From Seohaeicola saemankumensis (GTDB lineage: Bacteria > Pseudomonadota > Alphaproteobacteria > Rhodobacterales > Rhodobacteraceae): DNA of 36,190 bases. The notes beneath the pieces were generated by a model that made no database searches, had not been told where the DNA came from, and saw only the letters and a list, made by a program, of their open reading frames with translations. Position 1 is the stretch's first letter; each line of letters opens with the position of its first letter. Made by a program: the position numbers and the translations under genes. Of the stretch, positions 1 through 36,190 are shown one piece after another. The DNA is taken from contig NZ_JAINWI010000026.1 in the NCBI RefSeq assembly GCF_021021435.1, positions 1 to 36,190 of the forward strand. The letters are read 5' to 3'.

Positions 1-2
1 AG

Positions 3-398
3 GCGATCCACGCGGCGCAATCAGGCGAGTTGCCGTTTCCGAAGCCGGGGGGAGGGGGATCGCAAGGCACGCTGCCGCTGAGTGTGCGCGCCATGCCGAT
101 GACGCCGCCGTCGGATGGGCCAGGGGGAACAGAAGCCGATGTGGAGAGGGCAAGCCAGGCTGGCGATGGTCAACCGTCAGGCCAAGCCGACGCCGCTCCA
201 AAGAAGACCGCGCCTGTCGTTCAAGCCGTCATCGCCGAGGAACAGCGCCAGATGGAGATGGATTTTGGGGGCCAGGTTGCGGATGCTGAGACAGTGGGCG
301 TGGATGATGGGGCCCAGATGCGCTCTGCTGTCGATGGATTGGATGCAATGGAAGCGATGCTGCAGGAGGAGGGTGGCAAAAAGCCAATTCATCGGTAG
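3..398 (+). CDS. 3' end of an unrecognised protein (5'-truncated by the window)
   Basis: The frame is open from the first bases of the window and ends at the TAG at 396-398, so this is the C-terminal part (about 131 residues) of a longer protein. The TTG at position 30 is probably internal. The visible sequence is Gly/Pro-rich at first, then acidic and Ala/Glu/Gln-rich, with a charged tail ending KKPIHR. This looks like a disordered or coiled tail with no motif that I recognise. It sits beside a ribbon-helix-helix gene and strong inverted repeats, so the C-terminus of a relaxase or other transfer/replication protein is possible, but that is a guess from context only. Confidence 0.5.
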   Translation, partial: AIHAAQSGELPFPKPGGGGSQGTLPLSVRAMPMTPPSDGPGGTEADVERASQAGDGQPSGQADAAPKKTAPVVQAVIAEEQRQMEMDFGGQVADAETVGVDDGAQMRSAVDGLDAMEAMLQEEGGKKPIHR

Positions 399-957
399 GG
401 CGGTGGGCATGGTCCGACGGTCATAGAGGGCGGAAAGCAGACTAATGGCAGTGCAGCAAGACAATGGCCGCATTGGCCTAAAGCAGAAGCTCAACCGTCC
501 GGAGGCTGGCGAGCGCCCATATCAGCGTGGAGGGCGGAGAGCCGCCTGGCGGCAGCGCGGCGGGGCGAGTAAAACAGGCTCGGATTGCAGTCGCTGATTC
601 GAACTGTAGCTAACGGGGCTGTGGCTTCTTTGTCGGGGAACTACGTCCCTTGTTCGTAGGTAAGAATAATTTCCTCAACAGCAGCGACCGCAATCGGCTT
701 GACCCCGCCCGCCGGGCCGACAGAGCTACATCGTAGCAAGGTGGCCGGGTCCACGAAGGGAAAGCATCACTATATGTTCTTTTTTGTTCTGATAAGGTAT
801 CTCCGCATGCCGATCAGAGGCAGACGACTGAAGCGCGAGGTTCCTTTGTGGAAATCCACATTTCTGGCTTTTTGGATTGCACGAAAGCCAGAAATATGGA
901 ATTCAGGATGCGTTATCGCGGTCGAACAGGGACGGTCGCCAAGAAAAGGGGGGCCGA
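399..957. other. Intergenic region with inverted repeats; no convincing gene
   Basis: This stretch has no supported gene. A 49-codon open frame begins at the ATG at 445 but has no recognisable product. The notable content is the dyad symmetry at 847-895, just upstream of the ribbon-helix-helix gene. There is also a T-rich tract around 776-790. The combination of a backbone gene end, dyads and a small DNA-binding protein resembles an origin-of-transfer or partition/operator region. Confidence 0.4.
847..895. repeat. Two adjacent perfect inverted repeats (candidate oriT or operator)
   Basis: Positions 847-860 form a perfect 6-base dyad (TGTGGA, 2-base spacer, TCCACA). Immediately next, 860-871 (ATTTCTGGCTTT) and 884-895 (AAAGCCAGAAAT) are perfect 12-base arms separated by 12 bases, and the symmetry continues outward (CCA/TGG) after one mismatch. 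The repeats end about 60 bases before the start of the ribbon-helix-helix gene. This is the kind of site bound by relaxosome accessory proteins or by a self-regulating small DNA-binding protein. The function is inferred; the symmetry is seen directly. Confidence 0.55.
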
Positions 958-1149
958 ATGGCCAGGAACCAGCCAGTTGGATCCGACGACGAAAGCGGCC
1001 AGGAACCCGAAAAAGGGGTCTCGCTGAACTTCAAGGTAAGCCCGGAATTCAAGAAGCAATTCAAGGGCTTTGCTGTCGCGGAAGGCATCAGCATGACCGA
1101 CCTGCTGAAGGACGGCTTCGCGCTTTCCAAAAAGGAGCGGCAGAAATGA
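958..1149 (+). CDS. Ribbon-helix-helix-like small DNA-binding protein
   Basis: A 63-residue protein. The ATG at 958 is preceded by a strong G-rich Shine-Dalgarno stretch (AAGGGGGGCC). Upstream in-frame codons lack this, so the longer reading from 877 is not favoured. After a charged, probably flexible first 25 residues comes a beta-strand then two helices (VSLNFKVSPEFKKQFKGFA, then EGISMTDLLKDGF), the pattern of ribbon-helix-helix DNA binders such as plasmid partition, relaxosome accessory or antitoxin proteins. No toxin gene follows. It lies directly after the dyads at 847-895 and before the methylase, which makes an oriT accessory protein or autorepressor the best guess. Confidence 0.6.
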   Translation: MARNQPVGSDDESGQEPEKGVSLNFKVSPEFKKQFKGFAVAEGISMTDLLKDGFALSKKERQK

Positions 1150-1201
1150 CCGCTCCGGCGGCCACATCCTTGCGCTCGGGCAGCACCCGCGCGGCGTCAA
1201 C

Positions 1202-4081
1202 GTGCAGACGGCAGCGATGACACTCGACACCCGAATGGAGTCGGCCGACTGGCTGTTCGCGATAGCGGAGGCGCGCGACCTGCCAGTCGTCGACGGGCTG
1301 GTTCCGGTCGCGGGCTACGATCACGCCGGCCGTCCGCCCGAGGAAGTCGCGATCATGGAGAAGGCGCTGTCTTACGGCGCCCGCGCGGTCTTCTTCGAAG
1401 CGGCGCGTCACGGCCGCGCTGCGGTCGCACAAGCCTTCATCTTCGACGCGGCCGACGAACCCGACGACGCGCGTTTCGCCGAGCTGCACAAGCGGCTGTG
1501 GAGTTGGGGCGGCGTCCCGCTCGTTTACCGCGCGGGCCGCGGCGCGATCCAGTTGTTCCGCTGCGCGCACGAACCCGACTTCGCCGGTCCCGACGGCAAA
1601 CCCATCTGCCGGCCGATCCGAACGCTGCTGACAGGCGCTAAGATCGCCGAGCTCGACGTCTGGTGGGATGCGGCGCGCATCCGCAACGGTACGATCTGGG
1701 ACGATCCCCACGCCTGCAGCCTGATGCTCTCCGCCCAGAAGGCGGCGCATCGGACGCTGGTCGAGGAGGTTCGTTCGCTTGCCAAGCAGCTGTCCGAGCG
1801 GCACTTGCTGTCGCCTAGGCTGCGCCGAAAGCTGCTGATCCTTTCCCTCCTGATCGCCTATCTCGAAGAACGCTCGGTACTGCTCCCGACCGATTTCAAC
1901 CAGGCGCGCCAAGGCGCAGGGCGCTTCTTCGAGATCCTCGGCGACGGCCCGGCATTGATCGCGCTGCTCGAGGCGCTCGAAGAGCGTTTCAACGGCCACG
2001 TCTTCAAATTGACAGAGGAAGACCGCGCGGCGCTGTCGGCGAGCACCGAGCTTGCCAGCTACGCCCGGTTGGTCGAAGGCTATGAGGACAGCTCTGGCCA
2101 GCTAAGTCTCTGGCGGCTCTATTCGTTCCGCGATCTCCCGGTTGAGCTGATTAGCAATATCTATCAGCTCTTTGTCAAGGACGCGGCAAGTTCCATCTAC
2201 ACGCCGCCCGCACTCGTGCGCCTCATGCTTGAGGAAGCGCTGAGCTGGGAACGGCTCGACCGCTTGATGGCCGGCGACGGCGTCATACTCGACCCGGCCT
2301 GCGGGTCGGGCGTGTTCCTCGTCGAAGCCTATCGGCGGCTCGTCCTGCACTGGCGCTGGCACCACGACTGGGCGCGCCCCGGCGTGGATGAGCTGCGCCC
2401 GCTACTCCAGCGGGTTCACGGGATTGACCTCGAAGAGGGCGCGGTCGAACTTGCCGCTTTCAGCCTCTGCCTGAGCCTCTGCGACGCGCTGCAGCCAGAG
2501 GAAATTCGCTCGAGCGTCAAGCTCTTCCCGCCTCTCGCGGGCACGACGCTCCATCACAGCTGCTTTTTCGATGCTAAGGCCAGAAGGCTCGTCGGCGCGC
2601 CGGTCGCCGCCATCCTCGGCAATCCGCCATTCGAATCATCGCTGCCGACTGCCGGCGCGAAACGAAGCTACGCCGCCTACAAAAAGGCCAACGGCGCGCT
2701 TGCCGACAAGCAGCTTGCCTATCTCTTCCTCGACGAAGCGATGGAGCTCCTCGCTCCCGATGGCGTGCTGGCGATGGTCGAGCCTTCCGGCTTCCTCTAC
2801 AATCAAAACGCGCTTGCTTTTCGGAAGTCCTTCTTCAGCCGCTGGCGGGTCCGCGAGATCCTGGACTTCGTCTCGGTCCGCGGGCTCTTCAAGAAGGGCG
2901 AAGCCGACCCCAAGATCGTCGTGGTCATTGCCGAAGCCAGCAAGCCGTCCGTCGACGGCCGACTGCTCCATGCCGTCTTTCGCCGCAATGGCCGCGCCAC
3001 GGCCGAGCAGGGCTTCGACATTGACTATTATGACCTGTTCTGGCTCCGCAATGCCGATGCCGAGCGGTCATGCGATATCTGGCGTTCGAACTTGCTCGGT
3101 GGAAATCGTGTACGGGACTTTGTCGAGCGGCTTCGGAAATTTCCAACGCTGAAAGACTATGCCGCCAAGCAGGAGTGGGATTTCGGGGAAGGTTTCATCG
3201 CGGGTCTCAGTGGCGAGTCCGCGCCGGCCGACCATCTTGTTGGAAAACCGCTGCTGCCGACGAGCGCACTTTCCGAAACCGGACTGGACACGAGTTTTCT
3301 TGAGACCGTGCCAGATCGACCGATCAAGCGGCCCAAGACCGAGCGCCGCTTCACGCCGCCCTTTCTCCTGATCAAGGAGAACGATGATCTACACCACGGT
3401 GTGTGGGCCGGCCACTATCTCGCCTACAAGCACCGCATCGTGGGGTTTGCCGCAAATCAGCGTGACATCGACAAGCTCAGAGCCGTTGAAGCGTGGCTGC
3501 AACGTGAAAGCACCGCGTTGCGGGCCTATGTCGCGGCAGTCAGCGCCAGCCTGTTCGTCCAACGCGCGACGGCGATATTGGGCGCTGATATCTACGCTTT
3601 GCCTTATCCCGAAGACGAGGACCTCGATCTCAGCGAAAATGAGCGCATCGTCGCCCAGGATATCGTGACGCATCAACGGGATTTTATCCGGCTCGGCGCT
3701 ACCGCGCCGGTAATGCGAGCAGCGCCAGACGATGCTCTTGCTGACTTCGATGCCGTGTTCGCCCGTCAGCTCAACACCGTCTACACCCGCAATCCGATAC
3801 GCCCGCTCGAATCTCAGCGGTGGTCGGGCGCGATCTGCAGAGCTTATACGTTTGGCGATGGCGCGGTGGACTGGTCGGGAGCAGATGAGCTGCGCGGCAG
3901 GCTCGATGTGCTCCTCCACGAGCGCCGCGGCTCGGGTCTGACGGTCACCCGGATTATCCGCCTTTACGACAAGGGCTTCGTCTTCCTACTCAAGCCCGAC
4001 CGGCACCGGTTCTGGACCCGATCGATCGCGCTGCGCGATGCCGATGACGTGCTCGCCGACTTGCGCGAGCAGGGCTTCTAG
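1202..4081 (+). CDS. N6-adenine-specific DNA methylase, Type IIG/Eco57I-like
   Basis: This 959-residue protein carries the marks of an N6-adenine methyltransferase: the S-adenosylmethionine motif I in ILDPACGSGVFLVEAY (about residues 361-376) and the catalytic motif IV NPPF in ILGNPPFESS (about 475-484). The long C-terminal half would hold the target recognition region, as in Eco57I/TaqI-type or Type I/III-related methylases. The first 300 residues are a helical domain without a nuclease motif that I can see. The start is uncertain: GTG at 1202 or ATG at 1217, neither with a strong ribosome binding site, and the frame stays open back to 1109. The next gene, 1 base downstream, encodes a candidate nuclease, so the two probably act as a restriction-modification or related defence pair. 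Confidence 0.85.
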   Translation: MQTAAMTLDTRMESADWLFAIAEARDLPVVDGLVPVAGYDHAGRPPEEVAIMEKALSYGARAVFFEAARHGRAAVAQAFIFDAADEPDDARFAELHKRLWSWGGVPLVYRAGRGAIQLFRCAHEPDFAGPDGKPICRPIRTLLTGAKIAELDVWWDAARIRNGTIWDDPHACSLMLSAQKAAHRTLVEEVRSLAKQLSERHLLSPRLRRKLLILSLLIAYLEERSVLLPTDFNQARQGAGRFFEILGDGPALIALLEALEERFNGHVFKLTEEDRAALSASTELASYARLVEGYEDSSGQLSLWRLYSFRDLPVELISNIYQLFVKDAASSIYTPPALVRLMLEEALSWERLDRLMAGDGVILDPACGSGVFLVEAYRRLVLHWRWHHDWARPGVDELRPLLQRVHGIDLEEGAVELAAFSLCLSLCDALQPEEIRSSVKLFPPLAGTTLHHSCFFDAKARRLVGAPVAAILGNPPFESSLPTAGAKRSYAAYKKANGALADKQLAYLFLDEAMELLAPDGVLAMVEPSGFLYNQNALAFRKSFFSRWRVREILDFVSVRGLFKKGEADPKIVVVIAEASKPSVDGRLLHAVFRRNGRATAEQGFDIDYYDLFWLRNADAERSCDIWRSNLLGGNRVRDFVERLRKFPTLKDYAAKQEWDFGEGFIAGLSGESAPADHLVGKPLLPTSALSETGLDTSFLETVPDRPIKRPKTERRFTPPFLLIKENDDLHHGVWAGHYLAYKHRIVGFAANQRDIDKLRAVEAWLQRESTALRAYVAAVSASLFVQRATAILGADIYALPYPEDEDLDLSENERIVAQDIVTHQRDFIRLGATAPVMRAAPDDALADFDAVFARQLNTVYTRNPIRPLESQRWSGAICRAYTFGDGAVDWSGADELRGRLDVLLHERRGSGLTVTRIIRLYDKGFVFLLKPDRHRFWTRSIALRDADDVLADLREQGF

Positions 4082-4082
4082 T

Positions 4083-4799
4083 ATGTTGGCTGACGAGGGA
4101 GAGCGCCGGACGCAGGCCGGAACGCTGGACAGCGAGGTCCATCTTCCGGGCGAGTGGATGAATGCTCTCATCGGCTTCATTGAAAGCGTCCTACCCAGTT
4201 GGCGCGATGATCCCCGCCGGCCCGCGCAGACTGGCGAGGACGCCTTGACCGCGCAGCTCTGCGCGAAGCTCGCCAGCGCCAGCCGGCACACGCCAGGCTG
4301 GGATTTTCTGCAATTCCGGCGCGAAGAGCCCGACACCGCCGATGGCCGGCGCGCCATCGACCTCGCCGTCGCGCCGAGCGGCTCGGTTATCTGGATCGAA
4401 GGCCGCGAATATACCGAGTACCAAACGCTCCTTCCGATCGAATGCAAGCGGCTCCCAACCCCAACGGGCCACAAGCGGGACGAACGCGAATATCTCTACA
4501 GCCGTTTCAGCACGACCGGCGGCGTGCAACGCTTCAAGGCGGGACATCACGGTTCGTCACACGATCGGGCGGCGATGATCGCCTACGTGCAGGAGCGAGA
4601 CATCCCATCGTGGGCGGTCCAGCTCGACGACTGGATCGACGGTCTCGAAAGCGACGCCGTCGAGGGCTGGTCTGCCGCCGACAAGTTGTCGCTCCTAGAG
4701 TATGATTCGCCATCGCGCGTGGCGGGCCTCACTTCTGCCCACACACGCAGTTCGGCGCTTGGCGGTATTCGGCTCGATCACCTCTGGATCGAGATGTAG
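4083..4799 (+). CDS. Candidate PD-(D/E)xK nuclease partner of the methylase
   Basis: A 238-residue protein whose ATG at 4083 follows the methylase stop by one base, so the two are probably translationally coupled. A longer reading from 4038 lies inside the methylase gene and is not favoured. The middle of the protein has an RAID strand (about residue 98-101), a gap of about 35 residues and then the strand LLPIECKRL. This D...ExK arrangement is typical of PD-(D/E)xK nucleases. The rest is rich in charged residues with a Trp-containing C-terminus. I infer it to be the restriction or effector subunit of the pair. No close family could be named. Alternatively it could be a DNA-binding helper with a degenerate nuclease fold. 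Confidence 0.55.
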   Translation: MLADEGERRTQAGTLDSEVHLPGEWMNALIGFIESVLPSWRDDPRRPAQTGEDALTAQLCAKLASASRHTPGWDFLQFRREEPDTADGRRAIDLAVAPSGSVIWIEGREYTEYQTLLPIECKRLPTPTGHKRDEREYLYSRFSTTGGVQRFKAGHHGSSHDRAAMIAYVQERDIPSWAVQLDDWIDGLESDAVEGWSAADKLSLLEYDSPSRVAGLTSAHTRSSALGGIRLDHLWIEM

Positions 4800-5073
4800 T
4801 GCGGTCGCATCGCCGACTTGAAGCTCATTGGGACGAACGGCCGCTTTCGGCGATCCGAAGGGAGATCCCGGTCAGTCTTCAACGTCCGACATCGCGAACC
4901 TTCTGATCGGTCCAATCGGGTCTCTATTTTCAGATGGGCGCTGTCAGCCAGAGGCTGGACGCCAAGCGTAGCTGACGCTCCGCAGCCCGAAATGCCGCGC
5001 CCCGTATTCAACGGACGGTCCGGGGAATGCCGCCGCGCAGCACCGGCGAGGCTTGACCGTCCGCAAAGGGCCG

Positions 5074-6150
5074 TCACCGTCGCCCAAGCCGTCCCAGTCT
5101 CGCCAGCTGCGCCAGCATTTTTGATCCCGAGTCTGCGGATCCTGTGCTGCCTCCGGAATCCGTCTGCCCCATGCCTTGTCTCACAGGCATCTGCTGTACC
5201 CCGAAGAACTGTCGCGCCCTGAGGGCTGCATATTCTGCACCGCTCGCGCCTCCGATCAAATAGCGGTTGTAGGTTTGCTGGCTTCCCATGGCGGCGCGGG
5301 CGAAACTGTATCCGCCACCGAGGCCGCCGGAGAGTGCGGGCATCATGATGTTGCCGGAGATCGCGCGGACGATGAAGGGTGTTGCGATTATGAACCCTTT
5401 GGCCATGAGCACCATCATAAAGAAGGGTATAAGCGCGCCGATGTTGGAAGCCCCTTCCGGATCACCCAACTCGCCGATGAGAGCCGAGGCCACCCCAGTG
5501 ATGGTCGCGAAGACCCCTGCGACCACGATAGGGTAGATCGCGAAGGAGATAAGCGCGGATAACCAGCGCGCGAAATAATCCTTGGTCACCTCGAAGAGGG
5601 TCAGGAAAATCATCACCGGGGCGATCCCGATCAGAAGCGCGATCATCAATCGGGAGGCCACGAGGATGAAGGCGGCCAGTCCGCCGAGGATCGAGAGCAG
5701 AAGCACTCCGACGATGTCGAGCATGGCGCCAGCCATCCAGTTCAGCTCGGACCCGGCGGCATTCAGGTAATCGCCGAGCTCGGCGATCAGCCGGTCGAAT
5801 TCTTCAGCGAAAGTTCCAGAAGGCCCCGGGCTGCCGCCGCCGACGGAGGCCACGAGCGCGCCCGCGATACTGTCGATCCCATAGAGAATGGCAGACGAGA
5901 AGGCGTTGAACTGCATCCAATTGGTCGCGAATATCCCGATGAGCCCGATCTTGACCGCGAGCCAGAAGGCTGTGTGCCCATCCATGGCCCGATATTGATA
6001 GATCATGTTGATGCCGACGAGGATCACCACCAGAGTTGTCCCCAAAACCAGGAGCGTTCCGACTGTTTCCGCAACCGCACCAAACTGGGTTTCGGCAGCG
6101 GTGTCGAGATAGGCCTGGGAGGTTTCAACGAAGTAGGTGACGACACTCAT
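5074..6150 (-). CDS. virB6: Type IV secretion inner membrane protein VirB6
   Basis: 358 residues with at least five hydrophobic segments (about residues 29-50, 62-82, 141-165, 166-188, 195-217, 236-262) and a central periplasmic loop rich in Gly/Ser/Pro, the layout of VirB6/TrbL proteins that form the inner membrane part of the conjugation channel. The C-terminus is Gln/Gly/Ser-rich and ends in LARLGRLGRR. It is the last gene of the virB operon, 12 bases after the small periplasmic protein. Placing virB6 at the end rather than between virB5 and virB8 is a rearrangement relative to the Agrobacterium order. The 274 bases downstream (4800-5073), between convergent genes, show no gene. Confidence 0.85.
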   Translation of the reverse strand: MSVVTYFVETSQAYLDTAAETQFGAVAETVGTLLVLGTTLVVILVGINMIYQYRAMDGHTAFWLAVKIGLIGIFATNWMQFNAFSSAILYGIDSIAGALVASVGGGSPGPSGTFAEEFDRLIAELGDYLNAAGSELNWMAGAMLDIVGVLLLSILGGLAAFILVASRLMIALLIGIAPVMIFLTLFEVTKDYFARWLSALISFAIYPIVVAGVFATITGVASALIGELGDPEGASNIGALIPFFMMVLMAKGFIIATPFIVRAISGNIMMPALSGGLGGGYSFARAAMGSQQTYNRYLIGGASGAEYAALRARQFFGVQQMPVRQGMGQTDSGGSTGSADSGSKMLAQLARLGRLGRR

Positions 6151-6162
6151 CGCGGGGCTGCC

Positions 6163-6573
6163 TTACCAATTGGCTGCGGCGTCGCAGATGGCCTTGGCGG
6201 CAGTTCGTGCGGCGTTGGCGCGGCGGTTGTAGCCATCAGAAGCTTCGAGCATTTCCCACCGTTCGTTGCTCGCGTATTTTTCCCGAAACACGCCCTCGGC
6301 CGCGTCCCAGGAGGGGAACCGGGTGCCGCAGTCGCAGCTGCCGGTCTCGACGATGCGCTCGAGGTTCTGGGCGCGGTAGATGTCCTGTACCAACACGCGC
6401 TGATAGGCTTGGCGCAGGGAGATCTCCTGCATCCATACGGGTTCAGCGGGCCGGTTCGGACAGACGTCAAAGCTGCGATCGAGGGTTGGCACTAGGTTGC
6501 GCTCGGCAACGGCGAAGGTAGGCGTCAGGCTTAGGGCCAGCGCGGCCAAGGCGAGGTGCTGCGCCTGCCTCAT
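6163..6573 (-). CDS. Small periplasmic protein of the conjugation operon
   Basis: 136 residues with a clear signal peptide (hydrophobic LALAALALSL, cleavage expected after FAVA). The mature part has three Cys (C38, C80, C82) and a CDCG pair in the middle. It overlaps the DUF4177-like gene by 4 bases (ATGA), so it is translated as part of the virB operon. I do not recognise a named family. It resembles the unnamed secreted proteins found beside virB6 in Rhodobacteraceae plasmid conjugation clusters. A role in stabilising the periplasmic channel or pilus base is inferred from position only. Confidence 0.7.
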   Translation of the reverse strand: MRQAQHLALAALALSLTPTFAVAERNLVPTLDRSFDVCPNRPAEPVWMQEISLRQAYQRVLVQDIYRAQNLERIVETGSCDCGTRFPSWDAAEGVFREKYASNERWEMLEASDGYNRRANAARTAAKAICDAAANW

Positions 6574-6764
6574 GCCGTGGCTCCGGCGGGTGCGGTCTCA
6601 CGCTTCAGGAAGACCGTGTGCCCGACATTGGCGAATTCCGAGGAGCTGATCGACACCACCTCCCAGCCTTCTGCACCTTTGGCATTCAGGCTGGCCTGCA
6701 TGTCGGCAAGGCTGGTCTTACGAGTCATGGGAAAGGACAGGATATCGTATTCAAAGGTCTTCAT
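6570..6764 (-). CDS. DUF4177-like small protein
   Basis: A 64-residue protein with the short pattern typical of DUF4177: an N-terminal strand (KTFEYDILSFP), an 'L(N)xxGxEGWEVVS' core (LNAKGAEGWEVVSISS) and a final strand ending in an FLKRE motif. Its ATG overlaps the virB11 stop codon (ATGA), so it is coupled to virB11. The family has no established function. Its presence between virB11 and the periplasmic protein suggests an accessory role in the secretion system. Confidence 0.7.
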   Translation of the reverse strand: MKTFEYDILSFPMTRKTSLADMQASLNAKGAEGWEVVSISSSEFANVGHTVFLKRETAPAGATA

Positions 6765-7747
6765 GGGGAAATTCCAATCTCAGTTGCGCCGGGCAGGTAG
6801 AATTCGGTGATGCCGCGTTTGCCGTCATGGCGACCGGCCTGGATGATCACATCGATGGAATTTTCGATGTACTGGATCATGTCGGCATAGGTCATCGGGA
6901 TCTCGGTTTTGAGTGCTGCGATCGCGAGGCGCTGCACGGCCAATTGCGGGGTTTCGGCATGGAGCGTGGTCATGGAGCCGCCATGGCCGGTGTTGATGGC
7001 TTCCAGAAAGGTCATGGCCTCCTTGCCGCGCACCTCGCCCAGGATGATCCGGTCGGGGCGCATGCGCAGCGTGGCGGTGAGAAGCACATCGGCGGTCTGG
7101 AATTCCGCGTCGCGATTGGCGATGAGGGTCACGGCATTTGGTTGGGTCGGCAGAAGCTCGGCGGCTTCTTCGATGGTGACGATGCGTTCCTCGGCCGGTA
7201 CGTGAGAGAGGATCTTGCGCGCGGCCACGGTTTTGCCGGTGGAGGTGCCGCCCGAGACAATCATGTTGAGTTTGTTCTCGACGCAGAAGGCCAGCGCATC
7301 ATCGATCAATCCGGCAGCCACCACGGCGCGCAAGGCGCGCTTCTTTTCCACGCGCAGGTCTTCGAGTTTGCGTTCCTTGCCGTAGAGAAAATCGAGCGCA
7401 ATGCCTTCGAGTGGCAGGCTTGAGAAGAACCGCAGGCTGATCGACATGGCCGAGAGCACGGCGGGCGGGGTGATGACCTGTGCGCGGATCGGGCGACCCT
7501 TATAGGTTATCGAGACCGAGACGATGGGGCGGTCCTTGCTCATCGTGGTATTGGCCGAAGAGGCGATCTGGTTGCCGAGGTCCCTGACCTGAACGCCCGT
7601 CAGCTTTTGATCCAGCGCCCGCATGAAATGATCGCCCTGGAACTCGCCCCAACAGGTCCCGTCGGGGTTGATGCAGATCTCGATGACATCGTCGCGGGCG
7701 GCGGCGTCGATCCGGTCGAGCGAGGTTTCGAGATAGCTCAGCGACAT
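6761..7747 (-). CDS. virB11: Type IV secretion ATPase VirB11
   Basis: 328 residues starting at the ATG at 7747, four bases after the virB10 stop; the GGAGA in the last codons of virB10 serves as ribosome binding site. The Walker A motif GGTSTGKT, the Asp box VTIEEAAEL, the LRMRPDRIILGEVRG segment and the late HGGSMTTLHA His box identify the hexameric secretion ATPase that drives pilus assembly and substrate transfer at the inner membrane. Length is normal for the family. A longer reading from 7810 would overlap virB10 and lacks a ribosome binding site. Confidence 0.95.
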   Translation of the reverse strand: MSLSYLETSLDRIDAAARDDVIEICINPDGTCWGEFQGDHFMRALDQKLTGVQVRDLGNQIASSANTTMSKDRPIVSVSITYKGRPIRAQVITPPAVLSAMSISLRFFSSLPLEGIALDFLYGKERKLEDLRVEKKRALRAVVAAGLIDDALAFCVENKLNMIVSGGTSTGKTVAARKILSHVPAEERIVTIEEAAELLPTQPNAVTLIANRDAEFQTADVLLTATLRMRPDRIILGEVRGKEAMTFLEAINTGHGGSMTTLHAETPQLAVQRLAIAALKTEIPMTYADMIQYIENSIDVIIQAGRHDGKRGITEFYLPGATEIGISP

Positions 7748-7751
7748 GGGC

Positions 7752-9131
7752 TCAGAATATCTCCAGATCGCGGTCGACCATGACCGTGACGCGGGCGCCC
7801 TGGTCGACATAGATGACGGGGCCGATGGAGAGGTAATCGCCTATGACGCTGTCCGTGGCATCTGCCAGATCATCGCCCACGTCTTCGAGAACGTCGGCCG
7901 CAGTCTCATCCTGGACCTCGGAGGCGGCGGCACTGGGTGCGGCAGAAATCAGCGAGATCAGGGCGGCCGACCCGAAACGCTCGGCGAAGCGTGTGTCCAC
8001 GAAACCGGTGACGCCAGAACGGCCCAGTTCATCACCTCCAAAGGAGCTGATCTGGACGGTCTGGCCCGCGGGCAGGATGATCCGGTCCCAGGCGATCGTG
8101 ACGCGGCGCTGCGCGATATCGACGCCCGCGCGGTAACGCCCAATGAGACGCGATCCGCGCGGGATCAGGAGGCGCACGCCATCGACGCTGTAGACATCTT
8201 CGGACACCACGGCACGGGTCTGGCCGGGCAGGGAGCTGTCAAGGGCAGTTTCCATGACGGCCTGGATCATAGTGCCCTTGATGATGGTGTTGGAGGGATT
8301 GGCGATCACCTCGGCTTGCGTCACCGTCGAGGGCAGCGCACCGTTCAGCACGAAATCCGTCACCTCGCCGAAGGTGCGTTCGGTCAGAGCCGTTTCATTC
8401 GCTCCTGAGGCACCGCCAAACGCGATGGTGGGCGAGGCGATGCGCCGCTCCTGGAAGGCGCGTTCCTCCGCGGCCCGGCGCTCCAGCTCGGCCATGCGCC
8501 GGGCTTCTTCCTCGCGGCGCAATCGCTCTTGCTCGCGTGCGCGCAGCTCATCCTCCGTGGGGCCCGCTGGGGCGGGTTGGGGCCGGCTGGCCTCGAGTTG
8601 GGCCAGTTCCAGATCCATGCGGAGTTGTTCAAGACTTCGATCCCGCGCCGTCAGTTCGTCCTGAAATCGTTGCTGTGCTGCTTCCGAGGCGGCTTGCAGC
8701 GCCGCAATCTGAGCGGTCAGCGCGTCAATTGCCTCTGCGGCGGCGGTGTCTTCCTCGACAACTGGTTCAGGGGCTTTGCGCAATTCCTCGATCTGGGCCT
8801 GCAGGGCGCTGATCTGCGCCAGAAGCTCCGCGTTGGGCTCGACGGGGTCTGGTCCGACGAACACAACCTCGGGCTCGGGCGGGGGCAAGGTCTCGATAGC
8901 GCCAAAGCCATCCCCCTCGTTTTGGAAGACGTCCGGAGTGGCCGTCGGCAAGGCTTCCTCTTCTTCGGGCTGTGAGAGGAGATAAAGCAGGGCACCACCC
9001 GAGCCGATGACGAAGACCACGACCAGCGCGAGAAGGGGCGACCGGCGCTGCGCCGCTATGGGGGCGCGGGCACTGCCTTTCTCAAGAGCGGCGAGGCGCC
9101 TTTCCAGCTCGGTGTTCTCGGTATCGCTCAT
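7752..9131 (-). CDS. virB10: Type IV secretion core protein VirB10
   Basis: 459 residues from the ATG at 9131, which overlaps the virB9 stop (ATGA). The order is a cytoplasmic head, one membrane segment (LLALVVVFVIGSGGALLYLL, about residues 34-53), a Pro/Glu-rich linker, long Gln/Glu/Arg-rich coiled coil (about 100-220) and the C-terminal TrbI/VirB10 beta-barrel domain, with SRLIGRYRAGVDIAQRRVTI and the antenna region near VTGFVDTRF. It spans both membranes and passes energy from the ATPases to the outer membrane pore. The coiled coil is long for a VirB10 protein. Confidence 0.93.
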   Translation of the reverse strand: MSDTENTELERRLAALEKGSARAPIAAQRRSPLLALVVVFVIGSGGALLYLLSQPEEEEALPTATPDVFQNEGDGFGAIETLPPPEPEVVFVGPDPVEPNAELLAQISALQAQIEELRKAPEPVVEEDTAAAEAIDALTAQIAALQAASEAAQQRFQDELTARDRSLEQLRMDLELAQLEASRPQPAPAGPTEDELRAREQERLRREEEARRMAELERRAAEERAFQERRIASPTIAFGGASGANETALTERTFGEVTDFVLNGALPSTVTQAEVIANPSNTIIKGTMIQAVMETALDSSLPGQTRAVVSEDVYSVDGVRLLIPRGSRLIGRYRAGVDIAQRRVTIAWDRIILPAGQTVQISSFGGDELGRSGVTGFVDTRFAERFGSAALISLISAAPSAAASEVQDETAADVLEDVGDDLADATDSVIGDYLSIGPVIYVDQGARVTVMVDRDLEIF

Positions 9132-9823
9132 GAGGCGGCCTCCGCGGGCGGGATCGCCTCGATGCAGACCACCTCTTCGCCAAGTCGCAGGACCCATTGG
9201 CGGTTTACGCCGCTGACGCGGATCACGCCGTCTTCAGGGGTTTGCGTGTTGACCGTGCGCTCGCGGCCGCCCGCGTAGCGGAAGATCGCTGGCACAGGCG
9301 CGTTTCTTGGAAACGCGAAATATGTAAACGTCCCGTCATCCCAGATGCGGGTTGGCGTGAACTCGGTCCGCGCGCTGGCACCGTAATTGTAGTTCGGCGC
9401 TTGGGCGGCGATGGCCCGGGTCGGGCGCGCAGCGTCGTCAGGATAGCGGAACTGCACCACGTAGAAGGTCGGGCTGCGGACCTCCTGGACGTTGAAATAG
9501 TAGCTGCGCCTGTTCGTGTAGACGGTCACATTGGTATGGACGCCGCGCGCGACGGGCTTGATCGCGAAGGCCTGACCGCCCGGGACGCCGTCGATCTCGA
9601 AGCCCTCGGTGTCGCCCGCGATGATCGAGCGGATGCTTTCGCCCTCCCCGAATTCGACCGTGGTGACATGGGTGAGCGACACGTTGAGACGGTAGACCTG
9701 ACCCTCCTGGTAGGTAGCCAAGCGCACCCGGTTGTCGTTGGGACCGCCACGCGGGATGGCTTCGGCAGAGGCGAGGCCGGGCAACAGGGCAATGACAAAA
9801 ATAAGCGATCTTATAAACAACAA
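9128..9823 (-). CDS. virB9: Type IV secretion outer membrane core protein VirB9
   Basis: 231 residues with a signal peptide (about residues 1-20, cleavage after ASA). The start is a TTG at 9823 preceded by GGAGAA, 6 bases upstream; no ATG is available. The N-terminal beta domain (RVRLATYQEGQVYRLNV) and the C-terminal TraO/CagX-type domain with TRIWDDGTFTYFAFP and the RVSGVNRQWVLRLG region are typical of VirB9/TrbG. It pairs with VirB7 and VirB10 in the outer membrane core complex. The stop codon overlaps the virB10 start. Confidence 0.93.
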   Translation of the reverse strand: MLFIRSLIFVIALLPGLASAEAIPRGGPNDNRVRLATYQEGQVYRLNVSLTHVTTVEFGEGESIRSIIAGDTEGFEIDGVPGGQAFAIKPVARGVHTNVTVYTNRRSYYFNVQEVRSPTFYVVQFRYPDDAARPTRAIAAQAPNYNYGASARTEFTPTRIWDDGTFTYFAFPRNAPVPAIFRYAGGRERTVNTQTPEDGVIRVSGVNRQWVLRLGEEVVCIEAIPPAEAAS

Positions 9824-9825
9824 CG

Positions 9826-10479
9826 TCAGTTCTCCAATCTGTCGGAGCGGATGGAATATTCGAGGACGGTGAAGCCGAATGGATTGGTCCAGACCTCATC
9901 GATGGAGCGACGGGTCTCCGGGCGGAACTCGAAGAGAAGCGTCGCAGTGAAGAGGCCGGTCTGGGTGCCGTTGATGGAGGTCAGACGCTTGCGCAGGCGC
10001 ACCGTGGCGCGGTTGGTGCCGATCCGGTTAATGCTGAGGATTTCCACGTCGAGCCGGGCGTTGGGGCCATAGACGGTCGGCGGGTAATTCTCGTTGGCGC
10101 TGTTCCAGATCTGGCGCAACCCGCTCTCGGCGGCCCCGTCCGAGCGGCGCAGGACGCTGCGGATGCGCAGATCGTTGTCGAGCTGATTGTAGATCTCCCG
10201 GTCGGTCACATAGCGGAAGACCTCCGCCTCGATGATCGCCTGGTTGGCGGTCACCGAGGAAGCGCCCACCGAGGCCTCGGGGAGTGCAAAGCCGGTGGCG
10301 GGATCATAGGGGACAACGACGGGGGGCGGATCGACATCGAGGATCGAGACAGCCGCGGCACTCAGACAGCCGATGATGCCGAAGACAAGACCTGCCAGAC
10401 CAAGGCGTTGCCAGAGCCGTTCGCGGCGCAAGGCACCGTAGACCAGTTCTTCCTCGATGATCTCTTGTTCACTCGCCAC
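9826..10479 (-). CDS. virB8: Type IV secretion assembly protein VirB8
   Basis: 217 residues with an N-terminal cytoplasmic segment (ELVYGALRRERLW), one transmembrane helix (about residues 26-48) and a periplasmic NTF2-like domain with the family pattern YVTDREIYN and the conserved NPFGFTVLEYSI near the end. The start appears to be GTG at 10479 without a strong ribosome binding site. It is the nucleation factor between the inner membrane complex and the core. It lies 16 bases after virB5. Confidence 0.93.
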   Translation of the reverse strand: MASEQEIIEEELVYGALRRERLWQRLGLAGLVFGIIGCLSAAAVSILDVDPPPVVVPYDPATGFALPEASVGASSVTANQAIIEAEVFRYVTDREIYNQLDNDLRIRSVLRRSDGAAESGLRQIWNSANENYPPTVYGPNARLDVEILSINRIGTNRATVRLRKRLTSINGTQTGLFTATLLFEFRPETRRSIDEVWTNPFGFTVLEYSIRSDRLEN

Positions 10480-10495
10480 GTGTCACACCCCGCAA

Positions 10496-11308
10496 TCACT
10501 CGGCCCGGAGGTCCGGCAAGGTGAAATCCATGAAGCGCTGCTCTTCGGCGATGGTGGCGGCATCGATCACGCCGCCGGTGCCATCGCCCACGGTTTGAAT
10601 CGCTTCCAGCTGCCACATTGCCACGAGGGCGATGGCCAATTCAGCTGTCACGCGCGTGTTGAGATCGACGCTTTGCTTGAGCTCTTCCATGTCGTCGATG
10701 AGCCCGACAAGGCGGTCTACCCGCTCGAGCGACTGGCCGGCATCCTCATAGCTGTTCTGGGCAGCGGCCGAGACGAGCGCGCCGGTGGTGGCCTGCGTGG
10801 CCACACGGTTGGCCCCGGGATTGCCGCTGGTGGCCATTTCCGAGAGCGTGTCTTCATCGAAGCCGAGATCGGCCAGCACCCGGTCCATCTGGGTTTCGAT
10901 TTCGCCTGCGCCGGAGCCCGAGAGGCCCGAGAAATCCCCAGTCTTGATCGCCTCAATCGTGGCGAGGATGTCCCCGAACTCCTGGTCGAGCAGGCCATTG
11001 AGTTCGTCTTCCATCTCGGTGCGGATGATCTCCGGCAGTTCGGCAAGGCGGGTGAGGGCCTCGTAGGTTCGTTGCAGCTCCGCGAGTTGGTCCGTGAGCG
11101 TGGCAAGCTGTTCGCGGAGCTGCGTCAGCTGCTCGTTTTGCAGAATCTCGTCTTCGATCATCTGCCGCAGCTGCTGGATGTTTTGCGCGATGTTCTGGGT
11201 ATCGACGACGGGCACGCCTTGCGCGAGGGCAGGGGATAGGGCGCCGAGATGCAGACCAACCCCAAGTGTCGTGGCCAAAGCTGTCCTCAAGAGCAGATGT
11301 CCCATCAT
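10496..11308 (-). CDS. virB5: VirB5-family minor pilus protein
   Basis: 270 residues with a signal peptide ending ALA-QG (about residue 30). The mature part is almost entirely helical: a long coiled coil (about 40-85) rich in Gln/Leu/Glu, a Gly/Ser-rich break (about 125-135), then helices with the DLNTRVTAELAIALVAMWQ segment and the C-terminal EEQRFMDFTLPDL. VirB5 proteins sit at the pilus tip. The start overlaps the stop of the upstream transglycosylase gene (two tandem ATG codons at 11308 and 11305). The C-terminal third is clearly related to that of the upstream protein. Confidence 0.85.
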   Translation of the reverse strand: MMGHLLLRTALATTLGVGLHLGALSPALAQGVPVVDTQNIAQNIQQLRQMIEDEILQNEQLTQLREQLATLTDQLAELQRTYEALTRLAELPEIIRTEMEDELNGLLDQEFGDILATIEAIKTGDFSGLSGSGAGEIETQMDRVLADLGFDEDTLSEMATSGNPGANRVATQATTGALVSAAAQNSYEDAGQSLERVDRLVGLIDDMEELKQSVDLNTRVTAELAIALVAMWQLEAIQTVGDGTGGVIDAATIAEEQRFMDFTLPDLRAE

Positions 11309-12459
11309 TCAATCTCCCTGATCGTAAAATCCATGAACGCGCCTTCGGCCATGCGGGCGCTGGCCTGGGCCAGCTCTTCGGCGGAGAGTATGCGGGTGCG
11401 GGCGGCCTGAAGCCGGATGCGTGCAGCGACGAGACGCACGAGTTCGGCGCGGGCATAGGTGTTGAGTGCGATGCTTTCCTGCACGTCTTCCGTCTCGGAA
11501 ATCCGTTCGACGATGTCGGAAATGCGCAGGGTGGCTTGGCGGATCGCGGCTGGTGAGTTGCTGCCATAAAAGGCCGCCCCATGACCCGTGAGCGAGAGGT
11601 TGGCATTGGCGAGAAGCGCCGGATCGATCGTGCCAAGCGCATCGATCCCGCCGATACGGCTTAGATAGAGATTGTAGCGTTCAGGGATGACCGACACGTA
11701 GTGCTGGGTCTCGCGGAAGGGTGGCACGCCGCCATACTCGAAAACCCGGCCGGGTCCGGCGTTATAGGCCGCGAGGGCGTTGATGATGTTGCCATCGAAT
11801 GTGCCCAACTGTGCCGCGAGATAGCGCGCGCCGCCATGCACCTGCAGATAGGGGCTGTCGTAATATTCCGGGTTGATGCCCAGATCGCTGGCGGTGCCAG
11901 GCATGATCTGGGTGAGACCATAGGCGCCGACGGGAGACCGTGCCCCAATCGTAAACCGGCTTTCCTGCCAGATCAGCGCTTGCAGCAACGCGCGCCACTG
12001 GACGGGCGAGAGCCCTGCGCGGCCAACACCCGCAAAGCCGCTGGTCTCCTGGGCGACCCGGATGATGAGCTGCTCGATGTTCTCAGACGCATCCCCGAAC
12101 ATCTGTTCACCGCCGGGATTGGGATCTATCTCGCCCGTGCCATAGACCGCCGCCACCGAGCGGTCGGGATCCCCGCTGCCGCTTTCCAGCCCCGAGACCA
12201 TGGCGGGCAGGCCCTGACCGCCGAAGCTGGTCTGGGCATCGAGGATGCGTCGGAGGGTTTCCAGCTGCTCCCGTTCGATCTCGGCGATGAGTTCGCGCAC
12301 TGCAAGCTTGTCCGCCTGAAGGGCCAAGTCTGCTTCGCGATCGCCGGTCTCGACGATGTCACGCGCGGTCAGCCCACTGTCATTGCTCGGCACGCCTTGA
12401 GACAAGGCGAGACCGGGCAGCAGGCAAAACGCCAGGATATGAGGCAGGCTAGACTTCAA
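11305..12459 (-). CDS. Lytic transglycosylase fused to VirB5-like sequence
   Basis: 384 residues with a signal peptide (cleavage about residue 20). It starts with TTG at 12459, 6 bases after a GGAGG. The first 100 residues include a coiled-coil helix. The middle (about 150-270) is an SLT domain with the catalytic Glu in ALIWQESRF and the motifs GLTQIMPGTA and [12 protein letters not shown]. The last 90 residues match VirB5 of the next gene (SIALNTYARAEL against SVDLNTRVTAEL, and GAFMDFTIREIE against QRFMDFTLPDL). So peptidoglycan opening and a VirB5-type pilus helical domain are joined in one protein. It is the second transglycosylase of the operon. Confidence 0.85.
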   Translation of the reverse strand: MKSSLPHILAFCLLPGLALSQGVPSNDSGLTARDIVETGDREADLALQADKLAVRELIAEIEREQLETLRRILDAQTSFGGQGLPAMVSGLESGSGDPDRSVAAVYGTGEIDPNPGGEQMFGDASENIEQLIIRVAQETSGFAGVGRAGLSPVQWRALLQALIWQESRFTIGARSPVGAYGLTQIMPGTASDLGINPEYYDSPYLQVHGGARYLAAQLGTFDGNIINALAAYNAGPGRVFEYGGVPPFRETQHYVSVIPERYNLYLSRIGGIDALGTIDPALLANANLSLTGHGAAFYGSNSPAAIRQATLRISDIVERISETEDVQESIALNTYARAELVRLVAARIRLQAARTRILSAEELAQASARMAEGAFMDFTIREIE

Positions 12460-12616
12460 CGTCGCCCTCCGGCGCGCCGAGCGGTGCGAAGTGGCAATCC
12501 TGGGCTGTCGCTGCCGTCGAGGCGAGAAAGGAAAAGCAATTGGCCTGCGGCTCCCGATACTGGGTGCAGGAGGCCAGCGCGCCGAGCGCAGCCAAAGCGA
12601 TAAGAATACGGATCAT
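12449..12616 (-). CDS. virB7: VirB7-like outer membrane lipoprotein (55 residues)
   Basis: A very short gene between virB4 and the transglycosylase-VirB5 fusion. The protein begins MIRILIALAALGALASC; LASC is a lipobox, so Cys17 would be lipidated and the mature part is about 39 residues with two further Cys (C27, C41). The ATG at 12616 overlaps the virB4 stop (ATGA), and the gene's end overlaps the next start at 12459. Size, lipobox and position fit VirB7, which forms the outer ring of the core complex with VirB9. The sequence is too short to prove homology. Confidence 0.8.
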   Translation of the reverse strand: MIRILIALAALGALASCTQYREPQANCFSFLASTAATAQDCHFAPLGAPEGDVEV

Positions 12617-15000
12617 GAAAGCCTCCAAAAATCTGGGCGGTCGCGGTAATCGGCGCCGACAAGCGCTTCGCCCTTTTCCATGCCGCCAAGGATCGTGAGA
12701 TTGGGCCCAAGGGCGCTCAGATCGGCATCGACGACGATTGAGCCCTGATCGTCGCGGATCAGTGCGAGGCGGCTGTTGCTGCCCGTGTTGAGAAGGACGT
12801 CGAGCTCCTTCTCCGTGAGGTTCAGCATGGCGTAGTCCGAGGCATTGGCGCGAATATTGGGCAGCAGGATCTGCGTCGGAACGGCTTCGACGATGGTCTT
12901 GCCGGTCCGGGTGCGCTCGAGCTGGCTGGCATATTGCGTCATCATCACCGCGACGGTGTTCTGCTTGCGCGCGGTCACCAGCCAGTTCGACAGCCGCTCG
13001 GCGAAATACGCGTTGTCGAGGGCCTTCCAGGCCTCGTCGATCACGATGATGGTGGGGCGGCGGTCCTCGATCTCGCGCTCGACCCGGCGGAAAAGATAGG
13101 ACAGGACCGCCATCCGTTCCTTGTCGGCCTCGCTGTCGAGAATGCCGGTCAGATCGAAGCCCACGACATCGCCCTTAAGCGAGAACGTGTCCTCGAGGCT
13201 CTGCCCGAAGATCCAGCCGTAGCGGCCGTCCTCAGACCACTCGAGCAGGCGCTGGTGCAGATCGCCGCCGTCATCGGTGGACACAAAAAGCGATGCGAAA
13301 TCCCGCCAGTTCCGCAGGGCCGGATTGGTGGCCTGGGCATTCTGGCGCACGACCTCCTGGATGCGGTTGGTCTGCGCCGGGGTCAGGGGTTTGTCAGCGC
13401 GGTAGAGCAGGGTGGCAAGCCAGTCCGAGAGCCAGGCGGTGCCGCGGGCATCGGTCTCTGTCCAGAGCGGGTTGAGGCCCGTGGGCTGACCGGCGTTCAG
13501 AGACGCGTAGCGCCCGCCATTGGCGCGGACCGCCATCTCCATACCAAGACGGTAATCGAAGACGAAGATCCGGGCACCTGCGCGACGGGCCTGGGTCATC
13601 AGGAAGGCCGACAGCACCGATTTGCCCGACCCGGGCCGTCCCATGATCAGGGTATGCCCGCTGGTCGGTTCTTTGTCGGGCGCGCCTTGCTCGTGATAGG
13701 AAAACCGGTAGGCGCTCTGCTCCGGCGTGGGCAAATATGTGACGACCCGGCCCCAGGGGGTAAGTGCTGCAGGTTTGCCGAGCTGTGTCCGGTGGAAGGC
13801 CGCAAAATCCGCGAAGTTGCGGTTGGTGACGGCGCTGGCGCGGACGCGCTTGGGCTGGTTGCCGGGATGCTGGCTGAGGTAATGGGCCTTTGCGGCGACC
13901 CGCTCGCCGATCATCTTCACGCCTTCGGTTGCGGCGGCGTTCACGATCTCCGCGCTGAGGGTCTGCAGCTCTTCGAGCGTGTCGCAAAAGAGCGTCACGA
14001 CCATGTGATGCTCGCCGAAGCTTTGGCGCTTGGCCTCGAGATCATCGGCGGCGATATCAAGGGCTTCCAGGAGGGAGAGGGCCGCATCCTGGCTGGCCTG
14101 CATCTGGCGCTTTTGCCGCTTGATGCGGCCCGCCATGAGGTTCGAATTGATCGGCGTGAAGGAGTGCGTCACGATCATGTCGACCGGCAGGTTCAGCATG
14201 TCGAACATGGTGCAGGAGGTGCCTTCCGAGTATTCTCCGATGGTGAAGCTCTTGCCGTAGCGGTGGCCCACGACGCCCTCGGAAAGCTCGAAATGGTCGC
14301 CGTGAAACGTCACGCGGGTATTGGCGACGTTGAAGGACAAAAAGCCGTAGGTGTTCGCTGGGTAGAGCGGCAGCTCTGTTCCGGTGTTGAGCGCGCCCAA
14401 AAATCCCACCAACTCCCCCGATGCGGCCGAGAGGAGCCGCGGCTTGAGCTCGGTGAGGCCCGAGAGGAAGACGTTCACGGCCTCGCCCAGTCGCTGCAGG
14501 CGTTTGCGGGTCTCTTCTCTCAGGCGGTCCGGCGCGCTGCGGCTCAGGAACGGCAGGAGGCTTTTCGGAGGCGGGCGGTGAATGACGGTGAGCGTCAGCG
14601 TCTTGTCGCGCAGCCCGCTGGTCTCGAGTTTCGCGCGCCAGCGCCGGTCCACCTCGCCCGCGAAGCTGTCCTCACGAATGGGGTCGAGATCAGGTTTGAT
14701 GGCCTTGGAGACCTTGTGGACGTAATAGCTGAATTCCGGCCCGAGCTGCGCGACGATGCGGGCAAAGAGCGCCGTCACCTTGTCGAGATAGGCATCGTCC
14801 GTCGTGTAGCTGTTGATCCCCTCGAGCCGGATGCACCGGAAGAGTTCGTTGACCCGGGTGCGCACGGTCTGGTCATCGACGAGGCTCACATAGGGCAGCA
14901 TATGCGCAAGGCGGGTCTCGCGCGCATACCAAACCGGCGTCATCGTGCGGGGATCAACCGGGGCGTCGAGCGCAGCATCACGGGCGTCATCACGGGGCAT
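12613..15000 (-). CDS. virB4: Type IV secretion ATPase VirB4
   Basis: 795 residues from the ATG at 15000; an ATG five codons upstream (15015) is less well supported. It carries the VirB4/CagE N-terminal domain and the C-terminal ATPase domain with Walker A GRPGSGKS (about residue 460), the Walker B strand PTIIVIDEAWKAL and the late VAVMMTQYASQLE motif. It powers pilin extraction from the membrane and pilus assembly. It overlaps virB3 upstream by 11 bases and virB7 downstream by 4. Length is typical. Confidence 0.96.
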   Translation of the reverse strand: MPRDDARDAALDAPVDPRTMTPVWYARETRLAHMLPYVSLVDDQTVRTRVNELFRCIRLEGINSYTTDDAYLDKVTALFARIVAQLGPEFSYYVHKVSKAIKPDLDPIREDSFAGEVDRRWRAKLETSGLRDKTLTLTVIHRPPPKSLLPFLSRSAPDRLREETRKRLQRLGEAVNVFLSGLTELKPRLLSAASGELVGFLGALNTGTELPLYPANTYGFLSFNVANTRVTFHGDHFELSEGVVGHRYGKSFTIGEYSEGTSCTMFDMLNLPVDMIVTHSFTPINSNLMAGRIKRQKRQMQASQDAALSLLEALDIAADDLEAKRQSFGEHHMVVTLFCDTLEELQTLSAEIVNAAATEGVKMIGERVAAKAHYLSQHPGNQPKRVRASAVTNRNFADFAAFHRTQLGKPAALTPWGRVVTYLPTPEQSAYRFSYHEQGAPDKEPTSGHTLIMGRPGSGKSVLSAFLMTQARRAGARIFVFDYRLGMEMAVRANGGRYASLNAGQPTGLNPLWTETDARGTAWLSDWLATLLYRADKPLTPAQTNRIQEVVRQNAQATNPALRNWRDFASLFVSTDDGGDLHQRLLEWSEDGRYGWIFGQSLEDTFSLKGDVVGFDLTGILDSEADKERMAVLSYLFRRVEREIEDRRPTIIVIDEAWKALDNAYFAERLSNWLVTARKQNTVAVMMTQYASQLERTRTGKTIVEAVPTQILLPNIRANASDYAMLNLTEKELDVLLNTGSNSRLALIRDDQGSIVVDADLSALGPNLTILGGMEKGEALVGADYRDRPDFWRLS

Positions 15001-15268
15001 AGCTGTCCCCGCCATGGATGCTGCGGTTGCGCGTGGGTGGCGTCTCCTGCAGCGCCGTCATCATTACGTCGATGAAACGCGGGTCCCAATCCGCGGCCTT
15101 CCAAAGCACCGGATAGAGCAGGGCGGCGAAACCCAGCACCGCGATGTGCTGGACCCAGACGAACAAGAGCACCGAACCGAAGAGCCAGACCATCGCATAC
15201 ATGATGGGCAGGCCCAGAAGCTTCGGCGGGCGCACGAGCCCAAGAAAGAGGGGCGAGCGTTCAGCCAC
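14990..15268 (-). CDS. virB3: Type IV secretion protein VirB3
   Basis: 92 residues starting with a GTG at 15268 that overlaps the end of virB2. The N-terminus [19 protein letters not shown] is characteristic of VirB3/TrbD, followed by one or two hydrophobic helices (about residues 20-60). It anchors VirB4 to the inner membrane. A longer reading to 15415 in the same frame lies inside virB2 and is not supported. The gene overlaps virB4 by 11 bases. Confidence 0.9.
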   Translation of the reverse strand: MAERSPLFLGLVRPPKLLGLPIMYAMVWLFGSVLLFVWVQHIAVLGFAALLYPVLWKAADWDPRFIDVMMTALQETPPTRNRSIHGGDSYAP

Positions 15269-15554
15269 CGGCAAAGACCGCAGCAACGATCGTCGGGGCA
15301 GCCGCGACACCGGCGATGCCGACCAGGACCCAGAGCGCCTGGCGCAGATCGATGATGTTGAAGAACCAGCTGAGAAAGACCCCGAGAACGGCAAGCGTCG
15401 CGATGACAACGCCAAGTGGGCCGGTCAGCGCATCGACGATGCCCTGTAACAGGCTCTGGATCGGGGAGAGATCGATGCTCTGTGCTAGGGCGGGCTCGGC
15501 AATGAACAGGAATAGCGCCAGCGAGGCGACAAAGAGGTTTGAAATCTGTCTCAC
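15261..15554 (-). CDS. virB2: Major pilin VirB2
   Basis: 97 residues with a signal peptide (cleavage after PALA, about residue 24) and two hydrophobic helices (about 46-66 and 74-95) separated by a short basic loop (NIIDLRQ), the standard pilin layout. The start is GTG at 15554, overlapping the transglycosylase stop (GTGA), with GGAAGG 7 to 12 bases before it. The C-terminus ends in a Gly-Gly. The pilin is stored in the inner membrane and assembled into the conjugative pilus. Confidence 0.92.
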
Positions 15555-16306
15555 GAATTTGATCCTTCCAATCGGGCCACGACAGCCATGACGCGGGCCA
15601 CGTGGTTCTGGGTTTCTCGGTAGGGGGGAACGCCGCCATACTGGCGGACCGCATCGGGCCCCGCGTTGTAGGCCGCCAGCGCCAGATGCGGATCGCCGAA
15701 CGTCTCCAGCATCATCGCGAGGTAGCGTGCAGAGCCGTCGAGGTTCTGTTGGGGGTCACGCGGGTCAACGCCGAGGTCGCGCGCGGTGTCGGGCATCAGC
15801 TGACCAATGCCAATAGCGCCCGCATGTGAGATCGCATCCTGCCGATAGCCGCTCTCCACTTCGATATTGGCGCGGTAGAGGCTCAGCCAGTCCGTGACGG
15901 AAAGCTCCGCGCGCCTTAGGCCGGGGTGGCTGGCATAGCGCAGTGCCGTGGTCTCTATGGCGTTTAGGACATCGGCGCGGGGCAGGGGTGCCGGATCGAC
16001 ACGGGCTGCAAAGCGCATCGCTTCTCGCTCTGGCACAGTTGCATCGCTGCCGAAAATCGCAAGTTCGTCGGCTGCCGATCCCTGACCGATGCCGTCATTG
16101 TAGTTCCGAGCAAAACTGCTCTGAGACCGGGATGGGGTCAGAGAGCCGTCGCTCTCCATGACCAGGACCATTTGCGCCGAGGCAGGTGCTGCGACCAACC
16201 AGAGACAGACGAGGTTAGCTGCCAGCGCCCTAGTCTGATGGGGCTTTGTCTGGCGGGGCGAGTTTGTGCGTTCGGATTGTCCCCGCCTCAAGCGGCAGGT
16301 CGACAT
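15551..16306 (-). CDS. virB1: VirB1-type lytic transglycosylase
   Basis: A secreted SLT-domain protein. The hydrophobic signal region ([16 protein letters not shown]) precedes a linker and the domain with catalytic Glu in [15 protein letters not shown] and the motifs [10 protein letters not shown] and [12 protein letters not shown]. It cuts peptidoglycan to let the secretion channel through. The start is uncertain: the ATG at 16306 gives an unusually long n-region of about 28 residues and overlaps the upstream gene by 77 bases, while a CTG near 16225 would give a tighter signal peptide. Frame choice and domain are firm; only the N-terminus is doubtful. Confidence 0.88.
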
Positions 16307-16595
16307 GCGAAAAGCCAAGGCCAATGAAGAAAGACACCACGCCGGAGATCGTCTTGAACTCGCGGATCTTGATATCGTTGTAGGTCGTCCGCGTGCGGGC
16401 GGTGACCAGGAGCTTTTCCACCCCGTCATCAGAGACAACGCGCATGATCCAGACCCCGTAATAGCTGGGGCCTTTCTTATGTGCCGTCTCCTGGCACAGG
16501 ATTTCTGCGCTATAGCCGCTTTCCACGAGTTCGCGGAACCTGGCTTCCGTAACCACATTTGGTGCTTCGATGTCCCAGTTCATGGCCCGGCTCAC
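16230..16595 (-). CDS. Conserved hypothetical protein, first gene of the virB operon
   Basis: 121 residues beginning with a GTG at 16595 (GGAGAAAGC just before it) or an ATG at 16583. It has no signal peptide and no membrane segment of full length; it looks like a small soluble alpha/beta protein ([17 protein letters not shown], then a helical [12 protein letters not shown]). I do not recognise a family. It heads the operon and overlaps the transglycosylase gene, so it is probably co-translated with the secretion genes. A regulatory or pilus-related role is possible but has no sequence support. Confidence 0.7.
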
Positions 16596-16725
16596 GCTTT
16601 CTCCAATGGCGCAATCCCGGGCATTCCTACTTGAAGCCCAGAGTTACGATAGTATATTATTAATCGCAAGATATATTGCGACAGATACGGCTGTATCTCG
16701 GTTACACAAACACTAGGCACGGCCA
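16596..16725. promoter_or_regulatory. Divergent promoter region of the virB operon with operator-like repeats
   Basis: An AT-rich spacer between the virB operon (leftward) and the secreted protein gene (rightward). For the rightward gene, TTGAAG at 16631 and TATATT at 16653 are spaced 16 bases apart like a -35/-10 pair. Two perfect dyads follow: 16664-16681 (TCGCAA, 6 bases, TTGCGA) and 16683-16698 (AGATAC, 4 bases, GTATCT). Position 16643-16660 carries an element that recurs before the gene at 35938. The XRE regulator at 17171 is the obvious candidate to bind here; that is inference. Confidence 0.6.
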
Positions 16726-17046
16726 ATGGAGTCTATCAAGGAAAATAGGGGTTTCAGAAACCTGTGGTTGAGCCGGTGGGTGAAGATACAGGCTGTGGCC
16801 TTGCTGATGCTCGCTCCGGTCGCAAGCGAGGCCGGGTCATGCCTCGCCCCGGTCCAGCCGTTCGTTCCAAGCGATTCGCAGGCCGCTCGGGATTATGCCG
16901 ACATCATCCGACGGGACTTTGAGGTCTACATAACGGACATTCAGGACTACTTCCGCTGCCTCGAGCAGGAGCGCGCGCGCGCCTTCGAAGAAGCCCGCGA
17001 AGTCAGTCAGGACTACGGTCGGTTTCTGGAACTGGTGGGGGATTGA
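16726..17046 (+). CDS. Small secreted protein, divergent from the virB operon
   Basis: 106 residues. A basic start (KENRGFRNLWLSRWVK) precedes a hydrophobic stretch ending SEA-GS, so a signal peptide of about 37 residues is likely. The mature part is about 70 residues with two Cys (C39, C78), acidic and helical (RDYADIIRRDFEVYITDIQDYFRCLEQERARAFEEARE). No family recognised; similar short periplasmic proteins accompany virB clusters in Rhodobacteraceae. The promoter elements lie directly upstream. Confidence 0.65.
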   Translation: MESIKENRGFRNLWLSRWVKIQAVALLMLAPVASEAGSCLAPVQPFVPSDSQAARDYADIIRRDFEVYITDIQDYFRCLEQERARAFEEAREVSQDYGRFLELVGD

Positions 17047-17148
17047 TGGGCGATTGGGTGTGCATCAGACTTGCAGCCCATGGAAACCAGACGCCGGTAA
17101 CACCCTCAAATATCTACTTTTTAGATAACAGATTTCATCCGCTAGCGA

Positions 17149-17169
17149 CGTCACAAAAGGTATGTGACG
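17149..17169. promoter_or_regulatory. Inverted repeat overlapping the ribosome binding site of the XRE gene
   Basis: CGTCAC and GTGACG form perfect 6-base arms separated by 9 bases (AAAAGGTAT), ending two bases before the GTG start of the XRE regulator. The AAAAGG Shine-Dalgarno sequence lies inside the spacer. A second shorter dyad (ATCTA, 5 bases, TAGAT) lies at 17112-17126. Such placement suits an autoregulatory operator or an mRNA hairpin controlling translation. The function is inferred. Confidence 0.5.
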
Positions 17170-17170
17170 C

Positions 17171-17428
17171 GTGGCAAAGACAATCAGAACAAATGGCCAG
17201 TTGGCGCTCGTCCGTGCGTTGGTTGATGCACGTCAGAATGCGGGTCTCAGCCAGCAGCAGTTGGCGGCGAAGCTCAAACGCCACCAGTCGTTTGTGGCAC
17301 GTCTCGAAAGCGGCGAGCGTCGTATCGACGTCGTGGAGTTTACAGTTCTGGCGAGGGTTATCGGCTTTGATAAAGATGAAGTCCTGTCGATTGTCGAAGC
17401 CGCCACGGAGCCCGACCACAGGATATGA
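17171..17428 (+). CDS. XRE-family helix-turn-helix regulator
   Basis: 85 residues from a GTG at 17171. The helix-turn-helix (about residues 25-50, LSQQQLAAKLKRHQSFVARLESGERRI written in two parts: LSQQQLAAKL and HQSFVARLESGERRI) is of the Cro/C1 type, with the usual ESGxR and a C-terminal helix region. Small stand-alone XRE proteins of this type repress conjugation or mobile element genes. It lies next to the virB promoter region and has its own dyad at the start codon, so control of transfer genes and itself is the likely role. No partner toxin is visible. Confidence 0.85.
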   Translation: MAKTIRTNGQLALVRALVDARQNAGLSQQQLAAKLKRHQSFVARLESGERRIDVVEFTVLARVIGFDKDEVLSIVEAATEPDHRI

Positions 17429-17445
17429 AGCCAATGAATTGTTGA

Positions 17446-17601
17446 GAACGCGGAAACCCATTTTCCCGGTCTGATGATCATTCCCTCATCGAGGACCAGG
17501 TAGCCAAAATCAACGAAGTCCGGCGCGCGGTCGTAGTGAACGCTCTGCAACCCCACGCCGCAATTCGCAGCGCCACAGTGCAGGAAGTCAGTAAACAGTG
17601 A
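17446..17601 (+). pseudogene. Gene remnant, coding-like frame without a start
   Basis: A 51-codon frame closed upstream by TGA at 17443 and with no early start codon. The reading includes SLIEDQVAKINEVRRAVV and then NALQPHAAIR, which looks like real helical protein sequence. Another frame just before it reads VENAETHFPGLMI from 17441 to about 17480, so a one-base frameshift may have broken a gene. Its TGA overlaps the GTG of the next small frame. No family recognised. Confidence 0.4.
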
Positions 17602-17825
17602 ACGATGATAGGGGTGAGGGCGTCGCGATCGCCAATCTGATCGGGACCGATGGGTGCAGTGTTGTTGGTTGGGTTTATCGTTGGAGTACAGGCTCACATG
17701 CGGTGATGTGGGACGTCCAAGGGCCCCAGCCGGTATCGAAAACCCGGCCGGATATAAGTGACGAACAGAAGCAAGAAATCGACTTCGATGCGCTCACGCG
17801 GATTCGAAAAAGTGACAGTGGATAG
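17598..17825 (+). CDS. Short hypothetical protein in the decayed region
   Basis: 75 residues from a GTG at 17598 that overlaps the stop of the preceding fragment (GTGA), an arrangement typical of genuine coupled genes. The protein has GVAIANLIGTDGCSVVGWVYRW followed by an acidic, Lys-rich tail; the first part is written here as GVAIANLIGTDG and CSVVGWVYRW for clarity. No recognised domain. If the upstream fragment is a broken gene, this one may also be non-functional. Confidence 0.35.
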   Translation: MNDDRGEGVAIANLIGTDGCSVVGWVYRWSTGSHAVMWDVQGPQPVSKTRPDISDEQKQEIDFDALTRIRKSDSG

Positions 17826-18119
17826 GATTCTCACGCAGCCGCCAGTTCATATTGATGGAAAGGGTCTGCGAGCGTACCGGTCATTTGAGCTGATGGCAGC
17901 GAAGGTCTCGAAGGAGCCCATTGCGGAAGTGTCAATTCTTTGCTGCGTGTGCTCGTGGCGCGAAAAATGCTGCACGGGCAAAACATCTTGTGCGGTCGCG
18001 CAGCGGGAGAACCGGTCATTCGTAAGGACCAATGCAAGCAGCAGGGGTCGAATTCAAGGCGTGCCACACAAAAGACCGTTAAGACTACCTGAAAATTGGA
18101 ACATCGGCAGGGTTTGTAG

Positions 18120-18278
18120 AAGCGCGTAGGTACACTCGCAGAAGTGGTGCTCCAGGCTCATGGAAAAAACCGCCGAGGTGGACAGGTCTCAATTCGAGAA
18201 TCCATTCGCGGCCGGGTGATGATCTACTTTTTGACACAGGATGATGCGGAGCACCTCACGATACACGTGTGGGTCTGA
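18120..18278 (+). pseudogene. 3' gene remnant beside the hydrogenase island
   Basis: A 52-codon frame that starts right after a TAG at 18117 and has no start codon before an internal GTG/ATG pair. It reads like a genuine C-terminus, including TLAEVVLQAHG, GGQVSIRESIRGRV and FLTQDDAEHLTIHVW. Its family is unknown. It ends 46 bases before the hypB stop, so the insertion point of the hydrogenase island may lie in or next to it. Confidence 0.35.
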
Positions 18279-18323
18279 CAGCGGTGACCAGACGAGCGAA
18301 ATAACTCACTGATCTGCTCAACC

Positions 18324-19154
18324 TCAGGCTTTCAATTCGGCCAGGTTCGAACACCATGCATCCATGCCATCCCCCGTTCGGGCCGAGAGGCAGAAGATTT
18401 TCACTCCCGGATTAACTTCCAGAATATTGCGCCTGCACATTTCCTCGTCAAAATCCACATGCGGCGCCAGGTCCATCTTGTTGATCACAACCCATTCCAC
18501 AGCACGGAACATGTGTGGGTATTTGATTGGCTTGTCTTCACCTTCCGTCGTTGAAATCACTGCGATTTTCATCTTCTCGCCCAGATCGAACATGGCCGGA
18601 CACACCAGATTCCCCACATTCTCGATCATCAGGATTGACCCGGTTTGGGGATCCAGCGACTTGACCGCCGACGCGATCATATCCGCTTCCAGATGGCACC
18701 CGGCACCGGTGTTGATCTGGACGGCCCGGGCTCCGGCATCGCGGATGCGGTCGGCGTCATTCGACGTCATCTGATCACCTTCGATCACCGCGATGTCGAC
18801 CGCGCCCTTCATGCGCTTGATCGTCTCTTCGAGCAATGTCGTTTTGCCGGACCCCGGTGAAGAGACGATATTCAGGGCGATGACGCCGCGCCCTTCGAAC
18901 CAGCCGCGGTTGCGGGTCGCGATTTCGTTGTTTTTTCCCAGGATTGCGGTTTCCAGAGAAATAACCTCGCCGCCCGGACCGTGCACATGCGGCTCATCAT
19001 GACCGTGGTGATGGTCGTCATGAGGATGCGCGTGATCATGATCATGTCCATGGTCATGCGCATGATCCTCTCTCAACAGAACTTTGAATCCCGTTTCAGG
19101 ATCGGTCATCGAGACTTCGTTTGCAGGGTCGGCACAGCCGCATACGCCACACAT
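18324..19154 (-). CDS. hypB: Hydrogenase nickel incorporation GTPase HypB
   Basis: 276 residues. The N-terminus MCGVCGC is the high-affinity nickel site of HypB proteins. A His/Asp-rich stretch follows (about residues 32-60), adding nickel storage capacity. The GTPase domain has Walker A SSPGSGKTT, the metal site GAGCHLEADM and the NKMD specificity motif. HypB hands nickel to the large subunit with HypA, using GTP. It follows hypA by two bases with GGAGGA as ribosome binding site and is the last gene of the island. Length is usual for His-rich HypB. Confidence 0.97.
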   Translation of the reverse strand: MCGVCGCADPANEVSMTDPETGFKVLLREDHAHDHGHDHDHAHPHDDHHHGHDEPHVHGPGGEVISLETAILGKNNEIATRNRGWFEGRGVIALNIVSSPGSGKTTLLEETIKRMKGAVDIAVIEGDQMTSNDADRIRDAGARAVQINTGAGCHLEADMIASAVKSLDPQTGSILMIENVGNLVCPAMFDLGEKMKIAVISTTEGEDKPIKYPHMFRAVEWVVINKMDLAPHVDFDEEMCRRNILEVNPGVKIFCLSARTGDGMDAWCSNLAELKA

Positions 19155-19397
19155 TTATGCTTCCTCCAAAAATTCCAACTCGCGGACAGTGAATGTGTCC
19201 TTGTCCGCATCAATAAAACCCAAAGACACCCCGGCAATCGCAGTGCTTTCGGTCACCAGATCCCAGCAAAACGCCAAAGCGCCACGCTCCACGCAAGCCT
19301 GTGGGCCAATGGCCACGCGGACCTCCTTGAGCCTTCGCCCTTTGGCTTTTTCTTCTGCGATACCCGCGATGCTGCGGGCCAGACCGAGTTCATGCAT
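19155..19397 (-). CDS. hypA: HypA-like nickel chaperone lacking the zinc domain
   Basis: An 80-residue protein starting MHELGLARSI at 19397; the ATG overlaps the stop of the permease gene (TGATG). The nickel-binding Met-His-Glu start is intact. Typical HypA proteins have about 113 residues, with a zinc loop of two CxxC pairs about 12 residues apart inserted before the last strand. Here the sequence runs straight from FIDADKDT into the final strand FTVRELEF, so all four zinc cysteines are missing. No frameshift is visible, and flanking spacing is normal. The zinc loop may be unnecessary or supplied by the 74-residue zinc ribbon at 32939-33163. Confidence 0.85.
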   Translation of the reverse strand: MHELGLARSIAGIAEEKAKGRRLKEVRVAIGPQACVERGALAFCWDLVTESTAIAGVSLGFIDADKDTFTVRELEFLEEA

Positions 19398-20149
19398 CAG
19401 CCCACTCCCCAGGCCACTGGTCCGGTTTCCCACATGATCGACAGGCCGATGGCGACAACGATAGCGGCAATGGACATCTGCACGGCGGTATGAAGGCCTT
19501 TTGCGATTTTTGGCGCCTGGAGCACCGGCCAACCGACAACGACGGACAGGGCTGCCATGCCAAGAGCGGACCCAAGCCCGACCAGGCCGACATATCCGAC
19601 AGCCAGCCAGGGGTCGCCGGTCGTGGAGACCGCCAGCACGATGAGCCCAGACGACCCGGCCGCGCCGTGCAGCAGACCAATGACAAGGGCTTTTAGGGGA
19701 AAACGTTCGGGGTGTTCGTGGGCATGCGCGCTTTGGGAATGGTCGGCCACATCGGATGCGTGACTGTGCACGTGCAGGTGCCGACCCTGTCCCTCATGTT
19801 GATGGACGTGATAGTGCAGCCTGTCCTTGCGAAACCTGTGCACGACCTGTGCCCCGAGGAATACCAGCATGACGCCAACAGCAAATTCCAGCCCCGCCGC
19901 GCGCTGCTCACTGAGGACAAGGCTGAAGACTATCACGCCGATGGACATGACCAGCAACGTCGCCGTGTGGCCCAAGCCCCAGACCGCGCCCCGCAACAGG
20001 AGTTTGTTCTTTCCTCCGTTGCTGAGCGTACTGACTGCTGCCAAATGATCTGCTTCGAGGGCGTGAACCATGCCAATCAGAAAACCCAAAAGCAGAAACC
20101 CAGACGATGACGACGCATCAAGAAATGTAAGATTTTCCAGTAAGGCCAT
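19397..20149 (-). CDS. NicO-type nickel permease with His-rich loop
   Basis: 250 residues with six or so hydrophobic segments. The first helix region holds HALEADH (H29 to H35), the HxxxxDH signature of nickel/cobalt permeases. A central hydrophilic loop (about residues 105-145) is packed with His. It resembles RcnA/UreH-like NicO transporters more than HupE. The start is the ATG at 20149, which overlaps the hypE stop (TAATG) and has GAGGA 7 bases before it; an earlier TTG is less likely. Its place between hypE and hypA points to nickel supply for the hydrogenase, although export cannot be excluded. Confidence 0.85.
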   Translation of the reverse strand: MALLENLTFLDASSSSGFLLLGFLIGMVHALEADHLAAVSTLSNGGKNKLLLRGAVWGLGHTATLLVMSIGVIVFSLVLSEQRAAGLEFAVGVMLVFLGAQVVHRFRKDRLHYHVHQHEGQGRHLHVHSHASDVADHSQSAHAHEHPERFPLKALVIGLLHGAAGSSGLIVLAVSTTGDPWLAVGYVGLVGLGSALGMAALSVVVGWPVLQAPKIAKGLHTAVQMSIAAIVVAIGLSIMWETGPVAWGVG

Positions 20150-21195
20150 TAGCAAATCCTCGGAAGTTGTTCGCCGACGAGCATGTCGACGATGCGCAAG
20201 CCACCAAAGACGGTCTTCATCACAACCGTTCGGGGATGTTGGGTGGTGGCCTTGCCGATGATCACGGCCTGACGGCCCGCATCGGTGGCGCGCATTGCGG
20301 ACAACGCAGCGTGAGCCTGTTCTTCGGGGACGAAGATCACCAATGTGCCTTCATTCGCCAGATAAAGGGGATCCAATCCCAGAATTTCGCACACGCCTTT
20401 GACCTCGGTGCGTAACGGCAGGACGTCTTCACCAATCTCAATGCCGACACCCGCCGCATCTGCGATTTCGTTCAAGGCTGAGGCCAGTCCGCCGCGTGTC
20501 GCATCCCGTGCAACCCGCGTGCCCGGTGCGGCGGTCAGAATGGCCTCCATCAGGTGATTGAGCGGCTGACAATCCGAGGGGATTTCGGTGCTGAGCGCCA
20601 TATCGCCACGCGCGGCGAGGATCGCGGCACCGTGATCGCCCAGCACGCCGTTGACGATAGCAACATCGCCCGGCTGCACGGTTTCGGCCAACAGATCACG
20701 GCCCGGCTCAATCACGCCGATGCCGGATGTGGTGATGAAAACGCCGTCACCCGATCCTTTGCCGACCACCTTTGTGTCACCTGTCACGATAGAGACGCCC
20801 GCATCGTCTGCCGCTTTTTGCATCGACGCAGCGATCCGGCGCAGCGTCGAAATCTCGACACCTTCCTCAATGATGAAGGCCGCTGACAGCCACAGTGGCT
20901 TCGCGCCGCCGACGGCCAAATCGTTCACAGTGCCGCAGACGGCGATCTTACCTATGTCGCCACCGGGAAACTCCATCGGCGATACCACGAACCCGTCCGT
21001 GGTAAAGGCCAGCCTCGCTCCGGGTACGGTGACAGCCTCAGTCATCAACCGTGCCTGATCTTCCATGCCGGGCGGACGGAAGACGGACGTGAACACATCC
21101 TCGATCAGGTCTCGCATCGCCTTGCCGCCCCCGCCATGGGCCATCGTCACCTTGTCGGCAACAACACGTCTGGGCTGGCGGTCCATCGCGTTCAT
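20149..21195 (-). CDS. hypE: Hydrogenase maturation protein HypE
   Basis: 348 residues, a normal length. The AIRS/PurM-type ATPase fold is shown by KVTMAHGGGGKAMRDLI and by the GDTKVVGKGSGDG region. The protein ends in PRIC: the C-terminal Cys carries the thiocarbamate that becomes the cyanide ligand of the active-site iron. Its ATG overlaps the hypD stop (ATGA). It receives the carbamoyl group from HypF and passes the ligand to the HypC-HypD complex. Confidence 0.97.
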   Translation of the reverse strand: MNAMDRQPRRVVADKVTMAHGGGGKAMRDLIEDVFTSVFRPPGMEDQARLMTEAVTVPGARLAFTTDGFVVSPMEFPGGDIGKIAVCGTVNDLAVGGAKPLWLSAAFIIEEGVEISTLRRIAASMQKAADDAGVSIVTGDTKVVGKGSGDGVFITTSGIGVIEPGRDLLAETVQPGDVAIVNGVLGDHGAAILAARGDMALSTEIPSDCQPLNHLMEAILTAAPGTRVARDATRGGLASALNEIADAAGVGIEIGEDVLPLRTEVKGVCEILGLDPLYLANEGTLVIFVPEEQAHAALSAMRATDAGRQAVIIGKATTQHPRTVVMKTVFGGLRIVDMLVGEQLPRIC

Positions 21196-22331
21196 TCTGC
21201 CGGCTCCAGATCAAGGCCGCCATATTGGTAATAGGCCGCGCAGGCCCCTTCCGAGCTGACCATCAACGCCCCCAGCGGCATTTCCGGCGTACACCCCTTG
21301 CCGAATTGCGGGCAGGCGTGGGGCTTGATCCGGCCGGTCATGACGTCGCCGCAGGCGCAACCTTCCTGTTCTTCTGTGAACGATGTGTTGCGCCCATAGC
21401 CGATGTTGAATTTCACTTCAGCATCGAAGGCTTTGTACCGGTCGCGAATGCGCAGCCCGCTGGCATCGATCTCGCCCAAACCGCGCCATTCGAAGGTGGG
21501 GCGCGGCTCATAAACCTTTTCACAAGCCGCTATGGACACTGGATTTCCCTCATTGGGAACGATACGCGAATACTGGTTTTCCACCTCGGCGCGGCCATCG
21601 CGAATTTGTTCCAGCACCATCAAAACCGATTGCAACAAGTCCAGCGGCTCGAACCCCGCTACTACGATGGGTTTGCCATAATCGCGCGCGATGAACTGGT
21701 AAGGTTCGGTGCCGATCACCATCGACACGTGGCCGGGGCCGACAAAACCATCCAAAATCATATGCGGGTCATCCAGCAGTGCCTTGATGGGGGGCGGCAC
21801 GGTGATGTGGTTGCAAAAGATCGTGAAATTCGTGAGCCCGTCGGCATCAGCCTGCAGGATCGAAAGCGCGGTCGACGGTGTGGTCGTCTCAAACCCAAGG
21901 CCGAAGAACACAACTTCGCGGTCGGGGTTGCGGCGCGCCAATTCCAGCGCGTCCAGCGGCGAATAGACCATGCGAATGTCGGCCCCATCGGCCTTGGCCT
22001 GGATCAGGGATTTCTTCGTGCCTGGCACACGCATCGCGTCGCCGAAGGTGGTAAAGATCACCTTGGGATCTTCGGCGATCTGCACGCATTCATCCACCCG
22101 GCTCATTGGCAGCACGCAAACCGGGCAGCCAGGGCCGTGAATAAACTCCAGCCCCTTAGGGGTAAGTTTGTCCAACCCATAGCGGAAGATCGCATGGGTG
22201 TGCCCGCCACAGACTTCCATGATGTGAACGGGCTTTTCCTTCGTCGCGCCGATCTCTTGCGTGACGCGTTCTATGGCCGCAAGGACCCCTTTGGCCGCAA
22301 CTGGATCGCGGAATTCATCTGCATACTTCAT
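21192..22331 (-). CDS. hypD: Hydrogenase maturation protein HypD
   Basis: 379 residues from the ATG at 22331, overlapping the hypC stop (ATGA); a longer reading to 22478 lies within hypC. It contains the family motifs EVCGGHTHAI, GPGCPVCV, GFETTTPSTA and the C-terminal cysteine-rich FeS region (EGCACGDV, ACPQFGKGCTPE). HypD holds a [4Fe-4S] cluster and is the scaffold on which the Fe(CN)2CO unit is built with HypC. Confidence 0.97.
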   Translation of the reverse strand: MKYADEFRDPVAAKGVLAAIERVTQEIGATKEKPVHIMEVCGGHTHAIFRYGLDKLTPKGLEFIHGPGCPVCVLPMSRVDECVQIAEDPKVIFTTFGDAMRVPGTKKSLIQAKADGADIRMVYSPLDALELARRNPDREVVFFGLGFETTTPSTALSILQADADGLTNFTIFCNHITVPPPIKALLDDPHMILDGFVGPGHVSMVIGTEPYQFIARDYGKPIVVAGFEPLDLLQSVLMVLEQIRDGRAEVENQYSRIVPNEGNPVSIAACEKVYEPRPTFEWRGLGEIDASGLRIRDRYKAFDAEVKFNIGYGRNTSFTEEQEGCACGDVMTGRIKPHACPQFGKGCTPEMPLGALMVSSEGACAAYYQYGGLDLEPAE

Positions 22332-22621
22332 GATGCGTCCGCCAGCATCGTCGCACTGGCCCGCATCGCCTCTATCTCTTCCTGCGCTTCTCCAAGCTCG
22401 CGCAAGACCTCCAACGTCAGCACCGCTTCCTCTTCGTTGATCTTGCTCATGGCAAAACCGACATGGATCAGGGTCCATGTGCCGATCAGATCCTCCAACG
22501 GATCGTCACCCGCGATACAGGCCACGTTGACCTCGCGTTTCACGCCCGAGATATCGACCATGGCGAGCTTGCGGGTCGCATCCGAAATTTCGGTAATTTG
22601 CCCTGGAATTCCTAGGCACAT
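22328..22621 (-). CDS. hypC: Hydrogenase maturation chaperone HypC
   Basis: 97 residues beginning MCLGIPGQ; the Cys2 next to the start is the iron-carrying residue, and the HVGFAMSKI motif (about residues 53-61) is the usual partner histidine. The last 35 residues form a helix, so the protein is a bit longer than many HypC proteins (75-95). The start overlaps the end of hypF by 10 bases. It moves the Fe(CN)2CO group from HypD to the HupL precursor. Confidence 0.96.
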   Translation of the reverse strand: MCLGIPGQITEISDATRKLAMVDISGVKREVNVACIAGDDPLEDLIGTWTLIHVGFAMSKINEEEAVLTLEVLRELGEAQEEIEAMRASATMLADAS

Positions 22622-24957
22622 CTTGCGTCCTCCCCTTGTGTGTTTGCCAGGGCGATCACGGCTTGCCCCAGTGAAATACCGCCGTCATTCGCCGGATAGT
22701 CGGAATGGCTCAGAACGGTCAGACCAGCGCTTTCCAAGCCGCGGTGGACCAGCTCAAAAAGCGTTGCGTTTTGAAAACAGCCGCCCGACAGGGCGACAGT
22801 GTCGATAGTCGTGTCTTTGGTCAGCCGTATCGCCATTTCGACGACGGAGCGTGCCAACCCGCGGTGGAACCTTGCCGACATCGTGCCAACGGGTGTTTTT
22901 AGCACCAGATCGCCCAGCATCGCCCGCCAAACGGCCAATGGCTCGATGTATGGAATTCCCTTGCCGCCCATCAGCGGGATTGAAAACGGATAGGCCAGAT
23001 CCTCCGGTTCGTTCAGGGCATCCGGGTCAAGCGCAGCCTCAAACAGGATCGCGGCCTCGCCCTCATAATTCTGCCGGTCCCAGGCGATGCCGGAAATCGC
23101 AGCGGCGGCATCGAATAACCGACCACAGGAAGACGCGAGCGGCGTGTTCGTACCGGCCTTGATCATCGCGTCCAGCGTGTCGCGGGGCAGGTCCTGCATG
23201 CGGTTGAAGATCTCAAGGTCAGAGAAATTCATTGCAAACTCGCCCCAGCCCATTTCGGCCATCAGATGGGCATAGGCATTGCGCCAAGGCTCGCGCACAG
23301 CAGCCGTTCCGCCGGGCAGTGCAACTGGCTTCAGACAACCAACCCGACGATACCCATGGTAGTCGCAGATCAGGAATTCACCGCCCCAGATCGTGCCGTC
23401 ATCCCCCAGGCCCGTGCCGTCCAGCGCAATCCCAAGCGCGTGTCCAGCGGACAAAGGCCGACCATTTTCAGCTAGACAAGAGGCGATATGCGCATGGTGG
23501 TGCTGTACCTCGATCACCGGGCGTTCGCCTGCCATCTGGAAACCGCGCTGCGTGGACAGGTATTGCGGGTGCTGATCGACGGCGATGACGTCTGGGGCAT
23601 GATCAAAGAGGTTTTCGTAAAGGCCCAGATTGCGTGTCACATCATCGTTCGTAGCCACATCCTCCAGATCGCCCATATGCTGGGAGACGATCGCGCGTCC
23701 GTCCTTGATCAGGCAGAACGTGTTCTTCTGTTCCGCGCCGAGCGCCAGCACCTCTGCGGAGGTCGAAAACCCGGCCGGCAATTCGAGCCCTTGGGGCGCG
23801 TATCCGCGCGCCCGGCGCAACAAGCGGGGACGGCCAAGGTCAACGCGCACAACACTGTCGTCGATCCGGTTGGCGATGTCGCGGTTATGTAGACAGGCGA
23901 AATCAGCTATATCGGCGAGACGGTCGCGGGTTTCCTGATTGTCAATGCATTGCGGCTGACCCGATGGGTTGCCGCTGGTCATGATCACCGGACGCCCGAT
24001 GCGCCGCAGGATCATGTGATAGAACGGCGTATAGGGCAGCATCACGCCCAGCCGGTCCAGGCCCGGCGCAATCTCATCGGGCAAGCTGTTCGGCTTGGCC
24101 TTGAGCAGCAAAATCGGCGCTTGCGGGCTGGACAGCAGGTCGGCTTCGACATCCGAAACCTCGCAATACGCGCGCACCACATCCAGATCGCGCGCCATCA
24201 GCGCAAAGGCTTTGCCTACCCGCGATTTGCGCTTGCGCAATTCGGCCACGGCGTTGGCATTGGTGGCATCGCACGCCAGATGCACACCGCCCAGACCCCG
24301 GATCGCCACGATATGACCGTTCATGATCATCCCGCCGGTTGCATCAACGTCATCGAGCATCGAAAACGCTTCGAGATTCACCGCGCCCTTGCCAAGTTTC
24401 TCGATCCAGATATTCGGTCCGCACCGGCCACAGGCCACAGGTTGCGCGTGAAAGCGGCGATCCAGCGGATCAGAGTATTCTGCCGCGCAGGGCGGGCACA
24501 GATCAAACGGGGCCATCGTTGTCTTGGCGCGGTCATAAGGGGCGGCCTTTACGATGGAAAAACGCGGCCCGCAATTGGTGCAATTGGCAAAGGGGTAGCG
24601 ATAGCGCCGCTCAAACGGATTGCGGATTTCCTCCAGGCAATCGGCGCAGGTCGCGGCATCCGGCGTGACGCTGCCACGCATCTCTCCTTCCTGCGACGCG
24701 GAGATTTCAAACCCGCAGGGGGGCGGGTCGGTCAGTGGCGTGACATCCAGCCGTTCGATACGGGCTAGTGGCGGCAACGCGCTGTGAAGCTTGTCGGGAA
24801 AGGCCGCAACATGAGCCCCCCAAAGCTGGATCACAACCCCTTCGCCCGTGTTCTTCACATCGCCCGTCAGGCCCATTTCATGCGCCAACCGCCAGACGGT
24901 CGGGCGAAAACCAACGCCCTGAACCTGCCCGGAAACAGTGAAGCGCACGCCGGTCAT
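22612..24957 (-). CDS. hypF: Carbamoyltransferase HypF
   Basis: 781 residues from the ATG at 24957, which overlaps the NHL gene stop (ATGA); the longer reading to 25047 is not supported. Domains in order: acylphosphatase (VQGVGFRPTVWRLA, about residues 1-90), two zinc-finger pairs (CADCLEEI with CTNCGPRF, and CPPCAAEY with CGRCGP), a YrdC-like domain, and the Kae1-like carbamoyltransferase domain with VQHHHAHIA and ALSGGCFQN. It makes the cyanide precursor from carbamoyl phosphate and ATP and loads it on HypE. All domains are complete. Confidence 0.97.
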   Translation of the reverse strand: MTGVRFTVSGQVQGVGFRPTVWRLAHEMGLTGDVKNTGEGVVIQLWGAHVAAFPDKLHSALPPLARIERLDVTPLTDPPPCGFEISASQEGEMRGSVTPDAATCADCLEEIRNPFERRYRYPFANCTNCGPRFSIVKAAPYDRAKTTMAPFDLCPPCAAEYSDPLDRRFHAQPVACGRCGPNIWIEKLGKGAVNLEAFSMLDDVDATGGMIMNGHIVAIRGLGGVHLACDATNANAVAELRKRKSRVGKAFALMARDLDVVRAYCEVSDVEADLLSSPQAPILLLKAKPNSLPDEIAPGLDRLGVMLPYTPFYHMILRRIGRPVIMTSGNPSGQPQCIDNQETRDRLADIADFACLHNRDIANRIDDSVVRVDLGRPRLLRRARGYAPQGLELPAGFSTSAEVLALGAEQKNTFCLIKDGRAIVSQHMGDLEDVATNDDVTRNLGLYENLFDHAPDVIAVDQHPQYLSTQRGFQMAGERPVIEVQHHHAHIASCLAENGRPLSAGHALGIALDGTGLGDDGTIWGGEFLICDYHGYRRVGCLKPVALPGGTAAVREPWRNAYAHLMAEMGWGEFAMNFSDLEIFNRMQDLPRDTLDAMIKAGTNTPLASSCGRLFDAAAAISGIAWDRQNYEGEAAILFEAALDPDALNEPEDLAYPFSIPLMGGKGIPYIEPLAVWRAMLGDLVLKTPVGTMSARFHRGLARSVVEMAIRLTKDTTIDTVALSGGCFQNATLFELVHRGLESAGLTVLSHSDYPANDGGISLGQAVIALANTQGEDARCA

Positions 24958-26132
24958 GTCGCTGCGTCCCAGATCAGAATGCGGTTGTTGCCGCTGTCGG
25001 CCACCGCCACTGTCGACCCCAGGGAGGACAGGCCATAGGGCCAACACACCGTATCGCGTTCGGCGATGCCCCAGCGGTTGTCGCCCTTTGCCGCAAAATC
25101 AGGCTGCGCTGTCAGCCGGTCCGCGTGGGCGGCCATACCTGTATCCTCAAATCCCAAGAGCCGCGAATTAGCCGTGTCAGCCACCACCAACGTCGCCCCA
25201 AGCGTCGCCAGCGCATAGGGCATATTCATCGCTTGAGACGTGGGATAATAGGACGCCATATTGTGGTCGCAGGCGCTCATATCCGCCTGTCCCAGCACGG
25301 TATCGCATGGGGTGCCGTTCCGCTTGGGGAGTGCATCCCAGATCATCACCCGATTGTTGCCAGCGTCCGCAACAGCCAGCCCGTCTTTCCAGACAATGGC
25401 CATATGCGGCCAGCGCATCGAGGCGTCGGACACCGCCTCGCCCGCGTTTTCATCCCGGCAGGTGAAGTCACGCTGCCCCAGAACCAGATCCGCCGGTTGG
25501 CCCGTGGTTTGCGGATCATCCCAGATCAGCACACGGCGGTTTCCGGTGTCGCACACGATCAGCCGGTCGCCATTCGACGACACGCCGTAGGGCCAGTGCA
25601 TCGTATCGGCCCGCGCGTGCGACAGGCCCACATTTGCCAGTGCACTGCCCGCGTCGGGCTGCCCCAGAACAATGTCGGCGCCGTGTTCGGGGCCGGCTGG
25701 CGTTTCGCGCCAGATCAGCACGCGGTGGTTCCACGGGTCGGCTACCGCCAATCCGCCGCGAAAGGCCGTGATGCCGGTCGGGACATTCACGGTGTTCGCA
25801 GCCACGAGGCCCTTTGCGTTGCGGCCTTCGCGGCCAAAGTCGGGCTGGCCCAAAAGTATATCGGCAGGGGTGTCATCCCGGGTCGGAACCGTCTTCCACC
25901 CCAGCACCCGGTGATGCCCAGTATCGGATACCCAGAGAGAGCCGTCAGGATGCAGGCAGACGCCACGCGGCCCGAACATCAGGTGGGGCGCAGGGGTGAT
26001 CGCCTGAACCAGCGAACCACCATCGCTGCCTAAAACAACCCGCGCGCCCTGCGTGCCCAACAAGGGCGCACCGGGGGTTATGGTGCCGGGCGCCTTCTGC
26101 GGACTGAACGATCGGGACAGCGAGACTTTCAC
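24954..26132 (-). CDS. NHL-repeat beta-propeller protein of the hydrogenase cluster
   Basis: 392 residues; the start is a GTG at 26132 overlapping the stop of the NifU-Rieske gene (GTGA), with GAGG 8 bases upstream. At least six repeats are visible, each ending in a VADxxNxRVLIW-type strand (VSDTGHHRVLGW, VADPWNHRVLIW, VCDTGNRRVLIW, VADAGNNRVMIW, VADTANSRLLGF, VADSGNNRILIW) and most containing LGQPDF-like segments, so a six-bladed NHL propeller is likely. No signal peptide, thus cytoplasmic. NHL proteins accompany group 2a hydrogenases such as Huc, as I recall. A role as interaction scaffold for the enzyme is inferred. Confidence 0.85.
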   Translation of the reverse strand: MKVSLSRSFSPQKAPGTITPGAPLLGTQGARVVLGSDGGSLVQAITPAPHLMFGPRGVCLHPDGSLWVSDTGHHRVLGWKTVPTRDDTPADILLGQPDFGREGRNAKGLVAANTVNVPTGITAFRGGLAVADPWNHRVLIWRETPAGPEHGADIVLGQPDAGSALANVGLSHARADTMHWPYGVSSNGDRLIVCDTGNRRVLIWDDPQTTGQPADLVLGQRDFTCRDENAGEAVSDASMRWPHMAIVWKDGLAVADAGNNRVMIWDALPKRNGTPCDTVLGQADMSACDHNMASYYPTSQAMNMPYALATLGATLVVADTANSRLLGFEDTGMAAHADRLTAQPDFAAKGDNRWGIAERDTVCWPYGLSSLGSTVAVADSGNNRILIWDAAT

Positions 26133-26998
26133 GCGATAATCCTCACTTCGATATTGGGCCCTTTGACCCGCACGGCATGGGGCTGCAATTGCACCTCGGG
26201 CGCGGTCAGGCATTCGCCACTCTCGAGCGCATATCGAAACCCGTGATGCGGGCAGGACAGGATCGTCTCGGCGATATCGCCATGGGTCATCTCAAGGCCC
26301 ATATGCGCGCAGGCGTTTTTGAAACAGCTCACCTTGTCGGCAAAGCGGCTGATGATCACCGAATGATTGTCAATGTTGAGAAATCGCGTTTCGCCATCGG
26401 CCAGATCATCCAGCGGCAGGGCTATGGTCCATTCGCTGTCGCCGTAATTGGCAAAGGGCGAAGTGAACTGCACCCCGTCCGACCCACCGCCACCCAGACC
26501 CTTGGCCTGTTTGACTTCGGTGATTTCGGGAACATGGTCCTGAATGGCCTTTTTGACTCCCGCATAAAACGTCAATTGCGAGGCAGGGCATCCATCGCAC
26601 GCGCCCAGAAACCGGATTTCGGCGCGGTTGCCTTCGACCGACGCAACCTCGGCATCGCCGCCATGGCTAGCCAGGCTCGGGCGCACCGTTTCCAATGCCG
26701 CCTCGACCCGTTCATATAGCGATGGTCGCAGTATCCCGTGGCGGCGCAGCACGGCGTAAACCACCTCGTCGCGGGCCGCCTCTTTCAAGGCGCTTCCAAA
26801 TTCGGGGCGGTCCTTGAGAGCGCCGATCAACCGTCGGAACGCTTCCTTGTTCAATGCATCAACGGCTTCGGCCCGGGCATGCGCACCGCGGCGGGCCGCC
26901 TCATCCCAGCCATCTGCCAGCATTTCAAGCGCCTTCAGATCTCCGATCAGGCGATCCAGTGTCGGCTCTTCGCCGTCAAGAGATGACGCATCAGGCAT
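26129..26998 (-). CDS. NifU-Rieske fusion, probable electron carrier (HucE-like)
   Basis: 289 residues, no signal peptide. Residues 1-90 are a helical region with no named family. Residues 94-160 are a NifU C-terminal domain with the cluster-binding pair C134 and C137 (GACDGCPAS). Residues 185-289 are a Rieske [2Fe-2S] domain with C230/H232 and C249/H252 (CAH ... CPHH). Together this suggests an Fe-S assembly and electron-transfer protein in one chain. It follows two tiny membrane proteins and overlaps the NHL gene. In mycobacterial Huc clusters a Rieske protein (HucE) has a similar place; that comparison is from memory. It could carry electrons from HupS to a quinone. Confidence 0.85.
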   Translation of the reverse strand: MPDASSLDGEEPTLDRLIGDLKALEMLADGWDEAARRGAHARAEAVDALNKEAFRRLIGALKDRPEFGSALKEAARDEVVYAVLRRHGILRPSLYERVEAALETVRPSLASHGGDAEVASVEGNRAEIRFLGACDGCPASQLTFYAGVKKAIQDHVPEITEVKQAKGLGGGGSDGVQFTSPFANYGDSEWTIALPLDDLADGETRFLNIDNHSVIISRFADKVSCFKNACAHMGLEMTHGDIAETILSCPHHGFRYALESGECLTAPEVQLQPHAVRVKGPNIEVRIIA

Positions 26999-27001
26999 CG
27001 C

Positions 27002-27223
27002 TTATGCGTATTTCAGGTCTTTGAACAACACGGGCTGAGCCGCGCCACCTGCCGCGCCTGCTGCAATGGCTGCTACCCAGATCGGTGCAAACAACCCGAT
27101 GACAACACCGGCGATCACACCGACGCCCGCCCCCATCATCAACTGCCGCATCGCGGCCTTGTTGTCCTTGAAAAGCTTACCCGCAAAAAAAAGCTTTGCA
27201 GAATTCATCGCCATTCCCAGCAT
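27002..27223 (-). CDS. Tiny glycine-rich membrane protein 2
   Basis: 73 residues with an ideal AGGAGG upstream of the ATG at 27223. After a short amphipathic start (KLFFAGKLFKDNKAAMRQLMMG) comes one long Gly/Ala/Val-rich hydrophobic region (about residues 30-62, with AGVGVIAGVVIGLF and WVAAIAAGAAGGAA), enough for two membrane segments in a hairpin. The end is charged. No family recognised. It follows the other tiny membrane protein by 9 bases. The pair may act like HucM of mycobacteria in anchoring the enzyme to the membrane or shuttling quinone; this is a hypothesis only. Confidence 0.75.
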   Translation of the reverse strand: MLGMAMNSAKLFFAGKLFKDNKAAMRQLMMGAGVGVIAGVVIGLFAPIWVAAIAAGAAGGAAQPVLFKDLKYA

Positions 27224-27232
27224 AGCGCCCTC

Positions 27233-27427
27233 CTAGATCAGCAAAAGAACAAGTGTGGTCACCACGACTGCGACGCCACCTGCAAGCCCGCCGTAAAGCG
27301 CGCCCATGTAGGTGGCCAGCTCTGTGCCCAGTGCATCTTTACCGATGCGCAGGCCCGATAAGGCCCCTGCACCCATGGCGGCGGCCAGGCCGGCGGCCAG
27401 GGCGACAACTATGACTATAGCGCTCAA
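27233..27427 (-). CDS. Tiny glycine-rich membrane protein 1
   Basis: 64 residues if it starts at the TTG at 27427, which follows GGAGA by 6 bases and lies just after the TPR gene stop. An ATG at 27484 would add 19 residues but overlaps the TPR gene and lacks a ribosome binding site. Two hydrophobic helices (about residues 2-25 and 45-64) flank a short polar loop with GKDALGTELATYMG. Many Gly and Ala residues (GLAAAMGAGALSGL) permit tight helix packing. No family recognised; see the second tiny membrane protein for the possible role. Confidence 0.72.
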   Translation of the reverse strand: MSAIVIVVALAAGLAAAMGAGALSGLRIGKDALGTELATYMGALYGGLAGGVAVVVTTLVLLLI

Positions 27428-27443
27428 CTGTATTCTCCATTTT

Positions 27444-28445
27444 TCATTGTAATCCGCTCCGTTCCAGAATTGTCGATGGACCAAGGGCCGCGTTGAGTTC
27501 GGTGATGGCTTCGGTCACAGCCTGCGCCTTTTCACCGGCTCCACGCTTGGCGAAAACACCCCGGGCTTCTTCCAGCAAACGCACCGCTTCGGTCAGGTTG
27601 CCATAATTCCCACCATCGGGGTTTTGTGGGTCGTCAGGCAGGTTCGACAGGCAATTGGCCTTGTTCGCGATCGTGTTGGCGTACTCTTCCGGCATGTCGC
27701 GGATTGTGCGCACCTTGAGCGCCTCGTCATACGCTTCCAGTGCACGAAACCCGTTTTCCACCCGGTGAGACGAGGACACGTATTGCAGCGCGTTGCCCAG
27801 GTTGTTCTGCAGCATCGCGTACTCGTTCGGGTGATCGATCAGGTTGACCACCGTCAACGCTTCCTCAAAGGCCTGCACCGCCAGAGCTTCGCGCATCTTG
27901 CCGGACTGATCGGTGAACGGCATGGACAAGAACGCCGTGGCCAGATTGCTTTGCAGAATGGCGAATTCCTTCGGGTAGTTGGTTTTGTCGAAGGTCCTGA
28001 GCGACCGTTGATATGCGCTGATAGCAGGCTGGATTGGCAAAAGACGCATGCCTGCAAGCGTCTGGCAGATCAGGCCTAGGTTCATCTCGGCCTCGGCCAC
28101 TTCAGCGTCCGACCCTTCCGCTGTCAGGGTTGCAAGCGCGGTCTCTATTTCGATTTTCGCTTCCTTGAGCTGTGTCGCATCTTCGGCGGGCACGGCCATC
28201 AGCGCGGTTGCCATACGCGCACGAATGCGGGCGACCCCCAGAACTTCGCCTTCCGGCGCTAGATCCATGGCGAGCTTGTAGAGATCGACAGCAGCAAAGA
28301 TGTCTTCGGCACGTTCGGGTTTCTGCTGAAGCCCCATCGCGATTTCGATCAGCATCTCGGCCTTTTCGGCCTGAGTCGCTGCAGCCGTCTCGACCGCGGT
28401 CATGGCCGCCTGCACCTGCTGCTGAGCACGACTGATATTCGTCAA
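27444..28445 (-). CDS. TPR-repeat protein of the hydrogenase cluster
   Basis: 333 residues from the TTG at 28445, preceded by GAGGGAG 7 bases upstream; reading from 28508 would add 21 residues without a ribosome binding site. The protein is all helix with repeats such as EFAILQSNLATAF, EYAMLQNNLGNAL and EYANTIANKANCL, 40-odd residues apart, typical of TPR domains with extended spacing. It has no signal peptide. It heads the second operon of the island. TPR proteins bind partner proteins; here likely the hydrogenase, the membrane proteins or the Rieske protein. Confidence 0.85.
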   Translation of the reverse strand: MTNISRAQQQVQAAMTAVETAAATQAEKAEMLIEIAMGLQQKPERAEDIFAAVDLYKLAMDLAPEGEVLGVARIRARMATALMAVPAEDATQLKEAKIEIETALATLTAEGSDAEVAEAEMNLGLICQTLAGMRLLPIQPAISAYQRSLRTFDKTNYPKEFAILQSNLATAFLSMPFTDQSGKMREALAVQAFEEALTVVNLIDHPNEYAMLQNNLGNALQYVSSSHRVENGFRALEAYDEALKVRTIRDMPEEYANTIANKANCLSNLPDDPQNPDGGNYGNLTEAVRLLEEARGVFAKRGAGEKAQAVTEAITELNAALGPSTILERSGLQ

Positions 28446-28568
28446 ACCGTTTTCTCCCTCGAATCGAATTTGGTTCGATTTCCGTGTTTGACAGAGAAAA
28501 GCAGTCAAAGTGGGGGGCTGTCAACTTTCTTGTTTTATAGCAAACTTAGTTTGCATTTTTTCGTTGCG
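28446..28568 (-). promoter_or_regulatory. Promoter and operator region of the TPR operon
   Basis: The spacer between the two hydrogenase operons. It contains three perfect inverted repeats: 28540-28554 (GCAAACT, 1 base, AGTTTGC), 28487-28509 (TTTGAC, 11 bases, GTCAAA) and 28462-28480 (AATCGAA, 5 bases, TTCGATT), the last inside the leader. On the minus strand TTGACA begins at 28526, but no good -10 follows at 16 to 18 bases. The TGCAAACT motif recurs twice upstream of hupS, suggesting a shared regulator. Confidence 0.5.
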
Positions 28569-28871
28569 CTATTCCGACTTTAAAATCGCGCAAAGGGCGC
28601 CTTTATCGGCCTCCCACGCGACGGTCAGATCGTTGGATGCAAAGTCGAGAAGGTCCCGATCCTGAAACACATCGCGTGCCTGAACCACCCGATCACCCGC
28701 AGCATTCCGGACCTTCAAAAGGCACCCCCCGGCGGTTGCCTGATGGACGGGCATCACCATCAATTCTTCCTGTTGGATCAGTACGATGACCGCATCAATA
28801 CCGCGGAAATAGGTGTCGACCACGGCACTGGGCAGATAGATCGCACCGTCCCTGATCGCGATCGTGCTCAT
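28569..28871 (-). CDS. Small conserved-looking protein of the hydrogenase cluster, unknown function
   Basis: 100 residues from the ATG at 28871, which overlaps the protease stop (ATGA). Its first 45 residues alternate strands and turns (IRDGAIYLPSAVVDTYF, then DAVIVLIQQEELMVMPV), a pattern resembling swapped-hairpin or AbrB-like folds; the rest (LKVRNAAGDRVVQARDVF) continues in beta strands. No metal motif, signal peptide or membrane segment. It is probably a small soluble accessory or assembly factor. I do not recognise the family. Confidence 0.7.
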   Translation of the reverse strand: MSTIAIRDGAIYLPSAVVDTYFRGIDAVIVLIQQEELMVMPVHQATAGGCLLKVRNAAGDRVVQARDVFQDRDLLDFASNDLTVAWEADKGALCAILKSE

Positions 28872-29341
28872 GCCTGAGACCACGTATGGATCAGGTCGCG
28901 AATGCGGCCCTCAACGGTCCCCGCGGCGCGAGAAACCTCGTCACTCAATCCCAACCCGAGCTCCAGCGTTGCCGCCTCGATCAAAAGCACCGACGTCGTC
29001 TTGGGAAACGCATCGCCATAGATACGACGACCTGCGTAAAGCGCATGGTCCCATCTGAAATCATGCAGGTTCAGGCTGTTGTTTGGCGGCGCCTCGAGCA
29101 CATCACCTGGGACCTCGAATATGGCACCCGGGGATCCTTCGGGGATCCGCGCATCGACAATGATCAAATGTGTCGCCCCGCGCGCACTGTACATGACCGA
29201 CATACCGTCGGTTCCGCCGTCAAAAACCCGCGTGTGGTCCGGGACGCCGTTTTCTCGCATTTGAGCGATGAGATGCGGGCCGACGCCGTCGTCGCTTCGG
29301 TTCGGATTGCCGCATCCGATGACGACGATATCAAGCGGCAT
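28868..29341 (-). CDS. Hydrogenase maturation protease (HupD/HybD/HupW family)
   Basis: 157 residues from the ATG at 29341, overlapping the stop of the preceding gene (TGATG). The start IVVIGCGNPNRSDDGVGP is the family signature, whose acidic residue binds nickel; further ligands are expected in VFDGGTDGMS and in the His of NLHDFRWDH. The enzyme cleaves the C-terminal tail of HupL once nickel is in place. Here the tail is the 16 residues after His517 of HupL. It is the only protease in the window and sits directly in the hupSL operon. Confidence 0.95.
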   Translation of the reverse strand: MPLDIVVIGCGNPNRSDDGVGPHLIAQMRENGVPDHTRVFDGGTDGMSVMYSARGATHLIIVDARIPEGSPGAIFEVPGDVLEAPPNNSLNLHDFRWDHALYAGRRIYGDAFPKTTSVLLIEAATLELGLGLSDEVSRAAGTVEGRIRDLIHTWSQA

Positions 29342-29652
29342 CAAATCCGCCATAGGCGGCAAGACCATTCCGGTTCAACCGGCACCATCAATTCCGGCAA
29401 GTCGCAGAATTTCGCATGTACCTTGTAGTACATGCAGGTCTCGCAGGGTTGCTCAATCTCGTCAGCCTCGATCGTGTGATCGGTGAACCCGGCGACAATC
29501 AGTTTCTTTTCCAGATCGTCGCCGGCCTCAACCTGCAGGCGCGCCACGATTTCATTGACTTCCTCGCTGGTCCCGGCACGTGGCCAAACCTCGGTTTCCA
29601 GACCCGAGGCCAGCATATCGGCAATTCTCGCGCGCACCTTTTCGTCGTCCAT
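29341..29652 (-). CDS. Four-cysteine HiPIP-like protein 2
   Basis: 103 residues from the ATG at 29652 with AAGGGAG upstream. The N-terminal two-thirds are acidic and helical. The last 35 residues carry four Cys, C70, C73, C83 and C98, in the order C-x2-C-x9-C-x14-C, with CMYYKVH, CDLPEL and the ending EWSCRLWRI. This closely mirrors the high-potential iron-sulfur protein layout (CxxC, C-x-FPG, and W-C-x-W near the end), so a [4Fe-4S] or zinc site is likely. It is a paralogue of the neighbouring gene. No signal peptide, so it is cytoplasmic, unlike classical HiPIPs. An electron carrier for the hydrogenase is an attractive inference. Confidence 0.75.
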   Translation of the reverse strand: MDDEKVRARIADMLASGLETEVWPRAGTSEEVNEIVARLQVEAGDDLEKKLIVAGFTDHTIEADEIEQPCETCMYYKVHAKFCDLPELMVPVEPEWSCRLWRI

Positions 29653-29665
29653 TTCTGCGCTCCCT

Positions 29666-30052
29666 TCAGATCCGCCAGAGGCGGCACCACCATTCCGGTT
29701 TTGCCGGAAGATCAAGCTCTGGCAGGTCGCACCAGCGCTTGTGTACCAGGTAGTACATGCATTCCTGGCACCGCATTTGGTCTTCGCCGTATGGCTGCAA
29801 CAGCCAGCCCGAAATCACAAGTTTCTCGCGCAGTTGATCCGCGCTCAGGGGGCGCAACTGGTCAAGCAGCGCCCCGAATTCCCGATCAGTCTCCGGGAAT
29901 GGCTCAACCTCGGTTTCCAATCCTTCTGCGAAATGGTCCTCTATCATTTGGATGAGCATTTCATGCCCCGCTTCGGCGGGTGTCAGGCCATACTTGTCTA
30001 TGTAAGCTTGGCGCTGCTCTTGAGTTATTGATGCTTCCGGATTTTCTGACAT
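29666..30052 (-). CDS. Four-cysteine HiPIP-like protein 1
   Basis: 128 residues from the ATG at 30052, preceded by GGGAGGGAG. It is a paralogue of the next gene: shared GLETEVEPFP/GLETEVWP, LREKLVISG/LEKKLIVAG and an identical cysteine layout at C95, C98, C108 and C123, again C-x2-C-x9-C-x14-C, with CMYYLVH, CDLPEL and WWCRLWRI. The N-terminus carries an extra helix of about 25 residues. It lies 67 bases after hupL, separated by a hairpin. The tandem pair is probably an ancient duplication. Zinc binding is the main alternative to an iron-sulfur cluster. Confidence 0.75.
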   Translation of the reverse strand: MSENPEASITQEQRQAYIDKYGLTPAEAGHEMLIQMIEDHFAEGLETEVEPFPETDREFGALLDQLRPLSADQLREKLVISGWLLQPYGEDQMRCQECMYYLVHKRWCDLPELDLPAKPEWWCRLWRI

Positions 30053-30085
30053 TCAGCTCCCTCCCTAATTGCCGGATGTCGTCGG

Positions 30086-30110
30086 TCGGCAGATTTGATC
30101 CGCCGACCAA
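30086..30110 (-). repeat. Intergenic hairpin between hupL and the HiPIP-like genes
   Basis: GGTCGGC and GCCGACC form a perfect 7-base stem. After a G-T pair the stem goes on with three more pairs around a CAA loop. On the coding strand it is not followed by a T-run, so it is not a standard terminator. Placed after the most abundant gene product, it may slow mRNA decay or reduce readthrough, as described for hairpins in some hup operons. Confidence 0.6.
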
Positions 30111-30119
30111 AAATAAACA

Positions 30120-31721
30120 TCAGGCTGTTCGGAAGCGGGCCAGTTCGTCGCCTGTTTTGGCATCATGCGCATGAACGGTGCAAACTAGGCAGCTGTCATA
30201 GGATCGGCAAACGTGACCAACCTCAACCGGGTCCGCGCTGTTCTTGATCGGTGTGCCGATCAGCGCTTCCTCTATGGGCCCCCGATCGCCGTCGGATGTG
30301 CGCGGCCCAACATTCCAAGTCGTTGGCGCAATGATCTGGTAGTTGGCGATCTTGCCATCACGCACGTCAATCCAGTGGCACAATGCGCCGCGGATGGCCT
30401 CGGTTGCGCCCCAGCCCTGACCGTCTTTTTCAGTTGGCTTTATATACCATTCGTCGTTCAGTTTGAACTCGCGCAAATTGCGTTCGGCTTCGCGATAGAG
30501 AATGCAAAGCTCGTGCATGCGCGCAAAGTGCCGCAGCATCGTCGAGGCACCGCCCATCTTGCGGTACATATCAAGCACCAATCCGTCGCTGTGTTGGAAG
30601 TCATGGCCCGTGTCATTGCCCGCGATCAAGCGACGCGCGAGCGGACCTGCTTCCAGACGTCCGGCCTCTGCATGAGACACGGCCGTTGACCAGGAGTATT
30701 TGCCCTCGGGATCGATGGGGTTTTTGCTCACCGGGTTCGTGGTCCGGTCGAACGGGTGCACCCCGCCCGCCGCCTCGTCGTACCAGGCGTGCTGCGTGTC
30801 TTCGCGGACAAAAGACTGGTCCATCGGGCGGAATGTGTCGGATGCGCCGTCATAGATGCCCGATTTCATGATCACCGCATCTGCGCGGCCATCAATCGTG
30901 GGGTTCTGGTACTTGTCTTCATGCGGCAGATAGCCCCATGTGGTGAACCGGCCGTGGCCTTTGCCATACTGATCAAGGCCAATGTCCTTGGACATACGCC
31001 AGAACAGGCCCAGGTCCGAATTTGCGTGCTCCGGCTTTTCATCCAGCCACGCTTCGAATTGCTCCAAGGTCTGGATTTCTTCGTAACGCTCCATCGAGCA
31101 GCCCAGCCACAGCGGCTCGATCCAGTTCTGGCGGAAATGCTCAAGGATCGACCAGGCGCGGGTGATGTCCGTCAGGGTGGGCGAGCACATGACGCCGCCG
31201 GGCACCATGAAGGAGGAGTGCGGCCACTGACCGCCCAGAAGGGCGTAGATCTCGACCGGGCGGCCGGAGATTGTCACCCCCGCTTCATAGGATGTGCCGG
31301 TAAACGGGGAATAGCGTTTGACGGCTTCCTCATAAAACGGGCTCATCGCGTAATTTTCGTTGGTGTAATCGATCATCCACAGCCCGTAGTGGTGGCGGGG
31401 CAGGGATTGTAGCGATTCAACGATCTGGCCAAGGTTGCGTGCCAGAATAGCGTTGCGCGGTACCGTGGTGCCCCAGGCCGTATCCAGCGCCCAAGCTGCA
31501 CAAGTCAGGTGCGACGCGCCGCAAATCCCGCAGGCGCGAGGCGTCACAACCAGACCCGCTTGGGGGTCCTTGTCCTTCAGGATGACTTCGAACCCGCGAA
31601 ACATTTCCGCATGGGTCCAGGCGTTTGTCACAACGCCGTTTTCAATATCGACCCGGACATCCAGATCGCCTTCGACGCGGCCAACTGGCGAAATGTCGAG
31701 TGTTTCTACTGCTGCAGACAT
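30120..31721 (-). CDS. hupL: [NiFe] uptake hydrogenase large subunit, group 2a type
   Basis: 533 residues from the ATG at 31721, with GGGAGAGAG 4 bases upstream; the reading from 31736 is less likely. The nickel ligands are in RACGICG (C64, C67) and SYDSCLVCTVH (C511, C514), and His517 marks the end of the mature protein. The usual Pro before the first Cys of the second motif is Ser here. The overall sequence matches cyanobacterial HupL and mycobacterial Huc in my recollection. A 16-residue tail follows for protease cleavage. It oxidises H2 at the active site and passes electrons to HupS. Confidence 0.96.
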   Translation of the reverse strand: MSAAVETLDISPVGRVEGDLDVRVDIENGVVTNAWTHAEMFRGFEVILKDKDPQAGLVVTPRACGICGASHLTCAAWALDTAWGTTVPRNAILARNLGQIVESLQSLPRHHYGLWMIDYTNENYAMSPFYEEAVKRYSPFTGTSYEAGVTISGRPVEIYALLGGQWPHSSFMVPGGVMCSPTLTDITRAWSILEHFRQNWIEPLWLGCSMERYEEIQTLEQFEAWLDEKPEHANSDLGLFWRMSKDIGLDQYGKGHGRFTTWGYLPHEDKYQNPTIDGRADAVIMKSGIYDGASDTFRPMDQSFVREDTQHAWYDEAAGGVHPFDRTTNPVSKNPIDPEGKYSWSTAVSHAEAGRLEAGPLARRLIAGNDTGHDFQHSDGLVLDMYRKMGGASTMLRHFARMHELCILYREAERNLREFKLNDEWYIKPTEKDGQGWGATEAIRGALCHWIDVRDGKIANYQIIAPTTWNVGPRTSDGDRGPIEEALIGTPIKNSADPVEVGHVCRSYDSCLVCTVHAHDAKTGDELARFRTA

Positions 31722-31743
31722 AATTCTCTCTCCCAAATCGCAG

Positions 31744-32706
31744 TTAGACTACGAAGATATCTTCTTCGGCCCAGGCCGGTGCCGCGCCTTTGGCGGCTGC
31801 GGTGAGCTTGATGTAACCCTTCTTGTCGACACCCTCGGGCATGTCCTTGGGAACCCCCATGACGGTTTGCGTCTTGAAGACAGTGCCCGGAGCCAGATCG
31901 AAGAATGGGAATTCCGGTTCAGTGCATCCAAGACAGGGCATGCCCGCACGGGTCTTTGACGAATGGCGGTTCCAAAGGATGCGGTTGCAAGGACTGTGTG
32001 TCATGGGCCCGCGGCAGCCCAGATCATAGAACAGGCACCCCTTGCGCTGGCCGAACGCCGTCGTCGACACCTTGTAGGCAAAGTGCATGTTGCGCGTGCA
32101 CCCGGTCTGCGTGAAGGATGAAAAGAACGTCTTGGGGCGATGAAATTCATCCAGCGTTAGATCACCGGCACGGCCCGTAGCAACGGCAACGAGAATTTGC
32201 GTCACCCAATCGGGATGCGCCGGGCATCCCGGAATGTTGATCACCGGCAGACCGGATTTCGCCGCAAACCCTTCGCCCAATGCGCCACCCTTATCGCGCT
32301 TCAGGAACTGCAGGCCAACGCTTTCGGATGGGTTCGGCGCCGTAGCTGGGATGCCGCCATAGGTCGCGCAATCGCCGATCGCCACAACGAAATCGGCAAC
32401 GGCCGAAAGCTCTTTCACCCAGTCTTTCATCGGGCGTCCGCAGAACCGGTTCCATTCGCCGGTGCCGTTGGGCGCGTTGATCACCGTGCCCTCGAACACG
32501 AAGATATCCAACTTGATCTCGCCCGAGATGCACTTTTCGACGATCTCTTTGACCTGGTCGCCCAGTTCAAGCCCAAGAGAGGGTTGCCAAAGCACGTTGA
32601 TTCCGAAGTCGGTGACCAGATCACACGCACTTGGTTCCTCCGCATTCAGAAAAGACATCGTGTTGCCGGAACACGCACCCCCCTGAAGCCACAACAGATT
32701 TGCCAT
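31744..32706 (-). CDS. hupS: [NiFe] uptake hydrogenase small subunit, group 2a type
   Basis: 320 residues from the ATG at 32706 (GGGAGG just upstream). No Tat signal is present, so the enzyme stays in the cytoplasm. The start LLWLQGGACSGNT, the segment GDCATYGG and IPGCPAHPDW form the proximal cluster region, but Asn15 replaces the second Cys of the usual CxxC. The distal cluster's histidine is missing too: TQTGC replaces HxxC. The medial region (CNRIL...CLGC) is intact. These features fit the group 2a enzymes, in which Huc has three [3Fe-4S] clusters. hupL follows after 22 bases. Confidence 0.96.
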   Translation of the reverse strand: MANLLWLQGGACSGNTMSFLNAEEPSACDLVTDFGINVLWQPSLGLELGDQVKEIVEKCISGEIKLDIFVFEGTVINAPNGTGEWNRFCGRPMKDWVKELSAVADFVVAIGDCATYGGIPATAPNPSESVGLQFLKRDKGGALGEGFAAKSGLPVINIPGCPAHPDWVTQILVAVATGRAGDLTLDEFHRPKTFFSSFTQTGCTRNMHFAYKVSTTAFGQRKGCLFYDLGCRGPMTHSPCNRILWNRHSSKTRAGMPCLGCTEPEFPFFDLAPGTVFKTQTVMGVPKDMPEGVDKKGYIKLTAAAKGAAPAWAEEDIFVV

Positions 32707-32938
32707 TTTCTTCCTCCCAAGGACCAGCATTTATTGCGGCGCATTCCGCAACCCAGAACCATGTCTTCTGCTTGGCATGAGGGCGAAAGGCGCGAGTTTG
32801 ATGCTGCAATGTTGTACCGCGCCACGCAGTACTGCAAATCAACACATTTGGTCGGGGCGGCCTATTCTGGTAACAAAGTGCATACTGCAAACTAAGTATT
32901 CAGGGGCAATTGCAAACTTTGCTGACAGTCTAGGGGGC
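32707..32938 (-). promoter_or_regulatory. Upstream region of hupSL with repeated TGCAAACT elements
   Basis: A 232-base spacer. On the plus strand TGCAAACTAAGT lies at 32886-32897 and TGCAAACTTTGC at 32911-32922, 25 bases apart start to start; the second contains a small dyad (GCAAA, 1 base, TTTGC). The same core forms a perfect palindrome upstream of the TPR operon. This looks like binding sites for the cluster's regulator. No confident -35/-10 or sigma-54 promoter could be assigned. The zinc ribbon stop lies inside a GGGGG...CCCCC hairpin at the upstream end. Confidence 0.5.
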
Positions 32939-33163
32939 TCAACTCCGTCCCCCGCACACCGGGCATTCGGCTTCTCCAAAGTAGCTGTACCAGATCCCTT
33001 TACAATTCTTGCACCAATGTCCCTTGGCACCCGCGCCCGAACCAGACAAAGCCCGCGACAGGGCCGTCAGACCGAGATTGCGCGGTTCGGACCGGGTCTT
33101 TGACAGGCCGGATCTGGCATACGGGAATCCGATGACTTTATTGGCAGGCGTGTCATCGTCCAT
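32939..33163 (-). CDS. Stand-alone four-cysteine zinc ribbon
   Basis: 74 residues from the ATG at 33163, three bases after the regulator stop. The first 45 residues are polar and probably flexible. The C-terminus carries C51, C54, C67 and C70 in the order C-x2-C-x12-C-x2-C-G, with the hydrophobic GIWYSYFGEAE between the pairs. This matches the cysteine spacing of the HypA zinc loop exactly and is far too short between the pairs for rubredoxin. Because the HypA of this cluster lacks that loop, the protein may supply it in trans. A regulator partner or Zn/Fe sensor is the alternative, since it is coupled to the regulator gene. Confidence 0.7.
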   Translation of the reverse strand: MDDDTPANKVIGFPYARSGLSKTRSEPRNLGLTALSRALSGSGAGAKGHWCKNCKGIWYSYFGEAECPVCGGRS

Positions 33164-33166
33164 ATC

Positions 33167-34609
33167 TTACCCTTTGCGCAGGCCGTATCGTTTTATCTTG
33201 TTCGCCAGCCCGACTCGCGACAGGCCCAACTCTTCTGCAACCTTGCTTTGGTTCCAGTGAAACGCCGCGAGCGCCTGGGTCAAGACGGCCTGCTCCAGAT
33301 GTTCGACTTTGTCTTTGAGTGTCGCGCCAGATGTCAAAAACGCCGCGCTCTCGTGGTTCTCGATTGGCGTACGCGCGATCTTTTCCGATAAGTGCCTTAA
33401 CGCAACATACCCACCCTGTTCCGCCACCGCGACCATGCGCTGAACTTCACTTTCCAGTTCCCGGACATTCCCTGGAAACGGATAGTGCTCCAGTTGTTTC
33501 AGGACGTCCGATGTGACGCCCAATACCCGCCGACCAACCACGCCTGCATATTTCTCAACAAAGAACTGCGTCAACACCGGGATGTCGTCAGTCCGGTCGC
33601 GAAGCGCAGGCAGTTCCAACTGAAACCCGCGCAGTCGATAATACAGATCACGGCGGAAACTGCCTTCTTCCACCATCTCTTCGATCGAACGGTTGGATGC
33701 CGCGATGATCCGCACGTTGCTGTGCAGGGTTTTATCAGAGCCGAGCGGTTTCACTTCGCCCTCTTGCAGAAAGCGCAGGAGGGCCACCTGAAAATGCGGT
33801 GACACTTCTGAGACCTCGTCCAGAAACACAGTGCCGCCATCGGCGGCCCGAAACAGGCCCAACCGGTCCGCAATGGCCCCCGGAAAGGCGCCACGCACAT
33901 GGCCGAAAAGCTCGGAGTACAACGCGTCGTCAGACACACTGCCACAGTTCTGGCTGTGCATGGGCGAGTTCACGCGATCAGAGTTGAAATGAATGGCGCG
34001 CGCCAAAAGCTCTTTGCCGGTGCCTGTCTCGCCCCGGATCAGCACAGGCATGTCCGTCGAGGCTGCAACTCTCGCTTCGGCGACCAATTCGGCCATCTTG
34101 GGGCTTGAGTAGACCAACCTCTCAAAGCGTGAAACACCCCCCTGGACCGACCCTCCCTCTTCGTCCGCGAAAATCTCATCGTCCAGCGAAAGCTTGAGCT
34201 CTCTGCTCAGAATCCGGTGTCGGCGCGACAGCTCGGCATGTTCCAGGGCGCGCTTGACGACTATGCGGATCTGCTGCTCTTGCACCGGTTTGGCGAGATA
34301 CAAATAGGACGCCGTATCTTCACATAGCTGCGCACCACGGCTCAGTTCATTTTTTTCGCAAACGACAATTCGCCAACACGCGGTATGAGACAAGCGAGAC
34401 CGCACCAAAGCGTTGTCCGGTCCAATATCATCCTCATCGAAATCATAAAGAATGAGGTCCACGTTCACTTCATTCAGGCGGCTCTTTGCGGAATTGTCAT
34501 CCTCGCAGAAGATCAACCGGTACCCATCCAACTCGCTCAGGGCGCTTGAAGCGGCCAAGGTCAAAGCCTTGTCCTTCGATTTGATAAGAACCGTAGAAAT
34601 ATTGGACAA
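33167..34609 (-). CDS. NtrC-family regulator of the hydrogenase cluster (HoxA/HupR-like)
   Basis: 480 residues if it starts at the TTG at 34609 (GGAG 11 bases upstream). This places TVLIKSKD, the first receiver strand, right at the N-terminus, as is usual; the ATG at 34672 lies inside a 9-base inverted repeat. Receiver domain: about residues 5-120 with likely phospho-Asp D56 (LYDF) and Lys107, but the usual acidic pair after strand 1 is replaced by KSK. AAA+ domain: Walker A GETGTGKE, Walker B VFLDEV. The GAFTGA loop reads GAFPGA. A Fis-type helix-turn-helix ends the protein (KVAEELGLSRVGLANKI). No sensor kinase is nearby. Confidence 0.88.
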   Translation of the reverse strand: MSNISTVLIKSKDKALTLAASSALSELDGYRLIFCEDDNSAKSRLNEVNVDLILYDFDEDDIGPDNALVRSRLSHTACWRIVVCEKNELSRGAQLCEDTASYLYLAKPVQEQQIRIVVKRALEHAELSRRHRILSRELKLSLDDEIFADEEGGSVQGGVSRFERLVYSSPKMAELVAEARVAASTDMPVLIRGETGTGKELLARAIHFNSDRVNSPMHSQNCGSVSDDALYSELFGHVRGAFPGAIADRLGLFRAADGGTVFLDEVSEVSPHFQVALLRFLQEGEVKPLGSDKTLHSNVRIIAASNRSIEEMVEEGSFRRDLYYRLRGFQLELPALRDRTDDIPVLTQFFVEKYAGVVGRRVLGVTSDVLKQLEHYPFPGNVRELESEVQRMVAVAEQGGYVALRHLSEKIARTPIENHESAAFLTSGATLKDKVEHLEQAVLTQALAAFHWNQSKVAEELGLSRVGLANKIKRYGLRKG

Positions 34610-35242
34610 GGTGCTAGGATCTCCGTCGCCGCTAGTGTTTGCTGGATCAGTATCAGCAAACCTTCTTTGCATAAAGAGAACTATTTATGCAAGTTTTGGC
34701 TGCAATCTGGCTGTGGAGCGCAAATCCAACGCTGCTTTGCCAGTTGTGAGCATGGCGCGTAACGTCGTGTCGCTGCGTTCCTCGGTAATTGCCTTCCAGC
34801 TCTCGCTCTTCTGTGAAAACCTTCACGGAACGCTGGATCACATCGAAGCAAGAAATCTATGACCTTGTCGAGCAACCGCTATGGCAACTTGAGCGGCACA
34901 GCAAGACAGGGCTGGCCGCATCTGCCAGCAATGTCTACGCAAGCGAAAACCGCGTAGCATGAATCCGTTCCCCGCGGATTCCCGCTCTGTGCAGCAAAGG
35001 ATCGATCAGATGATGCTCGTACGGACCAAGGTCAATGACGGGTTTGGCGACATCTGTTGCAACGCAGCGAAACACTCGCTGCAAGTGCAATCAGATGCTG
35101 CGCAAGCAATAGCCGCACTAGCGAAAGGCGGGTTTGTCCTGCTCTCCGGACAAACGCACCGAAAGCAGCGAAGGGCCGGTATTTGAACAACTCAGCACGC
35201 TAAAATTCTCGCAGCATGATGGCAAAGCTGTCTTTGTCAGCG
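34610..35242. other. Intergenic region upstream of the regulator
   Basis: No supported gene in about 630 bases. A perfect inverted repeat lies at 34667-34692. A 75-codon frame on the plus strand (34959-35186) has no recognised product, no clear ribosome binding site and the look of non-coding sequence. The rest is probably junction sequence at the right border of the hydrogenase island. Confidence 0.45.
34667..34692. repeat. Perfect 9-base inverted repeat over the upstream start of the regulator
   Basis: TTGCATAAA and TTTATGCAA are separated by 8 bases. The ATG at 34672 falls within one arm, so translation from that codon seems unlikely. The element looks like a dimeric operator, perhaps for autoregulation of the cluster's NtrC-type regulator. 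It supports the downstream TTG at 34609 as the real start. Confidence 0.6.
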
Positions 35243-35938
35243 CTAGTAGTTCACCTGTTCGAAGCCGTAGTTGCCCTCATAGTCACGCCAATCGACGAAG
35301 ACAGATCGGTGATAGATACCCGGGCAATTCTGGCCCCAACGTTCAAGTCCCACATGGGCCTCGGGCAGGGCAGTTATGGAAGATCGCTGCCATGAGAAAT
35401 CGCCTTGGGTCCCGTAGGTGCCGAGGACCACGGTCGCGCTTCGGTTACAATCCCCATCGCGCCCGGACTCGTGCTGTCGTGCATACCGTACATCGAAGAC
35501 GCGGATGGACCGCACGAAATTGAACTCTGGCCCGCTGATATCGATGTCCGCGCGGTCCTGAACAAGCCGAAGGGTGAAGTCTGTGGGAACGAGATTATCT
35601 ACTGGCAAGGATTGGAGCGGTCGACGGTTGTCGGTCCGGTACAAGGCTTCAATTATGCGGTCAGCGTTGTTTGATTGCCGATCGCTCTCATAGGACGCGC
35701 CCATGGGACAGCGCCAGATTTGCAGCGGCGGTTCCACTGGCCAAGGCGTAATCCGCCGGATGAACTCGGCGCGGGCTCGGGCGCAAGGGACGGAAGCGGG
35801 CCAGCCGCCAGACAGGCACAAGAGGATCGCGCAATCGATCGGGTAGGTCTGCGCGCGGGCGGGTGCCGGCAGCGAAAAGCTTGTCACGGCCAAAGCGACT
35901 GCGACCGAGGGGAGGAGCTTCTTGAGTAAATGGCGCAT
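35243..35938 (-). CDS. Secreted protein of the conjugation module, unknown function
   Basis: 231 residues from the ATG at 35938 with GGAGG 9 bases upstream; a longer reading to 35974 is less likely. A signal peptide (cleavage after ARA-QT, about residue 30) precedes a Cys/Trp/Pro-rich part with DCAILLCLSGGWPASVPC, RITPWPVEPPLQIWRCPM and a C-terminus ending in VDWRDYEGNYGFEQVNY. I recall similar proteins from Rhodobacteraceae plasmids with virB clusters; the memory cannot be checked here. It shares a promoter element with the virB flank. It likely acts in the periplasm during transfer. Confidence 0.7.
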   Translation of the reverse strand: MRHLLKKLLPSVAVALAVTSFSLPAPARAQTYPIDCAILLCLSGGWPASVPCARARAEFIRRITPWPVEPPLQIWRCPMGASYESDRQSNNADRIIEALYRTDNRRPLQSLPVDNLVPTDFTLRLVQDRADIDISGPEFNFVRSIRVFDVRYARQHESGRDGDCNRSATVVLGTYGTQGDFSWQRSSITALPEAHVGLERWGQNCPGIYHRSVFVDWRDYEGNYGFEQVNY

Positions 35939-35977
35939 ACTGGGGGACCTCCGTGAGAGGAGTTCAGCATACATACG

Positions 35978-35995
35978 ATAATATACTATCGCAAC
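35978..35995 (-). promoter_or_regulatory. Promoter element shared with the virB flank
   Basis: Read on the minus strand this is GTTGCGATAGTATATTAT, 17 of 18 bases identical to 16643-16660 on the plus strand (GTTACGATAGTATATTAT). In both cases the element points toward a secreted protein gene, 40 to 66 bases before its start. The TATATT portion looks like a -10 box. The near-palindromic CGATA...TATCG could also be bound by a repressor. Confidence 0.6.
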
Positions 35996-36082
35996 GCAAA
36001 ATATAAAGCCGCATAATGAAGTTTATGGTAAATAAACTTAGTACTTCCCATCCGCGCCGTCTCGGCCGCATACGTCACAAAG

Positions 36083-36138
36083 GTTTCATGAAACTGTAGC
36101 GCCATTGATACGCAGTCCCACTATTCATCCGAATGAAT
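36083..36138. repeat. Short palindromes at the right edge of the window
   Basis: GTTTCATGAAAC at 36083-36094 is a perfect 12-base palindrome. ATTCAT and ATGAAT, 4 bases apart, form a dyad at 36123-36138. They lie upstream of whatever gene continues beyond the window, so they may be operators. The following 36158-36190 has GC-rich sequence with two ATGTG words that could be an insertion sequence end, but this cannot be judged from one side. Confidence 0.3.
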
Positions 36139-36190
36139 AAACCTAGAGGGGGCTCTGATGATGTGACCGCCCCCCGACGGCATCAATGTG

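Follow-up and report, generated by a model that had tools for sequence, protein, structure and literature searches.

A group 2a [NiFe]-hydrogenase island of Seohaeicola saemankumensis occupies a recurring cargo site next to virB genes

Analysis of a 36,190-nucleotide stretch of Seohaeicola saemankumensis DNA (the window) revealed an intact, contiguous 20-gene group 2a [NiFe]-hydrogenase locus on the minus strand at 18324–34672 (Table 1). The hydrogenase genes named in the initial annotation of this DNA were all recovered in one block, while the small genes for the Zn-ribbon-like protein, TM1 and TM2 had been overlooked. Thirteen frames were examined again after their starts had been adjusted, and none contains an internal stop. 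The spacing is operon-like: in 16 of 19 adjacent pairs the genes overlap or are at most 25 bp apart; larger gaps occur before hupS (232 bp), before the TPR-like gene (123 bp) and after hupL (67 bp). Pfam itself made no TPR call for the TPR-like protein, and Rfam and tRNA scans returned no matches. Compared with the extent given initially, 18324–34692, the shared unit proved to be wider, at about 17896–35117.

Table 1. Features of the window, with coordinates, strand and supporting evidence.
Feature	Position	Strand	Evidence
VirD4 coupling protein, C-terminal 131 aa, cut by contig end	3..398	+	87% to P. gallaeciensis VirD4 residues 536-667
virB-type T4SS operon	5074..16558	-	Pfam; colinear with conjugative roseobacter plasmids
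Left flank of slot, small backbone genes	16726..17816	+	empty-site homology ends at 17816
Shared island unit	17896..35117	.	one 17,229-column block against Octadecabacter pow41, 87% identical, different backbone setting
HypB	18324..19154	-	PF02492
HypA	19155..19397	-	PF01155
NicO-like nickel permease (weak)	19397..20155	-	PF03824 E 1.8e-4, 21.4 bits against cut-off 27.7
HypE	20149..21195	-	PF00586, PF02769
HypD, SIS-less type	21192..22331	-	PF01924; HypD tree
HypC	22328..22621	-	PF01455
HypF	22612..24957	-	PF22521, PF01300, PF07503
NHL-repeat protein	24954..26132	-	PF01436
NifU-Rieske fusion (HucE position)	26129..26998	-	PF01106 and PF00355
Mini membrane protein TM2	about 27002..27223	-	tblastn 49/59 loci, five cyanobacterial
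Mini membrane protein TM1, start uncertain	about 27233..27427	-	tblastn 44/59 loci
TPR-like protein (position of Nostoc alr0691)	27444..28445	-	33% over 230 aa to annotated Sulfobacillus TPR protein (locus L143)
Conserved 100-aa protein, no assigned function	28569..28871	-	tblastn across alphaproteobacterial clusters
Hydrogenase maturation protease	28868..29368	-	TIGR00072 121.6 bits, above cut-off
cys2, paralogue of cys1	29341..29652	-	tblastn and alignment with cys1
cys1, small protein, four C-terminal cysteines	29666..30052	-	alignment of 46 sequences; 46/59 loci
HupL/HucL large subunit, 533 aa	30120..31721	-	PF00374; Huc 7utd E 4e-177; CxxC at 64 and 511; tree
HupS/HucS small subunit, without Tat signal	31744..32706	-	HucS 7uur E 1e-159, aligned over whole HucS length
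Zn-ribbon-like protein, 74 aa	32939..33163	-	tblastn 43/59 loci; Pfam ribbon matches sub-threshold
Sigma-54-dependent (NtrC-family) regulator	33167..34672	-	PF00158 E 1.1e-60 and HTH_8
Right flank, secreted-looking backbone protein	35243..35974	-	empty-site homology restarts at 35245

In the phylogeny, HupL grouped with strong support with cyanobacterial HupL and with mycobacterial, Thermus, Sulfobacillus and Runella homologues, apart from HupUV/HoxC (2b) and HoxG/HupL (1d); the tree was midpoint-rooted, with long-branch warnings on the outgroups and references that do not include groups 2e and 2f. The proposed placement of HupL in group 2a thus held against reference groups. HupL carries CGIC at 64 and CLVC at 511, which we take to be the L1 and L2 motifs whose four cysteines bind the NiFe centre. 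HupS starts with MANLLWLQGG and has no twin-arginine at its N-terminus, in line with the lack of a Tat signal noted earlier. The closest solved structure to the catalytic pair in a PDB sequence search was Huc (HupL to 7utd, HupS to 7uur); the HupS alignment includes the CSGN stretch of HucS, the subunit that harbors three [3Fe-4S] clusters in Huc. Group 2a clusters are described as carrying Rieske (HucE) and NHL genes (PMC7784904), and both were detected here by Pfam.

Mycobacterial Huc, as described in PMC10017518 and seen in the M. intracellulare cluster L141, shares with the window the catalytic pair, a NifU family protein, the NHL protein and the protease, but additionally has the HucM scaffold (DUF1641). 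A search for PF07849 gave no match above cut-off in the draft genome, and a mycobacterial DUF1641 protein used as tblastn query found none in the window. The label "Huc-like" therefore stands for the catalytic pair and not for the scaffold, and we rejected it as a name for a full HucSLM complex. Instead, the HucM-lacking locus holds two clade-specific four-cysteine proteins, cys1 and cys2, and two mini membrane proteins; cys1, cys2, the Zn-ribbon-like protein, TM1 and TM2 were not found in L141. Searches of ten cyanobacterial loci and of the truncated locus L052 found neither cys1 nor cys2; the loci compared differ in length, and absence from a short one means little. The cysteines were aligned in 46 sequences, comprising the cys1 of the window, 27 of 33 cys1 rows and 18 of 32 cys2 rows. 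Among the rows outside this alignment, the MAG-derived cys2 from locus L017 lacks the second cysteine, and rows of L045 and L051 contain undetermined residues. For cys1, no Pfam or PDB sequence match was obtained and nothing convincing emerged from profile searches; its AlphaFold model (mean pLDDT 78.6, with averages of 49 and 60 for blocks 91–110, early in the cysteine region) had no match in Foldseek (best E 6.1). The four-Cys pattern of cys1 is the one pointer to a possible role as a HiPIP-like electron carrier.

Closely similar loci lie on plasmids. In Sphingopyxis alaskensis RB2256, the F plasmid carries the same genes in the same order from the regulator to hypB, with HupL 84% and HupS 91% identical to those of the window, and for this group 2a locus H2 oxidation to sub-atmospheric levels is reported (Lappan 2023, PMC10305171). 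Unlike the window, that plasmid is typed as mobilizable (MOBQ) with no virB genes annotated, and its locus includes a gene with a SIS domain and has a HypD of the other type, whereas the HypD of the window is of the SIS-less type. Octadecabacter pow41 and Roseovarius indicus pRIdsm_03, both typed conjugative (MOBP/MPF_T), also have the same genes in the same order, at 87.6% DNA identity to the window. Their islands, however, are not beside virB but are bordered on one side by a gene for a YhaV toxin, and in pRIdsm_03 a strawberry-notch gene is annotated on the other. In R. indicus some 50 kb separate the island from the related T4SS flank, which shows that such islands do not always adjoin virB.

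As the initial annotation had stated, the island of the window is bordered by virB genes on the left and by a gene for a secreted-looking protein on the right, the latter recurring beside the same slot in other plasmids. The virB operon comprises virB6, virB11, virB10, virB9, virB8, a virB5-like gene, lytic transglycosylases and virB4, with virB2 and virB3 assigned by colinearity only. That the island sits inside a conjugation region was borne out by the same flanks being 131 bp apart in other conjugative plasmids. Among the matches listed, 52 plasmid records contain both flanks, with 130–144 bp between them in 16 records and 0.94–84.8 kb in 36; these are the records common to the best 60 of 136 and the best 60 of 303 matches, rows present in one set only having been dropped, and they include several near-copies from sister strains, while the large gaps may include rearrangement. 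The Dinoroseobacter shibae plasmids pDSHI01 and pDSHI03 (NC_009955, NC_009957) are about 90% identical to 72% of the left half of the window and have the same slot, but it contains only 7.9 kb or 1.45 kb of different DNA, too short a stretch to be the island; transfer of these two plasmids by conjugation to Phaeobacter inhibens is described in PMC4886583. The island thus occupies a recurring cargo slot next to the virB operon, and in sister plasmids this slot is empty or differently filled. In Pseudaestuariivita atlantica, a far more diverged hydrogenase cluster lies inverted beside the same virB operon, probably as a second capture.

No terminal inverted repeat above background was found at the island ends, leaving a transposon explanation unsupported. 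A 13-bp direct repeat is present at 17768 and 34845; it does not mark the edge of the unit, its right copy is missing from pow41 and R. indicus, and it is probably due to chance.

The plasmid status of the window itself, and its transfer, we infer. The region could instead be a chromosomally integrated plasmid or conjugative element, with the hydrogenase fixed in the strain rather than plasmid-borne. Consistent with this, the 40 ORFs of the draft contig that were submitted to Pfam included no replication gene, the three repC matches of the draft all lie on other contigs, and a structurally conserved T4SS is reported on the Confluentimicrobium chromosome (PMC5513947). These ORFs included no relaxase either. 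The P. gallaeciensis relaxase as query found no relative in the draft genome in a search run without a positive control, and the single PF03432 relaxase match of the draft is on another contig (C20). Against integration, many plasmid records are colinear with the two flanks, and Pfam, run on 40 of the 138 listed ORFs, showed neither an integrase nor a transposase; we therefore consider an integrated element unlikely. The initial annotation had named the same cluster on a chromosome away from conjugation genes as evidence against its reading, and this was found in part. In 6 of 39 alphaproteobacterial genomes the cluster is on contigs of 400–784 kb without a VirB4-like match (a search covering 39 of 51 loci, the rest being ten cyanobacterial, one gammaproteobacterial and one fragmentary acidobacterial), so that the cluster is not confined to conjugative plasmids, though it repeatedly rides on them.

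Horizontal spread in Rhodobacteraceae, proposed at the outset, is well supported by a sister island with 87.6% DNA identity to that of the window. It is carried, among others, by Octadecabacter sp. SW4, Roseovarius indicus DSM 26383 and Brevirhabdus pacifica. Copies of 16.5–16.8 kb occur in six genera at 99.89–100% identity, while the rpoB regions (loci of about 7 kb rather than the gene alone) of five of these genera, R. indicus not being among them, are 79.6–83.6% identical; the sister island was thus recently transferred between the six genera. Strong purifying selection or contamination might produce such near-identity as well, given that hydrogenases are conserved proteins and that one MAG and three draft assemblies are among the six sources. 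However, the other two sources are complete plasmid records, and identity drops to 84–97% beyond the shared tract in genomes with flanking sequence. Moreover, 32–40% of four-fold sites differ between window and sister island in six genes (60–68% shared), so that silent sites are free to drift. Neither cause is at all likely.

As to the role of the enzyme, recycling of nitrogenase-made H2, as in heterocystous cyanobacteria, might be suggested by the tree, in which the closest non-proteobacterial HupL clade is cyanobacterial (67–73% identity to the window HupL in ten loci). The accessory genes also match the extended hyp operon of Nostoc, where PMC2408588 describes two 2-TM mini proteins, a TPR protein, a NifU-like and an NHL protein, then hypF, in a system type found in N2-fixing species. 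Yet no NifD match exceeded the cut-off, the sole match (42 bits against 654) likely being a related reductase, which makes this role highly improbable. A sensor (group 2b/2c) regulating another hydrogenase can practically be dismissed despite the adjoining sigma-54-type activator, because HupL is only 35–38% identical to the 13 HupV-like proteins in the tree and outside their clade, has a C-terminal extension with a protease in the locus, and is the only HupL match in the genome at E 0.001.

Upstream of hupS, no canonical sigma-54 promoter was found in the window. Such promoters occurred in 5 of 55 loci (L016 and L053 not included) against 7 of 2000 random stretches, and matches across the whole window were at chance level.

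Taken as a whole, the best explanation, to which we give a probability of about 0.82, is a self-sufficient group 2a uptake-hydrogenase locus that is exchangeable cargo beside the virB genes of a roseobacter conjugative-plasmid backbone. In this scheme the regulator would switch the operon on, and the NicO-like protein, HypA-F and the protease would build the NiFe centre. The cytoplasmic HupSL could then oxidize H2 to atmospheric or lower levels, an activity published for relatives only, with electrons passing through the HupS clusters towards the quinone pool; TM1 and TM2, perhaps with cys1 and cys2, may stand in for the HucM scaffold. H2 would serve as extra energy during growth on organic carbon and not for autotrophy, the draft genome having given no RuBisCO match. 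The island would move from plasmid to plasmid mainly by homologous recombination and from cell to cell by conjugation.

Both the kind of enzyme and the kind of plasmid are already known; for the recent spread, the repeated capture and the HucM-free gene set, no description was found in the literature searched. The near-identical sister islands in six genera make energy gain from H2 look like a trait that bacteria pass on. Tentatively, and with considerable doubt, atmospheric H2 oxidation might even be a ready-made transmissible trait in marine Rhodobacteraceae, where a single conjugation event makes a trace-gas mixotroph of a heterotroph, the island sweeps between genera and is captured more than once at the same slot, and cys1, cys2, the Zn-ribbon-like protein, TM1 and TM2 link HupSL to the membrane without HucM. 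Marine H2 consumption is a recently recognized energy source. Should this ability be carried by conjugative plasmids and have spread only lately from genus to genus, ocean H2 oxidation would not be readable from taxonomy, and its gain and loss could be traced in the laboratory with existing isolates. The HucM-free set makes it testable how non-mycobacterial group 2a enzymes pass electrons to the membrane.

Re-examination of the contig, all 36,190 bp of which the window spans (C19, one of the 75 contigs of the draft genome), bore out the contiguous hydrogenase gene block noted in the initial annotation, with 13 of 13 re-checked reading frames open. Transcription runs from a sigma-54-type regulator through a 74-aa Zn-ribbon-like protein, HupS, HupL and the paralogous small four-cysteine proteins cys1 and cys2 to a maturation protease, proteins of 100 aa and of TPR-like type, the mini membrane proteins TM1 and TM2, and NifU-Rieske and NHL proteins, followed by HypF, HypC, HypD, HypE, a NicO-like permease (weak match), HypA and HypB. 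HupL keeps both CxxC motifs, and HupS carries no Tat signal, as had been claimed. The Zn-ribbon-like gene was present in 43 of 59 loci compared; of the annotated clusters L002–L007, whose gene tables are incomplete, five do not show it and L007 does.

Features of the window and of the draft genome
Feature	Position	Strand	Basis or remark
Hydrogenase block	18324-34672	minus	HMM/Pfam family, tblastn and reading-frame checks
Shared 17.2-kb block	17896-35117		87% identical in Octadecabacter pow41
HypD	21192-22331		
Zn-ribbon-like small gene	32939-33163		between regulator and hupS
virB-side stretch	5068-17816		colinear with the virB operon of many roseobacter plasmids
Right-flank backbone	35245-36030		continuation of same plasmid backbone
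Type IIG restriction-methylase-like gene	1202-4081		between virD4 and virB6
13-bp direct repeat	17768 and 34845		~17 kb apart; left copy is backbone
NifD-family match	G000:C8:37043-38056		weak, 42 bits

The best PDB matches of HupL and HupS were the subunits HucL (E 4e-177) and HucS (E 1e-159) of the mycobacterial hydrogenase Huc. In a maximum likelihood tree of HupL (74 rows, midpoint root, with long-branch warnings and no representatives of groups 2e and 2f), the protein fell into a proteobacterial clade adjoining cyanobacterial HupL (54 rows together, support 100/99), which upholds the earlier placement in group 2a. Mycobacterium, Thermus, Sulfobacillus and Runella join next (58 rows, support 100/97), and the clade stands apart both from group 1d and from a set made up of Cupriavidus HoxC (group 2b) and 13 HupV-like proteins from the same family. 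HucM, the DUF1641 scaffold of Huc, was found neither by a DUF1641 profile search of the draft genome nor by tblastn of the window. HupL matches of at least 88% identity occurred in seven of 394 genomes of the family (the window included; one a fragment), and another 42 had matches at 32–38% only; the sole other genome of the genus in this sample had no HupL match. HupL of Bosea, a member of the Hyphomicrobiales, nested among Pseudotabrizicola and Paracoccaceae proteins (L022, L024), which suggests that the gene has been transferred between orders.

Both cys1 and cys2 were present in 46 of the 59 loci, every one proteobacterial, and were not found in 13 (ten cyanobacterial loci, one mycobacterial plasmid, one Sulfobacillus plasmid and the truncated L052). 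The alignment of 46 cys1/cys2 sequences, which leaves out one MAG sequence without one of the cysteines, contained 25 invariant columns, the four cysteines included. TM2 also occurs in five cyanobacterial loci. The extended hyp operon of Nostoc encodes a pair of 2-TM mini proteins together with a TPR, a NifU-like and an NHL protein, at the same position as in the window (PMC2408588). Two types of HypD were seen among alphaproteobacterial group 2a clusters (L002–L060). Counting loci with a HypD match, a SIS-domain gene was present in 15 of 15 with HypD 63–72% identical to the window's and absent from 24 of 24 at 79–97%; the SIS-less HypD formed a single clade on a long stem (support 100/100). 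HypD type does not track HupL, as L017 (a MAG locus) and L036 belong to the window's HupL clade yet carry the SIS gene.

The left half of the window, with the virB operon, was matched by 226 records. The sequences on either side of the island lie 131 bp from each other in Phaeobacter gallaeciensis pP128_b. Among the matches listed for each flank, 52 records, some of them near-copies, were common to both, with a spacing of 130–144 bp in 16 and 0.94–84.8 kb in 36. Judged from this range, the region between the flanks is a cargo slot, occupied here by the hydrogenase. GC content is 58.7% in the island versus 62.2% in the T4SS, and in pow41 the island lies as a single block in other surroundings. 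The right copy of the direct repeat is absent from pow41 and Roseovarius indicus. A second cargo slot holds the restriction-methylase-like gene; on related plasmids its place is taken by mer genes or, within the same matched stretch, by SAVED/nucleotidyltransferase, TrlF or other genes. This T4SS region also has a diverged second copy in the genome, parts of which, split over contigs, lie at the ends of G000:C11 (L086) and G000:C42 (L085).

Pseudaestuariivita atlantica has the same T4SS and the same right flank, next to a hydrogenase cluster that is inverted. It agrees with the window at only 26–38% of four-fold sites across six hydrogenase genes compared with 50–71% in six virB genes, and its HupL lies on a different branch of the tree, which argues for a separate capture at the same slot. 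In a Tabrizicola MAG, the cluster adjoins a more distant T4SS. A VirB4-like match lay on the hydrogenase contig in 6 of 39 other alphaproteobacterial genomes (three at 29–31% identity only); six others had the cluster on contigs of 400–784 kb without such a match.

When six genomes were compared (Octadecabacter, Roseovarius indicus, Nioella, an Aestuariivita MAG, Thiosulfatihalobacter and Brevirhabdus), a sister island was 99.89–100.00% identical over 16.5–16.8 kb in all of them, and rpoB regions, compared in five of the six, were 79.6–83.6% identical. At four-fold sites, the window and pow41 have 60–68% in common in six hydrogenase genes; silent sites are thus variable. Sliding windows along pow41 gave ~100% identity across the island, apart from a single 500-bp window in Thiosulfatihalobacter (97.6%). 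The near-identical tract ends on the right at about position 42170 of L003 (the pow41 locus), where pow41 has a 1-kb insertion, and on the left 2–4 kb beyond the island, with one window at 97–99%; outside it, identity drops to 84–97% (left flank of three genomes, right flank of three). Given these tract ends and the drop beyond them, we infer that spread by homologous recombination between related plasmids would be a better fit than a discrete transposon. At the regulator end, L003 24769–24807 is a shared insertion or contig-break point of several sister plasmids, with 8.5 kb including phosphonate-transport genes in R. indicus and about 1 kb in Nioella.

The enzyme class, its occurrence on plasmids and the plasmid type are already known. 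No description of roseobacter conjugative plasmids with group 2a islands was found in the part of the literature searched, and the available text of PMC13386836, PMC4886583 and PMC5513947 contains no words beginning with "hydrogenase"; the relevant paper found was that of Lappan, with a statement on Sphingopyxis alaskensis (PMC10305171). Plasmids of D. shibae with a related T4SS are described as moving between genera (PMC4886583). As no relaxase, full-length VirD4 or replication genes were seen on the window contig by Pfam search of 40 ORFs and homology searches, transfer of its own replicon is something we only infer.

S. alaskensis RB2256 takes up H2 to sub-atmospheric levels during growth, and two marine isolates with a group 1l hydrogenase showed no substantial H2 consumption (both from PMC10305171); gene presence alone is therefore no proof of activity. 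The F plasmid of RB2256 has the same gene order as the window, with HupL 84% and HupS 91% identical. The draft genome contained no RuBisCO match, no NifD above the cut-off and no second place matching HupL. The weak NifD-family match may be a dark-operative protochlorophyllide reductase subunit; if so, it would suggest that the host is an aerobic anoxygenic phototroph. Given the lack of RuBisCO, NifD and a second HupL in these searches, mixotrophic H2 scavenging is the best reading of the island's function.
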